A stretch of DNA of 64,000 nt from Shinella curvata (GTDB taxonomy: Bacteria; Pseudomonadota; Alphaproteobacteria; Rhizobiales; Rhizobiaceae). The notes beneath the pieces were generated by a model, which was not told the origin of the DNA, did not search any database, and worked only from the letters and a program-made list of their open reading frames with translations. Below, one piece after another: positions 1-64,000 of the stretch. Numbering within the stretch: the first letter of the stretch is position 1; each line of letters begins with the position of its first letter. Position numbers and translations under genes: made by a program. Where the stretch lies: positions 992,001 through 1,056,000 of the forward strand of contig NZ_JALJCJ010000002.1 in assembly GCF_022899935.1 (NCBI RefSeq). The letters are read 5' to 3'.

Positions 1-356
1 TTGTCCATGACGAAGATTTCGGTGATCAGGCCCTCGGCCGCGCGCTGCTGGCCTTTCAGATAGAGCGACAGCGGGTTGGACAGCGTCGTATCGATCAGCG
101 GCCGCTTGGCGCTCAGGAGTTCGGTGCGCCAGCGTGCGTCGAGATTCTGGATTTGCGCCTGGTTCAGACGGGCGTGCACCGCATTCTGGGCGATGACGGC
201 ATTGATGATGGCGGGCTCGCTCAGCCAGGGGCGTATATTGGCCTCGACATAGTCGGCGACGGCGGTAATGCGGATATCCTGCTGTGCACCGGCTGGCCCT
301 GCCGGGAGCAGGGCTATGGCACAGGCCGCCGCCATTGCCGGCCATCGATAGGGCAT
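1..356 (-). CDS. Secreted PDC/Cache-like sensor protein, partial (C-terminus outside window)
   Basis: The reading frame starts at ATG 356 and runs off the left edge, so only about 118 N-terminal residues are visible. Residues 1-25 form a typical Sec signal peptide (basic start, Ala/Leu-rich core, cleavage near AGA-QQ). The mature part is helical and ends in the segment GLITEIFVMD, which resembles the strand that opens PDC/Cache extracytoplasmic sensor domains. This suggests a periplasmic ligand sensor or stand-alone Cache protein. Whether a transmembrane helix and output domain follow cannot be seen. Family assignment rests on recall. Confidence 0.6.
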   Translation of the reverse strand, partial: MPYRWPAMAAACAIALLPAGPAGAQQDIRITAVADYVEANIRPWLSEPAIINAVIAQNAVHARLNQAQIQNLDARWRTELLSAKRPLIDTTLSNPLSLYLKGQQRAAEGLITEIFVMD

Positions 357-432
357 GAGTGTTCCGCGCCTCCCATCGCCGATCCGATCGGCGAACATAA
401 GAACTATCTTTTGCAGGCATTGCGGAAAGATT

Positions 433-470
433 AAGCCGGCGAAGTGATGCACACCCTCCGCCGGCTTTTT
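433..470. terminator. Hairpin between sensor gene and gpt
   Basis: Arms AAGCCGGCG (433-441) and CGCCGGCTT (459-467) form a 9-bp stem, followed on the plus strand by TTTTT. The nearest converging transcript is leftward gpt, for which the T-run lies on the wrong side, so its direction of action is uncertain. Confidence 0.5.
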
Positions 471-538
471 ATGGAAATTCGTCAAATCAACGTGTTGCGG
501 CGCAACTCTCGATCGGTTTGCCGCAGCCTTCCGGCACG

Positions 539-1036
539 TCAGCCGCGCGTGCCCTTGGCGATCGGCTCCTGATAGGTGAAGCCCATGTCCCAGGGGAAGT
601 AGATCCAGGTGTCCTGGCTGACCTCGGTGACGAAGGTATCGACCAGCGGTCGTCCCTTCGGCTTGGCATAGACGGCGGCGAAATGCGCCTTTGGCAACAT
701 GGCGCGCACCTGGGCGGCGGTCTTGCCGGTGTCGGTCAGGTCGTCGACGATGAGAATGCCTTCGCCACCGTGCTGGGTCAGTTCGGGTGCGATGCCCTTG
801 AGGACATGCATGTCGCCCTGCGAGACATAGTCGTGGTAGGAGGCGACGCACACCGTCTCGATGAGGCGGATGTTCAGTTCGCGCGAAATGACGGCGGCCG
901 GCACGAGACCGCCGCGGGTGATGCAGACGATCGCCTTCCATTCACGGTCGCCATCCGCCAGCCGCCAGGCAAGCGCGCGCGCGTCGCGGTGGAACTGGTC
1001 CCAGGATACGGGAAAGGCTTTGTCGGGCAGCGACAT
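539..1036 (-). CDS. gpt: Xanthine (xanthine-guanine) phosphoribosyltransferase
   Basis: A 165-residue type I phosphoribosyltransferase that converts xanthine or guanine plus PRPP to the nucleotide in purine salvage; cytoplasmic or peripheral membrane. The PRPP loop is seen as [12 protein letters not shown] (about residues 96-107), with the upstream ITRGGLVPA loop that binds pyrophosphate. The length matches the bacterial Gpt family. It is preceded by the host universal stress gene and is host backbone, not prophage. The start at 1036 has a purine-rich upstream sequence (AGGAGTCCCGTC) serving as ribosome site. Confidence 0.92.
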
Positions 1037-1104
1037 GACGGGACTCCTGCTAGGCGGAAAAAGAAGATTCCTTCTTTCTAATCCACTTCGCCGGTCAAGA
1101 AAAT

Positions 1105-1133
1105 GATCGCCCGGTCATGCAAACCGGGCGATC
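1105..1133 (-). terminator. Rho-independent terminator of the universal stress gene
   Basis: Arms GATCGCCCGGT (1105-1115) and ACCGGGCGATC (1123-1133) make a perfect 11-bp stem with a 7-base loop. On the minus strand it is followed by ATTTTCTT, so it ends leftward transcription from the Usp gene before gpt. Confidence 0.85.
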
Positions 1134-1148
1134 CACAGGCAAGTCCGC

Positions 1149-1991
1149 CTATCGAGACATCAGAACCGGCACGCGCGCGCCGCGCATCATGGCGCTGGTC
1201 ACGCCGCCGAACAGGCGCTGGCGCAGCCGTGAATGGCTGTAGGCGCCCATGACGATGAGGCCGGCGTCGATTTCCGTGGCCCGGCGGTTGAGCGTTTCGG
1301 CGACCGAATGATGGGCCGACGAGCCCGATGCGACGGAAATTTTCACGCCATGGCGGGCAAGGGTGGTCGCAAGTTCCGCCCCGCAATAGTCGGCCGACTG
1401 CATGCTGTTGTCGGGTGGATCGATGGTGAAGATCTCGACCTCCTTGGCCGCCGTCAGGAAGGGCAGGGCGTCGAAGGCGGCGCGGGTCGCCTCGCGCGAG
1501 CCGTTCCACGCGAGCAGCACGCGGTCGATCGGCTCGGGACCGGCCGGCGCATTGGAGACGAGATAGACGGGGCGGCCGCTCTCATAGAGCAGGTCCTCGA
1601 TATCCTCGCGTGCCGGGCCGTCCAGATCGGGATCGAACTGGCCGGCAAGCACGATGTCGGCGGCACGCGCGCTGTCGATGACACCGGCCGAGGCATAGCC
1701 GGCAGAGCCTGTAAAAAGCCGCCATTCGTAGGAGATGTCATCACGTTCGCAGCGTGCGCGAAATGCCTGCTCGACGGCGCGGGATTGTTCGCGGGCGCGC
1801 TCCTGAAGCTGGAGGACGGCGTTCGGATCGGGATATTCCATCGGTGCGATCAGCGTCACGACGACGGGCGCTTCCGCGTGGATGCCGATGACATGCCCAC
1901 CGGTGCGGCGCGCCAGCGCCAGCGCGTGATCCGTGACTTTTCCGGCGTCCTCGGCGGCGCTCAGCACCGCCACGATGGTCTTGTAGGTCAT
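1149..1991 (-). CDS. Universal stress protein, tandem UspA domains
   Basis: 280 residues with two Usp folds in tandem (about 1-145 and 150-280). The second domain keeps the nucleotide-binding signature, GAYSHSRLRQRLFGG near residues 250-264, typical of ATP-binding Usp proteins; the first domain is more diverged. Such proteins are cytoplasmic and accumulate under stress. The start is supported by AGGAGG upstream of ATG 1991, and a strong terminator follows. Confidence 0.9.
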   Translation of the reverse strand: MTYKTIVAVLSAAEDAGKVTDHALALARRTGGHVIGIHAEAPVVVTLIAPMEYPDPNAVLQLQERAREQSRAVEQAFRARCERDDISYEWRLFTGSAGYASAGVIDSARAADIVLAGQFDPDLDGPAREDIEDLLYESGRPVYLVSNAPAGPEPIDRVLLAWNGSREATRAAFDALPFLTAAKEVEIFTIDPPDNSMQSADYCGAELATTLARHGVKISVASGSSAHHSVAETLNRRATEIDAGLIVMGAYSHSRLRQRLFGGVTSAMMRGARVPVLMSR

Positions 1992-2055
1992 TGCGGCCTC
2001 CTGTCTGGTTCTGCGTCAGCATCCCCTCGCCGAGACCGGAAAACCTTGATCAGGA

Positions 2056-2811
2056 TCAAGACGCGGCCTTGGCCGCCGCGATTTCGGCGATCATCGCCAT
2101 GATATCACGTTCGGCCGCTTCCGCCGGTGCTTCTGTCCGACTGCGGATGACGATTTCCGTCGAGAAGCGGTTTTCCGAAAAGCGCGGATAGGAGCCGATG
2201 CTGGTTTCCGGATGGTTCTTTTGGATTGCCGCGAGCGCGCTGCCGATATCGCCTTCGCCGAAGGGCGAGGCGACGGAACGCGAGAGCATCGGCTTGCCGC
2301 CTTCGAGCCTGGGCACGACATTGCCGAGCATGGCGGTAAAGACCTGCGGCACGCCGGCCATCACATAGACATTGCCGATATGGAAGCCCGGTGCCGTGGA
2401 AACGGCGTTTTCGATATGCTCCGCTCCCTGAGGCATACGCGCCATGCGCTGGCGAGCCTCATTGAACTCGACACCGCGTCTCTCATACATCGCGCCGAGC
2501 AGCTGCATGGCGAGGGGATCGTGCAGGCAGGGCACGCCGAAGGCCTTCGAGAGTGCATCCGCCGTGATGTCGTCGTGCGTCGGGCCGATGCCGCCGGATG
2601 TGAAGACATAGGTGTAGCGGGCGCGCAGCGCATTCAGCGCCGCGACAATATCGTCTTCCTCGTCGCCGACGATGCGCACCTCTTTGAGGTCGATGCCGGC
2701 GAGGAAAAGCATGTCGGCGAGCTGGCCGATATTCTTGTCCTTGGTGCGCCCGGAGAGGAGTTCATCGCCGATGGCGAGCATGGCGGCGGTGGCGATCTCG
2801 GTGGAACTCAT
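2056..2811 (-). CDS. CinA-like MoCF-domain (molybdopterin-binding) protein
   Basis: 251 residues consisting essentially of a single MoaB/Mog-type fold. The family signature is visible as GDELLSGRTKDKN near residue 17 and SGGIGPTHDD near residue 72. The C-terminal deamidase domain of full-length CinA (about 400 residues) is absent, so this is the short alphaproteobacterial form. The precise substrate is unknown; relatives bind molybdopterin or hydrolyse pyridine-nucleotide derivatives. Host backbone gene, divergent from wrbA. Confidence 0.85.
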   Translation of the reverse strand: MSSTEIATAAMLAIGDELLSGRTKDKNIGQLADMLFLAGIDLKEVRIVGDEEDDIVAALNALRARYTYVFTSGGIGPTHDDITADALSKAFGVPCLHDPLAMQLLGAMYERRGVEFNEARQRMARMPQGAEHIENAVSTAPGFHIGNVYVMAGVPQVFTAMLGNVVPRLEGGKPMLSRSVASPFGEGDIGSALAAIQKNHPETSIGSYPRFSENRFSTEIVIRSRTEAPAEAAERDIMAMIAEIAAAKAAS

Positions 2812-2978
2812 GGGCGCTTCCTGGATCTCGTACGGGAATGCCGACCGATCGGGAAGGCATTGTCAATGGCGGGTGAACAGTCTGTCGACCGGGCAGCTTC
2901 TGACGCCGCTCCCCCAAAGTGCTACATCCAAGCCCACGCCGCGATCAAGCGGAAAGCCTTTTCGAACAGGAGACGACG

Positions 2979-3578
2979 ATGGCGAAAGTACTGGTTCTCT
3001 ATTATTCGGCCTACGGCCATATCGAAGCGATGGCCTATGCAGTCGCCGAAGGCGCGAAGTCTGCCGGTGCCGACGTGACCGTCAAGCGCGTTCCGGAACT
3101 GGTATCGGAAGAGGTCGCCAAGGCTTCCTATTACAAGATGGACCAGAAGGCCGAGATCGCCAAGGTGGACGAACTCGCCGATTACGACGCCATCATCGTC
3201 GGCGCCGGCACGCGCTTCGGCACGGTCGCCTCGCAGATGCGCAATTTCTGGGATCAGACGGGTGGCCTGTGGGCGGCCAGCAAGCTGGTCGGCAAGGTCG
3301 GCTCGGTCTTCACGTCGTCCGCCACCCAGCATGGCGGCCAGGAATCGACCATCCTCGGCTTCATCCCGACCCTGCTGCACCACGGCCTCGTCGTCGCGGG
3401 CCTGCCCTATGCCTTCCAGGGCCAGATGGGCGTGGACGAAATCAAGGGCGGCTCGCCCTACGGCGCCTCGACGATCACCGACGGCGACGGCTCGCGCCAG
3501 CCTTCGCAGGTCGAACTCGACGCCGCCCGCTTCCAGGGCGCGCATGTCGCCAAGATCGCGGCAAAGCTTTCGGCCTGA
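2979..3578 (+). CDS. wrbA: NAD(P)H:quinone oxidoreductase, WrbA family
   Basis: 199-residue flavodoxin-fold enzyme that reduces quinones by two electrons, protecting against redox cycling. FMN-binding segments are visible: [12 protein letters not shown] near residue 7, [20 protein letters not shown] near 75, and the [10 protein letters not shown] loop near 112 typical of WrbA rather than flavodoxin. The start at 2979 was chosen because AGGAGACGACG lies just upstream and the family begins [10 protein letters not shown]; the upstream in-frame ATG would add an untypical extension. A strong terminator follows. Confidence 0.93.
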
Positions 3579-3605
3579 CGTTCTCCTGAAGCGTCGCTGA
3601 AAAAG

Positions 3606-3641
3606 AGGGTGCGGCCAGCGTCAGGGGCCGCGCCCTTTTTA
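3606..3641 (+). terminator. Terminator downstream of wrbA
   Basis: GAGGGTGCGGCC pairs with GGCCGCGCCCTT across a short loop and is followed by a T-run on the plus strand, directly after wrbA and before the convergent tRNA gene. Confidence 0.85.
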
Positions 3642-3663
3642 TTGTCCAGAATTTTCTGGAAGG

Positions 3664-3748
3664 TGGTGCGGGCGGCGGGGATCGAACCCGCACAGCCAAG
3701 GCCGAGAGATTTTAAGTCTCTTGCGTCTACCAGTTTCGCCACGCCCGC
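3664..3748 (-). tRNA. tRNA-Leu(UAA)
   Basis: The minus strand reads a complete class II tRNA of 85 bases, including an encoded CCA. The acceptor stem begins GCGGGCG and pairs with CGCCCGC. The anticodon stem AGAGA/TCTCT encloses a loop with anticodon TAA, a long variable arm follows, and the T loop GGTTCGATCC is present. It is the presumed chromosomal target of prophage A, whose integrase starts 86 bases upstream of the tRNA 5' end. Its promoter region (3749-3833) would now be prophage DNA if the attachment site lies within the gene. Confidence 0.95.
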
Positions 3749-3791
3749 TTGCGTTTCTTTTCAGATACTTAAGTCGTTTCGTCAAGGTCGT

Positions 3792-3824
3792 GTTTTGCAA
3801 AACATTTCCTTGGTTTTGCAAAAC
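3792..3824. repeat. Two GTTTTGCAAAAC palindromes beside the tRNA/integrase junction
   Basis: The perfect 12-bp palindrome GTTTTGCAAAAC occurs at 3792-3803 and again at 3813-3824, 21 bp centre to centre (two helical turns). It lies between the integrase stop (3834) and tRNA-Leu. The position suits integrase or accessory-protein binding sites of the left attachment site; the role is inferred. Confidence 0.7.
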
Positions 3825-3833
3825 GTTGTTCGG

Positions 3834-4913
3834 CTACTGTTCCTCCTGCGACAAGCGCTTGCGGTTGAAGGCCTGCGTTACCTTTGCTTCGTTCTCGACG
3901 TGACGGGTGTAGTGGACGCCCATCCTTTCCGACTTATCGCCCAGTGCCGCTGCCACTTGGCCGGTATCGGCTCCCCTCCGTCTGAGGTCTGCCGCATAGG
4001 TTACCCTAAGCCCATGAAGTGTCGTCCCGGAACCAATCTTCCCAGCCCGCTCAAGGTCTCGTAGGAAATGGCTGACATCGGTCTGCATATGAACCTCGGT
4101 CGGCCATAGTGTCCCATCGGATCGCGTGACTATCCGCAAGGACGTAATATCTAAAGAGCCGAGCCAGTTTTGCAGCTCGATCGCAGCCGGCACCCACAAA
4201 ATCTCCCCATTCTTTTTCGTGACGGTCCGGAAGCACATGCCGAAGGACGGATCGACTTGATATTCCCGCCATCCGAGCTTGTGGATGGTCTGCCCGCGAA
4301 ACCCGGCGTATCGCGCCAGATAGAGCACCGTCGCTATGTGCTTTGGCGCCTCAGAGAGGGCGGTTTCCACTTCCTGCGCAGTCCACTCCCTATTGGCGTT
4401 CTTGTTGGTCTTGTTGGCCTTATCGAGACCCATGGCAGGGTTATGCGTCATCTTCCGACGCTTCACGGCCTGAGAGAACATTGAGGAGAGGGCTGAAACC
4501 ATCAGGTCAGCGAATCGGGGCCATTTGGCTGAAGCGCATTCGTCTCGAAGATCATAAATGTCGGCCTGGGTAATGTCCTCAAGCGGAGCGTCATATGCTT
4601 TCTTCAGGTAGGCAAATGCTCTCGAATAGCTCTTCTGCGTCGCCTCGGCCAAAGTCTTATATTTTGGGCATTCCGTCTCAAACCAGAAGATTAGCTCGCC
4701 AAGCGATCCTGGAACGTATTTGCGCCCCGCTCGAAGGCGAGGCGCGTTGTAGGCAGCCATGAACGCAGGATCGCGGTCGAGCTTCTTCATAAGGTCCGTA
4801 CGTGACCCCTCGAACCCGCCTAGCAGCTTTTGTTTAGTCTCTCTGTCGTAGACGTACCACTTACCTCGGGCGCAGACGATGTTAAGCCCGGCGAGCTTCA
4901 CCTTCACCACCAT
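3834..4913 (-). CDS. int: Tyrosine-recombinase integrase of prophage A
   Basis: 359 residues. The C-terminal catalytic domain has R206 (YAGFRGQ), the H300-G-L-R303 box, and the nucleophile Y335 (HYTRH) after a GDKS segment replacing the usual GH. Residues about 65-155 look like the core-binding SAM-like domain. It would integrate and excise prophage A at the adjacent tRNA-Leu. It overlaps the excisionase-like gene by 32 bp, so the two are co-transcribed at the distal end of the leftward operon. The catalytic set looks complete. Confidence 0.92.
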   Translation of the reverse strand: MVVKVKLAGLNIVCARGKWYVYDRETKQKLLGGFEGSRTDLMKKLDRDPAFMAAYNAPRLRAGRKYVPGSLGELIFWFETECPKYKTLAEATQKSYSRAFAYLKKAYDAPLEDITQADIYDLRDECASAKWPRFADLMVSALSSMFSQAVKRRKMTHNPAMGLDKANKTNKNANREWTAQEVETALSEAPKHIATVLYLARYAGFRGQTIHKLGWREYQVDPSFGMCFRTVTKKNGEILWVPAAIELQNWLGSLDITSLRIVTRSDGTLWPTEVHMQTDVSHFLRDLERAGKIGSGTTLHGLRVTYAADLRRRGADTGQVAAALGDKSERMGVHYTRHVENEAKVTQAFNRKRLSQEEQ

Positions 4914-5145
4914 TCAGATAATCCACCAGTCGTCTTTTCGGAGCGCTTTGTCTGTTAGGGTCGATGGAAGACAGCCATTCGTCAAGGCGCTGGCGAAGAT
5001 ATCGCTCCCCCCTTGTGGATTCTGTGTAGCGGAGAGGCTTGACCGGGCACACCTTCTTGAACGTCTCAGGGCAGCAGCCGCAATATGCAGCGGCTGTTTT
5101 CAGGTCCATCGCCGCCGGCCAATATGGCATCGTGGCTTCACCCAT
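4882..5145 (-). CDS. Excisionase-like MerR/HTH_17 DNA-binding protein
   Basis: 87 residues. The segment LKTAAAYCGCCPETFKKV (about 15-32) reads as a winged helix-turn-helix of the excisionase/MerR type, followed by a basic region and a C-terminal segment containing DEWLSSID. It lies directly upstream of, and overlaps, the integrase gene, as expected for a recombination directionality factor. AAGGAG precedes ATG 5145. Function is inferred from fold and position. Confidence 0.7.
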   Translation of the reverse strand: MGEATMPYWPAAMDLKTAAAYCGCCPETFKKVCPVKPLRYTESTRGERYLRQRLDEWLSSIDPNRQSAPKRRLVDYLNGGEGEARRA

Positions 5146-6406
5146 CGCCGCGCTCCTTCTCCAGAGCGTCGCGGCCGGCGGTCAGCGGATCCCCGAAACC
5201 TGAATCACCTGATTGATCGTCAGCTCTTGCCCGTTCACCCAGAAGAGGCCGGGAATGTCCGCTGGAGCGACGTGCTTGCCCTGCGCCTTCAGAGCTTCGA
5301 TCGCCATCTGTAGCGGGTTCTTGGACGGTTCGCTCGGCGGGTTGAAATGCACTGTCATGGCTATCTCCGTGCGGTTGCCCCGATACGTTATCACGGCCAT
5401 CCGGTTTGTCGCCGCCTCCCATATTGCGGAGGGCAGAGGCTCCAGTTGCAGTTATGGGGGTGCAGTTGCCGCAGACGGTCGAGAGACCGCCGGGGAAGAA
5501 CGGACCCATGCGGCCAGTGCCGCCGCAGGCCGGGCAATCCCGCTCGTCGATCGTGTCGAGATATGCGCCGATCACTTCGGCCGCGACTTGCGGGACGATG
5601 GCATTGCCGTAGGCGCGCAGCTTTCCCACTCGGGCGGGAACCCCATGAGCCAGCAGACGAATTCCGGGTTCAAAGCGCCTGGCTTTGCCGTCTGGTCCGA
5701 CAAGCCATCGGCTACCAGCCGCAGCGTAACTTGCGCCTTGGTCCCATCCGGTTTCTTGCCCGTCATCGACGTTCCATGCGGTACGGTTTGCCCGCCGCTC
5801 GGCAATGTGGGGGTCGGCCACATCGACGCCACTGCGGTTTGAATGTTCATTCCTCCGGCCCGGCCCTGCCGGCCCGCCCCGGTTGAGGCGCTGGTGTGTG
5901 GCGTCGGCCACAAACCAAAGTCGATCTCTTCTATGGGGCGCATCGACGGCACAAGCCGGGACAACGGCCGCCCCGCAGGTGTAGTCGATTCCTTCCAGGT
6001 CAGAATGCACTCCGTCGAGCCAATCCTTTCCAACCGCAGCCGCAACCTGCTCTCCCATGACGACAGCGGGCGTTCTGGCACGGATGAGTGAAAAGAAGAC
6101 CGGCCAGAGGTGGCGTTCGTCTTCCTTGCCTTCGCCCTTGCCTGCGACAGAGAACGGCTGGCAGGGGCAGGAACCAGTCCAAAGAGGTCTGTCGTCGGGC
6201 CATCCTGCCAGTCTTGCAGCGAGGCTCCATCCTCCGATGCCTGCGAAAAAATGGCATTGCGTATAGCCGATGAGGTCGTCGGGCTGGACATCCACGATGC
6301 TCCGTTCGTCAACGTCACCGGGCGCGATATGGCCGGCGGCAATAAGGTTTCGCAGCCACTGCGCGGCGTACGGGTTGATCTCGTTGTAGTAGGCGGACGG
6401 GATCAT
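5138..6406 (-). CDS. Phage C5-cytosine DNA methyltransferase (frame A)
   Basis: 422 residues from ATG 6406, which overlaps the upstream stop as ATGA. Motifs in order: I (HFFAGIGGWSLA, near 53), IV with the catalytic Cys (GSCPCQPFSVAGKG, near 79), VI as GEQV instead of ENV, VIII (HRRDRLWFVA), and X (LRAYGNAIVPQVAAEVIGAYL). The target-recognition region between VIII and X is short. After motif X come a zinc-knuckle-like CPACGGTGR segment and a low-complexity tail overlapping the next small gene. It probably methylates cytosines in phage or host DNA; the sequence target is unknown. The same DNA is open in a second frame with its own family resemblance (see findings). Confidence 0.85.
   Translation of the reverse strand: MIPSAYYNEINPYAAQWLRNLIAAGHIAPGDVDERSIVDVQPDDLIGYTQCHFFAGIGGWSLAARLAGWPDDRPLWTGSCPCQPFSVAGKGEGKEDERHLWPVFFSLIRARTPAVVMGEQVAAAVGKDWLDGVHSDLEGIDYTCGAAVVPACAVDAPHRRDRLWFVADATHQRLNRGGPAGPGRRNEHSNRSGVDVADPHIAERRANRTAWNVDDGQETGWDQGASYAAAGSRWLVGPDGKARRFEPGIRLLAHGVPARVGKLRAYGNAIVPQVAAEVIGAYLDTIDERDCPACGGTGRMGPFFPGGLSTVCGNCTPITATGASALRNMGGGDKPDGRDNVSGQPHGDSHDSAFQPAERTVQEPATDGDRSSEGAGQARRSSGHSRPLLGERARADDQSGDSGFGDPLTAGRDALEKERGDG
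5182..5358 (-). CDS. Small hypothetical phage protein
   Basis: 58 residues from ATG 5358, with CACGGAGATAGCC as ribosome site. It lies wholly within the 3' end of the methyltransferase gene in another frame. The protein (begins MTVHFNPPSEPSKN, contains IPGLFWVNGQELTINQVIQ) has a balanced composition and looks more protein-like than the overlapping low-complexity methyltransferase tail. Function unknown. Confidence 0.6.
   Translation of the reverse strand: MTVHFNPPSEPSKNPLQMAIEALKAQGKHVAPADIPGLFWVNGQELTINQVIQVSGIR
5572..6342 (-). CDS. Overlapping frame B inside the C5 methyltransferase gene
   Basis: This frame is open for 256 residues, entirely within the methyltransferase gene and shifted +1 relative to it. 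It reads segments I associate with an abundant phage protein family that ends in NPEFVCWLMGFPPEW and carries LTWKESTTPAGRPLSRL and repeated LWPTP or MWPTP motifs. It may be a separate product, an alternative C-terminus reached by +1 frameshifting, or a non-coding frame whose family was created by mis-annotation. GC-rich DNA gives long spurious frames, hence moderate confidence. No ribosome site is evident for its first ATG. Confidence 0.4.
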   Translation of the reverse strand: MPPAISRPVTLTNGASWMSSPTTSSAIRNAIFSQASEDGASLQDWQDGPTTDLFGLVPAPASRSLSQARAKARKTNATSGRSSFHSSVPERPLSSWESRLRLRLERIGSTECILTWKESTTPAGRPLSRLVPSMRPIEEIDFGLWPTPHTSASTGAGRQGRAGGMNIQTAVASMWPTPTLPSGGQTVPHGTSMTGKKPDGTKAQVTLRLVADGLSDQTAKPGALNPEFVCWLMGFPPEWESCAPTAMPSSRKSRPK

Positions 6407-6945
6407 TCGCCGCCCCCGTTTCCAGACGCAGCTATGGCGGCTCGGATCGCCGCGCGCGGGTCGTCGTGATAGATCTCGGCGATGACGCGCTCGTGCGGTT
6501 CGGCCTGCCAATGCCCGATCACGCTCCAGCCGATGTCGCAATCGTCGCCGCCGGTCGGGATGTTGAAGCAGCGCAAGTCCCAGCTTTCGTGCTGGATGGC
6601 GTCGAGCAGGGTGCCGTCCCCCATCGGCGCGCGGTATCGCTCGCAGCATTCGAGAATGTAGCCGCAGGGATCGCCGTCATGGGCAGGCCTGCCGCAGCAT
6701 TCCACCGGCTCAAGGCTCAATACGGCATAGCCTTCCGGCAAACCGAAGCCCGCCGACAGGATGTGCGTGATGCGGCGTAGCTCGCTGGAGCCGCTGAATA
6801 GCTGCGTTTCCGGCGAGAAATCGCGAAGATCAAGAACGTCACCAACGGCAAAGTTCCGATCATTCCGGCGAAACTCGAAGGTCTTCCGCTTATCCTGGAC
6901 GTCACGGAACTGCTCGGTCCAGCATTTGAGGACATGAGTTTTCAT
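6403..6945 (-). CDS. DUF3850/ASCH-like domain protein
   Basis: 180 residues. The N-terminal half (MKTHVLKCWTEQFRDV, then KTFEFRRNDRNFAVGDVLDL) matches the DUF3850 type of small PUA/ASCH-like fold, found in many phages and thought to bind RNA or modified nucleotides. The C-terminal half is Cys- and acid-rich with no recognised domain. The start at 6945 is chosen because it overlaps the upstream stop and begins the conserved domain. Part of the leftward early operon next to the DNA methyltransferase. Confidence 0.7.
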   Translation of the reverse strand: MKTHVLKCWTEQFRDVQDKRKTFEFRRNDRNFAVGDVLDLRDFSPETQLFSGSSELRRITHILSAGFGLPEGYAVLSLEPVECCGRPAHDGDPCGYILECCERYRAPMGDGTLLDAIQHESWDLRCFNIPTGGDDCDIGWSVIGHWQAEPHERVIAEIYHDDPRAAIRAAIAASGNGGGE

Positions 6946-7304
6946 TCTCCGCCTCCGGAAGCACTGAGGGCGTCCTCGGGCCGCCGTGAGTACCAGGTGG
7001 TCTCTTCCGGGCCGACGATCGAATAGGAATGCTGGCAGAGCCGGAGCATCAGGCGCGCGGCGAGGTTCTCGGCGCGGCCCGTGATGTATGCCTCGCTGGC
7101 CGGGAAGCGCGGATAGTTGATGAAGCCGACACGCACGCCGGCCTCCTCGCCGCCCGTGTAGATGTAATCTACCGGCTCGACGGTGACGCAGGCGCCGTTC
7201 TCCATGCACCATTCCCGGCAGACCTGCTTAGCTTGCTGGTGGTCGCCAGCAATGAAGATATCGACGCGAACGGTACGCGCAGTTCTGAGGTCAGGCAGCA
7301 TCAT
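6942..7304 (-). CDS. Hypothetical phage protein
   Basis: 120 residues, not assigned to a function. The sequence begins MMLPDLRTARTVRVDIFIAG and contains an alpha/beta-looking stretch (EWCMENGACVTVEPVDYIYTGGEEAGVRVGF broken over residues 32-62). It resembles small conserved genes I have seen only in rhizobial prophages. It overlaps both neighbours by a few bases, so translation is probably coupled. Confidence 0.7.
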   Translation of the reverse strand: MMLPDLRTARTVRVDIFIAGDHQQAKQVCREWCMENGACVTVEPVDYIYTGGEEAGVRVGFINYPRFPASEAYITGRAENLAARLMLRLCQHSYSIVGPEETTWYSRRPEDALSASGGGE

Positions 7305-8184
7305 CGAAGGTCACCTCGCAGCTTTCCTCGCACCCGCCCCCAACGTCGAGTTCAAGGCCATGGAAAAGGTCGATCTGGTAGACACGCGCGTCGTCTTCAG
7401 CCGGCTCGAAGTTGCCTTCGGCGGCAAGCCGGCGAATATCGGCAACGGTCAGGCGGTCGCGGAAGAACCGTTTTGGCTCGTTGCGCGGATTGGCGCCTGC
7501 CATCGGATAGGTAGCCTCCATGCGCTCGAAGAAATCGTAAGCGTCTGGGGTCTCCGCCATGATGGTCAGGTGCTTGCGCAGCGACTTTTTCCAGCACGTG
7601 CGGCAATTGCCCTGGTAGCCCTTGAGCTTGAGCCTGAATGATTGCCGATCCCAAGCGCCGTTCACATCGGCCTTGCGGTGCGGCCACGGGGCAACCATAG
7701 GGTAAACGATACGCTTGGCGCGTGCGCTCGGGTTCATTCGATCCCCTTCATCAGACCGAATGCCAATCGCCGTGTCATAGCTCCCGGCCGACCATCCAAG
7801 AGTGCGGACATAGGCGGTAATTGCCCGCTCTTTGAGTTCGCGGGTGCAGTGGATGAAGCCGGGACCAGGAATGCCGTGCTTCGCGATCATTGCCTCGAAG
7901 ACCGACCCATCCCGGCAGGCAGTATCGAAGTTGACGACGCGGGCCGTCACACCCTTCCCGTGGCGCGGATCCGTGACGGCTTCCACCCAGATAACATTCC
8001 ATCCCCAGGCACTGTCGCATTGCTGAACGAAGGATAGCGTCTCTTCGTTTTCCAAGCCGGTGTTGGCGAAGACGGTGACGATCTCGTCGTACTGGTTGCT
8101 CCAACGCTCATGGATGAGTTTGGTCATCAGCGCCGAGGTCTCGCCGCCGGAAAAGCTGATGAGAAGGCGTCGTGGCTCCATCAC
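7291..8184 (-). CDS. PP-loop ATPase, PAPS-reductase/DndC-like
   Basis: 297 residues. The N-terminal PP-loop SFSGGETSALM (about 10-20) marks an adenylate-forming N-type ATP pyrophosphatase fold. HCTRELKERA and GNCRTCWKKSLRKH supply conserved Cys and basic residues as in phage PAPS-reductase-like proteins. Relatives activate sulfate or phosphorothioate DNA, but the phage versions are of unproven function. Its neighbours, a DUF3850 protein and a DNA methyltransferase, suggest nucleotide or DNA modification. Overlaps the upstream gene by 4 bp. Confidence 0.75.
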   Translation of the reverse strand: MMEPRRLLISFSGGETSALMTKLIHERWSNQYDEIVTVFANTGLENEETLSFVQQCDSAWGWNVIWVEAVTDPRHGKGVTARVVNFDTACRDGSVFEAMIAKHGIPGPGFIHCTRELKERAITAYVRTLGWSAGSYDTAIGIRSDEGDRMNPSARAKRIVYPMVAPWPHRKADVNGAWDRQSFRLKLKGYQGNCRTCWKKSLRKHLTIMAETPDAYDFFERMEATYPMAGANPRNEPKRFFRDRLTVADIRRLAAEGNFEPAEDDARVYQIDLFHGLELDVGGGCEESCEVTFDDAA

Positions 8185-8843
8185 TCGACCCCCTTCGTGC
8201 CACTGGCGGAGCCATCGGCTGAGCCTTTACGGGTGGAGAGGGCGGAAATCAGCGTCTTGATGTCCCGGTCCCGCTGTGAAACATCCTTCGTCGGCACACG
8301 GTTTACCTGCTGGAGCAAGCGACACATGGCTTGCCCGACCTCTTCGCCCTCTTCGGATTGGATGAGCGAAGAGCGGGGAGGGTGGGCTCGTGAAGAGGCG
8401 TCTCCGAAAACGAGCGGGCGCTGAAAATCATCGCGATCCTGAGACGGCATGACCGTAGCCGACTGACGCACCTTCAATTTTGCCAGTTCATGCTCAGAAA
8501 TCCACGCCACCGGCTCGCTCGCTACCGCCGGGACATCGACAAGGGCGGAGCGCCACACGCTTGCTTCCTCGTCGCTTGTCAAGGTTGTCCGAGCGTATTC
8601 GATGAAGCCGTGAAAGGCTTTTGGCCTGTAGCGGTAAAGTTCGTGAGCAGTCAGCGCGGACAGAACGTCCTCTATGGCCTTCTCTCGGATATTCTCAGCC
8701 CGAAGGACCAGAACCGGAATTTCTCCATTCGGTCCACGAGATGCGATGCGAGCGGCTGCTATCATGGCCTCTTCGAGGGTCGGTATCCTCTCGATGCGCA
8801 CGCCCTCGACCATCTCGTCGGTTACTCGCTCAGTCTTCTGCAT
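8181..8843 (-). CDS. Hypothetical phage protein
   Basis: 220 residues from ATG 8843, chosen because GGAGGCGGCA immediately precedes it. No recognised domain. A middle segment (EPVAWISEHELAKLK) resembles short motifs common in phage proteins of unknown role, and the C-terminal third is polar and basic. Member of the tightly packed leftward operon. Confidence 0.65.
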   Translation of the reverse strand: MQKTERVTDEMVEGVRIERIPTLEEAMIAAARIASRGPNGEIPVLVLRAENIREKAIEDVLSALTAHELYRYRPKAFHGFIEYARTTLTSDEEASVWRSALVDVPAVASEPVAWISEHELAKLKVRQSATVMPSQDRDDFQRPLVFGDASSRAHPPRSSLIQSEEGEEVGQAMCRLLQQVNRVPTKDVSQRDRDIKTLISALSTRKGSADGSASGTKGVE

Positions 8844-9321
8844 TGCCGCCTCCAATAAGGGCGCGGGCGCGGGAGGCCAGTACCGCCTCGTCGATCAGCG
8901 CGCGTTGGGTTGACCAGTCGAGCGAAGCCGTATCGCCGGCACCACCGCACATTTTGAAGCGCTCTTCGAATTCGAGGATTTCTTCCAGACGGTCTTCGGA
9001 GAGCGGCTTGATCTCGTGATCGCCGGCCAGCACCTTCTCCAGCGCCGCGATCCTCGCGTCCTTCTTCGCCATCTCCCGCTTCATCGCCTCTGCCTGGCGG
9101 GCGAGATCGAGGACTGTGTCGGCGTCGTAGATCGCACGATATTCAAAGCGAGGTTCGCGCTTGAACATATCGGTCGCCTCTTCCTGTCCGCAAAGCCTCC
9201 AAGGCGTGCCAGACACGGTTGCGTCACGATATTCGTAGCGAGGGCGGCTCTGGTATCCGCACGGCGTCACGCCTTCCATCGCCTTAGCTATGCTGTCTAC
9301 GGGGGAGGAGGGGGAGGTCAT
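8830..9321 (-). CDS. Hypothetical phage protein with coiled coil
   Basis: 163 residues. Residues about 75-105 (LARQAEAMKREMAKKDARI...) form a short predicted coiled coil, a pattern frequent in rhizobial phage early genes. The N-terminal region has several Tyr/Arg-rich repeats (RYEYRDA, RFEYRAI). Function unknown. It overlaps the downstream gene start by 14 bp. Confidence 0.65.
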   Translation of the reverse strand: MTSPSSPVDSIAKAMEGVTPCGYQSRPRYEYRDATVSGTPWRLCGQEEATDMFKREPRFEYRAIYDADTVLDLARQAEAMKREMAKKDARIAALEKVLAGDHEIKPLSEDRLEEILEFEERFKMCGGAGDTASLDWSTQRALIDEAVLASRARALIGGGNAED

Positions 9322-9545
9322 GCTTCACCTGCCTTCCGCATTAGGAATTTCTCCGGGCCAAATGAGTTGACCGCTTCCGCGAGGATCATCGCGCGCTTCT
9401 GCGAATATCCGTCAGACCCGCAATCCACGATGAAGCCATCCGCGAGGACGACGCAGAACACAGTTGCGCCGCCGCAATCCGAATGGATTTGTCGATGAGC
9501 GACGAGAGCAAGAGGACTGCGCAAGGTTTCGATGTCGGTCATCAC
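9318..9545 (-). CDS. Hypothetical small phage protein
   Basis: 75 residues, likely from the second or first of two tandem Met codons. Compact alpha/beta appearance (ATVFCVVLADGFIVDCGSDG, then KRAMILAEAVNSFGP). Similar short proteins occur in rhizobial prophage early operons. Function unknown. Overlaps both neighbours by 4 bp. Confidence 0.65.
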   Translation of the reverse strand: MMTDIETLRSPLALVAHRQIHSDCGGATVFCVVLADGFIVDCGSDGYSQKRAMILAEAVNSFGPEKFLMRKAGEA

Positions 9546-9865
9546 GAGATTATCCCGCCGCGCTGGTGGAGCATCATGGCGAAGTTTGCCACGTCGATCG
9601 GGTCACCCTTTTCGATATGCTCGCGAAGAAGCTGCGACAGGAACTCCTTTGAGCATTCGTCTTCGCGATCCCATCCGCCGCGCCCCTCAAGGCGCTTCTG
9701 AGCGAGTTTCACCTTCATCGCCATAGCGAATTGATCGACAGCGTAGTTGTCGCGATACTCACTGGTGTTGTGGAACCACAATCCAGAACGGTGCTGCGGG
9801 AGTGGGATTTCACACTTTCCGTAGGGTTCGCCACAGCAAGGATTGGCTTTGCAACGCTCGGTCAT
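9542..9865 (-). CDS. Conserved hypothetical phage protein
   Basis: 107 residues. The N-terminus has Cys residues at 5, 10, 11 and 18 (CKANPCCGEPYGKC), a possible metal site. The C-terminal half has a conserved-looking helical segment: FAMAMKVKLAQKR, RGGWDREDECS, and LREHIEKGDPIDVANFAMMLHQRG. I recall similar segments in many phages of diverse hosts, with no known function. Confidence 0.7.
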   Translation of the reverse strand: MTERCKANPCCGEPYGKCEIPLPQHRSGLWFHNTSEYRDNYAVDQFAMAMKVKLAQKRLEGRGGWDREDECSKEFLSQLLREHIEKGDPIDVANFAMMLHQRGGIIS

Positions 9866-10351
9866 CTACACGCCCTCCGTAGTGGTAAGAGCGGTGCGGG
9901 CACGGATGACATCGCCAACGAAGAAGTAGACGCGATCAGAACCGGCGCCGTCTACAGCTACCCAGGCCGTGTTCCCGTCGTCAAAGCGGTCGAAGTTGAG
10001 ACTGCTCTTGGCAAACGCAAAAGGCATCAGGGCCTCCCGAAGCATAGCCACCTCGTCTTTGAGCGCTGTCATCGTCTCTTTCAGAGTGCCTGCGTCGCCA
10101 TAGGCGTCCGCATAGCCAGCATAGTAGCCTTTGCGGTAATCCTCGTTGTCTGGCAGCAGGCGGTCGTTTTCCATGGCAGGCAAACGCCGTGCAATCTCTC
10201 TGGACACCTCGCCGCCAAAAGCGGAAAGCAAACCGGAGTTACCGTCGATTGTGTCTAACGTCATGCGAGCGCCGTCTTTCATCAAGGAAACCGCTCGTTC
10301 CACATGATCTGCGATAGGCGTTTCCGCCGGAATGGGGGAGAGATCACTCAT
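9866..10351 (-). CDS. Hypothetical phage protein
   Basis: 161 residues from ATG 10351 (begins MSDLSPIPAETP), which overlaps the upstream stop by 8 bp. A Tyr/Gly-rich segment (YRKGYYAGYADAYGDAG) is followed by a helical stretch and an acidic, aromatic C-terminus. No recognised domain. Confidence 0.65.
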   Translation of the reverse strand: MSDLSPIPAETPIADHVERAVSLMKDGARMTLDTIDGNSGLLSAFGGEVSREIARRLPAMENDRLLPDNEDYRKGYYAGYADAYGDAGTLKETMTALKDEVAMLREALMPFAFAKSSLNFDRFDDGNTAWVAVDGAGSDRVYFFVGDVIRARTALTTTEGV

Positions 10352-10742
10352 CGTCGCGCCCTCCGGGGGCCAGCGCCTTCTCGACCGCGTCGAACACTGC
10401 TTGAAGGTCAGAGACGTTCGTGAGGCCGGAAGGCTTGAAAACGCGTTCCATAGTGGCATCGCCAATGGTATAGACTTTGGGCCTGCTACGGGCCGCGATC
10501 ATGCTGTCGGCCTCCGCGTATTTGACGCGGGCGCGGTAATCGACGATTGCCTCAATCGTTGGATTCTCGTTCCCTATCAGTCGGAGCGTTTCGATCACGG
10601 CATTCCACGGCACATCCGCGTGGATGGCTGCATAGTCACGCAAGCTCATGCCATCCTGCTCGAAGTTTCCACCTTGCGAATGTTCTGCGCCAGCGCGTGC
10701 AAATGCCGGCCCGCCATCTTCAATCTTCTTGCTGTCGGTCAT
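10344..10742 (-). CDS. Hypothetical phage protein
   Basis: 132 residues from ATG 10742. The segment GGPAFARAGAEHSQGGNFEQDGMSLRDYAAIHA is spread over residues 9-41; similar GGPAFP...GMSLRDYFAA segments occur in many phage proteins of unknown function. The C-terminus is helical. Overlaps both neighbours by 4-8 bp. Confidence 0.7.
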   Translation of the reverse strand: MTDSKKIEDGGPAFARAGAEHSQGGNFEQDGMSLRDYAAIHADVPWNAVIETLRLIGNENPTIEAIVDYRARVKYAEADSMIAARSRPKVYTIGDATMERVFKPSGLTNVSDLQAVFDAVEKALAPGGRDDE

Positions 10743-11167
10743 GCCAAATCCCTCGAAGGCAGACGGCCGGCAACAGCCAGGCCCTGCATGATACGGTTGG
10801 TGCAGTAGGTGATAGCCTCGGGCTCGTCGTAGTCGTTCCAAAGCCCGAACAGAGTGTTCGCCAGCGCGTGGGGTTCGATGCCCTTGCTCTCCCAGTAGGC
10901 TCGCTCGTTCATCGCGTGCTGGGCGGTGTGTTCTTCCGGGCAGAGGGGCAGGGCGAACCTATCCGGCGCCTTGGTCTGCTTGCCCCGGCCGAAATGACCG
11001 TGGAAGATATTGGCGTAGGAGAGGTGCGCGGCCTGAACGCCAATCCGGCCCGTGACGACGCAAGGCAGCTCGTGGAGGAACGCGAGATAGTCGCTGCGCT
11101 TCTTCGGCCGGCGCTTGGGCGGCTCGGGGTCGGTGCGGAATGCCGCGGTGTTGATGCGCATAGCCAT
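10739..11167 (-). CDS. DUF968/HNH-like phage nuclease-type protein
   Basis: 142 residues from ATG 11167. The layout is a basic N-terminus (PPKRRPKKRSDYLAFLHELPC), then CVVTGRIGVQAAHLSY, then CPEEHTAQHAMNERAYWE. The spaced Cys and His residues resemble the DUF968 or NinB/HNH-like phage recombination proteins. It may act on DNA near the RecT-like gene in the same operon. Assignment is tentative. Confidence 0.6.
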   Translation of the reverse strand: MAMRINTAAFRTDPEPPKRRPKKRSDYLAFLHELPCVVTGRIGVQAAHLSYANIFHGHFGRGKQTKAPDRFALPLCPEEHTAQHAMNERAYWESKGIEPHALANTLFGLWNDYDEPEAITYCTNRIMQGLAVAGRLPSRDLA

Positions 11168-11355
11168 CACATCCACTCCCCGATGCCGGCGAGCATTTCC
11201 TTCTGCGCTTCCGTCCGTTCTGGCCGGTAGCCCATCTCGGCACGAAGCTGGTTGACCTTGATCTGGGCCTCGATCTTCCTCATCAGAGAGGACACCCGCA
11301 TGCCGGGGTGCTTCTTGACCATGGCGGCGAGCATGCGGCGCTGTTCTTCGGTCAT
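11167..11355 (-). CDS. Small hypothetical helical protein
   Basis: 62 residues (begins MTEEQRRMLAAMVKKHPGM). Mostly helical and charged. The start overlaps the upstream stop as ATGA at 11352-11355, supporting translational coupling. Function unknown. Confidence 0.65.
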   Translation of the reverse strand: MTEEQRRMLAAMVKKHPGMRVSSLMRKIEAQIKVNQLRAEMGYRPERTEAQKEMLAGIGEWM

Positions 11356-11564
11356 GGTGCACCGCCGACAGTATCTGTGACAGGGTGCTTCGAAACGACC
11401 GTGACGCCGTATACGGCCATGCCGATCGCGTCGAGGATGGTGGTACCGCTGGTCAGCAGTTCTCCGACGACACGGCCACCGAGCGGCGCAAAGTCGCCGT
11501 TCATCTTCTTGAGCATGTCGAAGAGTTCGTTCTGATCGACTTCGAAGGTGACGCGCATCTTCAT
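11352..11564 (-). CDS. Small hypothetical protein
   Basis: 70 residues (begins MKMRVTFEVDQNELFDML). One amphipathic helix and a beta-rich second half. Four-base overlaps with both neighbours. Function unknown. Confidence 0.65.
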   Translation of the reverse strand: MKMRVTFEVDQNELFDMLKKMNGDFAPLGGRVVGELLTSGTTILDAIGMAVYGVTVVSKHPVTDTVGGAP

Positions 11565-12016
11565 GCCACTCTCCTATCGTTCGCAGCCTCATGGAAGCCG
11601 CGCCGCTCTTCGGGCGTCGGCGGGACGTAGCCGAACTCGCGCGCGAGCAGTTCCGTCGCCGCATTGAAAAAGGCGATCATCTCGGGCTCTTCGCATTCGC
11701 GGGTGTTGATGGCGCGCGGGACACCGACCAGAAAGCCGTTCGCAAGCCGGATCGTGTCGACGAAGTTGACGGCCGGGCGGATATACTGGTCGAGCGCTTC
11801 CTTGCTCGGCGCGCAGCCGGTGGCGTCAATGCAGTCCTGCAAGGTCGCCCAATAGGCTTTGAGCCGATCAAGGTTGCGCCACTGCTTGATTTCGAGCTTC
11901 ACCCGCTGACCGTTCTCGATGCCGTCGAGCGCCTGCAGGTCGTATTGCATTTCCGGCACGAGCGAATTGCCGCGACGGATGAAGGCATAGACGGGCTTTT
12001 CGGTGCGCTTCGCCAT
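11561..12016 (-). CDS. Hypothetical phage protein, possibly DUF1367-like
   Basis: 151 residues. The pattern QRVKLEIKQWRNLDRLKAYW followed by a helical region resembles the phage DUF1367/NinB-neighbour family, but the match is weak. It sits between the RecT-like gene and a DUF968-like gene, a neighbourhood typical of phage recombination functions. Confidence 0.6.
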   Translation of the reverse strand: MAKRTEKPVYAFIRRGNSLVPEMQYDLQALDGIENGQRVKLEIKQWRNLDRLKAYWATLQDCIDATGCAPSKEALDQYIRPAVNFVDTIRLANGFLVGVPRAINTRECEEPEMIAFFNAATELLAREFGYVPPTPEERRGFHEAANDRRVA

Positions 12017-12018
12017 GA

Positions 12019-12984
12019 TCAGCCCCCGTTCAGCGTTTCGAGCTTGGCATAGGCTCTGTCGCGCATCGCGTAGGCGGTATCGATCATGTCGGCGTGGCCG
12101 TTGCTTTCAAGGATGGCCGGCGCGTCGTAGTCGTTCCAGATCTCAGCAGCCGACGCAGAGTCCTTCGCGGTCGCGAGCGAGGTCTCGAGTTCTTCAAGGA
12201 AGCTGCCGAGGTCGAACTCGGATTCGGTCGACTGCTCATCAACCGGCAGTTCGGCCTCGATGGTCTTCGTTGCCGGCGGAGCGGGCGGGACCGGCGGCTT
12301 CGGCGGCGCTGGGCGCTCGGCCGGCGTGATATCGCGCATTTCGTCGGCGTCCGCGATTTCGCGTGCCTCGAACTCGTCGCGTATGCCGCCCAGCACGTCG
12401 CCGAACAGTTCGCGAAGGCAGTAGCCGGCCGCGCGCCACGCGATCATGCGTTCGCGAAACTTGTACCACGGCGCATCGTTGGGCTGGCCATCCTTCCAGA
12501 CCTTCTGGTTGTTCTCCCAAACCTGCTTGCGGATCGTTGGCCGATCGTCCCAAAGGCCAGCGCGTTCAGCCTGCGCTTGGGTGAATTCGACGCGGCTTTC
12601 CTCGCCGGTATCGCTGCGCTTGGCATGGCAGTAGCCGACCATCTGGCCGTCGCGCATTTCGTAGCCGGTTTTCAGGAATGCGACCTTGCCCGACTGGCGG
12701 ACGACGTTGATCAGGCCGTCACCGTATAGTGCGGGCTTGCCATTGATGACGGTGAAGCTGCGAAGGCTTACCATCGGTTTCAGGCCAAGCTCGGCGCCAG
12801 ACATGATGCAGACGGCAACGGCGGCCGCCGCATCGTCGCCGGTCTTCTTACCGATCAGCGCCGCCGGTGCGAGGCCGGAGGCGACGACGGCGCGCGCCAC
12901 GCGCATGGTTTCTTCGAAGGTCTGCGGGACAATGGCGATGACCTGTCCGCCGCCGGCGAGTGCTGGAACGTGAGCGTTCATCAT
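12019..12984 (-). CDS. RecT-like single-strand annealing protein
   Basis: 321 residues. Features of the RecT/Bet-like group are the early segment AAVAVCIMSGAELGLKPMVSLRSFTVINGKPALYG (residues about 53-88, quoted in pieces: GAELGLKP, INGKPALYGD), then FRERMIAWRAAGYCLRELFGDVL, and a Pro-rich then acidic C-terminal tail. It would anneal complementary strands during phage recombination. No dedicated exonuclease is recognisable next to it; the neighbouring coiled-coil protein is the only candidate partner. Confidence 0.75.
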   Translation of the reverse strand: MMNAHVPALAGGGQVIAIVPQTFEETMRVARAVVASGLAPAALIGKKTGDDAAAAVAVCIMSGAELGLKPMVSLRSFTVINGKPALYGDGLINVVRQSGKVAFLKTGYEMRDGQMVGYCHAKRSDTGEESRVEFTQAQAERAGLWDDRPTIRKQVWENNQKVWKDGQPNDAPWYKFRERMIAWRAAGYCLRELFGDVLGGIRDEFEAREIADADEMRDITPAERPAPPKPPVPPAPPATKTIEAELPVDEQSTESEFDLGSFLEELETSLATAKDSASAAEIWNDYDAPAILESNGHADMIDTAYAMRDRAYAKLETLNGG

Positions 12985-13982
12985 GCGGCCCTCTGTGTTT
13001 CGACGCGTTCGACGCCCGGAAGAGACTGGCCAGCCGTGACTGCACGCTTAGCGAGCTGGTCGATGACGGCGAGAATGTCGGGGTGCTTCATCAGCACGAG
13101 CGCTGTGGCGGCCGCCTGATAGTCATTCACCTTCGCGTCGACGAACGTGCGGAGTGATACGCGGGCACCAGTGCGGCCGGCGCTGGCATTCTTCGCCTCG
13201 GCTTCCTTCGCCTTGGCTGCGGCTTCCTGCTCAAGCTGACGGGCGCGGTCGACAGCGGCCTGACGCTCGGCTTGGGACTGCTGATCGGCTTCGGCGGCCT
13301 TCCGGGCAGCTTCCTCGGCCTCTCGGCGCAACCGTTCCTCTTCGCGCCGCGCGGCTTCCTGCCGTTCGCGCTCGATGCGCTGCTGCTCAAGGAGAAATGG
13401 GTCGAGATGGCGCTTGAGCTGCTTTGACAGGTCCGCGGGATCTTCCTTGAGGTAGCGGTATTTGTCGTCCACGGCGCGGCTGGCATCCAGGTGCGGCTGC
13501 TTCTCGACTTTGTGAAGGTCGGTCGCCTTCTTCGCGACCGACGCCACCCTCTTCGAAAGGATTGCGATCTGGCTGGCCTGATCTTCCGTCTTCACTTCCT
13601 TTTTCAGAAGTTCGGCGGCAAGTTCCTTTTCGGCCTGATATTCCAGCTTGAGCGCTTCGAAAGGATCGGCCGGCAGGTTGTGCCCCATTGCGGGCGCTGG
13701 CGGCTCATCGTCCCAGCCGCCGCCGTCCATGGCCTTCCTCCATGCTTCATGCGTGACCGGATGCGTGCGGCAGAAGTTCCAGGCATCGGCCGGATCGACC
13801 ATCCTGTCGCCACGCTGCGCCAGCCAGCATCCGTCATCGTCACGCCACAGCGCTACCGGCTCCCACTGGCCGCCCTTGAAGCGCGTACGGTAGTAGCCTT
13901 GTTCGGGCAGGCCTTCGTGCATCGGGCCGACGTTGCCTTCGAGCGCGGCCTGCCACCAAGCCCACGGGTTATCCTGAGACAT
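12981..13982 (-). CDS. Coiled-coil phage protein next to RecT-like gene
   Basis: 333 residues from ATG 13982. Residues about 115-290 are a long Ala/Glu/Arg-rich coiled coil with many EEERLRREAEEAARK-type heptads. The N-terminus is aromatic (NPWAWWQAALEG). It overlaps the RecT-like start by 4 bp. Similar coiled-coil proteins accompany RecT-like genes in other phages, possibly as recombination accessory proteins; this is inference. Confidence 0.65.
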   Translation of the reverse strand: MSQDNPWAWWQAALEGNVGPMHEGLPEQGYYRTRFKGGQWEPVALWRDDDGCWLAQRGDRMVDPADAWNFCRTHPVTHEAWRKAMDGGGWDDEPPAPAMGHNLPADPFEALKLEYQAEKELAAELLKKEVKTEDQASQIAILSKRVASVAKKATDLHKVEKQPHLDASRAVDDKYRYLKEDPADLSKQLKRHLDPFLLEQQRIERERQEAARREEERLRREAEEAARKAAEADQQSQAERQAAVDRARQLEQEAAAKAKEAEAKNASAGRTGARVSLRTFVDAKVNDYQAAATALVLMKHPDILAVIDQLAKRAVTAGQSLPGVERVETQRAA

Positions 13983-13992
13983 GCGTTGCTCC

Positions 13993-14202
13993 TTAGATTG
14001 CGCTCGGCCCGACCGTGAGGCCGGCTCCGATAACGATTGCGAAAACAATGAATGCGAGGAGGATCAGGCAGGCGTTGCCGTGCTTGGCCGCGCCGGTGTT
14101 TGCTTCCTCAAGGATGAGGTAGACCGGCGACTGAACCCTGCAGGATACGCCAGAGGCGATGCATGAACACTCGGCGTGGGTGTGGAGGTCGCAGCGGGTC
14201 AT
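13993..14202 (-). CDS. Small membrane protein
   Basis: 69 residues from ATG 14202. The N-terminal half is Cys-rich (CDLHTHAECSC), and a transmembrane helix (ACLILLAFIVFAIVIGAGL) occupies about residues 44-62. Topology and function are unknown. Coupled to the upstream zinc-ribbon gene by a 4-base overlap. Confidence 0.6.
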   Translation of the reverse strand: MTRCDLHTHAECSCIASGVSCRVQSPVYLILEEANTGAAKHGNACLILLAFIVFAIVIGAGLTVGPSAI

Positions 14203-14615
14203 GCGGCACTCCCGGTCTTGTGCCCATCCCAACCGGCTTCCATTGCATTGAGTGCCTCTTCCGCTTCGTCGCATTCCCAACAAAGACCGGGACCGTTTAC
14301 GCGCTTGCCGCATTTCCGGCAGCTCGACGGCGAGTGGTAGATCGGCCGAACCTTGACCTTGCGGCCAAGCTGCTCCTTGATGGTCGGGACTTTGGGCCAC
14401 TCATCGACGCCAGCCGCTTCGCGCTCGCTGAATGCCTTCTCAGCCCACACGCTTTCCTTGGCGTGCCCTTTGTTCACATCACGGGGGCGCATGCCGCACT
14501 TGTAGCCAGCGGCACAGGACTTATCGCAAAACCGTCCCCAGCCGCGCTTGTGGTCGGCCAGACGAACCGTGATCGGTGCCCCGCATGCGGCACAGTTTTT
14601 CTCGACGGTCGTCAT
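14199..14615 (-). CDS. Double zinc-ribbon phage protein
   Basis: 138 residues with two Cys clusters: CAACGAPI...FCDKSC near residues 8-33, and CRKCGKRVNGPGLCWEC near 99-115. Each pattern suits a zinc ribbon. Probably a DNA- or RNA-binding early protein; partner unknown. Confidence 0.65.
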   Translation of the reverse strand: MTTVEKNCAACGAPITVRLADHKRGWGRFCDKSCAAGYKCGMRPRDVNKGHAKESVWAEKAFSEREAAGVDEWPKVPTIKEQLGRKVKVRPIYHSPSSCRKCGKRVNGPGLCWECDEAEEALNAMEAGWDGHKTGSAA

Positions 14616-14860
14616 TCCGCAGCCTCCAGAGCAGAGGCCGGATGAATGACCTCCCGGTTACGGTGGACGTGGACGCCCGTGTAGGTCTCGACGAGGAAAT
14701 CATCGTCGGACGCGGCAAGGATGGCGTCGGCCATGGACCTCTGATCCGCAGCGTGATCGCGGATCATCTTGATCATCTCCTCGCGGGACTTTCGGCCCCA
14801 ATCAGCCAAGCCGACGTGCTTGGAGCCGGGAAGGCGGATGCTGGTCATACGCTCGGCCAT
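14612..14860 (-). CDS. Small hypothetical protein
   Basis: 82 residues (begins MAERMTSIRLPGSKHVG). Helical middle (REEMIKMIRDHAADQRSMADAI). Similar short proteins are frequent in rhizobial prophages. Function unknown. Confidence 0.6.
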   Translation of the reverse strand: MAERMTSIRLPGSKHVGLADWGRKSREEMIKMIRDHAADQRSMADAILAASDDDFLVETYTGVHVHRNREVIHPASALEAAE

Positions 14861-14864
14861 GGGA

Positions 14865-15215
14865 TCACTCCGCAGCTTCGAGGAAGGGGAAAGGTTCGAC
14901 GGCTGCGCGGGCCGGCATGTCGTCGAAGACGCCCTTCCAGCGGAGCTTTTGCATCTGCTCGGCAGTGAAGCCGACCAACTGGCCGCAGAAGGGAATGGGC
15001 TGGTGCTTGTTGTCGAACAGCGGGCCCTTGCCGCCGACCGATACAGCGCGCTCGCTCATCTCGTGGATGTTGCGGACGTATTCGAGGTAGCGGGCCGAAG
15101 CCTTCGGGGCTTCCTTGCCGATCCGGTGAAGATGGCGGACCTTCGTGATGACAGCGTCCAGATCGCTCAGGTTCATGCGGATCGCGTCTGCGGTGCGGTC
15201 GGCTTCGTGTGCCAT
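14865..15215 (-). CDS. First gene of leftward early operon, hypothetical
   Basis: 116 residues. Helical N-terminus (NLSDLDAVITKVRHLHRIGK), then a Gly/Pro-containing segment ending EPFPFLEAAE. No recognised domain. It is the promoter-proximal gene of the long leftward operon; a repressor-overlapped promoter lies 45-70 bp upstream, and AGGAGCGCCCCAC precedes the start. Confidence 0.65.
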   Translation of the reverse strand: MAHEADRTADAIRMNLSDLDAVITKVRHLHRIGKEAPKASARYLEYVRNIHEMSERAVSVGGKGPLFDNKHQPIPFCGQLVGFTAEQMQKLRWKGVFDDMPARAAVEPFPFLEAAE

Positions 15216-15259
15216 GTGGGGCGCTCCTCATATTCCCGGTGTGTCGGGGTGATGAGAAG

Positions 15260-15314
15260 AAATTACCGAAATGGTAAGTAATGGTCAATAGGGAAATTGC
15301 CGATTTGGTAATTT
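15260..15314 (-). promoter_or_regulatory. Leftward early promoter with two repressor operators
   Basis: On the minus strand TTGACC (15288-15283) and TAATTT (15265-15260) are separated by exactly 17 bp, a good sigma-70 promoter. Operator copies with arms close to AAATTACC/GGTAATTT and a 5-bp spacer lie at about 15259-15279 (overlapping the -10) and at 15294-15314 (just upstream of the -35). The same operator type flanks the repressor gene, so one repressor probably shuts this promoter in the lysogen. Confidence 0.8.
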
Positions 15315-15350
15315 TCTTGCCGCCGCCACCAAACCTGCTAGAATCACCAC

Positions 15351-15424
15351 ACGAAAAACCCGGCAGGACGAACCGGCCGGGCGAAGGGAGTGGGAACGAA
15401 AAAGCCCGCCGGTGAGGGCGGGCT
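15351..15424 (-). terminator. Two tandem terminators after the BstA-like gene
   Basis: Read leftward, AGCCCGCC/GGCGGGCT (15417-15424 with 15403-15410) is followed by TTTTTCG, and a second stem CCCGGC/GCCGGG (15376-15381 with 15359-15364) is followed by TTTTTCG. Both have the form of rho-independent terminators. They insulate the BstA-like gene from the early promoter region downstream. Confidence 0.8.
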
Positions 15425-15448
15425 CGATGATGTTTCTCCGGGCGAAGC

Positions 15449-16363
15449 CTACTTCGCGATAGCCTTCGGCTTGAATGCCTCAATCGCTTTCGTTGCGATT
15501 GCCGGTTTGATTTTCCCGAGCTTTGCCTGGCTCTGAAGATAATCCTGCAGGTGATCCCCTAGGTAGGTTTTACGGAACCATTTGCGGAATTCGCCTAGTG
15601 CTTCGTCCGGGTAGCAATACGGCGTCTGAGGGTTTGAGAGCGCCTGAGGGAAGTAGACGGGATATTCGTGCAAATACTGCTTACGCTCTCCGTACACGAC
15701 CTCTAGGCTTTCACCCTTCCAGTGCTTGGCCCAGCGCTGCCCCACGCTGATATCTGGCACGATGTGCGGGCCGACATCGATCCCGGCATTGATCATCGGA
15801 ACAATCATGCCGGCGATCTCTTGATAGATGCTGAAGTATCCGGTCGGGACAGCATTCGCGACCAGGCTTACGCGATCGTGAAACTGCTGCCATGCCAGAC
15901 TTACCTTGCCGTCTGGATTGTATCCCACCTGGGCATAGACAAAGTCCGTAAAGCCCTTCTTAGCGAGAGTGCGGTAACTATTTATCGCGTGATCATTCCC
16001 AGAAACCTCGAAGGCATAATATTCGAGAGTTGCCATGCAAACGTGGGCTGGAACAGCGTGATGGATCGTGCCGTTCTTTTTCACCGCATGAAAGAAGACG
16101 GTGTCATCAAAACCTTGAGCCTTAATCAGGTCGCGAATTTTCTGCTCGCGTCCCTTTGTTGGAATTTGTCCCCACTCGTCTGTAAGCTTGACGAGAGTTG
16201 AAATAGCGACGCCACACATCCGAGATAGGCCGCGGAGGGTGAGGAATGGTGTCCCGTCCCCGAGTACGCCCATCCCGACGCCATCGATTTCAGCTTCAAC
16301 GACGATTTCAAGGTCAAATGTAAGCTGGGTGGGGGTGATCGCTAAACTGCTTGTATTTGTCAT
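15449..16363 (-). CDS. BstA-like prophage protein (candidate abortive-infection factor)
   Basis: 304 residues from ATG 16363. The N-terminal third (FLTLRGLSRMCGVAISTLVKL, residues 40-60) looks like a DNA-binding module as in KilA-N/BRO-type phage proteins. The C-terminal 130 residues contain FHDRVSLVANAVPTGYFSIY, PDISVGQRWAKHW, YPVYFPQALSNPQ and EFRKWFRKTYL. I recognise this pattern from the BstA-like C-terminal domain of prophage proteins that abort infection by other phages. It stands alone in the immunity region with its own terminators, the usual place for such genes. Assignment is from memory and untested. Confidence 0.6.
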   Translation of the reverse strand: MTNTSSLAITPTQLTFDLEIVVEAEIDGVGMGVLGDGTPFLTLRGLSRMCGVAISTLVKLTDEWGQIPTKGREQKIRDLIKAQGFDDTVFFHAVKKNGTIHHAVPAHVCMATLEYYAFEVSGNDHAINSYRTLAKKGFTDFVYAQVGYNPDGKVSLAWQQFHDRVSLVANAVPTGYFSIYQEIAGMIVPMINAGIDVGPHIVPDISVGQRWAKHWKGESLEVVYGERKQYLHEYPVYFPQALSNPQTPYCYPDEALGEFRKWFRKTYLGDHLQDYLQSQAKLGKIKPAIATKAIEAFKPKAIAK

Positions 16364-16404
16364 ATTATCTAGCCTTTTCAATTGGTTGAGGTGATGCCCA
16401 ACAA

Positions 16405-16459
16405 GGCTAGAAATCTTCCCCAAAAACACTATTTTAGGGGTGTGCAGAGTGTTCTAGCC
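16405..16459. repeat. Nested inverted repeat upstream of the BstA-like gene
   Basis: AACACT (16425-16430) pairs with AGTGTT (16448-16453). Directly outside, CTAGCC (16454-16459) pairs with GGCTAG (16405-16410) across a 14-base bulge. The structure lies 42-96 bp upstream of the BstA-like start codon, so it may be an operator or an RNA structure in its leader. Confidence 0.6.
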
Positions 16460-16478
16460 AAGTTGCTGATCATTCGCG

Positions 16479-16510
16479 AAAGCCGCTTTCCTTGGCCGGG
16501 GGCGGCTTTT
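16479..16510. terminator. Bidirectional terminator
   Basis: AAAGCCGC (16479-16486) pairs with GCGGCTTT (16502-16509), followed by TTCGTTT on the plus strand and CG after AAA-rich sequence on the other. It separates the leftward gene ending at 16610 from the BstA-like transcription unit. Confidence 0.7.
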
Positions 16511-16609
16511 CGTTTAAGATCTCTCTCAATATAGCTAAAATTGCATCTATCGCCAAGTCTACCGCGATAGTGGCTCAAGTTTTCCTATTCATCGCCGTGT
16601 GGCGGCCGC

Positions 16610-16813
16610 TTAATGCGTCGTCCCCTTACGTCTAGCGATGTACTCAGCGTTCAGAAGGTCCACGAGATCGTCGGCCTGCTCGATGTCCAACCCGTCCTGC
16701 GGCACGCCGTTCACCTCGGCCGTCATGCCTGTGAAGATGTCATAGACGGCCCACCATCCAGTGCCGTCCTCGCGCATCGCATAGCGGTTGTTCGATTTCG
16801 GCTTTTCGGCCAT
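16610..16813 (-). CDS. Small hypothetical immunity-region protein
   Basis: 67 residues from ATG 16813 (begins MAEKPKSNNRYAMRED), preferred to the ATG two codons earlier because GAGGGGG is better spaced. Contains GWWAVYDIFTG and an acidic helix (DIEQADDLVDLLNAEYIA). Function unknown; divergent from the gene at 17006. Confidence 0.6.
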   Translation of the reverse strand: MAEKPKSNNRYAMREDGTGWWAVYDIFTGMTAEVNGVPQDGLDIEQADDLVDLLNAEYIARRKGTTH

Positions 16814-17005
16814 CTCCATCCCCCTCAGAGCCAATTTCACGATAGCGAGATTCCGCCGGAGCACAAGAAAAAGCGACTCTCATTACGTGCAATCGCTACA
16901 TCTGGTAGCTGTTAACGAGTATGACTATTTTCCTAACTTTGTTCTTGTTGCGTTCTCGTTTTCGAGTCATGCTAAGGGCATCCCAAAATCCCAAGGAGCA
17001 TGAAC

Positions 17006-17254
17006 ATGGCAGAGTTTTTCGTGGTTCAATCCTTCTCCCCAGCCAAGCGCGGCATGAAGCCCGATATCCCGGTGCAGGCAACGAGCGTGATGCACGCGAG
17101 GCGAATGGCCGAGCGCCTGGCGCTACAGAAGCCCATGGTCTTCGCGACCGTGATGGAAGGTGACCCTGAAAGCGGCGACTTCGGTGAGCCGAAGCTGATC
17201 TATTTCCACGGCGACGAAAAACCCGAGGAAGTCAGCAACATGCAGCCGATCTAG
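17006..17254 (+). CDS. Small hypothetical phage protein
   Basis: 82 residues from ATG 17006, 7 bp after AAGGAG; the ATG at 17000 is too close to that site. Begins MAEFFVVQSFSPAKRG, with an acidic C-terminus. Function unknown. It may form a two-gene unit with the next gene upstream of the repressor. Confidence 0.65.
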   Translation: MAEFFVVQSFSPAKRGMKPDIPVQATSVMHARRMAERLALQKPMVFATVMEGDPESGDFGEPKLIYFHGDEKPEEVSNMQPI

Positions 17255-17268
17255 GAGGGTAACGCGTC

Positions 17269-17526
17269 ATGGCGATTATCCACCAGATCAGGCGGAAGTA
17301 TGCCAACAAGGCTGAGGAGACCGTTGCCGACCTGCTCTACGGCAGCGGTGTAAAGACTGAGGAGGAGATGGAGACCGTCATCAAACGCAAAGCCGCTGAA
17401 ATCTCTATTGCGATGGCAATTCTACATGGCGGGGAGTGGCGGGTTCAGATTGATCACAACGATCCTTTTGTCCACATCACTCGGCGTCTGAAACGTAACC
17501 GTCAATTAGCCGCCAAACGTGGTTGA
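17269..17526 (+). CDS. Small hypothetical phage protein
   Basis: 85 residues, preceded by AGGAGGG. Charged and helical (KYANKAEETVADLLYG, ETVIKRKAAEISIAMAIL). Its last 50 bp overlap, convergently, the 3' end of the repressor gene, so transcription of one could interfere with the other. Function unknown. Confidence 0.65.
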   Translation: MAIIHQIRRKYANKAEETVADLLYGSGVKTEEEMETVIKRKAAEISIAMAILHGGEWRVQIDHNDPFVHITRRLKRNRQLAAKRG

Positions 17527-17824
17527 TCGCCTCATCAGGTAACCCGTCGATTCTTTTCAGCAGGGATTTAACTTCGGTCTCTCCCGATACTCTACCGTTG
17601 CGCCCTGGGGGCTGGAAAAGCTCCCAGATTGGCACATCAAGCGCGCGCGCAAACGCGTGCAGCCAATCGAGATCAAGGCCGCGCTGCCCACTTAGAAGGC
17701 GCGAGACATTGACGTCGCTCGTACCAATCGCCTCTGCGATATCCTTGTTTTTCAGCCCTCTGGCTTCCATCAACTCTCTGATGAATATGCCTTTTGGCTC
17801 TGTTGCCGTCTTCGTGCTTGCCAT
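17477..17824 (-). CDS. Prophage A repressor, XRE-type helix-turn-helix
   Basis: 115 residues. The helix-turn-helix (LKNKDIAEAIGTSDVNVSRLL, residues about 24-44) matches the XRE/Cro-CI family. The C-terminal part is short, with no LexA-like self-cleavage Ser/Lys evident, so induction would not be by classical RecA-stimulated autocleavage. It is divergent from a Cro-like gene, with operator pairs between, which defines the genetic switch. The operators also occur at the leftward promoter. Confidence 0.8.
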   Translation of the reverse strand: MASTKTATEPKGIFIRELMEARGLKNKDIAEAIGTSDVNVSRLLSGQRGLDLDWLHAFARALDVPIWELFQPPGRNGRVSGETEVKSLLKRIDGLPDEAINHVWRLIDGYVSDAE

Positions 17825-17856
17825 TGTGGCAATCTACTTTTGAGGCTTGTGGCCAC

Positions 17857-17911
17857 GAATAGCCAAATTGGTAATTTTCCTGATTGACTGAAATTGCCAA
17901 TATGGTAATTT
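17857..17911. promoter_or_regulatory. Divergent repressor/Cro promoters with two operators
   Basis: Operators with arms GAATAGCC/GGTAATTT (17857-17877) and AAATTGCC/GGTAATTT (17891-17911) match those at 15259-15314. Rightward, TTGACT (17884-17889) and TAATTT (17906-17911) lie 16 bp apart, the -10 inside the second operator. The -10 ends 6 bp before the Cro-like ATG, so the rightward transcript may be leaderless. Leftward, TTGGCA and AAATTA are 17 bp apart toward the repressor gene. Confidence 0.75.
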
Positions 17912-17917
17912 CGCGTC

Positions 17918-18139
17918 ATGGAAAAGATCAGGACATGGCGCAAGGCGCGCAAACTCAGCATCGAAGAGGCCGGAGAACTCGTCGGCGTTAGCGGCGTCCA
18001 ATGGTCTCGATATGAGACTGGTAAACGGCGCATTCCCGCTGAGAACCTTCAAGCTGTTTCTGAGGCAACAGGCATCCCGCCTCATGAGCTTCGGCCCGAT
18101 CTGGCCGGTCTGGTCGCTGCCTCGGGAGCCGCGGCATGA
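17918..18139 (+). CDS. Cro-like XRE regulator
   Basis: 73 residues. Helix-turn-helix near residues 14-35 (LSIEEAGELVGVSGVQWSRYE), followed by TGKRRIPAENLQAVSEATGIPPHEL, as in XRE proteins. First gene of the rightward early operon. There is no ribosome-binding sequence upstream, and the promoter -10 ends at 17911, so initiation on a leaderless mRNA is likely. Confidence 0.8.
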   Translation: MEKIRTWRKARKLSIEEAGELVGVSGVQWSRYETGKRRIPAENLQAVSEATGIPPHELRPDLAGLVAASGAAA

Positions 18140-19371
18140 TCGGCGATCCTCAGACTATCCCCGACGACATGGCTGCTCGCGTTGCCCGCCTCATCAACGA
18201 GGCCGAGGACATGCGCCAGCAGGCGGCCGATGACCTGAAACAGATTTACGCCGATCTGCGCGAAGAACTGCGCGGTCTTGGGTGGGACGGCAAGCATGTG
18301 TCCGCCGAAGTCGCCGCGCTCAAGGGTGCTATTGGCGAGATGCGCCTTGACGAAAAGGCGAAGGAGAAGCGCGAGGAAAAAGGCGAGCGCATCGACGACT
18401 ACGTTTCGCTCCTCACACGCGCACGTGCACGTGAGGGCAACGGCTACGCAGCTGCTCGCCGCTCCGACGGTGGCCTTTCCATCCTCACCAAGCACGAAGA
18501 CATCAGAACAGCGCCGGTAACGGCGGAAGAAGCTTCGGAGGGCGCGTCTCCCGCCTCCACACCCTCGCTGACGACGCGCGAGGCGGAAGAAAGCGTCGTG
18601 TCCAATAACAGCCGGCCCGCAGCCTTGGCGGTTTCCGGTGGCGAACCGAGCATACCAAGTCCCGATGCTGGCGGCGAAAAAATGGATGCGGATCAGCGTA
18701 CTCCAGGCCGGTCCGACGAAACGTCGGCATACTGCAACGCCCAATCGGGGCAAGCCACCAATTCCCATTCCGAGAAAGCCACCGTCGCCACTCAAGGCGA
18801 AGCGACGGCACCAACCAGCGACGAGCGCGAGACTGACCGCGAGGCGGCAGCAGAACGAGATCGCGCCGCCGCCAACGCAGGAGGCGACGATGTAGATGGC
18901 GGCGCGGAGCGCGCAGACCAAAACAACACGGTTCTTTCTACAGGGGAGGGCACCGCCAATACCGCTCTCCCCGCAGCCGGCGTCGTCATGGAATACGTGC
19001 CGCAGTCCGGAGTGAAGCGCCTGCCGTTCGCGAGCTGCTTCCCGGAACTGTCCAAGGCCGAATACGACCGCCTTGAGAAGGACATCGCCGTCAACCGCGT
19101 GCGCGAGCCGATCATCCGCCAGGGTGACGTGATCATAGACGGCTGGAACCGGTACACCATCGCCCGCAAGTACGGCTTCTCCTACCCCGTTCAAGAATAC
19201 ACCGGGGCGGACGTGCTCCTCGACCTGATCGAGTGGCAGCGCGCCGCACGCAATTTCACCACGGCACAGGAAAAGAAGATCGCCGCCGATCTGGCCAAGG
19301 CGATGCCCGACCGTGCCGACGACATCATGACCGCCTTCGGGCTGGCGGAAGCTCTGGAGGCTGCGGAATGA
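18136..19371 (+). CDS. GapR-like (DUF2312) plus ParB-like nuclease domain fusion
   Basis: 411 residues in three parts. Residues about 10-92 match the DUF2312/GapR type of DNA-binding helix (ADDLKQIYADL, MRLDEKAKEKREEKGERIDDYVSLL). Residues about 95-280 are a low-complexity Ser/Thr/Glu/Ala linker. Residues about 285-411 are a ParB-like N-terminal domain (VPQSGVKRLPF, DVIIDGWNRYTIARKYG, VLLDLIEWQRAARNFT). GapR in alphaproteobacteria binds overtwisted DNA; phage ParB-like domains are often nucleases or CTPases. The joint function is unknown. Confidence 0.75.
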   Translation: MIGDPQTIPDDMAARVARLINEAEDMRQQAADDLKQIYADLREELRGLGWDGKHVSAEVAALKGAIGEMRLDEKAKEKREEKGERIDDYVSLLTRARAREGNGYAAARRSDGGLSILTKHEDIRTAPVTAEEASEGASPASTPSLTTREAEESVVSNNSRPAALAVSGGEPSIPSPDAGGEKMDADQRTPGRSDETSAYCNAQSGQATNSHSEKATVATQGEATAPTSDERETDREAAAERDRAAANAGGDDVDGGAERADQNNTVLSTGEGTANTALPAAGVVMEYVPQSGVKRLPFASCFPELSKAEYDRLEKDIAVNRVREPIIRQGDVIIDGWNRYTIARKYGFSYPVQEYTGADVLLDLIEWQRAARNFTTAQEKKIAADLAKAMPDRADDIMTAFGLAEALEAAE

Positions 19372-19502
19372 CGGCGCGCGGTCCTGAGACAGAACACACC
19401 TATCCGGTCGATCAGGAAGCCCAGTTCGCGGTTGAGGCAACTCCCGGCGCGCTTCCATTCGTCCGTTCCCATCAATCCCGTCCGAGGAGGAAGGCAGCAT
19501 GA
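19368..19502 (+). CDS. Very small hypothetical protein
   Basis: 44 residues (begins MTARGPETEHTYPVDQ, ends RRKAA). It overlaps the preceding stop by 4 bp, and its own stop overlaps the next start as ATGA, a coupled arrangement that supports translation. No recognised domain. Confidence 0.5.
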   Translation: MTARGPETEHTYPVDQEAQFAVEATPGALPFVRSHQSRPRRKAA

Positions 19503-19852
19503 CGTGCAATTTCCGTATTGGGCAGAAGGTCGTTCTCGTGGACGACAGCGTTCGTGTCGGGGATGGAATCGTGCCCAAAGCACGCGCAACCCGTCTTGGC
19601 GCGAAGTATCCGGTAAAGGGGTGCGTCTACACCGTCCGTGATGTCAGGACCACGACGATTTCTGGCGAGATATGTCTTCTGCTGGTTGAGTTGGACAACT
19701 CCCACTTTGTCGCTGCGCACGGCTTCAAGTTCGAGCCAGGCTTTTCGGCGTGGCGCTTCCGGCCTGCCGTCGAGCGCGGCACTGACCTTGGCATGTCCAT
19801 CCTCCGCAGCCTCCTGAATAAGACCGGGAAGCCGGTAGAGGTGGACGCATGA
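19499..19852 (+). CDS. Conserved hypothetical phage protein
   Basis: 117 residues. An N-terminal beta-rich part (RIGQKVVLVDDSV, PVKGCVYTVRDV) suggests a small SH3-like barrel, followed by a segment around WRFRPAVERGTDLGMSIL. I recall the FRP-VERKTDIS pattern in many rhizobial phage proteins of unknown function. Four-base overlaps on both sides. Confidence 0.7.
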   Translation: MTCNFRIGQKVVLVDDSVRVGDGIVPKARATRLGAKYPVKGCVYTVRDVRTTTISGEICLLLVELDNSHFVAAHGFKFEPGFSAWRFRPAVERGTDLGMSILRSLLNKTGKPVEVDA

Positions 19853-20010
19853 GCTGGCTCATCTACGGCATCATCGGCTTCACGATCCTCTGCGGCGCGA
19901 CGGCTCTGGCATACGCCTTGGCCGACCGTGACGACGGACGCGGCGAATCCTCAGGCGCGCCGGAAGGCGATCAGGTTTCGAAATTTGGTCAGCGGTCCCC
20001 CTCCTGCTGA
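19849..20010 (+). CDS. Small membrane protein
   Basis: 53 residues (begins MSWLIYGIIGFTILCGATALAYA). One N-terminal transmembrane helix (about 3-24), then a short polar cytoplasmic tail. The start overlaps the preceding stop by 4 bp. Function unknown; the size and topology suit a small phage membrane effector, but nothing more can be said. Confidence 0.6.
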   Translation: MSWLIYGIIGFTILCGATALAYALADRDDGRGESSGAPEGDQVSKFGQRSPSC

Positions 20011-20407
20011 TCATCGAGCGGGCGGCTTCCTCCTCCAAGCTGCCCGCTCACCCTTATCCTTGGGAAATCGCCTCGAAGCCGCAGAACGACTGCGTGCACG
20101 GCATCTCCCAACGGAACGAACGAGGACGCCGAAGCCGAGGATACCCCGGCGCCCTCAGTATCCCGGCCTTTGGCTGCGGCGGCCACCGGGAATGGAATTA
20201 GACGGTTCGGCCCAGGCGGACCGGACGAGATGGCTTCACAAGAGCCGGCAAGCTCATCGGAGCCATCTCGTTTCTCAGTAGTGATCCTGTCCATGACAGT
20301 TCTCCTTCGACACGAGAACAATCGCACGGGAGCACGACAAGGTGTCGGGATTTGAACACAAGAATTTGGGGCGACGCCCCAAGCGAAAGGCAAGCAGGAA
20401 CAAGGGA
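20011..20407 (+). other. About 400 bp without a confident gene
   Basis: Three plus-strand frames are partly open, but none has a convincing start with ribosome site. One frame (about 20000-20205) reads LLLIIERAASSSKLPAHPYPWE and looks protein-like, yet lacks a start codon, so it may be a decayed or frameshifted continuation of the small membrane gene before it. The stretch also holds the hairpin at 20226-20270. Confidence 0.5.
20226..20270 (+). repeat. Structured hairpin with internal stem
   Basis: CGAGATGGCT (20226-20235) pairs perfectly with AGCCATCTCG (20261-20270), and an inner GAGC/GCTC stem lies in the loop. TTTCTC follows on the plus strand. It may be a terminator or processing site in the rightward early transcript. 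Confidence 0.6.
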
Positions 20408-20749
20408 ATGAGCCCGAGCATAGCAGCCAGAGATTTGATGAGAGACGCTTGGCCGATCCATCGTTACGGCAAGCTCGACAACATTTTCTATCACGCTGTG
20501 CGGTTCATTTCGCCACGCGTCACCAAAGACTTCACGCAGCGCCGCGCCCGTTCGATCTGGGAGGGCAATGCGCGCCGCATCGATAGCGAAGAAATGGACG
20601 CCTTGAGGGCGGCCCTCGTCGAGGAGGCTCACCGTGAGCAACGAGAACTTACCGCCCGTCTGGCTTCGCTGGATGAAAAGATTGCCGCTTTTGAGGCGGC
20701 TGCGCATCGCGAAGCGCTGGCGCGACCGTTCTCGGAAATGGGCCGATAG
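20408..20749 (+). CDS. Hypothetical phage protein
   Basis: 113 residues from ATG 20408, preceded by AGGAACAAGGGA; an in-frame GTG at 20342 would add 22 basic residues. The C-terminal half is a long helix (ALVEEAHREQRELTARLASLDEKIA). The N-terminal part has YGKLDNIFYHAVRF, like small phage proteins of unknown role. Confidence 0.6.
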   Translation: MSPSIAARDLMRDAWPIHRYGKLDNIFYHAVRFISPRVTKDFTQRRARSIWEGNARRIDSEEMDALRAALVEEAHREQRELTARLASLDEKIAAFEAAAHREALARPFSEMGR

Positions 20750-20776
20750 GGCCGACTGGATCGTGGGGGAATGACG

Positions 20777-23271
20777 ATGGATTACGGCGACTTCCTCAAA
20801 GGCAAAATCCGTCTCGCGCCGGTCTCAGGCCTGCCGATCTCTCATAATGACGTGAACCCGATCCTCAAGCCCCATCAGCGCGATATCGTGGTATGGGCGG
20901 CGCGCGGCGGGAAGCGTGCCATCTTCGCCGCGTTCGGCCTGGGCAAGTCGGTTATCCAGATCGAGGTCCTACGCCTCGTTTGCGCCGCCGTCGCCGGCCG
21001 TGGCTCGTCCTGCCGCTCGGCGTCCGCCAGGAGTTTCGCCGAGACGGCAAGATGCTCGACGTCGATATCAAGTTCATTCGTCGCATCGAGGAAGCTGGCG
21101 AGACCGGCATCTACATGACGAACTATGAGACCGTTCGCGACGGAAAGCTCGATCCGAACCAGTTCACGGCCGTCAGCCTGGACGAGGCGTCTGTGCTTCG
21201 CTCCTATGGCTCGAAGACCTACCAGACATTCCTCTCGCTGTTCGATCAAGTGCGGTACCGCTTCGTCGCCACGGCCACACCTAGCCCGAACCGATATAAG
21301 GAGTTGATCCACTACGCCGGGTTCCTTGGCATCATGGACACCGGGCAGGCCCTGACGCGGTTCTTCCAGCGCGACAGCACCCAGGCCAACAATCTGACGC
21401 TCTACCCGCACAAGGAGCGTGAATTCTGGCTGTGGCTTAATTCGTGGGCGATCTTTTTGCAGTCGCCGGCCGACCTGGGCCATTCGGCGGAAGGATACGA
21501 TCTGCCACCGTTCAAGGTCATCTACCACGAGGTTCAATCGAACATCGCGGACGGCGGCATTGATCGCGACGGCCAAGCCGCGCTCTTCCGGGATACCGCC
21601 GTCGGCGTCGTGTCGGCATCCCGTGAGAAGCGCGATACCCTCGAGGCTCGCATCGCGAAGATGACCGAGATCCTTGCTGGCGCCCCGAACGATCATTTCA
21701 TCATCTGGCACGATCTTGAAGACGAGCGCCGCGCGATCGAGCGCGCCGTTCCGTCGGCCGTGTCGATCTACGGCACCCAGGATCTTGAGATGCGCGAAGA
21801 GGCCATCGTCGATTTCAGCGAGGGCAAGTTTCAGTACCTCGCCGCTAAACCTGTCATCGCCGGCTCCGGCTGCAACTTCCAGCGCCACTGCCACAAGGCT
21901 GTGTTCCTCGGCATCGGCTTCAAGTTCAACGACTTTATCCAGGCTCTGCACCGCATCTACCGCTTCCTGCAGGTCGAAGAGGTCGAGATCCACATCATCT
22001 ACGCGGAGAGCGAGCGCGAGGTCCTGCGCACCCTCCAAGCCAAATGGGAGGCACATAATCGCATGGTCGAGAAAATGAGCGAAATCATCCGTGAACATGG
22101 TCTCGACAAGCTTTCGGCTGCCGAGGTCCTGACCCGCTCCATCGGCGTCGAGCGGATCGAAGCGCGCGGCGAGGGGTGGCAGGTAGCCAATAACGATTGC
22201 GTCGAAGAGGCGAGATCCATGGCCGACAACTCCGTCGACCTGATCGTCACCTCTATCCCGTTCTCGAACCACTACGAGTACACGCCGAGCTACAATGACT
22301 TCGGCCACACTGACGGCGATGGTCATTTCTTCCAGCAGATGGACTTCCTGACACCCGAACTGCTTCGGATCCTCAAGCCCGGTCGGGTCTATGCCTGCCA
22401 CACCAAGGACCGCATCCTATTCGGGAACGTCACCGGCATGGGTATGCCGACAGTCAACCCGTTCCACGCCCGCACTCTCTTCCACACCATGCAGCACGGG
22501 TTTGCCTACATGGGCATGATCACCGTCAACACGGACGTGGTGCGCGAGAATAACCAGACCTATCGCCTCGGCTGGTCCGAAAACTGCAAGGACGGCACGA
22601 AGATGGGCGTGGGCTCGCCCGAATACATCCTGCTCTTCCGCAAGCTGCCGTCCGACACCTCCAAGGCCTACGCCGACGAGCGCGTTTCCAAGTCGAAAGA
22701 CGATTACACCCGCGCCCGGTGGCAGGTCGATGCTCACGCCTTTTGGCGCTCTTCCGGCGATCGGCTTCCGACCCCAGAAGAGCTCGCCAGCCTTGGCCCG
22801 GATCTTCTGGCGAAGGCCTTCACCGAGTGGACGATGAAGAACGTCTACGACTACGAGATCCATATCCGCATCGGGGAGGCGCTCGAAGTCCGAGGCGCGC
22901 TGCCGTCCACCTTTATGAGCCTGGCGCCCGGCGCGCACGACGCGTTCACTTGGCATGACGTGAACCGCATGCGGACGCTGAACGGAGAGCAGACCAAGAA
23001 GGGCCTGGAGAACCATATCTGCCCGCTCCAGTTTGATATCGTCGATCGCCTCATCAAGAGGTTCTCGAATGAAGGGGATCTGGTTTTCGATCCGTTCGGC
23101 GGCTTGTTCACGGTCCCTTACCGTGCGCTGAAGCTTGGCCGCCGCGGTCGCGCCTCCGAGCTTAACCCCGGCTATTTCCTCGACGGCATCAAGTACCTTC
23201 AGGCTATGGAGCGAGAAGTTGCGACGCCGACGATGTTCGACATTTTCGATCGTCAGGAGGAAGCGGCGTGA
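20777..23271 (+). pseudogene. Helicase-DNA methyltransferase fusion, interrupted by a frameshift
   Basis: Two frames together make a protein of about 830 residues. The first (20777 to about 20995) carries the N-terminus, HQRDIVVWAARGGKRAIF and the Walker A segment FGLGKSVIQIE. The second (from about 20998) resumes with PWLVLPLGVRQEFRRDG and contains motif II as SLDEAS, the SAT-like VATATPSP, and QALHRIYR. The C-terminal half is a DNA methyltransferase with motif IV TSIPFSNHYEYTPSYNDFGH and motif I DPFGGLFTVPYRAL. The join needs a 1-base deletion or a -1 frameshift near 20980-21000. No classical slippery heptamer is visible there, so mutation or sequencing error is likelier than recoding. Confidence 0.8.
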
Positions 23272-23477
23272 CGCGGAAGCCGGCAAGCACCATCGCAATC
23301 GATTTGCGCGAGATCCGCCAGGACAAGATACTGACGGTGGAAGCCAACGGATCGCGCCGCACTCCCGAGTGGCGAGAGCGCTACGCACGCCACATCGCGA
23401 CGCTCGATCAAGCGATTGAAGGTTTCGACAACCTCGCTCGTCAGCAGGCCGAGCGCCAAGGGGATCTTGGCCTATGA
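23268..23477 (+). CDS. Small hypothetical protein
   Basis: 69 residues (begins MTRKPASTIAIDLREIRQDK), helical and charged throughout. Overlaps the helicase-methyltransferase stop and the next start by 4 bp each. Function unknown. Confidence 0.65.
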   Translation: MTRKPASTIAIDLREIRQDKILTVEANGSRRTPEWRERYARHIATLDQAIEGFDNLARQQAERQGDLGL

Positions 23478-23689
23478 CCTTCACCAATAGCGAGCTCCTC
23501 AAAATAGGCAGGCTGTTCAGCGGCCGAGACGGCGAGCACGACACTCTCGAGATAGCCCAGATCATGGGCCGCACCGAGGGCGAGATTTACAGCGCGCTGA
23601 GTGAGGCCCGAGCAGCCTATCGGGCTTTCAACGGCTGGCACCGTGAGCACCAGCAGTCCGCCCGCGACAAGGAGAGGGCGGCAAGATGA
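23474..23689 (+). CDS. Small helix-turn-helix-like protein
   Basis: 71 residues. The segment HDTLEIAQIMGRTEGEIYSALSEAR (about 22-46) has the spacing of a helix-turn-helix, as in small sigma-70 region 4-like or GcrA-like folds. May bind DNA in the early operon. Weak assignment. Confidence 0.55.
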   Translation: MTFTNSELLKIGRLFSGRDGEHDTLEIAQIMGRTEGEIYSALSEARAAYRAFNGWHREHQQSARDKERAAR

Positions 23690-23985
23690 GCATGCCCCGC
23701 CACAACGCGAAGCGAGATGAATCAGAGCCGGCGATTATCGCCGTTCTGGAGCGTGTTGGCTTCAGCGTGTACCGCCTCGACAAGCCCGTTGATCTCCTCT
23801 GCGGGTTCCGCGGCCGGAATTACCTCGTCGAGGTCAAAACCGGCACCAAGGGATATGGCAAAGGCCTGAACGCCAACCAGCAGTCATTCGCTGACGACTG
23901 GCGTGGCTCTCCCGTGTTCAGCCTTCACAGCGTTGATGACGCGGTTGCATTCTCCCAATCCGTCGCGCGTGGGGTAGCCCCATGA
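23686..23985 (+). CDS. PD-(D/E)XK nuclease-fold phage protein
   Basis: 99 residues. The catalytic core is visible as PVDLLCGFRGRNYLVEVKTG (D about 36, E-x-K about 49-51), preceded by the helix AIIAVLERVGFSVYRLD and followed by LNANQQSFADDW. This is the VRR-NUC/Holliday-resolvase-like arrangement. It probably cuts branched or replicating phage DNA. Coupled to neighbours by 4-base overlaps. Confidence 0.75.
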   Translation: MSMPRHNAKRDESEPAIIAVLERVGFSVYRLDKPVDLLCGFRGRNYLVEVKTGTKGYGKGLNANQQSFADDWRGSPVFSLHSVDDAVAFSQSVARGVAP

Positions 23986-24509
23986 GCGGCGTCATCTGGT
24001 CCAAATTCTTCTGGCAGGATTGGGAGACCGATCATGCCGTTCGCCTTAGCTCCTTCGCGGCGCAAGGCCTCTGGATGCGCATGCTCTGCATTGCGGCAGC
24101 ACATGACCCGATCGGCTACGTCGCGGTAGCAGGCAAGGGTCTCGATGAAACCGGGCTCGCTCTTTTGACCGGGCGCCAGGAATCCGAGATCTCTTCCCTG
24201 TTGGGCGAGCTGGAACGAAACGGCGTGTTCTCCCGTGATCGGCAAGGCCGCATCTACTCCCGGAGAATGATCCGGGACGCGCGCAAAGCCGCTACGGCGC
24301 GGAATAACGGCAAAAAGGGCGGCAACCCAACCCTTTCAAATCCTTCGGGAAATTCCGCGTCGGATAAGGGTTGGCATATGGGGGAGGATAAGCCCCATAA
24401 GCCAAGAGCTAAGAGCCAGTCAGAAAAATTAGGCAATTTTTCTTCCAGCGCTGGCGCGCAAAAAAAATCCGACATCATCGAACTGAAGGAGGCTTTCATC
24501 GATGGCTGA
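23982..24509 (+). CDS. Phage replication-type protein (DUF1376/O-like)
   Basis: 175 residues. Begins SGVIWSKFFWQDWETDHAVRL, with a winged-helix-like N-terminal domain (GLALLTGRQESEISSLLGELERNGVF), then a basic linker with RKAATARNNGKKGGNP. This pattern is usual in phage replication-initiation (O-like) proteins and their relatives, which bind origin DNA. Followed by a helical partner gene, as O is by P. Confidence 0.65.
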   Translation: MSGVIWSKFFWQDWETDHAVRLSSFAAQGLWMRMLCIAAAHDPIGYVAVAGKGLDETGLALLTGRQESEISSLLGELERNGVFSRDRQGRIYSRRMIRDARKAATARNNGKKGGNPTLSNPSGNSASDKGWHMGEDKPHKPRAKSQSEKLGNFSSSAGAQKKSDIIELKEAFIDG

Positions 24510-25143
24510 TCTCGTCCCTGCTGACATCTTCGAGCGCCTTCCCGAGCGGTACCGCCGACGGGCGAGGGAGATCGCGGCGCGCGTCGGAGAAATCGACATG
24601 CTGCTACGGCGCTGCGACACCGGAGCACTGCGGGATGCTGCAGTTCGCTTGCGCGGCCAGCTTCGCCCCCAGCCGGATGTCGAGATGGCGGATTTCGCCC
24701 GAGAGTTCAAAACGGCTTGCGGCGACCTGCCGGAATGGGCTGTCTCCGAAGCGACGAACGACTTCCTAGCCGGCCGCGTCGCGAACCACACCGGCCAGTT
24801 CATGCCGACCTGCGCCGAGTTTGCGCGGCATGCCAGGTCGATCATCGCGCCATTCATCGGCGAGAAAAACGGCTTGCGCAACGAAGCCGAGCGCCTGTTT
24901 GAGCGCGCCGAGGACGAGGCCCGTCGCGCGGCGCTCGCCGTCGAGCGCGCCGATCCAGCCGTTCGGGCTCGCGTTCGCGTCATGCTCGCCGCCGCCAAGG
25001 CGGGCGCTCCGCTGCCGGTCACCGGCCGATCGCATATCGGTACATCGCCCGAAACCAAGGCCGAGATGGACAAGCTACGCGTTCGCCGCCCGCACGTCTC
25101 GAAGCTTCCCGAAACCCGCCTTGTGAAGGGAAAACGGTCATGA
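24502..25143 (+). CDS. Hypothetical replication-associated protein
   Basis: 213 residues, mostly helical (PERYRRRAREIAARVGEI; AERLFERAEDEARRAAL). Its position just after the O-like gene, with an 8-bp overlap, suggests a helicase-loader-like partner, but there is no motif to prove it. Confidence 0.55.
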   Translation: MADLVPADIFERLPERYRRRAREIAARVGEIDMLLRRCDTGALRDAAVRLRGQLRPQPDVEMADFAREFKTACGDLPEWAVSEATNDFLAGRVANHTGQFMPTCAEFARHARSIIAPFIGEKNGLRNEAERLFERAEDEARRAALAVERADPAVRARVRVMLAAAKAGAPLPVTGRSHIGTSPETKAEMDKLRVRRPHVSKLPETRLVKGKRS

Positions 25144-25718
25144 ACATCCACGTCCGGCGCACCGAGAAGACCACCGCCCGTATCGAGCTGATCAAGGAAC
25201 TCTATGCCCCCGGCATGTCGGCGCTCGACATCGCAAACGCCGTCGCGGCCCGAACGCACGAGCAGCTTTCACGCATGGTGATCATGGGCATCTATGCCAG
25301 GAATCGTTCGGAACTAGCTGAATACCCGCTGCGCGGCTGGGGTGAGACGAAGCGCAGCCATGAACGTCTGACCGACCGTCGCCACCGCGAGAACAATGCT
25401 AAGCGGGAACGACGCCGGCTTGCCAGGCTCCAACGCGAGGCAGAGCGCGCCGCCGCGCCGCCACGGGCCCCGAAAGAGCGCAAGGCCCCCGAACCGTCAG
25501 AGGCGAAGGCCTACGACGCCACGGCCACGCTCAAGCGCCTTTTCGAGCTCGACGCCACCGAATGCCGCTGGCCGATCACCGGCAGCAAGGCCGATATCCA
25601 GTTCTGCGGGCATCCGGCCACCGGAACCTATTGCGACCATCACCAGCTTCGCAGCGTCGGCAAGGGCACGATATCCGAGCAGCGGGCGTCGAACGATCTA
25701 AGGAGGCATGCGGCATGA
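25140..25718 (+). CDS. GcrA-like regulator
   Basis: 192 residues. The N-terminus (TTARIELIKELYAPGMSALDIANAV) resembles the GcrA helix-turn-helix. The C-terminus (LFELDATECRWPITGSKAD, FCGHPATGTYCDHHQLR) matches the GcrA sigma-70-contact end with its Cys/His residues. A long basic and Ala/Pro linker joins them. In alphaproteobacteria GcrA works with sigma-70 at promoters carrying methylated GANTC. A phage copy could redirect host polymerase to late promoters; this is inferred. Confidence 0.7.
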   Translation: MNIHVRRTEKTTARIELIKELYAPGMSALDIANAVAARTHEQLSRMVIMGIYARNRSELAEYPLRGWGETKRSHERLTDRRHRENNAKRERRRLARLQREAERAAAPPRAPKERKAPEPSEAKAYDATATLKRLFELDATECRWPITGSKADIQFCGHPATGTYCDHHQLRSVGKGTISEQRASNDLRRHAA

Positions 25719-25987
25719 AACTCGTAGGATATGAGGCCAAGGCATTCTCAGCGTGGCGGGAGACCGAGCCTGACTTTGACGTGATCAGTTTCTCGACTGT
25801 CGCCAAGCGCGCTGAGTTAGATCACAAGAAGGTTCGCCGCGCCGTTCGAGGTCTCGCACGCAAGGGGCTGGCGAAATTCTATCGAACGTCGTGGACCGAT
25901 GACGGAGAGCCCCATGGCGCTGGCTACGGCCTCACCAGCCAAGGGCGCGCCATGCTCGACGTCTCCCTCAACGGCAAGGAGGGGTGA
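25715..25987 (+). CDS. Winged-helix-like small protein
   Basis: 90 residues from ATG 25715 (AAGGAGGCATGCGGC lies upstream). The segment ISFSTVAKRAELDHKKVRRAVRGLARKGLAKFYRTSW is spread over residues 24-60 and has the layout of a winged helix (helix-turn-helix plus beta wing). Probable DNA-binding regulator; target unknown. Confidence 0.65.
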   Translation: MKLVGYEAKAFSAWRETEPDFDVISFSTVAKRAELDHKKVRRAVRGLARKGLAKFYRTSWTDDGEPHGAGYGLTSQGRAMLDVSLNGKEG

Positions 25988-25989
25988 GG

Positions 25990-26154
25990 ATGAAGACGAG
26001 CAAGAAGATCGATCTTTGGTTTTGGGGTGTTGGCACCGTCGCCGTCTTGGACAAGCTGGCGGGCGATCAGGAGCGCGCCCGGATGCTCATTCCAATTCTC
26101 TTCATGGCTCTTTTCGCATCGTACATCGCAGAACTTATCGAGCGGCAAGACTGA
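25990..26154 (+). CDS. Small membrane protein
   Basis: 54 residues from ATG 25990, which overlaps a GGTGAGG ribosome site region. A hydrophobic segment near residues 33-48 (MLIPILFMALFASYIA) is a single transmembrane helix. Function unknown. Confidence 0.55.
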   Translation: MKTSKKIDLWFWGVGTVAVLDKLAGDQERARMLIPILFMALFASYIAELIERQD

Positions 26155-26180
26155 ACGGCGGCAACACGAGGAACATGACC

Positions 26181-26834
26181 ATGGCAAGCAATGAACGTTG
26201 GTACGCTGTCCGCACCAAGCCAGGAACGCAGCGAATGGCACGGCCGCTGCCGATTGCAGCGAACGCGACTGAAAAGGAGAAGGAAGCCGCCGAGCGCCGG
26301 AAGGGCGAGAGCATCATCGAGCGCCAGCTTAGGCAGAAGGGTATCGACGTCTATATGCCGGCGTCATGGCTGCGTCTGAAGCACCACCGCACCAACAAGA
26401 TGATCGAGCGCCGTATCCCGTTCCTCGTCGGATACGCTTTCGTTCACCTGCCGGAACTTGAGTTCGAAAAGGTGCGTGGTGTCGAGGGCGTTGTCTGCAT
26501 GCTGTCGGCGTCACGTCTTTCCGGGCCGGTGCAGTTCCCGGAGAGCCTGATCGCAAAGCTCATGTTGGCGGAATTCGACACCGCCCAGGCGGAGCAGCAA
26601 GCCGGCTGGCAGGAGATGGAGAACCGCCGCTTCAAGCGCAGTGAGCAGCTTCGCGGTCAACTCAAGAAGATCCTGCCGAAGGGGCGCGTCCGCACTGTCC
26701 CGCTTCGCGACTGGGCCGATGTCGTCATTGATCGCATGAGCGAAGGCGCCCAATCGCAGGTGAGGGCACTTATCGACAGGTTGGACAAGCTTCAAGCCGC
26801 CGAGACTCTTGCGGAGATCGAAGAAGTCGCTTAA
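26181..26834 (+). CDS. NusG-N-domain protein, candidate late antiterminator
   Basis: 217 residues from ATG 26181 (GAGGAAC is better spaced than for the ATG at 26175). The NGN fold of NusG/RfaH is indicated by RWYAVRTKPGTQRM at the start, then ERQLRQKGIDVYMPA, FLVGYAFVHLPELEF and VRGVEGVVCML. A helical C-terminal extension replaces the KOW domain. It is the last gene before the structured leader and the terminase operon, the place of lambda Q. I infer a processive antiterminator for late transcription. Confidence 0.7.
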   Translation: MASNERWYAVRTKPGTQRMARPLPIAANATEKEKEAAERRKGESIIERQLRQKGIDVYMPASWLRLKHHRTNKMIERRIPFLVGYAFVHLPELEFEKVRGVEGVVCMLSASRLSGPVQFPESLIAKLMLAEFDTAQAEQQAGWQEMENRRFKRSEQLRGQLKKILPKGRVRTVPLRDWADVVIDRMSEGAQSQVRALIDRLDKLQAAETLAEIEEVA

Positions 26835-26960
26835 TGTTACTGCAATCTTTGGTGATTTGTGGCTGTTCTGATCGCGGACCTCGATTAACGAGGGAATACA
26901 CGCCGGGCCACGGGGCGATTTTCACCGCGCCCCGCCGTGGAAAACTATTGCCAATTTTCT
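26835..26960 (+). promoter_or_regulatory. Late-operon leader with GC-rich hairpin
   Basis: No gene. A stem pairs CCAC-GGGGCG (26908-26917) with CGCCCC...GTGG (26928-26940) with a three-base bulge. It lies between the NusG-like gene and the tRNA-Met-like gene. It may be a terminator or pause site at which the antiterminator acts. Confidence 0.45.
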
Positions 26961-27037
26961 GTCGGTGTAGAGCAGTCCGGTAGCTCGCCAGCCTCATAAG
27001 CTGGAGGCCGCAGGTTCAAATCCTGCCACCGCAACCA
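26961..27037 (+). tRNA. tRNA-Met(CAU)-like gene of prophage A
   Basis: 77 bases including CCA fold as a tRNA. The D arm is GAGCAGTCCGGTAGCTC, the anticodon stem CCAGC/GCTGG has loop CTCATAA (anticodon CAT), and the T arm is GCAGG/CCTGC with TTCAAAT. The D and T arms resemble initiator tRNA, but the anticodon stem lacks the three G:C pairs of initiators. The acceptor pairs 1:72 and 2:71 are mismatched. Either a divergent phage tRNA or a decaying copy. Confidence 0.75.
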
Positions 27038-27118
27038 GTTCACCTCTGCGGGTGAAGCGCCAGAGAGCCCGCCCCGGTCTGTCACCCGTTGGCGGGTTTC
27101 TCATTTCAGGAGAGAGCG

Positions 27119-27355
27119 ATGAGCGGCTTCCTCGGCTTCAGGCTCCATAAGGGTGAGCCGAGCCATCCGACCAAGCTGAGAGCGTACACAGGAAGTCTCC
27201 TCAACAAGGCCAGCAAGACTGAGGGCCTGAACAACTACACAGATCACCAGATCGCGCGGTGGTATGGCGTCTCTTTCAGGCTCTCATGGTTTCTCGGCTT
27301 CTGGCGCTTTGGCGAGACTTCCTATCCGTCCGAGCAAGGACCTTTGCCCCGCTGA
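27119..27355 (+). CDS. Small hypothetical protein
   Basis: 78 residues from ATG 27119, with AGGAGAGAGCG upstream. Aromatic C-terminal part (RLSWFLGFWRFGETSYP). Function unknown. Confidence 0.6.
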   Translation: MSGFLGFRLHKGEPSHPTKLRAYTGSLLNKASKTEGLNNYTDHQIARWYGVSFRLSWFLGFWRFGETSYPSEQGPLPR

Positions 27356-27398
27356 TCTTCCCGCCTAACCCTCCACCCCAGCAGAAAGGAACCAGGAC

Positions 27399-27719
27399 AT
27401 GACCCTCTCCGAATTCAAAGCATGGTTTGAAGGCTTCACCGAAGGCATGGCTGGCACTCCGGATGCCGACCAGTGGAAGCGCATTCAGGCGAGGGTGACA
27501 GAGATCGACGGCGTCGCGGTCACCAGGACGGTTTTCGTCGATCGCTACCTCCCGGCCTATCGTCCGTACTGGGCCAGCCGCTTTGATGTGTCCGGCATCT
27601 CTCACGGTACGATGTTGCTCTCCGCGGGCGAGCCCAGCGGCTTCGAGAGCCACAACGCCATGCTTGATCTCGGGAAGGCGGAATTCTCGTCCGCCCTGTC
27701 AGCCCGAAGTATCTGCTAA
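27399..27719 (+). CDS. Conserved hypothetical phage protein
   Basis: 106 residues. Begins MTLSEFKAWFEGFTEGMAGTPDADQWKRI, a segment I recall at the start of many small phage proteins encoded just before the terminase genes in rhizobial prophages. The rest is polar. Function unknown. Confidence 0.7.
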   Translation: MTLSEFKAWFEGFTEGMAGTPDADQWKRIQARVTEIDGVAVTRTVFVDRYLPAYRPYWASRFDVSGISHGTMLLSAGEPSGFESHNAMLDLGKAEFSSALSARSIC

Positions 27720-27762
27720 TCCCCGCATACCCGAAACGAGAGCCGGGCTTACGTCCGGCTTC

Positions 27763-27936
27763 TCAGCCAGAGTATTTTTCTGAAAGCCGCGCACTTTCCT
27801 CGCGCGCCCTTTGATGCGCAGCCTCTTCCCTCACAAAGCGGTGCTTGCGCTCAGGTTGATTGCGCTCTTCCACAATCACTACCCAGTGCGCCTGTTCTTT
27901 CTCTACGCCAATCACGAACGGCGGCACGTCGTCCAT
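27763..27936 (-). CDS. Small leftward cargo protein
   Basis: 57 residues from ATG 27936 (begins MDDVPPFVIGVEKEQAHWVV), with GGGAGGGCAGG as ribosome site. The C-terminal half is a charged helix (KHRFVREEAAHQRAREES). It opposes the late genes, and a hairpin (GAGAGCCGG/CCGGCTTCTC, 27738-27764) separates it from the convergent upstream gene. Function unknown. Confidence 0.6.
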   Translation of the reverse strand: MDDVPPFVIGVEKEQAHWVVIVEERNQPERKHRFVREEAAHQRAREESARLSEKYSG

Positions 27937-28028
27937 CCTGCCCTCCCAAGGTTAGCCCATGCCAGTCCTGAAAAATGCCCGGCATGAGAAGTTCGCGCAA
28001 TCTTTGAATTTAATCAAAGGAAATCAAA

Positions 28029-28436
28029 ATGGCCCGTGGCGGTAAACGTGACGGCGCTGGCCGCCCGGCCGGGGCTCTCACACAGCGCACCAGAGAGGTG
28101 GCCGAGCGTTCGCTTGCCACAGGCATGTCGCCGCTCGATGTGATGCTCGAAAACATGCGGCACTTCCAGCAGGTGGCACTCGACGCCGAAGCAACTCTGG
28201 AAGGACTCACGGCCGAGGAGTTCTCCGACAAGGTGCCGAGTGACGCCACGCCCGAGCAGCAGTTCAAGTTTCTCCTCGCTGAGGTGAAGAAGACAGCCGG
28301 GCTTCGCCAGATGGCGCAGGATGCCGCCCGAGACGCCGCGCCCTACGTTCACGCCAAGCTGGCGTCTGTCGAGCACTCCGGCCCCAACGGATCGCCGATC
28401 GCAATCAGCGTCTTGGCAGAGGATGCCAATCTGTGA
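28029..28436 (+). CDS. Terminase small subunit
   Basis: 135 residues. Begins MARGGKRDGAGRPAGALTQRTREVAERS, the basic N-terminus typical of one family of phage small terminases, then SPLDVMLENMRHFQQ and an acidic C-terminal part ending in a beta segment. It would recognise the phage packaging site and present DNA to the large subunit encoded 3 bp downstream. Confidence 0.75.
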   Translation: MARGGKRDGAGRPAGALTQRTREVAERSLATGMSPLDVMLENMRHFQQVALDAEATLEGLTAEEFSDKVPSDATPEQQFKFLLAEVKKTAGLRQMAQDAARDAAPYVHAKLASVEHSGPNGSPIAISVLAEDANL

Positions 28437-28439
28437 TGC

Positions 28440-29771
28440 ATGGAACCAGCAAAGCTTACGGAGAAGCAGCGAGAGGCTAACCGTCTGCTGGCCGGCCCGG
28501 CCCGCAACATCATGCTCAGGGGCGGGTCTCGCTCTGGCAAGACGTTCGTTCTGGTGCGTGCGCTAATTCAGCGAGCCATCAACGCGCCAGGTTCTCGCCA
28601 TGTCATCTTCCGCTTCCGTTTCAACCACGCCAAGACCTCGGTCTGGTCCGATACGCTGCCAAAGGTCCTATCGCTCTGCTTCCCGTCACTTAAGGTAAGG
28701 TTCGACAAGACGGATTTCTATGTCGAGTTGCCCAACGATTCCGAAATCTGGATCGGGGGCCTCGATGACAAGGAGAGGGTCGAGAAGATCCTCGGCCAGG
28801 AGTATGCCACTCTCTATTTCAACGAGAGCAGCCAGATCCCATGGGCGTCAGTCGAGACGGCAATGTCTCGTCTGGCCCAGAAATGCAAACTGGCGCCGGC
28901 GATCGCTTTGGCCACTGGCCGCGCGTTCCTTACGCTGAAGGCATACTTCGACTGCAACCCGCCATCGAAGCTCCATTGGAGCTACCAGATGTTCCGGGCC
29001 AAGATGAAGCCAGGCACCAAGGAGGTGCTGGCCAAGCCTGAAGACTACGTCGAGATGCAGGTCAACCCTGCAGACAACGTCGATAACCTGCCGGCGGAAT
29101 ACTTCGACGTCCTCGCATCGATGTCAGCAGCCAAGCGGTTGCGCTTTGAGGCAGGCGAATGGGCGAGCGATGTCAGCGGCGCACTTTGGGCGCTGGAGGA
29201 TCGCAAGGCGCCTGACGGCAAGACGATGCCGGGCATAGACAGCCTGCGCGTTGCCTCGTTGCCAGAAATGCGCCGCATCGTCGTATCCGTAGACCCGTCA
29301 GGTACACGGGGAGACGGCGCCGGGGACGATATCGGCATCGTCGTCGCGGGACTCGGCATAGATGGGCACGGATATGTGATCGAGGACGGGACGTGCCAGA
29401 TGTCGCCCGAAGGCTGGGGACGACGAGCCGTCGATCTCTACCACCGACATGAAGCGCATCGGATAATCGGCGAGCGTAACTTCGGCGGCGACATGGTTAG
29501 ATTCACCGTCTCCACCGCTGACAAGAAAGCGGCTTTCAAGGAAGTGGTCGCAAGCCGCGGTAAGGCCGTCCGAGCCGAGCCGATCAGCGCACTTTATGAA
29601 CAGGGTAGGGTTCATCACGTCGGGGACTTTCCCGATCTTGAGGACCAGATGTGCAATTTCACGCCCTCTGGCTATCTCGGGGAAGGTTCGCCTGACCGAG
29701 CCGACGCACTTGTCTGGGCGCTGACAGAATTGATGCTTGGGGGTTCCACCTTCTCGCTCGACAACCTTTGA
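28440..29771 (+). CDS. terL: Terminase large subunit
   Basis: 443 residues. ATPase domain with Walker A GGSRSGKTFVLVRA (about 29-42) and Walker B-like ATLYFNESS (about 121-129). The RNase H-like nuclease domain has VSVDPSGTRGDG (about 282) and later acidic residues (NFGGDMV, SPDRADALVWAL). It is the motor and nuclease that packages concatemeric DNA into proheads through the portal encoded next. Length is normal for the family. Confidence 0.92.
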   Translation: MEPAKLTEKQREANRLLAGPARNIMLRGGSRSGKTFVLVRALIQRAINAPGSRHVIFRFRFNHAKTSVWSDTLPKVLSLCFPSLKVRFDKTDFYVELPNDSEIWIGGLDDKERVEKILGQEYATLYFNESSQIPWASVETAMSRLAQKCKLAPAIALATGRAFLTLKAYFDCNPPSKLHWSYQMFRAKMKPGTKEVLAKPEDYVEMQVNPADNVDNLPAEYFDVLASMSAAKRLRFEAGEWASDVSGALWALEDRKAPDGKTMPGIDSLRVASLPEMRRIVVSVDPSGTRGDGAGDDIGIVVAGLGIDGHGYVIEDGTCQMSPEGWGRRAVDLYHRHEAHRIIGERNFGGDMVRFTVSTADKKAAFKEVVASRGKAVRAEPISALYEQGRVHHVGDFPDLEDQMCNFTPSGYLGEGSPDRADALVWALTELMLGGSTFSLDNL

Positions 29772-29779
29772 GGAAGCCG

Positions 29780-31633
29780 ATGGGGAACATTCTCGCCTTC
29801 GCTCGTGATAGCCTCACGAGCCTGGTGTCCCGCATGGGAACCGACCGAGACAAGGCCGCGACGACCTTCTACGCTCATACGGTGATGACGGACGATCAAC
29901 TGATCGCCGCCTACAGCACTGCATGGCTGCCGCGGAAGATCGTGGACATTCCGGCGCTCGACGCCTGCCGCAAGTGGCGCGGCTGGCAGGCGAAGAAGCC
30001 GCAGATTGAGGCGATCGAGGATGAAGAGAAGCGCCTGAACGTCAAGGGTAAGGTGCTGGAGGCCATGAAAAAGGCCCGGCTCTTCGGCGGCGCGGCGCTT
30101 TACATCGGCACGGGCGATGCCGACGCGGCGAAGCCTCTGGACGTTGAGCGGATCGGCAGGGGCGGCATCCGCTACTTGAACGTGATCACGCGCCGCAAGC
30201 TGAGTGCAGGCGAGATCGAGCGCAACCCGGAATCTGAATGGTACGGCAAGCCGAGGGACTACACCCTCTCGGGCAACAACGGGCAGCAGGTTGTCATCCA
30301 CCCATCGCGCCTGGTGCTGTTCTCTGGCGCGATGCCAGCCGATGACGAGATCTCGACGAACGTTTGGCAGGGCTGGGGCGACAGCGTTCTTCAGTCCACG
30401 CTCGACGCGATCAAGAATGCGGACAGCACGGCCGGCAATATCGCCTCCCTCGTATTCGAGGCGAAGGTCGATGTCATCCGCATCCCAGACTTCATGGCTT
30501 CATTGAACAACGAGGTGTATCGCTCGAAAATCATTGAGCGTTATACGCTCGCGAACATGTCGAAGGGCATCAACGGAACGCTGCTTCTCGACAAGGAAGA
30601 GGAATATGACACCAAGAGCGCATCGCTCGCCGGCCTGACTGATATCCTCATGGCTTTCATGCAGATCGTGTCCGGTGCTGCCGACATTCCGGTAACGCGC
30701 CTCTTGGGGCAGTCGCCCGCCGGCATGAACTCGACCGGCACGTCGGACATGAAGAATTACCACGACCGCATCCAGTCGATGCAGGAACTGGAGCTTCAGC
30801 CAGCCATGGCCCGTCTTGACGAATGCATCGAGCGATCGGCCGGCGTGGTTGACCCCGATGTCCACTATCGCTGGGCTCCTCTGGAGCAGATGAGCGAGAA
30901 GGAGCGGGCCGATATCTTCAAGATCACGGCCGACGCCGCTCGCCAGCTCGTTGGCACGACGGCCGGCCAGGAAATCGTCCCGCGCGAGGCTGTTTCCGAC
31001 GCTCTCGTCAATCGGCTAGTCGAGGATGGCGTTCTGCCTGGCCTCGACGCTGCGATCGAGGAATACGGCAAGCTGAGCGAGCAGGAGCCGTCAGACGATG
31101 AGCTTGCGGCTGCTGCCGCAGCACAGGCCGCGGCAAAGCCGAACAACGTGACGCGCATGCAGGCAGCGGCGAACGACGCCGCGCCGCGCACGCTCTATGT
31201 GCGACGTGACGTCCTGAACGCCGCCGAGATCATTGCATGGGCCAAGGGGCAGGGGTTCAAGACAACGCTCCCGGCCGATGACCTGCACGTCACCATCACG
31301 TTCAGCCGCACGCCCGTCGATTGGATGGAAATGGGCTCGACATGGGAAGATGAGGTCAAGATCCCGCGCGGCGGTGCTCGCCTGATGGAGAGGTTCGGCG
31401 AGGCTCGCGTCCTGCTGTTCAACTCGAACATGCTCCGCTGGCGCCATGACGAGATGGTCGACAAGGGCGCTTCATGGGATCACCCGGAATACCAGCCGCA
31501 CATCACCATCAGCTACGATCCGGGTTCCCCTGATCTTGCCGATGTCGAGCCCTATCAGGGTGAGATCGTGCTTGGGCCAGAGCGCTTTGCTGAAATCTAT
31601 GAAGGGACAGCCCAAAGCATCGCAGAGAGTTAG
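29780..31633 (+). CDS. Portal protein (DUF1073 type) with C-terminal Acb1-like 2H phosphoesterase domain
   Basis: 617 residues from ATG 29780, 6 bp after GAGGA. Residues 1-450 are a DUF1073-type portal (WLPRKIVDIPALDACRKWRGW; VTRLLGQSPAGMNSTGTSDMKNYH). A linker leads to a separate domain, about 475-617, with two H-x-T motifs, H503-V-T (LHVTITFS) and H574-I-T (PHITISYD). These are the hallmark of 2H phosphoesterases, such as the anti-CBASS enzyme Acb1. The portal forms the DNA channel; the extra domain could degrade defence cyclic nucleotides. Activity is not shown by sequence alone. Confidence 0.85.
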   Translation: MGNILAFARDSLTSLVSRMGTDRDKAATTFYAHTVMTDDQLIAAYSTAWLPRKIVDIPALDACRKWRGWQAKKPQIEAIEDEEKRLNVKGKVLEAMKKARLFGGAALYIGTGDADAAKPLDVERIGRGGIRYLNVITRRKLSAGEIERNPESEWYGKPRDYTLSGNNGQQVVIHPSRLVLFSGAMPADDEISTNVWQGWGDSVLQSTLDAIKNADSTAGNIASLVFEAKVDVIRIPDFMASLNNEVYRSKIIERYTLANMSKGINGTLLLDKEEEYDTKSASLAGLTDILMAFMQIVSGAADIPVTRLLGQSPAGMNSTGTSDMKNYHDRIQSMQELELQPAMARLDECIERSAGVVDPDVHYRWAPLEQMSEKERADIFKITADAARQLVGTTAGQEIVPREAVSDALVNRLVEDGVLPGLDAAIEEYGKLSEQEPSDDELAAAAAAQAAAKPNNVTRMQAAANDAAPRTLYVRRDVLNAAEIIAWAKGQGFKTTLPADDLHVTITFSRTPVDWMEMGSTWEDEVKIPRGGARLMERFGEARVLLFNSNMLRWRHDEMVDKGASWDHPEYQPHITISYDPGSPDLADVEPYQGEIVLGPERFAEIYEGTAQSIAES

Positions 31634-31635
31634 GA

Positions 31636-31908
31636 CTACTTACTCCAGCAGTCTATGACACTCTGATTCGGGACAAGCAGATGTCTCATACGAGCATTGC
31701 TAGCGGCGATGACAATGAGACTGTCATTTTGAGAAAGTATTTTGTCGACATACTGCTGAAGCTGTTCCAGCGTACCCCCATAGCCCACGTACCACACGGT
31801 TTCGAGAACGCGATGCACGCATGGCCCGAGCTTCTTCAGGTGTGCGTCCATTTGTGCGTGTGTGGGGTTGGGACCATTCAGATCATAAGAAACAAAGTAG
31901 TTAGCCAT
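31636..31908 (-). CDS. SinR-like protein with Cas2-type fold (cargo gene)
   Basis: 90 residues from ATG 31908 (TTGGAGGGTGTA upstream). Begins MANYFVSYDLNGPNPTHA, with a second conserved segment VLETVWYVGYGGTLEQLQQYV and a C-terminal beta part with DSLIVIAAS. This is the ferredoxin-like layout of the SinR/Cas2/VapD group. No cas1, repeats or other cas genes occur here. It runs opposite to the late operon between portal and protease genes, as morons do. Confidence 0.7.
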   Translation of the reverse strand: MANYFVSYDLNGPNPTHAQMDAHLKKLGPCVHRVLETVWYVGYGGTLEQLQQYVDKILSQNDSLIVIAASNARMRHLLVPNQSVIDCWSK

Positions 31909-31987
31909 TACACCCTCCAATTTTCTTACGCGACTTTAGAAGAGCGCTAAATCAACCCAGAGTCGAGTCCGGCTGAGGACTATCAAC

Positions 31988-33133
31988 ATGCAATTCACCG
32001 ACGCTGTAGCGGTGTCCGGCACGCGTCGGACGGCCGATGGATACCTCGTTGCCGAAGCGCGGTCGGTTCGCACCGGCATCCAGCTTTATGCCGGCAGTGA
32101 AGTCGGCAAGCCGGAGCTGTCGGTGGTGCGGGTCTATCGCCCGGCTGATCAGGTCTTTGCCGATGCCAGCCTTCAGAGTTTCACGCACGCCCCGGTGACG
32201 ATGGATCACCCGGCGGAAGCGGTCACGGCCGACAACTGGAAGCAGCTCGCCGTTGGTGAGGTCAGCACGGCCGCCAAGAAGGACGGCGAGTGGGTGCACC
32301 TGCCGCTGATACTGAAGGACGCCGCGGCGATCCAGGCAGTCGAAACCGGGAAACGCGAGCTGTCCGCCGGCTACACCTGCGAACTCGTGTTCGGCGACGG
32401 TGTCACGCCTGAGGGCGAAGCGTTCAACGCCACCCAGACCAACATCAAGATCAACCACCTCGCGATCGTCGATCGGGCGCGGGCTGGTTCAAAGGCTCGC
32501 ATCGGCGACGGTGCGATTTCGTGGGGCGCGGCCCCTGTGACCAATGATCAGCAACCCGAAAAGGAAAAGATCATGACCCTGAAGACGGTTACCGTCGATG
32601 GCATCCCGGTCGAAGTAACCGACCAGGGCGCCACGGTCATCGCAACGCTGCAGCAGCGGCTTGCCGACATGGCCAAATCGAAAGACAAGCAGATCGACGA
32701 CGCCTGCAAGCAGGTCGAGGCGAAGGACGCTGAACTCGCCAAGAAGGACGCCGAGATCGACGCCCTGAAGGCCAAGGTGCTCGATGAAAAGGCGCTCGAT
32801 GCCAAGGTGCAGGCCCGTGCGGATCTGATCACCGTCGCCAAGTCGATCGCCAAGGATGTCAAGACCGAAGGCCTGACCGACGCCGCCATCCGCAAGGCGG
32901 TCGTTTCCGCCAAGCTCGGTGATGCCGCGATTGCCGGCAAGCCTGACGCCTACATCGACGCGCGCTTCGACATCCTTGCCGAGGAAGCGAGTAAGAACCC
33001 AGATCCGTTCGCCAACGCTGTTCGCGACGGTGTCACCACCCCGGCCACCATCACCGATGCCAGCAAGGCCTATGAAGCCATGCTGCAGCGTGATCGCAAC
33101 GCCTGGCAGGGCAACCAGAAGGAGTCCGCATAA
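31988..33133 (+). CDS. Prohead protease-scaffold fusion (DUF2213)
   Basis: 381 residues. The N-terminal 160 residues (YLVAEARSVRTGIQLYAG, FTHAPVTMDHPAEAV, KRELSAGYTCELV) match the DUF2213 prohead-protease-like domain. The C-terminal half is a coiled coil (KDKQIDDACKQVEAKDAEL) with an Ala/Lys-rich tail, typical of an attached scaffold. An internal ATG at 32573 after AAAAGGAAAAGATC could produce the scaffold alone. Confidence 0.8.
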   Translation: MQFTDAVAVSGTRRTADGYLVAEARSVRTGIQLYAGSEVGKPELSVVRVYRPADQVFADASLQSFTHAPVTMDHPAEAVTADNWKQLAVGEVSTAAKKDGEWVHLPLILKDAAAIQAVETGKRELSAGYTCELVFGDGVTPEGEAFNATQTNIKINHLAIVDRARAGSKARIGDGAISWGAAPVTNDQQPEKEKIMTLKTVTVDGIPVEVTDQGATVIATLQQRLADMAKSKDKQIDDACKQVEAKDAELAKKDAEIDALKAKVLDEKALDAKVQARADLITVAKSIAKDVKTEGLTDAAIRKAVVSAKLGDAAIAGKPDAYIDARFDILAEEASKNPDPFANAVRDGVTTPATITDASKAYEAMLQRDRNAWQGNQKESA

Positions 33134-33597
33134 TGGTGTTCCCGACCGTCTCCTACTCGCGCGACACGCCGGCCGGTTATCCCGGCATGATCGCCACCAC
33201 CGAGCCGCACTGGATCACGTCGATGATCGTAGGTGCTTCTTCCGGTGACATCCCCTTCGGCCGCGGCGTGATCTACGCCACCGCCGAAGACACTGTCGCG
33301 CTGCCAGCGGCGATCGGTAAGTTTGCCGGCGTGGCTGTCGTTGACCGGACGCTGCCGTTCGCCAACGGCGAGGTCTACAAGCCGCTCGACCAGATCAGCG
33401 TGATGAAGACCGGCTCCATCTGGGTCACGGCGCTCGTCGCCGTCGCGCAGGGCGACCCCGTCTACATGACGCCGACCGGGACGTTCACGAACGTCTCCAA
33501 CTCGTCGGCAAACCAACTCATCGAAAATGCCGAATGGGCAAGCGTCACGAGCACCACGAACCAGCTCGCACGTCTCCGCCTTGGCGTCACCAAGTAA
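33133..33597 (+). CDS. Capsid cement/decoration protein (DUF2190-like)
   Basis: 154 residues, beta-rich (GVIYATAEDTVALPAAIGKFAGVAVVD; GDPVYMTPTGTF). This pattern and the position between scaffold and major capsid genes fit structural cement proteins that stabilise expanded capsids. The start overlaps the upstream stop. Confidence 0.75.
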   Translation: MVFPTVSYSRDTPAGYPGMIATTEPHWITSMIVGASSGDIPFGRGVIYATAEDTVALPAAIGKFAGVAVVDRTLPFANGEVYKPLDQISVMKTGSIWVTALVAVAQGDPVYMTPTGTFTNVSNSSANQLIENAEWASVTSTTNQLARLRLGVTK

Positions 33598-33609
33598 AGG
33601 AGAACGAGC

Positions 33610-34548
33610 ATGTTCACGACCGACGCGCCCGCTCTGGCGCTGAACTTCCTGCGCACCGCGCAGAACTACATCGAGCCGGGCATCTACGCCCGCGAATACC
33701 CGGACTTCCAGTACCGCGAGCTGGTGCCGGTCGACAACACGGCGCCAGACTGGACGACGCACATCGACTTCTTCTCGATGGGCGATGACGTCGGCCAGGC
33801 CCGCGAATTCGCGCCGGATGGCGACGACATCCCGTTCGTCGACTTCAAGCTCGATAAGGGCGACAGCCGCGTCTACATGGCCGGCATCGGCTACCGCTAC
33901 AATCTCCAGGAGCTTGCCCACGCTCAGGCGTACGGCATTCGCCTTGACGGTACCCGTGCCGATGCTGCTCGCCGCAAGTACGAGCAGTTCGTCGACAATC
34001 TGTGCTTCCTCGGTCGCTCGAAGCTCGGCCTCGCCGGCCTGCTGAACTCGACCTCCGTTACTGCGCTCACCGCGCCCAACGGTGCAGGCGGCACGGCGAC
34101 GTGGCCCACGAAGACCGTCGACGAGATCGTCAAGGACGTCAACGACGTGCTCGGTGTCGTCTTCACGGCATCCAACGGCATCGAGCAGGCCGACACGCTC
34201 CTGCTGAGCCAGGATCGCTATGCCTACATCGCGACCCGCCGCCTCGACGCGACGCAGACGACGACGATTCTGGAGCACATCCAGCGCGTCAACATCTACA
34301 CCATCCGCACCGGTCAGCCGCTCAAGATCCGCGCCGTCTTCGGCCTGGAGACGGCCGGCGCTGGCAACACCCAGCGCATGGTCGCTTACCGCCGCACGCC
34401 CGATGTCGTGAAGGTGCACATTCCGATGCCGCTCCGCTGGCTGCAGGCGGAACAGCGCCTTCTCAAATACGAAGTGCCGGGCATCTTCCGCTTCGGCGGC
34501 GTTGAATGGCGCCGGCCGGGTGCCGCTCGCTACCTCGACGGGATTTAA
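33610..34548 (+). CDS. Major capsid protein (DUF2184)
   Basis: 312 residues. Segments REYPDFQYRELVPVDNTAPDW, MAGIGYRYNLQELAHAQAYG, KYEQFVDNLCFLG and the C-terminal VKVHIPMPLRWLQAEQRL match the DUF2184 phage major-capsid family. Preceded by AAGGAGAACGAGC. It would form the icosahedral shell of prophage A's virion and differs from element B's HK97-type capsid protein. Confidence 0.85.
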   Translation: MFTTDAPALALNFLRTAQNYIEPGIYAREYPDFQYRELVPVDNTAPDWTTHIDFFSMGDDVGQAREFAPDGDDIPFVDFKLDKGDSRVYMAGIGYRYNLQELAHAQAYGIRLDGTRADAARRKYEQFVDNLCFLGRSKLGLAGLLNSTSVTALTAPNGAGGTATWPTKTVDEIVKDVNDVLGVVFTASNGIEQADTLLLSQDRYAYIATRRLDATQTTTILEHIQRVNIYTIRTGQPLKIRAVFGLETAGAGNTQRMVAYRRTPDVVKVHIPMPLRWLQAEQRLLKYEVPGIFRFGGVEWRRPGAARYLDGI

Positions 34549-34559
34549 GGAGAACGCTC

Positions 34560-34925
34560 ATGAGCAAGCTCACGATCAAGAATACCCGTCCCGGCGGCTT
34601 CGGCATTCCGGGCGGTCCCGTCATCGAGGCCGGCGCTTCGCTTGAGGTCGACCAGGCAGACTGGGAAACCGTTGAGGACCATCCCGTCGTCAAGGCGTGG
34701 GTGGACGCTGGCCACCTCACGGTCGAAGGAGAGCGGACCGCCAAGGTGGCGCCCGAGGGCTCCGACCAGCCCAAGACGGCACAGGAGGTCCTTGCGATGG
34801 CCAATGACCCGGCGGTCCAGTTCATGACCTTCAAGTCGGCGGCCGCGAAGCTCCTCGGCGACAAGATCCCGGCGAAGAAGGACGAGATCATCGCCGCTCT
34901 CGAAGAACTGGCAACCCAGCCCTGA
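34560..34925 (+). CDS. Small structural protein with C-terminal helix-hairpin-like end
   Basis: 121 residues from ATG 34560 (AAGGAGAACGCTC upstream). Begins MSKLTIKNTRPGGFGIPGG, with a beta-rich first half. The C-terminal half has AAAKLLGDKIPAKKDEIIAALEE, a small helical domain often appended to head proteins. Likely a capsid accessory or head-completion factor by position. Confidence 0.65.
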   Translation: MSKLTIKNTRPGGFGIPGGPVIEAGASLEVDQADWETVEDHPVVKAWVDAGHLTVEGERTAKVAPEGSDQPKTAQEVLAMANDPAVQFMTFKSAAAKLLGDKIPAKKDEIIAALEELATQP

Positions 34926-34972
34926 CAACTTACCCGGCAGGCAACTGCCGGGCGATCACCAAGGAGAAAGAC

Positions 34973-35467
34973 ATGGCCGGATACGGTACGAGAGCGGATT
35001 TCACGACCTACGCGACCGCGGCCGGCTATGTCTTCCCTGATGGCACGACCGATGCCCAGAAAGACGCGGCGATGCAGCGCGGCTCTCTGGTGATCGATCG
35101 GTATGAGCCACGGTTCAGCGGGCGCCGCACCGGCGGGTTTGCCCAAGAGCGGGCGTGGCCGCGCACCGGCGCCACCACTTATTACGGCGAGGCGATCCCG
35201 GCTGACGTTGTGCCGGTCGCCATCGTCAACGCCTCATACGAGGCGGCATTCCTCGAACTTACCAACCCCGGCAGTCTGTCGCCTGTGGTTACAGGCAACG
35301 CCGCGGTGAAGCGGGAGAAGGTCGGTCAGCTTGAGGTCGAGTACGCCGCTTCCTCGTCGACGAGTATTGCCGACATGATCGCCATGGCCACGCCCGTCGT
35401 CACGACGATCGAGGGGCTGCTGTGGCCGTTCCTCGTGCCGGTGCTGCCGGCTATCGCGGTGGTCTGA
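34973..35467 (+). CDS. Head-tail adaptor (DnaT-like/gp6-type)
   Basis: 164 residues (RADFTTYATAAGYVFP; QRGSLVIDRYEPRFSG; NASYEAAFLEL). This matches a family often labelled DnaT-like ssDNA-binding protein, but its fold and position follow the HK97 gp6 adaptor. It would connect portal to the head-tail stopper encoded next. Confidence 0.75.
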   Translation: MAGYGTRADFTTYATAAGYVFPDGTTDAQKDAAMQRGSLVIDRYEPRFSGRRTGGFAQERAWPRTGATTYYGEAIPADVVPVAIVNASYEAAFLELTNPGSLSPVVTGNAAVKREKVGQLEVEYAASSSTSIADMIAMATPVVTTIEGLLWPFLVPVLPAIAVV

Positions 35468-35823
35468 TGCCTGATGCTCTCTACGCCCGCCTACAGGCAA
35501 CAGCCGATCGGCTCATCAAGAAGTTCGGGCAACAGGGCACGGTGACGCGCGTCGCGCAGTCTGGCCCAGCATATGACCCGGTGCTGACGCCGACGGATTA
35601 TCCGTGCCAGCTCGTCGTGATGGAATACGAGGATCGCGCCGTAGATGGCACGCTGATCCTGCGCACCGACAAGCTGATCTACATCGCGACGCATGGCCTC
35701 AGCATCACGCTCGATCGGGCAGACACGATCAACGCTGGCGGGCAAACCTTCGCCATCGAGAACGTCAAGCAGATCAACCCGGCTGGGCTGGTCGTCTATT
35801 ACGAAGTGCAGGGCAGGGCCTGA
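35467..35823 (+). CDS. Head-tail joining (stopper) protein
   Basis: 118 residues from ATG 35467, overlapping the upstream stop. Beta-rich (GQQGTVTRVAQSGP; LILRTDKLIYIATHGL; GGQTFAIENVKQINPAG), as in SPP1 gp16/lambda FII-type stopper proteins. It would close the connector after packaging. Confidence 0.75.
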   Translation: MPDALYARLQATADRLIKKFGQQGTVTRVAQSGPAYDPVLTPTDYPCQLVVMEYEDRAVDGTLILRTDKLIYIATHGLSITLDRADTINAGGQTFAIENVKQINPAGLVVYYEVQGRA

Positions 35824-36863
35824 TGGCGAAGCGACCGTCGCAACGCAACCATATCCGGGGGCTTCTCGACGAATTAGAGCCGGAGCTTCGGAAGGCATTC
35901 GAAGAGAGCATCGACAACCTTAAAGCTGGCGTCCGGCTGGCGGAAATCGTCACTCGGCTGGAGGAGCGTGACATCGAAGGCGCCATCCGTGCCATGGGTA
36001 TCGAGGCGTCGGCCTACCGCCCGTTGAAGAAAGCAACAGAAGCTGTGTTCGAAGCCGGCGGCGATGAGGCAGCAAAGCGCGTTCCCCGCGTCACTGAGAG
36101 CAACGGATCGACCGCGCTGTTCCGCTTCGACATTGAGCATCCGACCGCGGCGCAGGACCTGAGGCTCTATAGTTCGAGGCTGATCACTGGCGATCTCGTG
36201 CCGGATCAAATCGATGCGATCAGAAATACACTCGCCAATGGCATCCAAATGGGGCGGGCGCCGCGCCGAACCGCGTTGGATATCGTGGGTCGTCAAAGTG
36301 CGGTGACGGGTCGTAGGGAAGGCGGGATCATCGGCCTCTCTTCGCGACAAGCTGAGCATGTGGAAGCGTTTCGGAGGCGTCTATCTTCCGGAGATCCGTC
36401 CGAGATGCGGAAGGTCTTCGAGATGACCCGGCGCGACAAACGGTTCGATGCCACGATCCGATCCGCGATCAAGGCCGGAAAGCCAGTCGACCAAGCCACG
36501 ATTGATAGGATGGCGGGTCGCTACGCAGACCGGCTCCTATTGCTCCGAGGCGAGACGATAGCCCGCACCGAGACGATGACGGCCTTCAACAAGGGCCAGC
36601 TGGCAGCAATGCGGCAGGCGATAGCGGAAGGGCGGGTGAGCGAAACCATAATCACGAAGGTCTGGCACGCGTTTATCGACAAGCGCACGCGCGACAGCCA
36701 CCTGCATCTGAACAACAAGGCCGTCGCCTTTCGGGAACCCTTTCGAGCCATCTCGGGTGCCGAGCTGCAATACCCCGGCGATCCCAACGGAGGCGCTTCC
36801 GAAATCATCAACTGTCGCTGTTGGATGGAAACCAAGATCGACTTCCTTGCGGATATTGACTGA
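35823..36863 (+). CDS. Head morphogenesis protein, Mu F-like (minor head protein)
   Basis: 346 residues from ATG 35823. The C-terminal signature is ARTETMTAFNKGQLAAM, then KVWHAFIDKRTRDSHLHLNN, and GASEIINCRCWMETKI. These are the conserved segments of the phage Mu gpF/SPP1 gp7 head-morphogenesis family. Normally encoded beside the portal, here it follows the connectors. Minor capsid protein possibly ejected with DNA. Confidence 0.85.
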   Translation: MAKRPSQRNHIRGLLDELEPELRKAFEESIDNLKAGVRLAEIVTRLEERDIEGAIRAMGIEASAYRPLKKATEAVFEAGGDEAAKRVPRVTESNGSTALFRFDIEHPTAAQDLRLYSSRLITGDLVPDQIDAIRNTLANGIQMGRAPRRTALDIVGRQSAVTGRREGGIIGLSSRQAEHVEAFRRRLSSGDPSEMRKVFEMTRRDKRFDATIRSAIKAGKPVDQATIDRMAGRYADRLLLLRGETIARTETMTAFNKGQLAAMRQAIAEGRVSETIITKVWHAFIDKRTRDSHLHLNNKAVAFREPFRAISGAELQYPGDPNGGASEIINCRCWMETKIDFLADID

Positions 36864-37372
36864 TGGCCGGGCCGACAACGGGCATTTTCACCCGATCCGG
36901 CCGGGCGTCCCAAGGACAGGCGCGGTTCGCAAGCGATGTCGACGAGTGGGTTCTGCAGACGAAAAAGCGCATGACCGCTGTGTTTCGCCTGTCCACCCAG
37001 AAAATGATCACCATCGCGCAAACGACCGTGCCTTACCAAGATGGCTTCCTGCGAGCATCCATGGTGGTTCTGGTCAACCAGAGCCCGCCGCCGGCCACCC
37101 GAAGGGAGGAGGACGGCATGGGGCCATATACCCAAGCCTATATGCAAGTGGCGATTGCCAACGCAGCGGCCGGAGACCGCATTCTTGCAGCATACACGAT
37201 GGAATATGCGAGGAGGCTGGAATACGGCTTCGTCGGAACAGACAGCATGGGGCGTTCGTACAACCAGCCACCGGTCGGCTGGGTTCGTCGGGCCGCTGCG
37301 CAATGGAAAGCAGTTGTTGCCGAATCCGTGGCTGAGGCTAAGGCTCGTTCCCCCTCGAAGGCTCAATTATAG
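36863..37372 (+). CDS. HK97 gp10-like tail component
   Basis: 169 residues. The layout WVLQTKKRMTAVFRLSTQKMITIAQTTVPYQDGFLRAS over residues 29-66, then MEYARRLEYGFVG and PPVGWVRRAAAQW, follows the HK97 gp10-like/tail-to-head joining family. It would sit at the head-proximal tail end. Confidence 0.75.
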   Translation: MAGPTTGIFTRSGRASQGQARFASDVDEWVLQTKKRMTAVFRLSTQKMITIAQTTVPYQDGFLRASMVVLVNQSPPPATRREEDGMGPYTQAYMQVAIANAAAGDRILAAYTMEYARRLEYGFVGTDSMGRSYNQPPVGWVRRAAAQWKAVVAESVAEAKARSPSKAQL

Positions 37373-37559
37373 CGTTGTTGCGCTTCTCGGCTCTGTCTGA
37401 TGCGGCGAGAAACCCCGCCTGAAGGGTCGCCATCGCGCGACGGGCGGTCTTGAGCGTTGTGTCACCAAGCTCTGTCTCCGCCCTGTCAGTGCCGAGCGCA
37501 AGCAACGCCACGTGCAGGCGTTCATAGACCTCATCATTCGTCAGCGGCGGCTTTGGCAT
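37338..37559 (-). CDS. Possible small leftward cargo protein
   Basis: 73 residues from ATG 37559 (begins MPKPPLTNDEVYERLHVALLAL), with a helical middle (LKTARRAMATLQAGFLA). It fills an otherwise empty 200-bp gap between tail genes and overlaps the upstream tail gene by 35 bp. No ribosome site is evident, so it may not be expressed. Function unknown. Confidence 0.45.
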   Translation of the reverse strand: MPKPPLTNDEVYERLHVALLALGTDRAETELGDTTLKTARRAMATLQAGFLAASDRAEKRNNAIIEPSRGNEP

Positions 37560-37572
37560 GAAGGATTGATAT

Positions 37573-38037
37573 ATGGCGACGTCCATCGACGCAATCATTC
37601 TGGCGGCGTTGCTCGAACACCTTGAGGCAATCGATCTCACCCCGGCCTTGGATATCGCCATGCCTGGGGTGTCGTTCACGCCGCCGGTATACGACGGCAA
37701 TGGAGCGGACTACCGAAAAGGCGACCCTAAGCCATATCTGGCGGCATGGTTCATGCCGGCAAAGACGAACCGGGTAACCATTGATGTTGGTCCGCAACAG
37801 AAACTTGGCGTTCTCCAGGTCTCGGTGATGTGGCCCGCGAACAAGGGGCAGGTGAAGCCGCTCGACGTGGCGGGCGCCGTCATCGACCACTTCAACAACC
37901 GATTCTTCCTCGTGTCCGGCGTTCGCATCACCGTGATTGACGAGCCTTGGTTGGCGCCTCCTGTGCAAAGCGCAGACCAACTGAATTTCCCTGTCACCAT
38001 CAACTACTCGGCGTTCGGGCCGGAAATCGCACCATAG
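37573..38037 (+). CDS. Tail terminator/completion protein (DUF4128-like)
   Basis: 154 residues. IILAALLEHLEAI, FMPAKTNRVTIDVG, LGVLQVSVMWPANKG and VIDHFNNRFFL match the phage tail-completion fold (lambda gpU type). Position before the tail tube gene agrees. Confidence 0.75.
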   Translation: MATSIDAIILAALLEHLEAIDLTPALDIAMPGVSFTPPVYDGNGADYRKGDPKPYLAAWFMPAKTNRVTIDVGPQQKLGVLQVSVMWPANKGQVKPLDVAGAVIDHFNNRFFLVSGVRITVIDEPWLAPPVQSADQLNFPVTINYSAFGPEIAP

Positions 38038-38050
38038 AAAGGATCAAGGC

Positions 38051-38515
38051 ATGTCTACTTCCGACATCGGCCACATCATCTACATGAAGGCCGGGGCGCC
38101 GACGGCGTTCACCGAGGCCGCCTATGAAACGCTGTTCACCACCTCGCCGATCAAGATCAACGGTGTCGTGTCGATTGGCCCGGTTGGCGGCACGAATGCC
38201 GTGATCGACATCCCCGACCTCGAGAGTGGCTGGGTTATGGCGGCCAAGGGCGCCAAGACCGGTTCCGAGACCGCGATCGCACTGCGTGAGATCAAGGGCG
38301 ACGCCGGCCAGACGGCGGTGAAGGCCGCTGCGGTCGAGGGCGAACACAAGCTCTATAGCTTCAAGATCGTCGAGCCCGACGCCTCGGGTGAGGTCGAGTA
38401 CATCACCGGCATCGTCTACAACTGGCAGCGCAACGAGCGTTCCACGACGAGCTATGCCGGCTTCACCTTCTCCATCCGTGCCAACAGCGACAGCGTCGTC
38501 GCTGACGCGCCCTGA
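38051..38515 (+). CDS. Major tail tube protein
   Basis: 154 residues, beta-rich (VVSIGPVGGTNAVIDIPDLESGW; EYITGIVYNWQRNERSTTSY). Follows the tail terminator and precedes the tail chaperones, as in siphoviruses. It forms the stacked rings of prophage A's tail and is clearly unlike element B's tube protein. Confidence 0.8.
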   Translation: MSTSDIGHIIYMKAGAPTAFTEAAYETLFTTSPIKINGVVSIGPVGGTNAVIDIPDLESGWVMAAKGAKTGSETAIALREIKGDAGQTAVKAAAVEGEHKLYSFKIVEPDASGEVEYITGIVYNWQRNERSTTSYAGFTFSIRANSDSVVADAP

Positions 38516-38523
38516 GGTGATCC

Positions 38524-38988
38524 ATGGACTTCGGTCAGTTCGATAGCCGGAAAGCATCCGAGACGCCGCGTGCGCTCCACCTCAAGCACCCCGGCACGGG
38601 TAAGCTGCTCTATGATGGTGTGGACGCAAAGGGCAATCCCGACGAGGCAAAGCCCTGCCGCGTGCTCGTTCTCGGCATCGAGGGCGAAACGGGCCAGAGC
38701 GCCATCCTCGAAAGCCAGCGCGCCCGCATGAAGCAGGAGCGCCCGTCCGGCGAGCCCGTCACCATCTCCAATGTGCACGACCAGATCGTGAAGGAGATCG
38801 CCCCGCTGATCGTCGGGTTCGAGAACGTGAACCGCGGCAGCAAGGCAGCGACTGCGCCGGCTGACGTCGAATGGTTCCTGAACCTTCAGATCGTCAACGG
38901 CAACCGGGCGCAGCTTTCGTTCGCCGAGCAGGTTCGGACCTTTGCAACGGACCGGGCCGCGATCCTGGGGGAAGGGAACGCCAGCTAG
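38524..38988 (+). CDS. Tail assembly chaperone, first frame (G-like)
   Basis: 154 residues. Acidic and helical, with the segment PCRVLVLGIEGETGQSAILESQRARM and a C-terminal QLSFAEQVRTFATDRAAIL. Located between tube and tape-measure genes. Its 3' end carries the heptamer G-GGG-GAA (38967-38973) in the correct phase for -1 slippage into the next frame, as in the lambda G/GT system. Confidence 0.8.
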   Translation: MDFGQFDSRKASETPRALHLKHPGTGKLLYDGVDAKGNPDEAKPCRVLVLGIEGETGQSAILESQRARMKQERPSGEPVTISNVHDQIVKEIAPLIVGFENVNRGSKAATAPADVEWFLNLQIVNGNRAQLSFAEQVRTFATDRAAILGEGNAS

Positions 38989-39338
38989 TCCTTGCCGCTG
39001 AGCAACTGGGCTGGCTGGCATCCACGGTCAAGAACGAGAGCAAGACGCGCGCGCAACGCTTTATCGACGCCGGGCGGCCGCTTCCATTGGTCGAGATCGT
39101 CGGCGGCGACTATCTGCTCGAAGCGCTCCAGCAGCTCGGGCCGATCAGGAACACCGGCATGGGCCTGACGATCCCTGACTGGCAGGAGCTGGCGGCATTC
39201 GCCAACGCATGCGGCCTGGCGCTGGAGCCATGGGAATACCGCCTGATCCGCAGAATGTGCAGCGCCTACCTGCGGGAGTTCAATGCGGGGAAGGACCCCT
39301 TCTGCATCCCGCCTGTCGAGCGAGCGTCTACAGGATGA
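38967..39338 (+). CDS. Tail assembly chaperone, -1 frameshift extension (T-like)
   Basis: After slippage at 38967-38973 the -1 frame continues GRERQLVLAAEQLGWLAST and runs 122 codons to 39338. It contains LPLVEIVGGDYLLEALQQLG and IPDWQELAAFANACGLALEPWEYRLIRRM, a pattern typical of phage GT C-termini. No good independent start exists at the beginning of this frame. The fused product would bind the tape measure during tail assembly. Confidence 0.75.
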   Translation, partial: GGRERQLVLAAEQLGWLASTVKNESKTRAQRFIDAGRPLPLVEIVGGDYLLEALQQLGPIRNTGMGLTIPDWQELAAFANACGLALEPWEYRLIRRMCSAYLREFNAGKDPFCIPPVERASTG

Positions 39339-40149
39339 AGTCGCCCTTCACGAAGTCAACCACAGCGCCGACCTTGATGGAGAGGTCCACTTTCCCATCG
39401 CCGTTGATGTCGCCGTAGATGTAGGTCCCGTTCGACTTCTGCTCATAGCGCAACTCGCCGGCCTTCTTGTGGAAGTCGTTCTCACCGATGAATTTGAACG
39501 CCTGGTTCCCGGCGATCTTGGTGTTCGCGTCGATGCCAGCCAAATCGATTTTGTCGCCTTGTGTGCGGTTGAAGTCCTTGATGGTGTCGCGGCCATCCGA
39601 TGACCCAGTAGAGTACTTGGCCTTTTCGAAAACAAACATATCCGCACCAGACCCACCGAACAGCCTGTCTGCGCCAGCCCCGCCAGACAGCCTATCGTTT
39701 CCAGCGTTGCCGTAGATCGTATCCGCGCCCTCGCGGCTAACGAGCAGATCGTTGCCACCGTGCCCTACCAGGATGTCATTCTCTGCGCTGCCGTATACCT
39801 TGTCATTTCCGGCCATAACTTGCTTGATGAGGTTTCGTTCGTCCCAAGTAGGGACGGTCTGAAGAACCTCAACGAGTTTCGTGACTGAGAGCGACAGGCC
39901 GCTAAGTGAAAGCTGAAGTTCACCACCGTAGGTCTCGGTTACGCTCTTGATCGTTCCACCCACAATGTACCCATCACCATTGGCCTTGAACCCGCTGCCC
40001 GCGATCGTCACCTTCGTACCGTACGCATATCCAACAACCTTTGTTGAAGTGAAGGTCACAATATCAGCAGATCCAAATTCCCCCGAAAAAGGACCAAAGC
40101 TGCTCATATCAAAAGCTGTGTCGCGGCCTACCTTGAGAACTATACCCAT
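39328..40149 (-). CDS. RTX (hemolysin-type calcium-binding) protein, cargo gene
   Basis: 273 residues. Residues about 108-170 hold tandem nonapeptide repeats (NDILVGHGGNDLL, GADTIYGNAGNDRLSGGAGADRLFGG) that bind Ca2+. A serralysin-like C-terminal part follows (GRDTIKDFNRTQGDKIDLAGID), ending in DFVKGDFIL, like a type I secretion signal. The N-terminal 100 residues are beta-rich and unassigned. It runs against the tail operon, overlapping the T-like frame by 11 bp. Probably an exported lysogenic-conversion factor; role unknown. Confidence 0.8.
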   Translation of the reverse strand: MGIVLKVGRDTAFDMSSFGPFSGEFGSADIVTFTSTKVVGYAYGTKVTIAGSGFKANGDGYIVGGTIKSVTETYGGELQLSLSGLSLSVTKLVEVLQTVPTWDERNLIKQVMAGNDKVYGSAENDILVGHGGNDLLVSREGADTIYGNAGNDRLSGGAGADRLFGGSGADMFVFEKAKYSTGSSDGRDTIKDFNRTQGDKIDLAGIDANTKIAGNQAFKFIGENDFHKKAGELRYEQKSNGTYIYGDINGDGKVDLSIKVGAVVDFVKGDFIL

Positions 40150-40289
40150 AGAATCCTCCTCTGGAAGGATTGCGACACTTAGATATGTCGGGTGTCCTTC
40201 CTAATCTCCGATTGATATCATGACGCGGCGTTATGTTCTGCTCAAGGGGAAAACAGTCGAGGGCTGCTTCAGTCGCGGGAGCATGATCA

Positions 40290-40317
40290 GATAAGGCGCA
40301 CCGAAGAGCGCCTTATC
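40290..40317 (-). terminator. Terminator hairpin of the membrane cargo gene
   Basis: GATAAGGCGC (40290-40299) pairs perfectly with GCGCCTTATC (40308-40317), with an 8-base loop. It abuts the stop codon of the leftward gene at 40318. No T-run follows. Confidence 0.6.
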
Positions 40318-40635
40318 CTATTCGGCGGCAGGTCTTATCAGGCTTCGGACAGTATCTACGTAGCCACCAGCGCCAGCATCTTTGAATTCCTGTTCGGTCA
40401 CGTAGCCGTCGTTGATGCAAGTCGCGATGTAACCGCCTTTGTAGTCTTTCGTTTCGTTCTTTGAGAGGTCCATTATCATTTGCTTACAGGCAACGATAAG
40501 GGCCCGACGATCAGCGGCTGCCTTGGCTGCTTCCTGTTCCTGGGATCTCCGGTACTCCGAGAAAGCAAAATATCCGCCGCCAGCGATAACGACCACGCAC
40601 GCCGTCGCGATCAGTCCCTTTAGCCAACCATCCAT
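40318..40635 (-). CDS. Membrane-anchored cargo protein
   Basis: 105 residues from ATG 40635 (TTGGAGGGTTACGG upstream). N-terminal transmembrane helix (LIATACVVVIAGGGYFAF, about 7-24), then an Ala-rich helix and a small soluble domain with CKQMIMDLSKNETKDYKGGYIATC. Possibly a superinfection-exclusion type protein because of its topology and moron position; unproven. Confidence 0.6.
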   Translation of the reverse strand: MDGWLKGLIATACVVVIAGGGYFAFSEYRRSQEQEAAKAAADRRALIVACKQMIMDLSKNETKDYKGGYIATCINDGYVTEQEFKDAGAGGYVDTVRSLIRPAAE

Positions 40636-40692
40636 GCCGTAACCCTCCAAGTTGCCGCGACGATACTGCGCGATTCCACCAAAGGTAAAGCC

Positions 40693-42513
40693 ATGACCGA
40701 TTTCGCTACGCTTGTGCTCGCCGCCGATAGCCGTGGTCTCGTGACCGGAGAGCAGGCATTGGATAGGCTGGCAACGGCTGCGGAAAAGACCGAGCGGCGG
40801 ACGGCCAAATCTCTCAGCGACGTCGGCAAGGCCGCCGAGCAAGTCGGTAAGCAGTCGGCTTTTGCGAGCCAGAACTCTCGCATGATGGCAATGCAACTAT
40901 CTCAGGTCGCGCAACAGGCGAGCGCGACAGGGAATGTGTTGCAGGCCATTGCGATCCAGTTGCCCGACCTTGCACTCGGGTTCGGGCCCATCGGCATTGT
41001 CGCGGGTGCCGCCGCCGGCGCGGTTCTCGCATACTTCGCCTCTTACGAGGATGGCGGCGATGCGAACCAGATATTGAAAGAGCAAGAGGAACTGATCCGC
41101 CAGGTCGCCGATCGCTGGGGTGAGGCGGCGCCCGCGCTTCAGGCCTATATTGACACGTTGGATCGCGCTAAAACCGCTGCCGAGGATGCCGCTGCTCAAC
41201 AGGTGTTCGCCGATGAGCAGTTTCGATCAGCGCGCGACGCGCTTCCTGATCTGATCGTTGGGTTCGACGATCTTACCTCCAAACTGAGGCTCGCCGGTGA
41301 GGAGCAAGAGAACATCGGTGAGCTCGAGAGAGCGTTTCAGGCGCTGCAAGAGGCTGTTGAAAGCAACAGTGATCCCACCGACGAACTTAAAAATCTACAA
41401 ACGGCTCTTGCCGATGCCGCAAAGTCCTCTGGAATACCAGCGATCGATGCCTTCTCTAGCTCACTCTATAGCTTTGGGAACGCTGCATTGACAGCAGCCG
41501 GCAATGTGGAAACGCTCGTGAAACAGATGAGCGTTGCGCAAACCCTTTCCAGCATTCGAGGGCTTAACGCCCCACTGGGGTACGAGAACCCGAACATCCC
41601 GGATCCAAGCGTGGAAATCCCGACACCCGATCGGCGCCCTCTTATAGAGCTTGACGGGCTACCGGGCGAATTCGGCCGCAAAGGCCGCAAGGGCAGGAAA
41701 GGGGGCAAGACCCAGACGCAGCTTTACGATGACATCGTCGCCGCTGCGAACCGCCGCATCACCAGCCTGGAGGCAGAGAAGACCGCGATCGGCCTGACCG
41801 ATGAAGCGGCCGCCAAGCTGCTCTATACCACCGATCTGTTCAACGACGCGCAGCAGAAGGGGATTGATCTCTCGGGACCGCAGCGCGAGCAATTGACCAC
41901 GCTGGCCGAAACCATGGCCCGTGTCGAAGAGGAAACCCGCCAGGCCTCCGAGGCGATGGAGTTCCAGAAGGATGTCTTGCACGGCATCTTCGGCGATCTC
42001 CGCAACGCCCTCGATGACGGCAAGATCACCTGGGAGGAGTTCGGCGACATCGCCATGGGCGTTCTCGACAAGGTGATCGATAAGATCCAGGACGATCTTG
42101 TCGATGCCATCGTGAACATGAACAGCGGCACGTCCGGCGGCGGCGGGTTCCTGGGTGGGCTCTTCAGCCTCTTCGGTGGCGGTGGAGCGTCAGCCGACCC
42201 TTGGGCCGGGATGCGCGTCACCTCCTTTGACGGCGGCGGCTACACCGGCAAGCGTTCGCGCTCCGGCGGCATGGACGGGAAGGGCGGGTTCATGGCCCTC
42301 CTGCATCCCGACGAGACAGTCATCGACCACACGAAATCATCTGCCACCTCCAACTCCGCTGGCGAGGGCCGAACGGTCATCGAGGTGAGGATGTCGGCGG
42401 ATATCGAGTCTCGCATCATGCAGAACACCGCGCGCAACACGGTCGAAATCGTGAAGCAAAACAATAAGAACCGCCAAGAAGCTTACACGAACGGTGATAA
42501 CGCCTATGGCTAA
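40693..42513 (+). CDS. Tail tape-measure protein of prophage A
   Basis: 606 residues. N-terminal helical region (LATAAEKTERRTAKSLSDV), hydrophobic segment IGIVAGAAAGAVLAYFASY near 100, long helical middle, then a Gly-rich C-terminal part (GGGFLGGLFSLFGGGG, DPWAGMRVTSFDGGGYTG, GFMALLHPDETVIDHT). It sets tail length; the length is modest for a siphovirus. Its C-terminal 130 residues closely resemble those of element B's tape measure. Confidence 0.85.
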   Translation: MTDFATLVLAADSRGLVTGEQALDRLATAAEKTERRTAKSLSDVGKAAEQVGKQSAFASQNSRMMAMQLSQVAQQASATGNVLQAIAIQLPDLALGFGPIGIVAGAAAGAVLAYFASYEDGGDANQILKEQEELIRQVADRWGEAAPALQAYIDTLDRAKTAAEDAAAQQVFADEQFRSARDALPDLIVGFDDLTSKLRLAGEEQENIGELERAFQALQEAVESNSDPTDELKNLQTALADAAKSSGIPAIDAFSSSLYSFGNAALTAAGNVETLVKQMSVAQTLSSIRGLNAPLGYENPNIPDPSVEIPTPDRRPLIELDGLPGEFGRKGRKGRKGGKTQTQLYDDIVAAANRRITSLEAEKTAIGLTDEAAAKLLYTTDLFNDAQQKGIDLSGPQREQLTTLAETMARVEEETRQASEAMEFQKDVLHGIFGDLRNALDDGKITWEEFGDIAMGVLDKVIDKIQDDLVDAIVNMNSGTSGGGGFLGGLFSLFGGGGASADPWAGMRVTSFDGGGYTGKRSRSGGMDGKGGFMALLHPDETVIDHTKSSATSNSAGEGRTVIEVRMSADIESRIMQNTARNTVEIVKQNNKNRQEAYTNGDNAYG

Positions 42514-43159
42514 TCCGATCCTCCTCCCTGCCATCCCATGGGCTCAGGTCAGTCTTCGCCCGGTCAGCCCGGCCGATGTGAGCATGATGGAGGGGCGCCG
42601 CACGGAAATGGTGGCGAGCATGACGCCATATTGGGTGGCGTCCTATTCGACAGGTTCGTTGCTTCCGGTGCATTCCGGTCTTTTCGACGCCTTCGCCATG
42701 AAGGCCGACGCTCGCGGTGCGCCGTTCCTGGCATACGATCCATGGCGGCCGCGACCGATCGCGATGAACACCGGCTCGCCGCTCTCCGGCACGAAGGCTG
42801 GGGGCGGTGCGTTCACGGGGCAGGCGGTGCTTGACGAAATCATCGACAGCCGAAACGTCCAGATCTCGGGCCTTCCAGCATCGTTCAAGTTCTCGGCCGG
42901 CGACTATATCGAATTTCGCATGAGCCTACTGGTCCGGTCGCTTCACCTCGTCGTCGAGAATGCGACCGCCACCTCTGGCGGCGTTGCGACGCTGGAGATC
43001 ATGTTCGGGCTCGACACCCAGAACTTTACCACCTCCGCCAGCGTCCACCTCGAAAAGCCGTCCGCTGTCATGATGATCGATCCGGGCAGCGTGGAGGCGC
43101 CGAAGTCGCTCGGGAACCGCGAAGCCTCGTTCTCCGCAACGGAGGTATTTTTCTCATGA
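42506..43159 (+). CDS. Distal tail (Dit-like) protein
   Basis: 217 residues from ATG 42506. Segments VSMMEGRRTEMVASMTPYW, GTKAGGGAFTG, SRNVQISGLPASFKFSAGDYIEF and FGLDTQNFTTSASVHLEKPS. Position right after the tape measure and the beta-rich composition fit a Dit-type hub ring that joins the tail tube to the tip; the name is positional. It is clearly homologous along its whole length to the protein at 58372-59031 in element B. Confidence 0.7.
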   Translation: MANPILLPAIPWAQVSLRPVSPADVSMMEGRRTEMVASMTPYWVASYSTGSLLPVHSGLFDAFAMKADARGAPFLAYDPWRPRPIAMNTGSPLSGTKAGGGAFTGQAVLDEIIDSRNVQISGLPASFKFSAGDYIEFRMSLLVRSLHLVVENATATSGGVATLEIMFGLDTQNFTTSASVHLEKPSAVMMIDPGSVEAPKSLGNREASFSATEVFFS

Positions 43160-43746
43160 GCGCGCTTGACCCCGCAGTCGAGGCTCTGATCGATGCCGGC
43201 CGCCTTGTCCGCCTCGACCTGATCCGCTTTGATCTTCCCGGCAAGTCCGTCGGCTACCACCGCGGCGGCCGGCCCTACACGCACAACGGTTTGGTCTACC
43301 TGCCGAACCGGTTCCTCGATATGGGCAGCATGACGAGCGCCGTCGGCGTTGCTGTTACCACACGCACCATCGTGTTCTCCAACATCCCCGTCGAGAACCC
43401 GGAAGACGCTATCTCGCAGATCGAAAGCTACAACTACCAGAACGCGCCGGTGATCATCGCCCACCTTGCGGGCGTGCCGGAGACGAGCGAGGTCGTCGGC
43501 ATCCTCGCGTCGTCGATCTACGAGATTGACCAGGTGCGCTTTAACGAGGGCGCGGTCAACGGCGCCGAACGCTCGCTGACGCTCTCCATCGATCTTCAGC
43601 CGCCCGGCCGCTCGGCGCGCGGTTCCACCGGTGTGAAGCGGAGCCTTGCCGAGCAGAAGTTCGATAACGACCCGGACGATACGGGTCTCGAATACGTCGC
43701 CACGAACACATCAATCCCCGAGGAATGGGGACAGGTGCCAAGGTAA
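43156..43746 (+). CDS. Tail-tip assembly protein (DUF2163)
   Basis: 196 residues. VEALIDAGRLVRLDLIRFDL, GGRPYTHNGLVYLPNRFLDMG and ERSLTLSIDLQPPGRSARGS match the DUF2163/phiJL001 Gp84 N-terminal family, which forms part of gene-transfer-agent and rhizobial phage tail tips. Element B has no counterpart. Confidence 0.8.
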   Translation: MSALDPAVEALIDAGRLVRLDLIRFDLPGKSVGYHRGGRPYTHNGLVYLPNRFLDMGSMTSAVGVAVTTRTIVFSNIPVENPEDAISQIESYNYQNAPVIIAHLAGVPETSEVVGILASSIYEIDQVRFNEGAVNGAERSLTLSIDLQPPGRSARGSTGVKRSLAEQKFDNDPDDTGLEYVATNTSIPEEWGQVPR

Positions 43747-43753
43747 CGCTCCC

Positions 43754-44167
43754 ATGAACCGTTTTCGAAAAGTCGAGGCTACGCTGAACGCGGAGCTTGC
43801 GAAGCCGTATGCCTATGGCAACCCGGCGCAATCCGACTGCTTCTTCATGGGGCTGGCGCTCATCGACGCGCTGGAAGGGTCGCAACGCGCCCGGAAATAT
43901 GCCGGCAGCTACAAGACGCTTGCCGGTGCGCAGCGTGCGCTTCGTCGCCGGGGGTATTCCTCGCTCGTATCGTTCTTCGCCGCCGAACTCGGCAAGCCGG
44001 TGCTTGGCGGCGCCGAAGCCCGTTGCGGCGACCTCGTTATCCTGCGCCTCCTCGACGGGGCAGAGCATGTCGGCGTGTGCCTCGGCACGCGGTTCCGCAC
44101 CAAGACTCCTGACGGCGCGCGCGACTACGCGCTCGACACCGTTATCGCAGCCTTCCACATCGGGTAG
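43754..44167 (+). CDS. Tail-tip NlpC/P60-like peptidase (DUF6950-like)
   Basis: 137 residues from ATG 43754. The segment KPYAYGNPAQSDCFFMGLALIDAL provides the putative catalytic Cys, and AEHVGVCLGTRF a candidate His. This is the layout of small NlpC/P60-like tail peptidases that open peptidoglycan during DNA entry. Its place between DUF2163 and the central tail protein is standard. Element B has no counterpart. Confidence 0.75.
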   Translation: MNRFRKVEATLNAELAKPYAYGNPAQSDCFFMGLALIDALEGSQRARKYAGSYKTLAGAQRALRRRGYSSLVSFFAAELGKPVLGGAEARCGDLVILRLLDGAEHVGVCLGTRFRTKTPDGARDYALDTVIAAFHIG

Positions 44168-44173
44168 TCCTGA

Positions 44174-45295
44174 ATGGCGATCTTCACTGCTATCGGCACG
44201 GCTATTGCCGGCGCGCTTTTTGCCGGCTCCACGCTGGCCGCGTCTGTCATTGCCGGCGGTCTGGCTTTCGCGGCCCGGATCGGCCTGTCGTATCTCAATC
44301 GCCCGAAGAAGCGGTCGTATTCTGCCGTCCAGGCCGAGACGCAGTTCGGCGGCGATGTGCCGGTCGGCACGATCTTTGGCACGTCGAAGACCAAGGGCCA
44401 GCGGACGTTCTATGCGAAGTGGGGGCCGGGCAACAAATTCAATGCCGAGGTCTTCTTGCTGGCGAACGGCTGGTGCGACGGCCTGGAGCCCTATGTCTAT
44501 TTCTACGGCCAGAAGCAGACGCTGGTCGAGCGCCCGATCATCGGCAACGAGGTGGCGCACTATGGCGTCGAGGGCTTCCTTGCCGGCGGCAATCACCTGT
44601 TCTCGATCCGCTTCTACGATGGGCGTCCTGACCAGCTCGTGGACCAGAAGCTCGTCGACGATAGCGCATCCCTCGGCCAGACGTGGAAATCGACCAGCGT
44701 CAATGCCGGCATCGCCTATGTCGTGGTGGAGCGCATCTTCAAGCCGGAGCAGTTCGACAAGGGTAAGCCCGATATCGAGTTCGTGCTGCGCGGCCTGCGC
44801 GAGTACGATCCACGCAAGGATACGACCGTTGCCGGCGGCTCCGGGTCGCAGCGGCTCGACGATCCCGCAACGTGGGTTCACACGCTCAATCCGGCCGTCC
44901 ATCGGTTCAACTATCAGCTTGGCCTTCGCGCGCTGGTCTCCGGCCGCACGCTGATCGGCGAAGGCAAGAGCATCGGGCAGCTGGACCTTGCCACCTATTT
45001 CGTGGCGATGAACGTCTGTGACACGCTGCGCCTCGACGACAAGCCGACCTATCAGTGCTCGCTCGTCGTCGGTGGCGAGGACGATCATACCGAGATCCTG
45101 CGCGAGTTCGACGATGCGATGGCCGGGTACGGCCTGAACCGGCGCGGCCTGTCGGGCATCATTGCCGGTGCGCCGCAAATCCCGGTGATGGAAATCACTG
45201 CCGATGACATCCCGGCCGACCGGGCGAAGGAAGTGCAGTTCAGGAAAAGCGCGTTCGACCGGTCTATTCACACTTCCGGCCAAACAGTAGCCTAA
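44174..45295 (+). CDS. Central (J-like) tail protein, N-terminal part, cut by element B
   Basis: 373 residues up to a stop inside element B. N-terminal hydrophobic segment, then tail-tip hub features (AETQFGGDVPVGTIFGTSKTKG, AYVVVERIFKPEQFDKGKPDIEFVLRG). Such proteins usually exceed 800 residues. Native coding ends at FDR (45262); the last ten residues SIHTSGQTVA come from element B. Coding resumes in frame at 63924 with FDRYNHMSGQ. The truncated product should be non-functional for receptor binding or tip closure. Confidence 0.88.
   Translation: MAIFTAIGTAIAGALFAGSTLAASVIAGGLAFAARIGLSYLNRPKKRSYSAVQAETQFGGDVPVGTIFGTSKTKGQRTFYAKWGPGNKFNAEVFLLANGWCDGLEPYVYFYGQKQTLVERPIIGNEVAHYGVEGFLAGGNHLFSIRFYDGRPDQLVDQKLVDDSASLGQTWKSTSVNAGIAYVVVERIFKPEQFDKGKPDIEFVLRGLREYDPRKDTTVAGGSGSQRLDDPATWVHTLNPAVHRFNYQLGLRALVSGRTLIGEGKSIGQLDLATYFVAMNVCDTLRLDDKPTYQCSLVVGGEDDHTEILREFDDAMAGYGLNRRGLSGIIAGAPQIPVMEITADDIPADRAKEVQFRKSAFDRSIHTSGQTVA
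45254..45263. repeat. Left attachment core of element B
   Basis: TTCGACCGGT, identical to the right core. It lies in frame in the tail gene as Phe-Asp-Arg. To its right, element DNA reads TCTATTCACACTTCCGGCCA. Confidence 0.85.
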
Positions 45296-45314
45296 GATGC
45301 TGAAAAGATTGATG

Positions 45315-45340
45315 AAAGCCGCTCCGTTTGGGGCGGCTTT
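45315..45340. terminator. Terminator just inside the left end of element B
   Basis: AAAGCCGC (45315-45322) pairs with GCGGCTTT (45333-45340), followed by CG and TATTTG. It would stop late transcripts of prophage A from entering element B after the truncated tail gene. Confidence 0.75.
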
Positions 45341-45419
45341 CGTATTTGTGTGTGTTGATTTTGGATGTAGGTAAATCAAGCACTTAGTTAGCGTTCGTCG
45401 GGCTTTGCGGCTGCTCGAC

Positions 45420-45448
45420 GCGACAACAATGCGACAACGCCGCGACAA
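45420..45448 (+). repeat. Three GCGACAA direct repeats at 11-bp spacing
   Basis: GCGACAA occurs at 45420-45426, 45431-45437 and 45442-45448, exactly one helical turn apart. The third merges with the AAGGA ribosome site of the AlpA-like gene at 45458. Likely binding sites for integrase arms or for the AlpA-like protein. Confidence 0.75.
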
Positions 45449-45457
45449 GGAACCAAC

Positions 45458-45685
45458 ATGGATACGACTGAAAAAGCGGACCTCCTTTACGGGGTTCCGG
45501 CCATCTCTGCATACCTGAGCCTCACCGATCATCAGGTCTACAACCTCCACCGACGCAAGCTGCTCCCCACTTTCAAACTCGGGAAGATTGTTTGCTTGCG
45601 TCGCTCCGATGTCGGGCCGTGGCTTGACCGGCAAGCGCGTGCCGCTACCGAAGGCAGGGAGGGCGGCATCGATGACGCCGGTTGA
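45458..45685 (+). CDS. AlpA/excisionase-like regulator of element B
   Basis: 75 residues. The winged helix-turn-helix of the HTH_17 type is visible as VPAISAYLSLTDHQVYNLHRRKLLPTFKLGKIVCLRRSDVGPWL over residues 14-57. AlpA-like proteins act as excision factors or activators in phage satellites. First gene of element B, with direct repeats immediately upstream. Confidence 0.75.
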   Translation: MDTTEKADLLYGVPAISAYLSLTDHQVYNLHRRKLLPTFKLGKIVCLRRSDVGPWLDRQARAATEGREGGIDDAG

Positions 45686-45977
45686 AGAATTCCGCAAGTT
45701 CGTCGCGATACACCGAGAGTCCGGCAAGCGGCAGGCTGATCAGTTCTTTGCCGAGAACGGCGAGGCATTAGCCACGGCCGATGCCATCGAGGTCGAGAAC
45801 CTGACCACGACCGCCGTGGGGCAGATCATTCTTGGCCTCGATATGTTTTTCGAAGAGAAGGGGCTTGCGAAGAATAGGGCGATCAACGACTGCCTGAAAC
45901 GCGCCACGGTCGCCGGCTTCCTCCTGCGCCTGGCTGCGCTCTACACCGCCGACGGCGGGGAGGTGGGGCATGCCTGA
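45672..45977 (+). CDS. Hypothetical protein
   Basis: 101 residues from ATG 45672 (begins MTPVEEFRKFVAIHRESGK). Helical; contains VGQIILGLDMFFEEKGLAK. Overlaps both neighbours slightly, so it is part of one operon. Function unknown. Confidence 0.6.
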   Translation: MTPVEEFRKFVAIHRESGKRQADQFFAENGEALATADAIEVENLTTTAVGQIILGLDMFFEEKGLAKNRAINDCLKRATVAGFLLRLAALYTADGGEVGHA

Positions 45978-46200
45978 GAAGCATATCGCCACCATCCCCA
46001 AAAACTCGACCGAGGAAATCCGCGTCACCCTCGGCAGCTTCAAGGGCCACGACCTGTTCAATGCCCGCGTTTGGTTCGAGGGTGAGGACGGCACCATGCG
46101 GCCGGGGAAGTCCGGTATCGCCTTCAAGCTCGACAAGCTGCCGGCATTCGCCGAAGCGGTTGCAGCCGCGCTTAAAGCGGCGGGAGGCGCCCATGGATAG
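45970..46200 (+). CDS. PC4/p15-like ssDNA-binding protein
   Basis: 76 residues. The pattern HIATIPKNSTEEIRVTLGSFKGHDLFNARVWFE, then MRPGKSGIAFKLDKLPAFAEAV, over residues 5-60 is the PC4/p15 transcriptional-coactivator fold (beta sheet then helix), which binds single-stranded DNA. In phages such proteins are tied to replication or transcription. It is near the O-like gene. Confidence 0.7.
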   Translation: MPEKHIATIPKNSTEEIRVTLGSFKGHDLFNARVWFEGEDGTMRPGKSGIAFKLDKLPAFAEAVAAALKAAGGAHG

Positions 46201-46351
46201 CGCGCGCCGTATCGAGGCGGCTCGGTGGGTCCTCTGGGGCGACGACCGCGCCCCCATCGTTCAACAGGTCAAATCTAAATTCGAACTGACGGCTCTTGAG
46301 GCCTGCGAGGTCATCAAGAAAGCCAGCTTGATCAAAGCGAGGGCGACATGA
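46193..46351 (+). CDS. Small hypothetical protein
   Basis: 52 residues from ATG 46193, preceded by GGGAGGCGCCC. Helical (begins MDSARRIEAARWVLWGDD; contains ALEACEVIKKASLI). Resembles short helix-turn-helix-like phage proteins; function unknown. Confidence 0.55.
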   Translation: MDSARRIEAARWVLWGDDRAPIVQQVKSKFELTALEACEVIKKASLIKARAT

Positions 46352-46782
46352 GCAAGGCCGGGAAGTTCTCGATGGTCTCCCGCACCATCTGGCGGTCTGA
46401 ACGGTTTCGCGCCTTGGAGAGCCACCGCGCGCAGTTGCTGTTTTTCTACTACCTGACCTGTGAGCATCAGAACGCCCTCGGCTGCTTCCGCCTGCCGGAC
46501 GGCTACGCGATTTCGGATCTCGGCTGGACCCTGCAGGAGTATCAGGTTTCCAAGGCCGAATGCATCGGCGTCGGCCTGATCGACTGCGACGACGAGACCC
46601 AGGAAATCCTCGTCGTGAAGTGGCTAGAGAACAACCCGCCGCAGAATCAGAAACACCTCCAGGGGCTCATCAAGGCGAACCTCGCCATCGAGAGCGACGA
46701 CTTCCGCAACAGGCTCGCCGACGTGCTCTGCGCGATGGCCGGACAAGTCCAGCCAAGCCCCGAACCTCGGAGACCCTATTGA
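46348..46782 (+). CDS. Replication-initiator-like protein (O-like), possibly truncated
   Basis: 144 residues. Begins GKFSMVSRTIWRSERFRALES, with YLTCEHQNALGCFRLPDGYAISDLGW and IGVGLIDCDDETQEILVVKWL, a winged-helix region seen in phage O-like replication proteins. It ends at TGA followed at once by TAG. The same frame then stays open for 42 more codons rich in KETETETD, as in the usual C-terminus of such proteins, so the gene may be prematurely stopped. Confidence 0.65.
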   Translation: MSKAGKFSMVSRTIWRSERFRALESHRAQLLFFYYLTCEHQNALGCFRLPDGYAISDLGWTLQEYQVSKAECIGVGLIDCDDETQEILVVKWLENNPPQNQKHLQGLIKANLAIESDDFRNRLADVLCAMAGQVQPSPEPRRPY

Positions 46783-46964
46783 TAGGGTATCGATACCGTA
46801 TCCGAACCCTACCGATACAAAGAGAAGGAAACAGAAACGGAAACGGATACGGAAACTGAGAAGAACACCGAAAAAGAAAATCAAAAAAAAACGTGAAACT
46901 GAAACTGCCGCATAGTCGCGGCTGACCTCCCCAGCCATAGACGGCGCAATCCAGGAAAATTGCC
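46783..46964 (+). other. Purine-rich tract after the O-like gene
   Basis: About 90 bases (46818-46905) are almost pure A/G on the plus strand, with repeated GGAAAC units and an A9 run, followed by ordinary sequence up to the next ribosome site. It could be an easily melted origin segment or only a degenerate coding tail. Confidence 0.45.
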
Positions 46965-47225
46965 ATGAAAAACGGAAGCGATAGCGCCGAGGGCGAAGCC
47001 ATGTCCTCGCAAGCGAAATGGAACAACGCGCATCCTTTGGAGATGCTGGCGCACCAGTACGTGCGCTCGGCGCTGAAAAAGGGGCTCTTGAACAAGGAGC
47101 CATGCGAGGTTTGCGGAGCTGAGAACGTCGATGCCCATCACGACGACTACAGCCGGCCGGGTGTCGTCCGCTGGCTCTGCCGCCTACATCATCGCCACCA
47201 CCACATGCAGGAGAAAGCCGTATGA
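46965..47225 (+). CDS. HNH-type endonuclease-like protein
   Basis: 86 residues. PCEVCGAENVDAHHDDYSRP followed by VRWLCRLHHRHHH gives the two CxxC-like pairs and histidines of a compact HNH/zinc domain found beside phage terminase and portal genes. It may assist cos cleavage during packaging or nick DNA. Overlaps the next gene by 4 bp. Confidence 0.7.
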   Translation: MKNGSDSAEGEAMSSQAKWNNAHPLEMLAHQYVRSALKKGLLNKEPCEVCGAENVDAHHDDYSRPGVVRWLCRLHHRHHHMQEKAV

Positions 47226-47449
47226 CCCGCCCCATCCTGACACCTGACGCCCTTGACGCGATGCTTGAGGGGAAATTGTTGTCCAAGCCTGAAAAACTTT
47301 GGGGGGCGCCGGCAATTGCGGTTGCTCTCGGTGTTTCCGAGGACACCGTGAGAGAATGGGCAAAGGATCCGGAAGTCCCGATCTATCGGCCGAAAGGGTA
47401 TTTTGCCCGACGGAGTGAACTGGAAATATGGCTTAGGCGGAAACCCTAA
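47222..47449 (+). CDS. Helix-turn-helix DNA-binding protein
   Basis: 75 residues. LWGAPAIAVALGVSEDTVREWAKDPEVPIYRPKGYFARRSEL over residues 27-68 reads as a winged helix-turn-helix like phage Nu1 or MerR-type proteins. Could recognise element DNA for packaging or regulate head genes. Convergent with the next, leftward gene. Confidence 0.65.
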   Translation: MTRPILTPDALDAMLEGKLLSKPEKLWGAPAIAVALGVSEDTVREWAKDPEVPIYRPKGYFARRSELEIWLRRKP

Positions 47450-47865
47450 ACCCATCCATTCCGACGGCCAATTCTGGCGATGTGCGTGAACACTCTCGGA
47501 CCTCCGATATGGCTGAAATCAAACGCCGCTCCGTCAAGGTGCGACAGGTCAATCGTGATGCCATCGACGGTGTAGGGACGCGCAAACCTTGCTTTGATTT
47601 TCCAGTGAGGCATTGCGATATCATGAGCCGGGGCACATCGCAGCATATAGGTCAGTGCAATGAACTGATCTTGCTCCGAAGCAATCGGGTCAGGCAGGGG
47701 GTGGCCCATATCAACACGAGCTGCATCAAGTGTCAGAGCGGCGATGCCGAACATGATCAATTCATGCTTCGATAGCCGGGCAATTTCGTCCGTGTCGCTG
47801 GCAGCCATACGAGCGGTGGTGGCGTCATCAAGCTCCATAAGGGCGTGTTCCAAGTACGTTGCCAT
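47446..47865 (-). CDS. Leftward cargo protein of element B
   Basis: 139 residues from ATG 47865. Helical N-terminal half (LEHALMELDDATTARMAAS; LSKHELIMFGIAALTLDAARVDMG) and beta-rich C-terminus (KARFARPYTVDGITIDLSHLDG). No known family recognised. It stands between early and head genes in reverse orientation, as accessory or defence cargo often does in satellites. Confidence 0.6.
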   Translation of the reverse strand: MATYLEHALMELDDATTARMAASDTDEIARLSKHELIMFGIAALTLDAARVDMGHPLPDPIASEQDQFIALTYMLRCAPAHDIAMPHWKIKARFARPYTVDGITIDLSHLDGAAFDFSHIGGPRVFTHIARIGRRNGWV

Positions 47866-47942
47866 AATTCCCCCGATCCGCCGATATTTTCCTAGTTTTC
47901 CCCAGTGGCGGTTCAAGGTGAATACTGCGCATATCCTGGTGA

Positions 47943-49199
47943 ATGAGGATATGGCCTTTTTACCGCGCCGAAAAGAAAGCACTGACCGACGAGCAAATCC
48001 TTGAGATGCTTGGCACCGGCGCCCAGACGCATGCCGGGGTCGCGGTCTCCGCCGAAACGGCATTGCGGACACCGGCCGTTGCTGCCGCCGTGCGCACCAT
48101 CTCCGAGGCCTGTGCCTCGCTCGCCGTCAAAGTGGTTTCAATCGCGGCCGACGGCACCGAGACGGAAGCCCCGAACCACGAAGCCGCAAAGCTCCTGAAG
48201 GGCGATGCGAACGACTGGCAGAGCGGGTTTGAGTTCATCCGCTCTATCGTCGTCGACGCCCTCTGCCGAGACCAGGGCGGCCTTGCCCGCGTCACGCGCT
48301 CCTCGGATGGCCGGCTCCTCGAAATCATCCGTCCGCGCCCCGGCTTCATCAACGTCGATTACCCGGATGACAGCCTCCAGCCCCGCTACCGCGTCAACGG
48401 CATCGTGCAGCCGGCCAGCGATATCATCCACCTTCGCGGCACCTTCGACAAAGCCCCGCTCACCCTTTGCCGCGAAGCCATCGGCGTTGCCGTCGTCATG
48501 GAGCGCCACGCCTCTCAGCTTTTCGGCCGTGGCGCCCGCCCTGGCGGTGCCGTCGAAATGCCGAAGGGTATCGGCGAGGACGCGATCAAGAAGGTCATCG
48601 CCGGCTGGAACAAGACGTTCGGTGACGGTGGCGGCGCCGGCAGGACCGCGTTCCTCTACGACGGCGCCACCTTCAAGCAGATGACGCTTTCCAGCGTCGA
48701 TGCGCAGTTTCAGCAGCTCCGGCTTTTCCAGCTTCAGGAAATCGCGCGCGCCTTCAACATCCCGGCCAGCCTCATCGGCGATCTGACCCGCGCCACCTGG
48801 TCCAACTCAGCCGAGATGCAGCGCCAGTTCCTTCAGCTTTGCCTTGAGCCCTGGCTTCGCGCCCTCGAAAGCGCCCTCGGACGCGCGCTCTTCACCAAGG
48901 AAGAGAAGGGCAAGTTCGCCGTTCGCTTTGATCGCGACGACTTCACGAACGTGGATCTCACGGCGCGCGCCACCGCGATCAACAGCCTTGTCGCCTCCCG
49001 CGTCATCAACCCCAACACCGGCCGCGCTTGGCTCGACCTCCCGCCGTACGACGGAGGTGAGGAGTACGCGAACCCGAACACCGGCGCCAGCCAGCCGGGC
49101 GTGGGTCACAACGGCGGCCCGCCTCTCGACCGCGATGAAGGCGGCAACCCGAAAACCCCGAAGCCCGACGACGATAAGGACCAGACGGATGAACCTTGA
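47943..49199 (+). CDS. Portal protein, HK97 family
   Basis: 418 residues. Family segments: PAVAAAVRTISEACASL, DWQSGFEFIRSIVVDALCRDQGGL, IIHLRGTF, VVMERHASQLFGRGARPGGAVEMP and IPASLIGDLTRATWSNSAEM. C-terminal low-complexity tail. It forms the dodecameric portal of element B's own capsid and is unrelated in type to prophage A's DUF1073 portal. Confidence 0.9.
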   Translation: MRIWPFYRAEKKALTDEQILEMLGTGAQTHAGVAVSAETALRTPAVAAAVRTISEACASLAVKVVSIAADGTETEAPNHEAAKLLKGDANDWQSGFEFIRSIVVDALCRDQGGLARVTRSSDGRLLEIIRPRPGFINVDYPDDSLQPRYRVNGIVQPASDIIHLRGTFDKAPLTLCREAIGVAVVMERHASQLFGRGARPGGAVEMPKGIGEDAIKKVIAGWNKTFGDGGGAGRTAFLYDGATFKQMTLSSVDAQFQQLRLFQLQEIARAFNIPASLIGDLTRATWSNSAEMQRQFLQLCLEPWLRALESALGRALFTKEEKGKFAVRFDRDDFTNVDLTARATAINSLVASRVINPNTGRAWLDLPPYDGGEEYANPNTGASQPGVGHNGGPPLDRDEGGNPKTPKPDDDKDQTDEP

Positions 49200-49581
49200 A
49201 GACATCCAGGCCAACGTGATCGATCAGGATCGCGGCCGTAAGCTTGAAATCGTGGATCCTTGGGAGGGCAAGCCCACGGGGATGACACTGTGGATCGCCG
49301 GCCCGGATAGCGAGACGCAGCGCAAAGCCCGCATCGCCATGATGGACGAGCTTGCCGACCGCGCCGAGCCGGACGGAGCGATCAAAGCCGAGCACCGGGA
49401 AGCAGCCCGCTTGAACTGCCTCGCCAAGACGGTCCTGCGCTGGGAAGTCCAGCACGAAGGCTCTGATCTCGCTTTCAGTCACAAGAACGTCCTGCGCGTC
49501 TTGCGCGCCGCCGACTGGCTTCAGGCTCAGGTCGATGCGTTCGCCGGCGACCGCCGAAACTTCGCGCCGGAGGGGCTGTGA
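49189..49581 (+). CDS. Hypothetical head-region protein
   Basis: 130 residues from ATG 49189 (begins MNLEDIQANVIDQDRGRKLE). Contains PTGMTLWIAGPDSETQRKARIAM, a segment common in small proteins encoded between HK97-type portal and protease genes. Exact function unknown. Confidence 0.7.
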   Translation: MNLEDIQANVIDQDRGRKLEIVDPWEGKPTGMTLWIAGPDSETQRKARIAMMDELADRAEPDGAIKAEHREAARLNCLAKTVLRWEVQHEGSDLAFSHKNVLRVLRAADWLQAQVDAFAGDRRNFAPEGL

Positions 49582-50084
49582 TGGACCGGCTGTTCTTCGA
49601 AACCAAGATGATCGCCGACGACGCCGGCCTCGTCTCCGGCATCGCGTGGAAGTTCGGCACGCCTGACCGCGTTGGCGACTGGATCGAGCCAGGCGCCTTC
49701 AAGGGTGCTTCCATGCCGATCCCCATGCTTTTCGGCCACGACATGAATGATCCCATCGGCACCTGGGACGTGGCGACCGAGAAATCGGACGGCCTGCACC
49801 TGACCGGCAAGCTCCTCGTCGACGAGGTAAGCCGCGCGCGCGAAGTTCGCGCCCTGGTCAAGTCCGGCGCGGTCAAGGGCATCTCAATCGGCTTCATCAC
49901 TAAGAAAGCCGCGGCCCGCACTGGCGGCGGCCGCATGATCAAGGCCCTCGAATTTCTGGAAGCGTCCCTTGTGACGATCCCCATGCATCCCGGCGCGAAA
50001 GTCACGTCGGCGAAATCGGCAGTCCAGGCGATATCGATCGCCGCTGCCATCAACCGCGCGGCAGCGCAAATCGGAAGGAACTGA
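49581..50084 (+). CDS. Prohead protease, HK97 family
   Basis: 167 residues from ATG 49581, overlapping the upstream stop (TGATG). Serine protease features: GHDMNDPIGTW (His) and VKGISIGFITKKA (Ser in GIS), with the third residue in the EASLVTIPMHPGA segment. It matures the capsid encoded next. Confidence 0.88.
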   Translation: MDRLFFETKMIADDAGLVSGIAWKFGTPDRVGDWIEPGAFKGASMPIPMLFGHDMNDPIGTWDVATEKSDGLHLTGKLLVDEVSRAREVRALVKSGAVKGISIGFITKKAAARTGGGRMIKALEFLEASLVTIPMHPGAKVTSAKSAVQAISIAAAINRAAAQIGRN

Positions 50085-50085
50085 C

Positions 50086-51324
50086 ATGCACCATGTCACG
50101 AAACGCGCGCTGCTCAACAGCGTGGCCATTGAGCGAAAGGGCGAGGAAGACGATCCGGTATCCATCGTCACCAAGTCGCTCGAGGATCTTCAGAAGACCG
50201 TGGACGAGCGGCTGAAGAAGGTGGAGGGCGGCGCCGAAATCAAGGCGCTTATGGACCGCATCGACGAATTCGAGAAGAAGGCGAACCGCCCCGGCTCGAA
50301 GACGACGGCAGAGGAGCAGCAGGAGATCGAGCGCAAGGCTCTGTCCTCCTATCTCCGCTCCAACAGCTCGGCAGCGATCGAGGAGGCCGGCGGCTCATTC
50401 GAGGTGAAGGCGGCATCCTCCGACAATGACGCTTCGGGCGGCTATTTCGTCCTGCCGACCGTGGACCTGTCCATCCGCACGCTGATGACCGACCTGTCAC
50501 CGCTGCGCGGCCTGGCTGAAGTCGTCAGCATCTCCACCGACAAGTACGAGCGCTTCTATTCGCTCGGCAAGCGCGGTGCGCAGCGCGTCTCGGAACGCGA
50601 CGACCGTCCGCAGGACACGGCTCGCCCCGAACTGATCAAGCACAGCTATCCGGTGGGTGAATACTACGCCGCCCCGGCTGCAACCCGGCATCTGCTCGAC
50701 GACGCCGCCACCGACATTGCTTCCTGGCTCGTGAACAACGCCACCCATGACTTTGCCGAGACCGAGGGCGAGGACTTCCTTCGCTATACCGGTGTCGATG
50801 GCTTCCCGCGCGGCCTCCTCGATTACGGCACCACGAACGAGAAAGATTTCGTCCGCGCTTGGGGTAAGCACCAGTACGTGCCGGCCGGTCATGCTTCGGC
50901 ACCGACCGATACGCAGCTCGTTGCGGCCGTGATCAAGCTGGTTGCCGCGCTGCGCAAGCCCTACAAAGGCAACGCCAAGTTCCTGATGAACAGCAATACG
51001 GCAGTGCGCCTCCGGGCTATCGTCGATGAAGTTGGCCGCCGCCTTTGGGCGCCGACGGGCAACCTCATCGAAGGCGTCGAGCACCCGCTGCTTGGCTACT
51101 CCGTCGAGATCGACGAGGGCATGCCCGATATCGCGGCCGGCGAGCACCCCATCGCCTTCGGCGACTTCCGCCAGGGCTATGTGATCGTCGATCGCCAAGG
51201 CGTCCGCATCAACCGCGACGAACTCACCCAGAAGGGCCGGATCATCTTCGACGTCTATAAGCGCGTCGGCGGCGGTGCCGGCGACTTCAACGCGATCAAG
51301 TTCCTCAAGGTCGCAGCGAGCTAA
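50086..51324 (+). CDS. Major capsid protein, HK97 fold
   Basis: 412 residues. N-terminal coiled-coil delta domain (about 20-75), then a likely protease cleavage region before DNDASGGYFVLPTVDLS. Shell segments include EYYAAPAATRHLLDDAATDIASWL, FLMNSNTAVRLRAIVDEVGR, and the C-terminal AFGDFRQGYVIVDRQGVRINRD. Distinct from prophage A's DUF2184 capsid, so B can build its own head. Confidence 0.92.
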   Translation: MHHVTKRALLNSVAIERKGEEDDPVSIVTKSLEDLQKTVDERLKKVEGGAEIKALMDRIDEFEKKANRPGSKTTAEEQQEIERKALSSYLRSNSSAAIEEAGGSFEVKAASSDNDASGGYFVLPTVDLSIRTLMTDLSPLRGLAEVVSISTDKYERFYSLGKRGAQRVSERDDRPQDTARPELIKHSYPVGEYYAAPAATRHLLDDAATDIASWLVNNATHDFAETEGEDFLRYTGVDGFPRGLLDYGTTNEKDFVRAWGKHQYVPAGHASAPTDTQLVAAVIKLVAALRKPYKGNAKFLMNSNTAVRLRAIVDEVGRRLWAPTGNLIEGVEHPLLGYSVEIDEGMPDIAAGEHPIAFGDFRQGYVIVDRQGVRINRDELTQKGRIIFDVYKRVGGGAGDFNAIKFLKVAAS

Positions 51325-51335
51325 GGAGCCCCATC

Positions 51336-51719
51336 ATGCGCAAAGGACTTTACCACAACCTCAAGGCCATCCCGGCCATCAACTCGGCCTCGCAGGCCGC
51401 AGCGGCCGACGGCATCGAGATCGACCGCAAGGGCTCGCAGGGCCTCATGTTCATCATCAACACCGGGGCAATCTCCGGTGCTGGCGATTTCGGGGTGAAG
51501 GTGCAGGAGAGCAATTCCAGCGGCACCGGCTACACCGACGCGGACGCGGACGATGTAATCAGCGGCGTCCCGGCCACCCTCGGCGCCACGGCGGCCTATC
51601 AGGTCGAGTACATCGGCAAGAAGCGGTTTGTCCGTCTCGCCCTCACCAAGTCAGGCGGCACCTCTATTCAGGCGGGAGCAATCGCCTTGATCGGCCACCA
51701 GCACATCCAGTTGCCCTGA
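51336..51719 (+). CDS. Small capsid-associated protein
   Basis: 127 residues. Beta-rich: GIEIDRKGSQGLMFIINTGAISG, then AAYQVEYIGKKRFVRLALT. Similar genes follow HK97-type capsid genes and may encode a head decoration or neck protein. Preceded by AAGGAGCCCCATC. Confidence 0.65.
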   Translation: MRKGLYHNLKAIPAINSASQAAAADGIEIDRKGSQGLMFIINTGAISGAGDFGVKVQESNSSGTGYTDADADDVISGVPATLGATAAYQVEYIGKKRFVRLALTKSGGTSIQAGAIALIGHQHIQLP

Positions 51720-52078
51720 TGCCGTCCCGCGCTCCATCCATCCGGTCTTGTGGCTGCGTCGTTCCCTACGGGGAGCGGTGCCGCCACATGGCCGCATCAG
51801 ATGCGCAGCGCAAGGCCCGTTTCGACAAGAAGCGGCCACCGGCCCGGCACCGCGGCTATGACAAGGCATGGGAGACCGAGGCGAAGGCCTTCCTCTCCCT
51901 GCCAGAAAACGAACTGTGCGCACGATGCGGGGCAAAGGCCACCGTCGTCATGCACATCAAATCCATCCGCACGCGCCCAGACCTTCGCATGGTTCGCTCC
52001 AATTGGCGGCCCGGTTGCCAGCGCTGCAATGCCATCGAGGCAGCTGAAGAGCGCCGAACGGAAAGGAACCCATCATGA
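51719..52078 (+). CDS. HNH endonuclease-type protein
   Basis: 119 residues from ATG 51719, overlapping the upstream stop. A basic N-terminus (ARFDKKRPPARHRGYDKAW), then LCARCGAKATVVMHIKSI, and NWRPGCQRCNAIEAAEER. This is the CxxC...H...CxxCN layout of phage HNH nucleases that work with terminase. The central His-Ile-Lys replaces the usual H-h-x-P, which may lower activity. Confidence 0.7.
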   Translation: MPSRAPSIRSCGCVVPYGERCRHMAASDAQRKARFDKKRPPARHRGYDKAWETEAKAFLSLPENELCARCGAKATVVMHIKSIRTRPDLRMVRSNWRPGCQRCNAIEAAEERRTERNPS

Positions 52079-52557
52079 CCGTCTACACCAGCGCCGGATT
52101 GAAAGTGTACATCGGCGGTGTGCTGAAACAGAAGAGCACCGACTTCGTGCTGACCGACTTCACCACGCCGCCCCAGACCTGGGTTGAGATCAAGGAAGTG
52201 GAAGCAGCTGGCTCCGCCGGCGACACGTCGGAAGCTGTCAACTTCACCGCTCTTGGTGACAAGCGCACCCGTACCCAGAAGGGACCGCGCTCGGCTGGCT
52301 CGATGGAAATCGTCTGCGGGATCGACGCCGCTGACCCCGGCCAGCTTGCAGCCATCGCCGCCGAGAAGAGCATCAGCGACTTTGCATTCAAGTTGGTGCT
52401 CAATGATGCGCCGGCAGGAGGCACGCCCTCCGAACGATATTTCATCGGCAAGGTCATGTCTCAGTCCGAGCAGTACGACAGGGCCAGCAGCATCATGAAG
52501 CTGAACATCAGCCTCGGCATCAACAGCAACATCGTACGCGTCGCGGCCGAGGACTAG
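52075..52557 (+). CDS. Tail tube protein of element B
   Basis: 160 residues. TSAGLKVYIGGVLKQKSTDF, EIKEVEAAGSAGDTSEAVNFTALGD and SEQYDRASSIMKLNISLGINS match one family of phage tail tube proteins. It differs from prophage A's tube protein. Unusually, it precedes the connector genes. Confidence 0.8.
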   Translation: MTVYTSAGLKVYIGGVLKQKSTDFVLTDFTTPPQTWVEIKEVEAAGSAGDTSEAVNFTALGDKRTRTQKGPRSAGSMEIVCGIDAADPGQLAAIAAEKSISDFAFKLVLNDAPAGGTPSERYFIGKVMSQSEQYDRASSIMKLNISLGINSNIVRVAAED

Positions 52558-52563
52558 GAATTG

Positions 52564-52785
52564 TTAGAAGCCTCTGGCCCTTCGCAAAGCGAGAATGCGC
52601 TCGTCGATAAGCTTCTTGCCAAGTTTGCTTATTCCTGTGCCGCCCAACTTCTGTTCGGCAAGGCCAAGCTCGCGCAATCGGTCAGCGGTTTTCGCCGGAA
52701 GCATCAACGTCGCTGCACCGCCGATATGCATCTGCTTCAGCCAATGCAGCTCATGCTCGCTGAGGTCTTTCAAAGTGATCGTCAT
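52564..52785 (-). CDS. Small leftward cargo protein
   Basis: 73 residues (begins MTITLKDLSEHELHWLKQM). Contains LPAKTADRLRELGLAEQKLGGTGISKLGKKLI, which looks like a winged helix. Reverse to the structural operon, with its own start region. Probably a regulator or accessory gene; unknown. Confidence 0.6.
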   Translation of the reverse strand: MTITLKDLSEHELHWLKQMHIGGAATLMLPAKTADRLRELGLAEQKLGGTGISKLGKKLIDERILALRRARGF

Positions 52786-52907
52786 GATCGTTCTCCGAAT
52801 CGATCACCAATCATGCCCGACCGGGGGGTGGTCTTCGACTTTCCACCTCACCGGGGGACCGGCGCGGGGTCCATCGCGCGAGATTTGCCCGAAATAGGAT
52901 TTTTGAC

Positions 52908-53231
52908 ATGGCCATCGTCACGCTTGCCCAGCTCAAAGAGCAATTGAACTTCGATGAAGACCTCGGAACGGCCGATGATGTTCTGCTCGGGCGCAAGATC
53001 GAAGCGGCGCAAAACCATATCGAGCGCCTGCTGGGCTTCAAGATCGGGGAGACCTATGGCGGCACGGAGCAAGAGGCAATTCCGCCTTCGCTGGTTGAGG
53101 CGGTGCTTCAGCTTGCGGCGCACTGGTATGAAAACAGGGAAGCGACCCTTGTCGGCGTGACAGCAGAGGAGCTTCCCTTCGGCGTTTGGGAAATCGTTCG
53201 CGAATACAGGGATTGGTCCTTTGGCGGATGA
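52908..53231 (+). CDS. Head-tail connector, gp6-like
   Basis: 107 residues. VTLAQLKEQLNFDEDLGTADDVLLGRKIEAAQNHIERLLG over residues 3-42, then VEAVLQLAAHWYENRE, is the classical HK97 gp6-like adaptor signature. Binds the portal ring. Confidence 0.85.
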   Translation: MAIVTLAQLKEQLNFDEDLGTADDVLLGRKIEAAQNHIERLLGFKIGETYGGTEQEAIPPSLVEAVLQLAAHWYENREATLVGVTAEELPFGVWEIVREYRDWSFGG

Positions 53232-53655
53232 CGGCGGACTGTCCCGAATCCAGCAGCGTATGGCGATGATCCCGCGCCGCGTCCGCGAGGCCGTGACGCC
53301 CGCGCTTATCAAAGAGGGTAACGACCTCGCCGTCACCATGCGCATTCTCGCACCCGACGACCCAGCCACCGACGCGCCCGACCTGCGGAGCAGCATCGAG
53401 GTAACGGGGCCGAGCGAGCAGACGCCGCCCTATTCACAGCCGGGCGGCTCCATGGTCGTGCCGGAAAACGCCGTGGCCGTAACGGTCGGTAACGCGGACG
53501 TTCGCTACCCGCACCTTGTTGAATACGGGACCACGAAGGCCACCGCTCAACCGTTCTTCTGGCCGACTGTCCGGCTCCAGCGGAAGAAGGCGACGAACGC
53601 GATCAAGCGCGCGATCCGCAAGGCCGTCAAGGACAACTGGGGAAGCCGCAAATGA
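53221..53655 (+). CDS. HK97 gp10-like tail component
   Basis: 144 residues if TTG 53221 is used (it overlaps the upstream stop); ATG at 53260 is the alternative. Segments PRRVREAVTPALIKEGNDLAVTMRILAP, NADVRYPHLVEYGTTKATAQPFFWPTVR and the basic C-terminus are typical of the gp10 family at the head-tail interface. Confidence 0.82.
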   Translation: MADDGGLSRIQQRMAMIPRRVREAVTPALIKEGNDLAVTMRILAPDDPATDAPDLRSSIEVTGPSEQTPPYSQPGGSMVVPENAVAVTVGNADVRYPHLVEYGTTKATAQPFFWPTVRLQRKKATNAIKRAIRKAVKDNWGSRK

Positions 53656-54065
53656 CCCCGGAACTCGCCCTGCAGAAGGCCGTCCGCACCCGCCTTATTG
53701 GCACCAGCGCCGTCACCGATCTCGTGCCGGCCGGCTCCATTCTCGACCGCAACCAGCGCCCGGCACCGTTCCCCTCTATCGTCATCGGCGAAGGTCAGAG
53801 CGTGGACGAGGGCAACAGCATCGCCCGCACGCTGATCCGCGTCTATCTCGACCTGCATATCTGGAAGAAGGAGCCGAGCACCGAGGGTGTCAAAGCCATT
53901 GCCGGGGCGATCCGGGCGGCAATCAAAACTCCGAATTTCGGAGTTTTGGAGGGCTTCCACTTCGCCGATTGCTACGTTCAGTCCGCCCGCTTCCTTCGCG
54001 ATCCTGATGGCGAGACCTCGCATGCCGTCGTCACCATCAACGCCCTGGTGCAGGAGATAACCTGA
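53652..54065 (+). CDS. Tail completion protein (DUF3168)
   Basis: 137 residues. ELALQKAVRTRLIGTSAVTDLV, VYLDLHIWKKEPSTEGVKAIAGAIRAAI and a C-terminal GETSHAVVTINALVQE match the DUF3168 tail-terminator family. Overlaps both neighbours. Confidence 0.85.
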   Translation: MTPELALQKAVRTRLIGTSAVTDLVPAGSILDRNQRPAPFPSIVIGEGQSVDEGNSIARTLIRVYLDLHIWKKEPSTEGVKAIAGAIRAAIKTPNFGVLEGFHFADCYVQSARFLRDPDGETSHAVVTINALVQEIT

Positions 54066-54376
54066 TGCGCGCCGGCAAGCTTGATCGCACCATAAAAATT
54101 CAGGGGTTCACGAACACGGTGAACGAGTACGGCACGCCCGTCGAGACATGGACCGACAAGGCCACGCTGCGCGCCCAGATCATCCAGAGCAGCACCGAGG
54201 AATTCATCCGGGGCGGCGCCGTTGACGAGACGGTGATCATCTTCCGCACCCGCTGGCTGGCCAGCGTGACCACATCCGACCGGATCGAATACGAGGGCGA
54301 GGCCTTCAACATCAAGGAAACGAAAGAGATCGGCCGACGCAAGGGGCTGGAGCTTCGAGCCGTGAGGTCCGAATGA
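54065..54376 (+). CDS. Head closure (head-tail joining) protein
   Basis: 103 residues. AGKLDRTIKIQGFTNTVNEYGTPVETWTDKATLRAQI over residues 3-39 and DRIEYEGEAFNIKETKEIGRRKGLEL are the hallmark of the SPP1 gp16-like head-closure family. Placed, unusually, directly before the terminase genes. Confidence 0.88.
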   Translation: MRAGKLDRTIKIQGFTNTVNEYGTPVETWTDKATLRAQIIQSSTEEFIRGGAVDETVIIFRTRWLASVTTSDRIEYEGEAFNIKETKEIGRRKGLELRAVRSE

Positions 54377-54801
54377 GGGGCAGCAAGCCGCGTCTCGTCG
54401 TCGACAATGAAGCGGTGCGCAAGGCGCCGGCCGCCCCGTCGTGGCTATCGGGCGAAGCAAAAAAGGAATGGCGCCGCGTCCTGCCGATCCTGATCAAGCG
54501 GAAGATCCTGACCACGGCCGACCTCGGAAGCCTCGAAAACTACTGCGTAGCGATCGGGCAGGTTCGGGAGATGGAGGAGCACCTTCAGCGCCACGGGCAT
54601 GTTGTTGAGCAATTCAAGGAAAAGGACGGCGAGATTTTCAGCCTTGGCATGAAGCGCAACCCGGCCGTGGGTATCCAGTCCGACGCCATGACGCGGGCGC
54701 GGTTGCTGGCGGCCGAACTCGGCTTAACGCCGGTGTCGCGTTCGCGGCCGGCGGTTAGAGAGGACGAGGACGATGGCGAAGACCCGTGCAACGTTTCCTG
54801 A
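54373..54801 (+). CDS. Terminase small subunit, P27 family
   Basis: 142 residues. APSWLSGEAKKEWRRVLPILIKRKILTTADLGSLENYCVAI over residues 17-57 and NPAVGIQSDAMTRARLLAAELGLTPVSR match the P27/phiE125 small terminase family. Overlaps the large subunit by 29 bp. Confidence 0.88.
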   Translation: MRGSKPRLVVDNEAVRKAPAAPSWLSGEAKKEWRRVLPILIKRKILTTADLGSLENYCVAIGQVREMEEHLQRHGHVVEQFKEKDGEIFSLGMKRNPAVGIQSDAMTRARLLAAELGLTPVSRSRPAVREDEDDGEDPCNVS

Positions 54802-56389
54802 GTGGGTCTATGACGGCTCGGAAATACCCGACCCGCAAGGCTTCGGCGAGCGCGCGGTGAAGTTCCTGCGCATGCTGAAGCATCCGAAGTCCGGCAAGCC
54901 GTTCCAGCTCGACCCTTGGCAAGAGCGCGTCGTGCGCCGCATCTATGGCCCGCGCAAGGAAGACGGAAGCCGGATCGTCCGAACCGTCGTGCTTCTCCTG
55001 CCGCGCGGCAACCGCAAGACCTCGCTGTCGGCGGCGCTGGCGCTGCTCCATACAATCGGCCCGGAGCGCGTGCCGGGCGGCGAAGTCATCACGGCCGCCT
55101 CCGATCGGAAGCAAGCGCGCATCGCCTATGAGGAAGCGCGCGGCCTCGTCTGGGCGCACAAGAAGATTGCGCCGAAGGTCCGCAACCTCGATTACCGCAA
55201 CAAGCTCTATTATCCGACCGCCCGCAGCTTCTGCGAGGCGATCAGCGCCGACGCGGGCACCCAGCACGGCCGTACGCCGGTTTTCGTTCTGGCCGACGAG
55301 CTGCACGCCTGGAAGAAGCGGGACCTCTGGGACGTGCTCCGCTCCGGTCTGGTCAAGACGGCCGGAAGCCTGCTGGTCGTGGCGACGACGGCCGGGCGCG
55401 GCCGGGAGAACATTGCCTGGGATATCGTGGACGATGCGCGGCGCGTGGCGCGCGGCGAGGTGGACGATCCGTCCATCCTGCCGGTGCTTTTCGAGGCGAC
55501 CCCCGATGATGACTGGCGCGATGAAGAGGTGTGGCGCCGGGTGAACCCCGGCCTTGCTCACGGCTATCCCGATATCGAAGGCCTGCGCCAGATGGCATTC
55601 GAGGGCGAGCGCCGCATCGGCGACCGCGAAGCCTTCAAGCAGCTCAACCTCAATATCTGGCTGGATAGCACCGATGACCCGGCCTTTGACATGGAGGCGT
55701 ATGACGAGTGCGCCGGCGCGGTCGAGCTAATCGACCTCGAGGCGGAGCGCCGGCCGTGCTGGCTTGGCGTCGATCTTTCGTCCAGCAAGGACCTTTCCGT
55801 CATCGTCGCCGCGTGGCCCGATGGGGATGAGGGTTACATCGTCCATCCATGGTTCTTCTGCCCGACAGAGAACCTTCGCGACCGTCAGGACCTTTCCGGC
55901 GCCTCCTACATCGCCTGGGCTGAGGAAGGCCACATCGAAGCAACCCCCGGCAACGTGATTGATGTTCGAAGGGTCGAAGCTGTCATTCGTGAACTCTGCG
56001 CCCGATTCAACGTCATGGAAATCGCGTTCGACCCGGCGCTTGCCGCGACCACCCTTGCGAACCTCAACGAGGACGGCTTTCCGGCCGTCGAGATGCGGCA
56101 AGGCCCTCTCACGATGATGCCGGCGCTTCAGGAGCTGGAGCGCGTTGTCATAGGGCGACGCCTACGCCACGACGGGCACCCCGTCTTGCGCCTCTGCTTT
56201 TCGAACGCTGAGGCTCAACGCAACACGCAGGGGCATATCGTACGCCTCACCAAGCCCAAGCTGTGGATGTCGATTGACGGCGCCGTCGCGGCGGCAATGG
56301 CGGTGCGGCGCGCGGCGGCCGGTGGCGGCGGTTCCTTCTACGACAACGCAGGCGATGACTTTGAAAACTGGGCTTTTGCGGAGTGCTGA
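54773..56389 (+). CDS. terL: Terminase large subunit of element B
   Basis: 538 residues. Walker A-like LLLPRGNRKTSLSAALAL (about 75-92), Walker B VLADELHAWKKRDLW (about 170), ATPase coupling VVATTAGRG, and nuclease segments WLGVDLSSSKDLSV (about 325) and VMEIAFDPALAATT. This is the large HK97-type terminase, different from prophage A's 443-residue enzyme. B therefore packages its own DNA. Confidence 0.92.
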   Translation: MAKTRATFPEWVYDGSEIPDPQGFGERAVKFLRMLKHPKSGKPFQLDPWQERVVRRIYGPRKEDGSRIVRTVVLLLPRGNRKTSLSAALALLHTIGPERVPGGEVITAASDRKQARIAYEEARGLVWAHKKIAPKVRNLDYRNKLYYPTARSFCEAISADAGTQHGRTPVFVLADELHAWKKRDLWDVLRSGLVKTAGSLLVVATTAGRGRENIAWDIVDDARRVARGEVDDPSILPVLFEATPDDDWRDEEVWRRVNPGLAHGYPDIEGLRQMAFEGERRIGDREAFKQLNLNIWLDSTDDPAFDMEAYDECAGAVELIDLEAERRPCWLGVDLSSSKDLSVIVAAWPDGDEGYIVHPWFFCPTENLRDRQDLSGASYIAWAEEGHIEATPGNVIDVRRVEAVIRELCARFNVMEIAFDPALAATTLANLNEDGFPAVEMRQGPLTMMPALQELERVVIGRRLRHDGHPVLRLCFSNAEAQRNTQGHIVRLTKPKLWMSIDGAVAAAMAVRRAAAGGGGSFYDNAGDDFENWAFAEC

Positions 56390-56392
56390 CCC

Positions 56393-58372
56393 ATGGCTGA
56401 TGATGAAGAACGCTTGATCGTGCTGCTTGAGGCAAGGATCAAGGACCTCGAAAAGAACATGGCGAAGGCGAGCGGCATCACCGGGAAGACCTATCGCGAA
56501 ATGTCCCTCGGCTCGAAACGGGCGACCGACCAGATGGAGGAGCACATGATCCGCTCCACCACCCGGATAAACCAGGCGCTCGCCACGACTTCCACGAAAA
56601 TTGGGGCCTTCGGCAAAGCCATGATCGGCGGTTTCGTCGGCGGCATGGTCGCTGGCGGGTTTACTGGCATCCTCTCCCAGGTGCATCAGGTCGCCGACGC
56701 GGTGGCTGAAGTCGGCGACCAGGCAAAGATGGCAGGCCTCTCCACCAAGGTTTTTCAGGAGTGGAAGTTCGTCGCCGAGCAAGCCCGTATCCCGATCGAT
56801 GCCATCACAGACGGCTTGAAGGAACTGCAGCTGCGCGCCGACGAGTTCGCCGTCACCGGCAAAGGTTCGGCGGCCGAAGCATTCCAGCGCCTCGGCCTGA
56901 CGCCGCAGGAGATCAAGGAAAAGCTGAAAGACCCGTCCGAGCTGCTGCTGCTCATCATCGAGCGCACCCGGCAGATGAAGGACACGGCGGCCGGTATCCG
57001 CATCTTCGATGAACTCTTCGGCGGCACCGGCGGCGAGCGCATGGTCGCGCTGCTGGAGCAAGGCGAGGGCGCAATCCGCGATCAGATTCAGGCGGCGAAT
57101 GAGCTTGGCGTGATCATGGATGATCAGCTTATCCAGAAGGCGGCAGAGGTAAACCGCAAGTTCGATGCCATTTCCATGACCATCGGCGTGAAGGTGAAGA
57201 GCGCGCTCGTATCTGTCTCCGACACCATCTGGGAAATGATTGAGGGCTTGAAGGACTTCGAGGAACAGCGCAGCTCGCTTCTGCAGAAGTCCCAGGCCGA
57301 CATGGGAATGCAGCGCGTCGATCTCGAAAACGAGCGAATGCGGATCGCTGCCGGCGATAGCGCGAACCTACTTTACCGAAATCCAAACGGCCCGGCGGCG
57401 AAGGGGCGGATGGATGAAATCGATCGCGAGCTTGCGAAGCTGAACGAGCGCGACGCCCAAATCGCAGGCATCCTCTATAAGCGGACTGATGCGCGCGAGC
57501 GAACAACGGATCGCACCTGGACACCACCCGAGTACACCGCGCCGGCCGACAGTGGCGGTAAAGGCGGGAAAGCTCGCGCCGCATCCATTGCTGCCGCAGA
57601 GCGTGAGCGCCAAGCGATCAAAGACCTCATCGCCGAACTGGAGGAAGAGCTTCGCCTGGTCAACGCCAGCGATGCGGAGAAGCGCGCCGCAGCCGCATCA
57701 AGGCAGGCCGGCGCGGCTGCAACCGAGAAAGAGCGTGATCAGGTTGTCGCCCTCACCGAAGCGATCCACAAGGAAGAGGAGGCCAAGCGCCTGGCCGAGG
57801 AGCGCACGCTTCTCTATCGCGACCTGACCCGCTCGGCGATCGATGATCTTGCCGGCGCGCTGGAAGACGGCAAAAGCCTTTGGGAAGCCCTTGGCGACGT
57901 GGCGGTGAACAGCCTCAAACGCATCGCCGATACTGTCCTCGACGATGTGCTCGACAGCATTTTTCAGGTGAACAACGCGGCGGGCGGAAGCGGCGGCGGC
58001 CTGCTCGGCGGGCTGTTTAGCGGGATCTTCGGCGGTGGAGCCAAGGCCGATCCGTGGGCCGGGATGCGCATGCCTTCCTTCGACGGCGGCGGATACACTG
58101 GAATGGGTTCTCGCTCGGGCGGGATCGATGGGAAAGGCGGCTTCCCGGCCATCCTTCACCCGCGCGAGACCGTGACCGACCACACCCGGTTCAACCAGGC
58201 TTCCGCGGCATCCAGCGCCGCTGCCCCGATCTCTCGTTCCGTCATCCAGATCACGCTTTCGCCCGAGCTGCTGGCCCAAGTGCTTGATCAGGCGAAAGAC
58301 CAGACTGTGCAGATCGTCCGGCAAAACAACGTGGACCTCGAAAACGTCCGTCAGAATGGAGGGAATTACTGA
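56393..58372 (+). CDS. Tail tape-measure protein of element B
   Basis: 659 residues. N-terminal part has VLLEARIKDLEKNMAKASGI and FGKAMIGGFVGGMVAGGFTGI; the middle is helical and unlike prophage A's. From about residue 480 on it parallels A's tape measure (LAGALEDGKSLWEALGDVAV; GGLLGGLFSGIFGGGA; DPWAGMRMPSFDGGGYTG; GFPAILHPRETVTDHT). The C-terminus of a tape measure contacts the tail tip, so the shared end suggests assembly on A's tip complex. Confidence 0.88.
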   Translation: MADDEERLIVLLEARIKDLEKNMAKASGITGKTYREMSLGSKRATDQMEEHMIRSTTRINQALATTSTKIGAFGKAMIGGFVGGMVAGGFTGILSQVHQVADAVAEVGDQAKMAGLSTKVFQEWKFVAEQARIPIDAITDGLKELQLRADEFAVTGKGSAAEAFQRLGLTPQEIKEKLKDPSELLLLIIERTRQMKDTAAGIRIFDELFGGTGGERMVALLEQGEGAIRDQIQAANELGVIMDDQLIQKAAEVNRKFDAISMTIGVKVKSALVSVSDTIWEMIEGLKDFEEQRSSLLQKSQADMGMQRVDLENERMRIAAGDSANLLYRNPNGPAAKGRMDEIDRELAKLNERDAQIAGILYKRTDARERTTDRTWTPPEYTAPADSGGKGGKARAASIAAAERERQAIKDLIAELEEELRLVNASDAEKRAAAASRQAGAAATEKERDQVVALTEAIHKEEEAKRLAEERTLLYRDLTRSAIDDLAGALEDGKSLWEALGDVAVNSLKRIADTVLDDVLDSIFQVNNAAGGSGGGLLGGLFSGIFGGGAKADPWAGMRMPSFDGGGYTGMGSRSGGIDGKGGFPAILHPRETVTDHTRFNQASAASSAAAPISRSVIQITLSPELLAQVLDQAKDQTVQIVRQNNVDLENVRQNGGNY

Positions 58373-59031
58373 TGCCCGATCCTATGGAACTTCCGGCAGT
58401 CCTTTGGGCCGCTTGCCAGTTTGACCCGGTTGACCCTTCCGACGTGAGCATGATGGAACGGCGTCGCTCGGAAATCATGTCGAGCATGACCCCTTACTGG
58501 CGCGCATCGTTCAAGACGGTGCCGCTGGAAGAGGTCGAGTACGGCCGGTTTGATGCTTTCGTGATGGAGTCCGGCCCGCGCGGCTCGCCCTTCATCGGTT
58601 ATGACCTGTCCAGGCCGCGACCCATCGCGCACGACGAGGGGAAGCCCTTGTCCGGCACGAAAGCGGGGGGCGGGGCATTCGACGGCCGTGCTGTCCTCGA
58701 TACCATCACCGACAGCCGGAACGTCGTCGTCTCAGGCCTGCCGGCGGGCTTCAAGCTCTCGGCCGGTGACTATGTCGAGTTCCGCATGACCCTCCTGACG
58801 CGTTCGCTCCACCGGATCACGGCCGACGCGACCGCCAATTCCAGCGGCGTTGTCTCGCTGAGGATCATGTTCGGGCTCGACACGCAGAACTTCAACACCG
58901 CCGCCGTGGTGGATTTCGAGAAGCCCGCGACGGTGATGATGATCGATCCGGGCAGCGTGCAGGCGCCGAAATCGTGGGGCGACCGCTCGGGCTCGTTCTC
59001 GGCAACCGAGGTGTTCATCTATGAACCTTGA
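58372..59031 (+). CDS. Dit-like distal tail protein of element B
   Basis: 219 residues, start overlapping the tape-measure stop. Roughly half identical by eye to prophage A's protein at 42506-43159, with shared runs SGTKAGGGAF, SGLPA-FK-SAGDY-EFRM, IMFGLDTQNF and VMMIDPGSV-APKS. The last recognisable tail-tip gene in B; A's next three tip genes have no counterparts here. Confidence 0.8.
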   Translation: MPDPMELPAVLWAACQFDPVDPSDVSMMERRRSEIMSSMTPYWRASFKTVPLEEVEYGRFDAFVMESGPRGSPFIGYDLSRPRPIAHDEGKPLSGTKAGGGAFDGRAVLDTITDSRNVVVSGLPAGFKLSAGDYVEFRMTLLTRSLHRITADATANSSGVVSLRIMFGLDTQNFNTAAVVDFEKPATVMMIDPGSVQAPKSWGDRSGSFSATEVFIYEP

Positions 59032-59386
59032 AAAGCTCCTCTGCGCGGAACTGAAGCGTCAGCTTGAGGCGAAAGGTGCCTGTGTCATGCAGGTGCCTGC
59101 CGGCGGCGAACTACTCTGGCGTTGGTTTCTGGACCTCAGCCGCACTCGTCGCGCCGGCCTCGCCGGGCCTGAGCCGATCAGCTACGGCGAGATTGAGGCC
59201 TATGCGCGCTCAACCTGCTGGCCCGTGGAACCGCGCCACATCGCCGTCCTGCGCGCCATGGATGAAGTGTGGATGGAATACGCACGGGAAAAGACGACAC
59301 CTGCACCCGAGGGCGTGAAGACCTTGCCGCCAATATCCACTACGCCGCTCACCGCTGGCATGCTCGATGTGATGCTTGGCGGTTAA
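59021..59386 (+). CDS. Tail-chaperone-like or tail-associated protein
   Basis: 121 residues. The segment RRAGLAGPEPISYGEIEAYARSTCWPVEPRHIAVLRAMDEVWM over residues 45-87 resembles the C-terminal part of phage GT-type chaperones, including the T-like frame of prophage A. B has no other chaperone candidate. Its position after Dit, not before the tape measure, is unusual. Confidence 0.6.
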   Translation: MNLEKLLCAELKRQLEAKGACVMQVPAGGELLWRWFLDLSRTRRAGLAGPEPISYGEIEAYARSTCWPVEPRHIAVLRAMDEVWMEYAREKTTPAPEGVKTLPPISTTPLTAGMLDVMLGG

Positions 59387-59425
59387 TCAAGCCCGTATGT
59401 TAAACGGGTGGTCCAACCGGGTCGC

Positions 59426-59821
59426 TTAATTGCTGGTTGCAAGCGTTCCGACGTAGTCGCAAAGCCACTTTGGTGCCTCTCGGCCCAAGTTCTGAACGGC
59501 CATTATCGCAATCATTTGCAGCGTTGCCGCAACGAATGGGCTCCGCGGATCAGGCGATGCGGTCAACGATATGACGCCGTGGGCGAGCTGGCGATCAATG
59601 TGCTTCGTGCTGCCTTCACAAGGGCCTAAATGGTACCAGGTTATAGCGCTTCTTTTGGCTGCGGCGAAATCCTTTGCTGACAAACCCGACTGCTCTCCGA
59701 TGGTGTCGAACGCTCCGGAAATGGCGGCAAGCGCGATTGAATCGTTTTGTTGGACAAATCCCGCGTGCGCGGGCGCGGTAGAAGTTAAGAGCACGCCCAT
59801 CAGAATAAAGCGCATGATCAT
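59426..59821 (-). CDS. Secreted cargo protein of element B
   Basis: 131 residues, or 129 from the second Met. N-terminal signal peptide (MRFILMGVLLTSTAPAHA-G). The mature part is mostly helical with two Cys residues (GPCEGS, WLCDYV) that could form a disulfide. No known family. Last gene of a three-gene leftward operon overlapping its neighbour by 4 bp. Confidence 0.65.
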   Translation of the reverse strand: MIMRFILMGVLLTSTAPAHAGFVQQNDSIALAAISGAFDTIGEQSGLSAKDFAAAKRSAITWYHLGPCEGSTKHIDRQLAHGVISLTASPDPRSPFVAATLQMIAIMAVQNLGREAPKWLCDYVGTLATSN

Positions 59822-60150
59822 ACTCTTCGTCCTTTGCCGCTGGGCGCACCAGTCATTCGAAAAAGCGTCTCGCTGTACGGAAGGCGCAGAAGAATCCTTC
59901 CTTTTTCGGCGATGGCTGCAGCTTCACGACCCCGGCAGAGTAGGCTGACGCCTCCCTCATGTCGGTTGCAGATTGCGTCGGGGCTATCGAGCAGGTTTAC
60001 GCTGCTGAGGCCTGCGACAATCGCCGTCACCCCGTCGGGCAACGCGCCGATGGGTTGGATGACAATGATACGGACGCCTCCTAGCCAAACAAAGCCCGTT
60101 GCAATAAGCCCGACTAGGAGAGTTAGGGGCAGCAGAATCGATTTGATCAT
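59818..60150 (-). CDS. Membrane-anchored cargo protein of element B
   Basis: 110 residues. N-terminal transmembrane helix (ILLPLTLLVGLIATGFVWLGG, about 5-25), then a periplasmic or cytoplasmic domain with two Cys (DAICNRHEGGVSLLCRG). Partner gene of the secreted protein downstream. Unknown function; exclusion or envelope modification is conceivable. Confidence 0.6.
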   Translation of the reverse strand: MIKSILLPLTLLVGLIATGFVWLGGVRIIVIQPIGALPDGVTAIVAGLSSVNLLDSPDAICNRHEGGVSLLCRGREAAAIAEKGRILLRLPYSETLFRMTGAPSGKGRRV

Positions 60151-60815
60151 CCTGGTCTAATAAATCCCTGTTTCGCCCTCTCGACCCACCACAGAAAATC
60201 TTTTCCTTTGTCTGTGATTTCTATTTTCTCTTCGTGCAAAACCGCGAGTTCTTGAGATAGCAAGTATGCTCGCCATCGTTCAAATCCGATTTCAGAAAAA
60301 AATTCGCTGTCCTTCGACAGGACGCTCTGGGTGAAATACAACTCGCTGTCACCCTCACCGCGTGGGCTTTTCGTGAGTTCAAGAAGGAAGTCAATTTGGG
60401 AAGCAAAAATGCTGGCAAAAATATACTCAAAGTTTGCGACAAGGCGACTTTCCGCAACAGCTCGTACTAGCTCGACTTCGCGGTACTCGGGAGCAATCCT
60501 TTCGAGGCGCGCTTTAACATCCTTTTCAAGTTCGACGACCGTAGCCAATCTGTCGGGCGACCCGTCAATGCTGGCGTTTGCCTTGATTGGCTGAGCTTGG
60601 GGTTGTTGGAAAAGAGCGCGAGTGGGGCCGACCTCAATGACATGGGGGATACGCTCGCGAATCTGCTTTCGAAATAGGAATACGAGCCAAAAAATTGCGG
60701 CCGGCCACGCGATGCCCTTTAGAAGGTCGAAAGCTGCTTTTGCCCATTCGAGCCATTGCACTGACGATAGATTTAGTCCCGCCCAAAAATCCCAGAACCC
60801 CGCGCAGGTTTCCAT
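60147..60815 (-). CDS. Membrane protein with winged-helix-like C-terminus
   Basis: 222 residues. A transmembrane helix at about 37-48 (IAWPAAIFWLVFLFRK), then a long cytoplasmic domain with VVELEKDVKARLERIAPEYREVE, an aromatic helix LVANFEYIFASIFASQIDFLLEL, and an end (EIEITDKGKDFLWWVER) like a winged helix. First gene of the leftward cargo operon in element B. Possibly a defence sensor or effector; no family recognised. Confidence 0.6.
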   Translation of the reverse strand: METCAGFWDFWAGLNLSSVQWLEWAKAAFDLLKGIAWPAAIFWLVFLFRKQIRERIPHVIEVGPTRALFQQPQAQPIKANASIDGSPDRLATVVELEKDVKARLERIAPEYREVELVRAVAESRLVANFEYIFASIFASQIDFLLELTKSPRGEGDSELYFTQSVLSKDSEFFSEIGFERWRAYLLSQELAVLHEEKIEITDKGKDFLWWVERAKQGFIRPG

Positions 60816-61258
60816 TCACCCCTCCGAATCTACCCTCGCGAGCAACGGTGGCAGAGGTCGATAATCAACGCAAGCATCCACCCTTTGGCGAGGGTGTGCT
60901 TGAATGTCGGTATCAAATCAGGCAAGTTGTCCGTGGGCGTGAGAACCCGGACCGAGATAGACCGCACACAATTCCTTGGCAGGAATTGCCCTGACGCTTG
61001 GCGGCGTTGGGCGGCGGTTGAATGAGGAGTGCGCTTCGCAGTTCCTCGACGCGCGTGCTTGGCGGCACGGATGCGACCCGACCTTTATGGCCGGGGTGCG
61101 CCGTTCTGTCCAGAGGGAAACCTTAAAAACGTCGCGCCAGTCTCTCGGCTGGTTCTCACCCCCCGGCTGCCGGTCTGTCACCGGCATAGGCTGATCGATC
61201 TGTGAGAAGACGATACGCCGCCGGCCGTGAGAAGCCGGTTCGATCCGAGAGAACCACC
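60816..61258. other. 440-bp divergent intergenic region in element B
   Basis: No convincing gene. It contains a hairpin (AAGCA-CACCCT with AGGGTG-GCTT, 60872-60901) and a perfect inverted repeat AATTCC/GGAATT (60970-60987). Promoters for the leftward cargo operon and for the rightward genes from 61259 should lie here. A short frame starting with TTG (60976) is open to 61194 but looks non-coding. Confidence 0.5.
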
Positions 61259-61840
61259 ATGGAACACTACCCTGATATTCAGAGGCGTGACGGCACGCTG
61301 TTTTTCATTCCCCACGGCAACCGCGCCGCGATCGCCATGTCGATTGAACGGCTTATCGACTTGCTCGACGCGGCCGAGGGCGACCCCGACCTTGAAGCGA
61401 ACGGTGACGAGCGCGACCAGTCGTATGCCGAAGGCGGGGACACAGGCACTAACCCGCTCGAAGACGACGAGGACGGCAGCGACGACGAACCGACCCTTGG
61501 CGCATCGAACGACTACGTTTGCCGGTCGCAAGAGGACTGGCCGCGCGTCTGGGGCCAAGACGAATGCGAGGTCGAGAACGAAGACGGCGGCGACATTCTT
61601 GACGAGCCGCACGACGACGATGAACTCGACCAGAACGGCGACGAGACGGATTATTGCGGCTCGGAAGACGAATGGCGCCCTTACGAGCCGGACGCGCTCT
61701 ACGACGGCACCGGCTCGATCTTGGCGGCTGAGATGCTGCTTCGCGCCAAGACACGCCGGGAGCCTTACAGCGAGATTATCGGCACTCGGCATCACCTTCT
61801 CAAAGACGGCAGCATCTTCACCACGTTGGTGCCGCGATGA
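61259..61840 (+). CDS. Highly acidic protein of element B (possible DNA mimic)
   Basis: 193 residues from ATG 61259. The first 50 residues look globular (DIQRRDGTLFFIPHGNRAAIAM; LIDLLDAAEGD). Residues about 45-150 are extremely rich in Asp and Glu (EDDEDGSDDE, DEPHDDDELDQNGDE). The C-terminus is again ordinary (GSILAAEMLLRAKTRREPYSEI). Proteins with such charge can mimic DNA and block restriction or other DNA-binding enzymes; no direct homologue recognised. Confidence 0.7.
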   Translation: MEHYPDIQRRDGTLFFIPHGNRAAIAMSIERLIDLLDAAEGDPDLEANGDERDQSYAEGGDTGTNPLEDDEDGSDDEPTLGASNDYVCRSQEDWPRVWGQDECEVENEDGGDILDEPHDDDELDQNGDETDYCGSEDEWRPYEPDALYDGTGSILAAEMLLRAKTRREPYSEIIGTRHHLLKDGSIFTTLVPR

Positions 61841-62082
61841 GGGAGGCAAGGCTTACCGACCTCGCGGACGTCAAAACCGGCCTCAACCAGCTGAATTCAG
61901 GACTATTCATCCTGAACGACATGGTGCTCGGCCTTCAGCCGGTCTGCGGCCCGCCGGCGCTCCGCGGGCAAATCGACGGCGTGCAAGCGATGTTCGCCAT
62001 GCTCGTTCCATTCGCATTGAAGCTGGAAGACGCGTTGGCGGCTTTTCCCGACGACGTGACAATTGAAGGGGAGCGGTCATGA
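61837..62082 (+). CDS. Small hypothetical protein
   Basis: 81 residues (begins MREARLTDLADVKTGLNQLN). Helical, ending ALKLEDALAAFPDDVTIEGERS. Overlaps its neighbours by 4 bp on both sides. Function unknown. Confidence 0.6.
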   Translation: MREARLTDLADVKTGLNQLNSGLFILNDMVLGLQPVCGPPALRGQIDGVQAMFAMLVPFALKLEDALAAFPDDVTIEGERS

Positions 62083-62219
62083 AGATCATCGCCCTCATGA
62101 TTGCAATCCTCCTGCTGAAAGCCGCCAAGTGCATCGCCTACGCGAGCGAATTTCTCGGGGACTGCGCGCTGTGGATCATCGACCAATGCGACCCCGACAG
62201 TCAGCGTAAAGCAAGCTGA
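62079..62219 (+). CDS. Very small hydrophobic protein
   Basis: 46 residues from ATG 62079 with GGGGAGCGGTC upstream (begins MKIIALMIAILLLKAAKC). N-terminal hydrophobic helix, then a short Cys-containing tail. Could be a small membrane protein; unknown function. Confidence 0.55.
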   Translation: MKIIALMIAILLLKAAKCIAYASEFLGDCALWIIDQCDPDSQRKAS

Positions 62220-62277
62220 TCAACCGGCCCGGCTGCATCCGTGGCCGGGCCTATCGTCTCAAAGAAAGGATATTTCA

Positions 62278-62619
62278 ATGCCAGTGGCATCCCTCCCGGA
62301 AGGTGTAACCTTCACAATCACATCCATGGAGATCGTCAATGCACCGCGTGAGCGAGAGAATGGCGATATCGGCATAGCGTTCTTCGACCTATCCCTCGGC
62401 TTCATGGAGATCTGGAACTGCCGGCTCGTTCTGGAGAAGCGCGGCTATTGCCGTGTCGAGTTCCCCAAGCATGCCTTCAATGGTGAGGAGCGGTCGCTTT
62501 ACTGGCGCGCAGGCCTCAAGCCGATCCTCGACAAAGCCATCCCGGTCTATACCGCCATGGGCGGCGAGCATGCACCGGCTATCATCAACAACGTCAGAAA
62601 AGCAGAGCAGGAGGTGTAA
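62278..62619 (+). CDS. Hypothetical protein
   Basis: 113 residues (begins MPVASLPEGVTFTITSMEIV). Beta-rich first half (NGDIGIAFFDLSLGFMEIWNCRLVL), then RVEFPKHAFNGEERSLYWRA. Preceded by AAGAAAGGATATTTCA. A GC-rich hairpin (62226-62251) lies between it and the gene before. Ends 2 bp before the integrase start. Confidence 0.6.
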   Translation: MPVASLPEGVTFTITSMEIVNAPRERENGDIGIAFFDLSLGFMEIWNCRLVLEKRGYCRVEFPKHAFNGEERSLYWRAGLKPILDKAIPVYTAMGGEHAPAIINNVRKAEQEV

Positions 62620-62621
62620 CC

Positions 62622-63905
62622 ATGGCTTCAGTTCGCAAACGGGTATGGACACACAAGGGGGTGGAGCGGACAGCTTGGGTTGTCGACTACACCGATCAGT
62701 CCGGCAAGCGCCGTATGCTCACGGAAAAATCCAAGAAGGATGCTGACCGCGCTCGAATTCGTATTGAGGCGGATATAGAGGCGGGGGTTCACACCCATAA
62801 GAGCGAGAGCGTCACGGTCGCAAAGGCGGTCGAGGAATTCCTCGGAAACTGCGAACGGCGGCGGAAGGTTGGCGACCGCATGACCGGACAGACGCTAGCG
62901 TCATACCGGTATGTTCTGGAAAACCATGTCGTCGCGTCAATCGGCGCACTGCGCTTGTGTAACCTTGAGGCCCATCACGTCCAGGCAGTGATTGATGAGA
63001 AGATTGGCGATTTTTCCCAGACGACGGTTAGGAAGATCCACGACGTTCTTCATTTGCTGCTGGCGTATGCCGTCAAGAAGAAGTGGGCCAAGCGGAACAT
63101 TCTCAGAGACGATCCGGTCTCTTTACCTCGTGGAGGAAAGCGACGCGTCTATGTCCCTAGCAAAGCCGAATTGAAGACGCTCATCAGCGCTGCGTTGGAC
63201 CTCGAAAACGAGCAGGCGCTGACTTGGGTAAACAGGCTCGTATTCGTGTGCCTGGGAGCTTTCGGCGGTTTACGTAAGGGCGAGATAGCAGGCCTCCAGT
63301 GGTCGGACGTGGATTTTGACAAGGAAGTGATCCACATCCGCCATAGCCAGAGCTATCACGATGGGCTCAAGGAGCCGAAGACGCAAGCCGGCGTGCGCGA
63401 CGTCCCGATGTCGGCGCCAATCCGCTTTGCACTGCTGGAGGTTATTCGGTACTGGCAAACGCAAAACGCCGAACGGTGGAACCGCGACTACCACGATATC
63501 ACCCTGCGGAAGGCAAAGCTCCGCTCCTTTCTCCGAAAAGATGAAGAGCCGGACTTGGAGAATCTGCCCTCTGGCCATGTTCTCGTCACCAAAATCGGGA
63601 AGCCCATCACCGTCAACCAGAACAAAATGTTCTGGACACCATTGATGAAAAAGGCGGGACTGATGGTTGGCGATCGACCGTTATTTAGCCCCCATGCGCT
63701 ACGCCACGCAGCGGCAAGCCTCTTTATTGAAAACGGCCTCCCTGCGATCAATCTTAAGACAGTCATGGGGCACTCGTCGGTGACAATCACGTACGACGTT
63801 TATGGCCATCTTTTCCCGGAAGATGACCGCCTGCGGCAGGCCTCGGCAGCGATCGCAGCGGATCTCGGCGCGGCAATGACGCGGCAAACGACGCTACTAA
63901 ATTGA
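62622..63905 (+). CDS. int: Tyrosine-recombinase integrase of element B
   Basis: 427 residues. Full catalytic set: R218 (GGLRKGE), K253 (PKTQAGVRDVP), H358-A-L-R361, H384 (MGHSS) and nucleophile Y394 (YDVYGHLF). The N-terminal arm-binding-like domain (VWTHKGVERTAWVVDY) and SAM-like core-binding domain (about 60-160) are present. Its stop lies 18 bp before the right attachment core, so it belongs to element B and should catalyse excision that repairs prophage A's tail gene. Confidence 0.93.
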   Translation: MASVRKRVWTHKGVERTAWVVDYTDQSGKRRMLTEKSKKDADRARIRIEADIEAGVHTHKSESVTVAKAVEEFLGNCERRRKVGDRMTGQTLASYRYVLENHVVASIGALRLCNLEAHHVQAVIDEKIGDFSQTTVRKIHDVLHLLLAYAVKKKWAKRNILRDDPVSLPRGGKRRVYVPSKAELKTLISAALDLENEQALTWVNRLVFVCLGAFGGLRKGEIAGLQWSDVDFDKEVIHIRHSQSYHDGLKEPKTQAGVRDVPMSAPIRFALLEVIRYWQTQNAERWNRDYHDITLRKAKLRSFLRKDEEPDLENLPSGHVLVTKIGKPITVNQNKMFWTPLMKKAGLMVGDRPLFSPHALRHAAASLFIENGLPAINLKTVMGHSSVTITYDVYGHLFPEDDRLRQASAAIAADLGAAMTRQTTLLN

Positions 63906-63923
63906 TTTAGCTGCATAAAATTC

Positions 63924-63933
63924 TTCGACCGGT
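63924..63933. repeat. Right attachment core of element B
   Basis: TTCGACCGGT, identical to 45254-45263. The following sequence ACAACCACATGTCCGGCCAG resembles the element-side sequence at the left junction at about two thirds of positions. Confidence 0.85.
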
Positions 63934-64000
63934 ACAACCACATGTCCGGCCAGTTCACCTCGATCGAGGCGATGTGGAACCCGGAAAGCCTGAAGCCGAT
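63924..64000 (+). pseudogene. Central (J-like) tail protein of prophage A, resumption after element B
   Basis: From the attachment core the frame reads FDRYNHMSGQFTS, then IEAMWNPESLKP, to the window edge. This continues the sequence broken at 45262 (RKSAFDR). It has no start of its own, so it is silent while element B is present. The remainder of the gene lies outside the window. Confidence 0.85.

Follow-up and report, generated by a model that had tools for sequence, protein, structure and literature searches.

In the 64,000-nt stretch of Shinella curvata DNA analysed here (the window), an 18.67-kb element, B, lies within A, a phi2LM21-like prophage whose J-type tail-tip gene it splits (Table 1). 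Judging from gene content and sequence comparison, it is likely that B is a helper-embedded phage satellite of A, which makes its own head and tail, obtains its tip from A and would restore J upon excision. B probably borrows the tip from the very phage whose tip gene it blocks, because it carries a nearly whole set of particle genes without a recognised tip and because several related elements sit in other virus-building genes. The first-pass annotation had described a phage integrated in another phage; the site-specific insertion holds, but this wording undersells an element that fits the helper-embedded satellites, as described in the available text of PMC10111431.

The J frame reads ...RKSAFDR up to 45262, passes into foreign codons and stops at 45293-45295. 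The 10-bp repeat TTCGACCGGT, found at 45254 and, in equal codon phase, at 63924, is followed at the second position by J sequence reading FDRYNHMSGQFTSIEAM; the frame stays open for 1070 aa and ends at base 3136 of the adjoining stretch (L003) of the same contig, beyond the window. Frame reading and repeat positions thus confirm the interruption first noticed. In an intact J from the same genus (G014, 1530 aa), residues 1-362 correspond to the left fragment (95%), and the match to the right fragment begins at residue 361 (71% over 967 columns), so that the halves abut at residues 362/361 and, as had been supposed, belong to one gene. Since the G014 homologue is uninterrupted, the expectation that related genomes carry the whole tail gene was borne out; phi2LM21 J also runs across the site, as RKSAFDLFNHLSGQ, and of 79 viral sequences related to the left half (the best 80 of 114 found, minus the window's own record), 77 are open past it, one runs off its contig and one has an early stop. 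A J-left query of the bacterium's own genome at E 1e-20 matched A's gene only. B brings no replacement J coding sequence, the left part running into the stop at 45295, and the earlier statement that A is without a full-length tip while B is integrated follows from the sequence. The repeat itself is modest, as shuffled regions give a mean longest match of 8.2 and a maximum of 13 (n=200). In the 20 bases 3' of it, the two ends of B match at 13/20 positions, and at least 13 matches are reached by 9 of the ~18,650 20-mers of B, a count that includes the end 20-mer itself; compared with the J site most common among the relatives, the B sequence on the right side of the core agrees at 22/30. It is unlikely that the ends of B reflect an assembly join, since both breakpoints are exact and keep the codon phase, and since a like design is seen in other late genes of other genomes.

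Table 1. Features of helper prophage A and of embedded element B, in window coordinates.
Feature	Position	Strand	Remarks
tRNA-Leu(taa), probable attachment site of A	3664..3748	-	44-bp copy 13.1 kb past window end
A integrase	3834..4913	-	PF00589 match at G000:C12:995894-996379
A TerL, portal, protease, major capsid protein, head morphogenesis	28440..36863	+	PHROG
A tape measure protein	40693..42513	+	
A distal tail protein (DIT)	42494..43159	+	65% identical to B's
A hub-position tail protein	43156..43746	+	phrog_11779 / phrog_2048
A DUF6950 protein, usual tail peptidase position	43646..44167	+	start codon uncertain
Left part of A J-type tail-tip gene	44174..45263	+	phrog_5616 1-369; 95% to G014 J 1-362
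attL core TTCGACCGGT	45254..45263	+	10-bp repeat
B AlpA/HTH_17-like Xis candidate	45458..45685	+	weak, below Pfam cut-off; recurs in related elements
B PC4-like protein	45970..46200	+	
B DnaD-like helicase-loader type protein	46348..46782	+	
B second excisionase-type HTH protein	47222..47449	+	phrog_66
B portal	47943..49199	+	
B protein matching tail assembly chaperone family	49192..49581	+	
B head maturation protease	49578..50084	+	
B major capsid protein	50086..51324	+	
B HNH endonuclease	51722..52078	+	
B major tail (tube) protein	52075..52557	+	
B head-tail adaptor, neck, tail terminator, head closure	52908..54376	+	
B TerS and TerL	54373..56389	+	
B tape measure protein	56393..58372	+	N part satellite-family type; C part 43% to A
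B distal tail protein	58372..59031	+	65% to A
B tail assembly chaperone	59021..59386	+	Phage_TAC_18
Three B accessory genes	59426..60815	-	one phrog_37309 (unknown function); others without PHROG
Acidic protein B27	61202..61840	+	recurs upstream of int in related elements
B tyrosine integrase	62622..63905	+	
attR core TTCGACCGGT	63924..63933	+	10-bp repeat
Right part of J	63924..64000	+	continues past window to L003 base 3136

Helper A resembles phi2LM21 (MF614627) in the N-part of J (67%) and in the order of DIT, hub, peptidase position and J, and differs from it in that phi2LM21 J is uninterrupted. It also encodes an endolysin. The best PHROG families of its head and packaging genes differ from those of B, while the distant TerL family phrog_2 is common to both. 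In B, the integrase and the AlpA-like gene (a weak HTH_17 match) lie at opposite ends, as first annotated, and the structural genes and the integrase run in the direction of J. Among the 32 B ORFs scanned against PHROGs, some also against Pfam, no hub, tail peptidase, tip or lysis gene was recognised, nor a primase or Bro family; HTH proteins are present, none of them typed as a repressor in PHROGs/Pfam. The three reverse-strand genes gave no Pfam and no PADLOC match, and in a PADLOC search for defence genes with 10 proteins the only hit, a weak one at E 0.0025, was the HNH protein. Together with the DIT similarity to A, the lack of a recognised hub, tip, lysis gene or repressor makes B look helper-dependent, which partly supports the parasite reading of the first-pass annotation.

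It could be argued that B is instead a self-sufficient small temperate siphophage, which landed in J by chance and whose tip is an unrecognised protein. B does have its own terminase, head, tube, tape measure and DIT, and it holds ORFs without assigned role at 59426-62619; an unusual tip might be encoded among the three reverse-strand genes or several small ORFs. This explanation is nevertheless unlikely, given the lack of hub, tip and lysis families in the scan, the integrase kin in late genes of several other genomes (see below) and the content of ten IMG/VR relatives of the B portal. In these records, read whole (one short by 224 bases), queries from A and phi2LM21 at E 1e-2 found no J, DUF6950/peptidase or DIT match, and hub queries found one distant match (G436). 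A chaperone gene directly follows the tape measure in seven of the ten. In 22 of 24 pairs of structural genes dN/dS is about 0.04-0.32, dS being saturated in the other two, and the purifying selection on these genes indicates that tiplessness is not simple decay. It also bears on the proposal that B is a domesticated regulatory switch, grounding A to the advantage of either the bacterium or A itself. The loss of the full-length tip on integration would suit such a role, but a switch would not need packaging, head and tail genes kept under purifying selection across the family, and we regard it as highly improbable. Across the order, a B portal search at E 1e-60 matched 24 of 397 genomes, the best being G217 (63%). 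Two IMG/VR records of 75-76 kb (G435, G437) were considered as nested prophages and rejected, as no A-type phage surrounds their B-like element. In both, the element lies at the record end with tRNA-Ser adjoining the integrase; that of G437 looks degraded, with no MCP match.

The B DIT is nearest to A-type DITs (65% to A, 63% to G014, 50% to phi2LM21), and the C part of its tape measure is 43% identical to A's. For the N part (1-430), comparison with A gave no match at E 1e-3; this part is 42-57% identical to all six satellite-family tape measures compared and 37% to that of phi2LM21. In the bacterium's own genome, a tape measure query at E 1e-30 found A's as the only other match. A strictly A-specific tape measure is ruled out, because G433 and G434 match the C part at 41-43%. 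The DIT kinship bears on a further alternative, in which B is a satellite of another phage, A's J being a secondary attachment site, so that B is inert and A killed. Off-target insertions and truncated helpers are known for HE-PICIs (available text of PMC10111431), and as no second J-embedded element was found among the best 79 viral J relatives examined, B may have entered J by an off-target accident. Against this stand the nearness of the DIT to A's type, the match of the B sequence right of the core to J sites and the finding that all ten ORFs, mostly late genes, that were scanned in A away from its tail end are open. We consider a foreign helper improbable.

The satellite reading, with A as helper, is further supported by the relatives of the B integrase. 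In five further cases, both halves of the interrupted late gene were shown (HK97 portal, another portal family, TerL twice, protease-capsid), and in four only right halves. Twelve late-gene labels were used on the integrase tree: six rest on both halves (window, G005, G681, G028, L131, L106), four on a mid-profile right half (L109, L132, L139, L142; no clear left half in further upstream DNA of L132 and L139) and two are weak (L134 combines a match at E 0.038 with a left ORF that resembles TerL on visual inspection; L135 was judged visually and has no PHROG match). L111 and L136 adjoin phage late genes and were left unlabelled, and the "host" label (n=20) denotes a tRNA, or no late gene, beside int, not proven one by one. 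Late-gene integrases cluster on the tree, with 3 changes against 10.1 in shuffles (0/500 as low). From the first integrase set, 5 of 22 were left out (L122, L124-L127; weak, not Alphaproteobacteria), and from the second, 13 of 26: L128 (the window's own record), L129, L130 and L137 (duplicate loci of L106, L109 and L111) and L144 and L146-L153 (weak or short). Five matches of 29-37% identity (G040, G007 twice, G019, G038) were kept off the tree; four have no late gene after the integrase, and the G038 contig ends there. At 16 bp in G028 and 11 bp in L106, the core repeat is longer than chance; it is not clearly so in G005, G681, L131 and L132. The AlpA-like gene and the B27 acidic protein recur in related elements, one of which, L133, is a circular 10.8-kb contig with 56-bp end repeats and int joined to the opposite end. 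That each satellite lacks the gene it interrupts is not general: G681 sits in a portal gene yet carries an ORF reading as a second, different portal, and L134 has an apparent own TerL beside the split helper TerL (both by eye).

The proposed course of events is as follows. When A is induced, the composite would replicate and late transcription would run into B. Xis/AlpA and the integrase would excise B during A's lytic cycle, making the J gene whole again and thus tying tip production to excision. B would supply its own small-genome heads and tails, and A's hub and tip may complete the B tail, because the B DIT and tape-measure C-end are relatives of A's; the tip of A would complete both particle types. 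A would lyse the cell, and B would enter new cells via A's tip and integrate in J of an A-like prophage.

The helper-embedded principle was described in enterobacteria for HE-PICIs by Tommasini et al. 2023 (PMC10111431). As far as the available text of that paper goes, B shares with them the position inside a late gene of a helper prophage (here with both J halves in place), a 10-bp identity block as in 11capE, AlpA and a tyrosine integrase with key genes co-oriented with the late gene, the absence of a replacement sequence for the interrupted gene, and one integrase clade using several late genes as sites. The differences are also considerable. The HE-PICIs described in that text are enterobacterial (Escherichia, Klebsiella and Arsenophonus are named), and the words Rhizobium, Agrobacterium, Sinorhizobium and Alphaproteobacteria are absent from it. 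In 11capE, integrase and then AlpA lie at the upstream end, with primase/SSB genes, whereas B has AlpA upstream and the integrase at the downstream end, and so departs from the zone order Integration-Bro-Replication-Late with primase. Set against that of 11capE, the single HE-PICI integrase used for comparison, the B integrase gives no BLASTP match at E 1e-3, is without the PF13356 arm domain found there and falls outside the 11capE clade on a tree that carries a long-branch warning. B has head and tail-tube genes, whereas the model HE-PICIs have no Phage_min_tail match in the text consulted. J is not among the targets named there, all 14 sites being given in a figure outside this comparison (PMC10111431). 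According to the available part of PMC10690885, helpers supply the tails of cf-PICIs; like these, B has its own capsid, protease, portal, connectors, HNH and TerS/TerL, but unlike them it also has its own tube, tape measure, terminator, DIT and chaperones and seems to lack hub and tip only. The Streptomyces phage satellites MulchRoom and MiniFlayer likewise have their own capsid and packaging genes, and MulchRoom's tail comes from the helper in the authors' view; their helpers, unlike A, are virulent, and late-gene embedding is not mentioned in that part of the source (PMC10690885). In the open-licence PMC literature, we found no Hyphomicrobiales/Rhizobiaceae case of a helper-embedded satellite and no satellite with its own tail tube but without a tip.

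We lean slightly towards a class of "tip-stealing" satellites, siphoviruses minus hub and tip with a tail end matched to the helper, here locked in the helper's tip gene so that excision would free the satellite and yield the missing part; they would belong to a separate alphaproteobacterial integrase lineage in which late-gene embedding is independent of HE-PICIs. The finding points to helper-embedding beyond enterobacteria, and as the B integrase is unlike the HE-PICI one compared, the strategy may have arisen more than once. B would be an intermediate in a series of satellites that begins with capsid theft, passes through tail theft and ends with theft of the tip only, and may offer a natural system for studying the fit between tail tubes and tips. 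The case also cautions that a prophage gene that looks "broken" may be in a reversible state.

The tail-tip gene J of the helper prophage A leaves the sequence of its relatives at the left end of the satellite-like element B, and its right part restarts at the other end with the phase unchanged (coordinates in the table). In the intact J of 1530 aa found in G014, a genome of the same genus, the two halves abut at residues 362 and 361, and the frame is open across the site in 77 of 79 viral relatives (the best 80 of 114, minus the window's own record). Because the halves are in phase, abut in G014 and are uninterrupted in these relatives, the junction is an exact insertion into a single gene. 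The first-pass annotation had held the two fragments to be one gene, and the uninterrupted relatives that were found bear this out. Since B lies in cis within J, this prophage copy can yield a complete A tip only once B is gone.

Features of A and B, and profile positions of split late genes at related loci
Feature	Window position	Profile positions (left and right part)
probable tRNA-Leu attachment site of A, 44-bp repeat	3708; second copy 13,075 bases beyond window end	
A integrase	3834-4913	
tRNA-Met gene within A	26961-27037	
IMG/VR record of composite	4882 to 77813	
J, left part	start 44174; diverges past 45262; stop 45295	
J, right part, open 1070 aa	restart 63924	
B reverse-strand genes (three)	59426-60815	
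G005, HK97-type portal		phrog_2271 22-104 and 101-409
G681, portal of another family		phrog_146 24-251 and 248-586
G028, TerL		phrog_7622 8-100 and 87-216
L131, TerL		phrog_7622 6-93 and 85-220
L106 (Microvirga lupini), protease-capsid		phrog_617 9-372 and 363-626

A starts at its tRNA-Leu site and extends past the end of the window (bases 992001-1056000 of a 1.07-Mb contig, genome 6.07 Mb). The composite of A and B is ~73.4 kb, A without B ~54.7 kb, and IMG/VR holds the composite as a single virus record of 72.9 kb. A encodes an endolysin and, in its tail end, a distal tail protein (DIT), a hub-position protein, a DUF6950 protein and the split J. B begins with an AlpA-like HTH, a PC4-like protein, a DnaD-like loader, an endonuclease and an excisionase-type HTH, followed by portal, chaperone-family protein, protease, major capsid protein, HNH, major tail protein, adaptor, neck, tail terminator, head closure, TerS, TerL, tape measure protein (TMP), DIT and tail assembly chaperone, and ends with three reverse-strand ORFs (one also present in the related satellites L135 and L136), an acidic protein, two small ORFs and the integrase. 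No match to hub, tip, endolysin, holin or primase families was found in the 32 ORFs of B that were scanned (PHROGs, E 1e-3 or 1e-2).

The best PHROG families of A and B differ for TerL (979 vs 9), portal (146 vs 12) and capsid (264 vs 10), and the two TerLs share a further match, phrog_2; the heads are thus remotely related at most, whereas the tail ends are close relatives. The B DIT is 65% identical to that of A, 63% to G014 and 50% to phage phi2LM21. Residues 1-430 of the B TMP are 42-57% identical to satellite-family TMPs (6/6 compared) and 37% to that of phi2LM21, with no match to the A TMP; the last 229 residues are 43% identical to A and likewise 41-43% to the relatives G433 and G434. 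By these comparisons the TMP is mixed, its N part of satellite-family type and its C part A-like, though common to G433 and G434. Among ten IMG/VR relatives of the B portal (the window's own record excluded), the portal-to-chaperone block is shared, with losses in G437. All ten carry the chaperone gene, directly after the TMP gene in seven; the two are separated by a single 119-aa ORF in G442, by what looks by eye like a DIT frame, plus a protein distantly resembling a hub, in G436, and by 0.7 kb of unclear sequence in G437. DIT queries from A, B and phi2LM21 matched none of the ten at E 1e-2 and the B DIT is A-like, so B seems to have gained an A-type DIT. Six structural genes show a large excess of synonymous over replacement change, in the 22 of 24 gene pairs that could be measured. 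A tRNA gene lies on six of the ten contigs (ARAGORN), directly adjoining the integrase in G435 and G437.

Integrase relatives were sampled in 61 related genomes, 394 family genomes, named genomes and viral contigs; at E 1e-55 the family genomes gave four matches, one of them the integrase of the window. Both halves of a late gene were seen in six cases, the window and the five loci in the table. Only a right half, beginning mid-profile, was seen in L109 (portal), L132 and L142 (TerL) and L139 (capsid), and L134 and L135 are weak cases. More distant integrases (~27-37%) are mostly not in late genes. Placing the late-gene label on a tree of 41 rows requires three changes, compared with a mean of 10.1 in shuffles, and none of 500 shuffles was as low. 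A core repeat longer than chance was found in G028 (16 bp) and L106 (11 bp), and was not clearly seen in G005, G681, L131 and L132. The right-flank repeat of L106, TTCCTCCGGCC, is similar to TTCGACCGGT of the window, the host genes being unrelated. The satellites of G028, L131 and L132 all lie in TerL (both halves seen in two), within or near one ATP-binding region, the Walker A region. The G681 satellite, located in one portal gene, has its own TerL and, by eye, its own capsid and a portal of different type. In L109 and L139 antirepressor-like ORFs of Bro/Rha type (also by eye) precede the integrase, reminiscent of the Bro zones in helper-embedded PICIs (HE-PICIs) of enterobacteria. The integrase of L133 (IMGVR_UViG_3300004213_000426, positions 1-10756) is sister to that of L106; this 10.8-kb viral contig has 56-bp end repeats, encodes capsid-like, neck, tape measure and acidic proteins besides the integrase, and its integrase end runs directly into the AlpA end; attP can be read from it directly. 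It reads as the excised, circular form of a relative.

It is proposed that, after induction of A, the composite would replicate and late transcription proceed, and B would excise, restoring J. A particles would be assembled, B particles would combine the head and tube of B with the hub and tip of A, and lysis would be supplied by A. Embedding of satellites in helper late genes is already described in PMC10111431, in the text of which J was not seen as a target, and B appears as a variant of that principle. The one HE-PICI integrase compared, from 11capE of E. coli NRG 857C, gave no BLASTP match to that of B (E 1e-3), and its arm domain is missing from the B integrase; the position of branches this long on the tree is unsure. 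As far as the literature found extends, what is new is a helper-embedded lineage in Hyphomicrobiales whose integrase is unlike that of 11capE, and a satellite with its own tail tube and no recognised tip.
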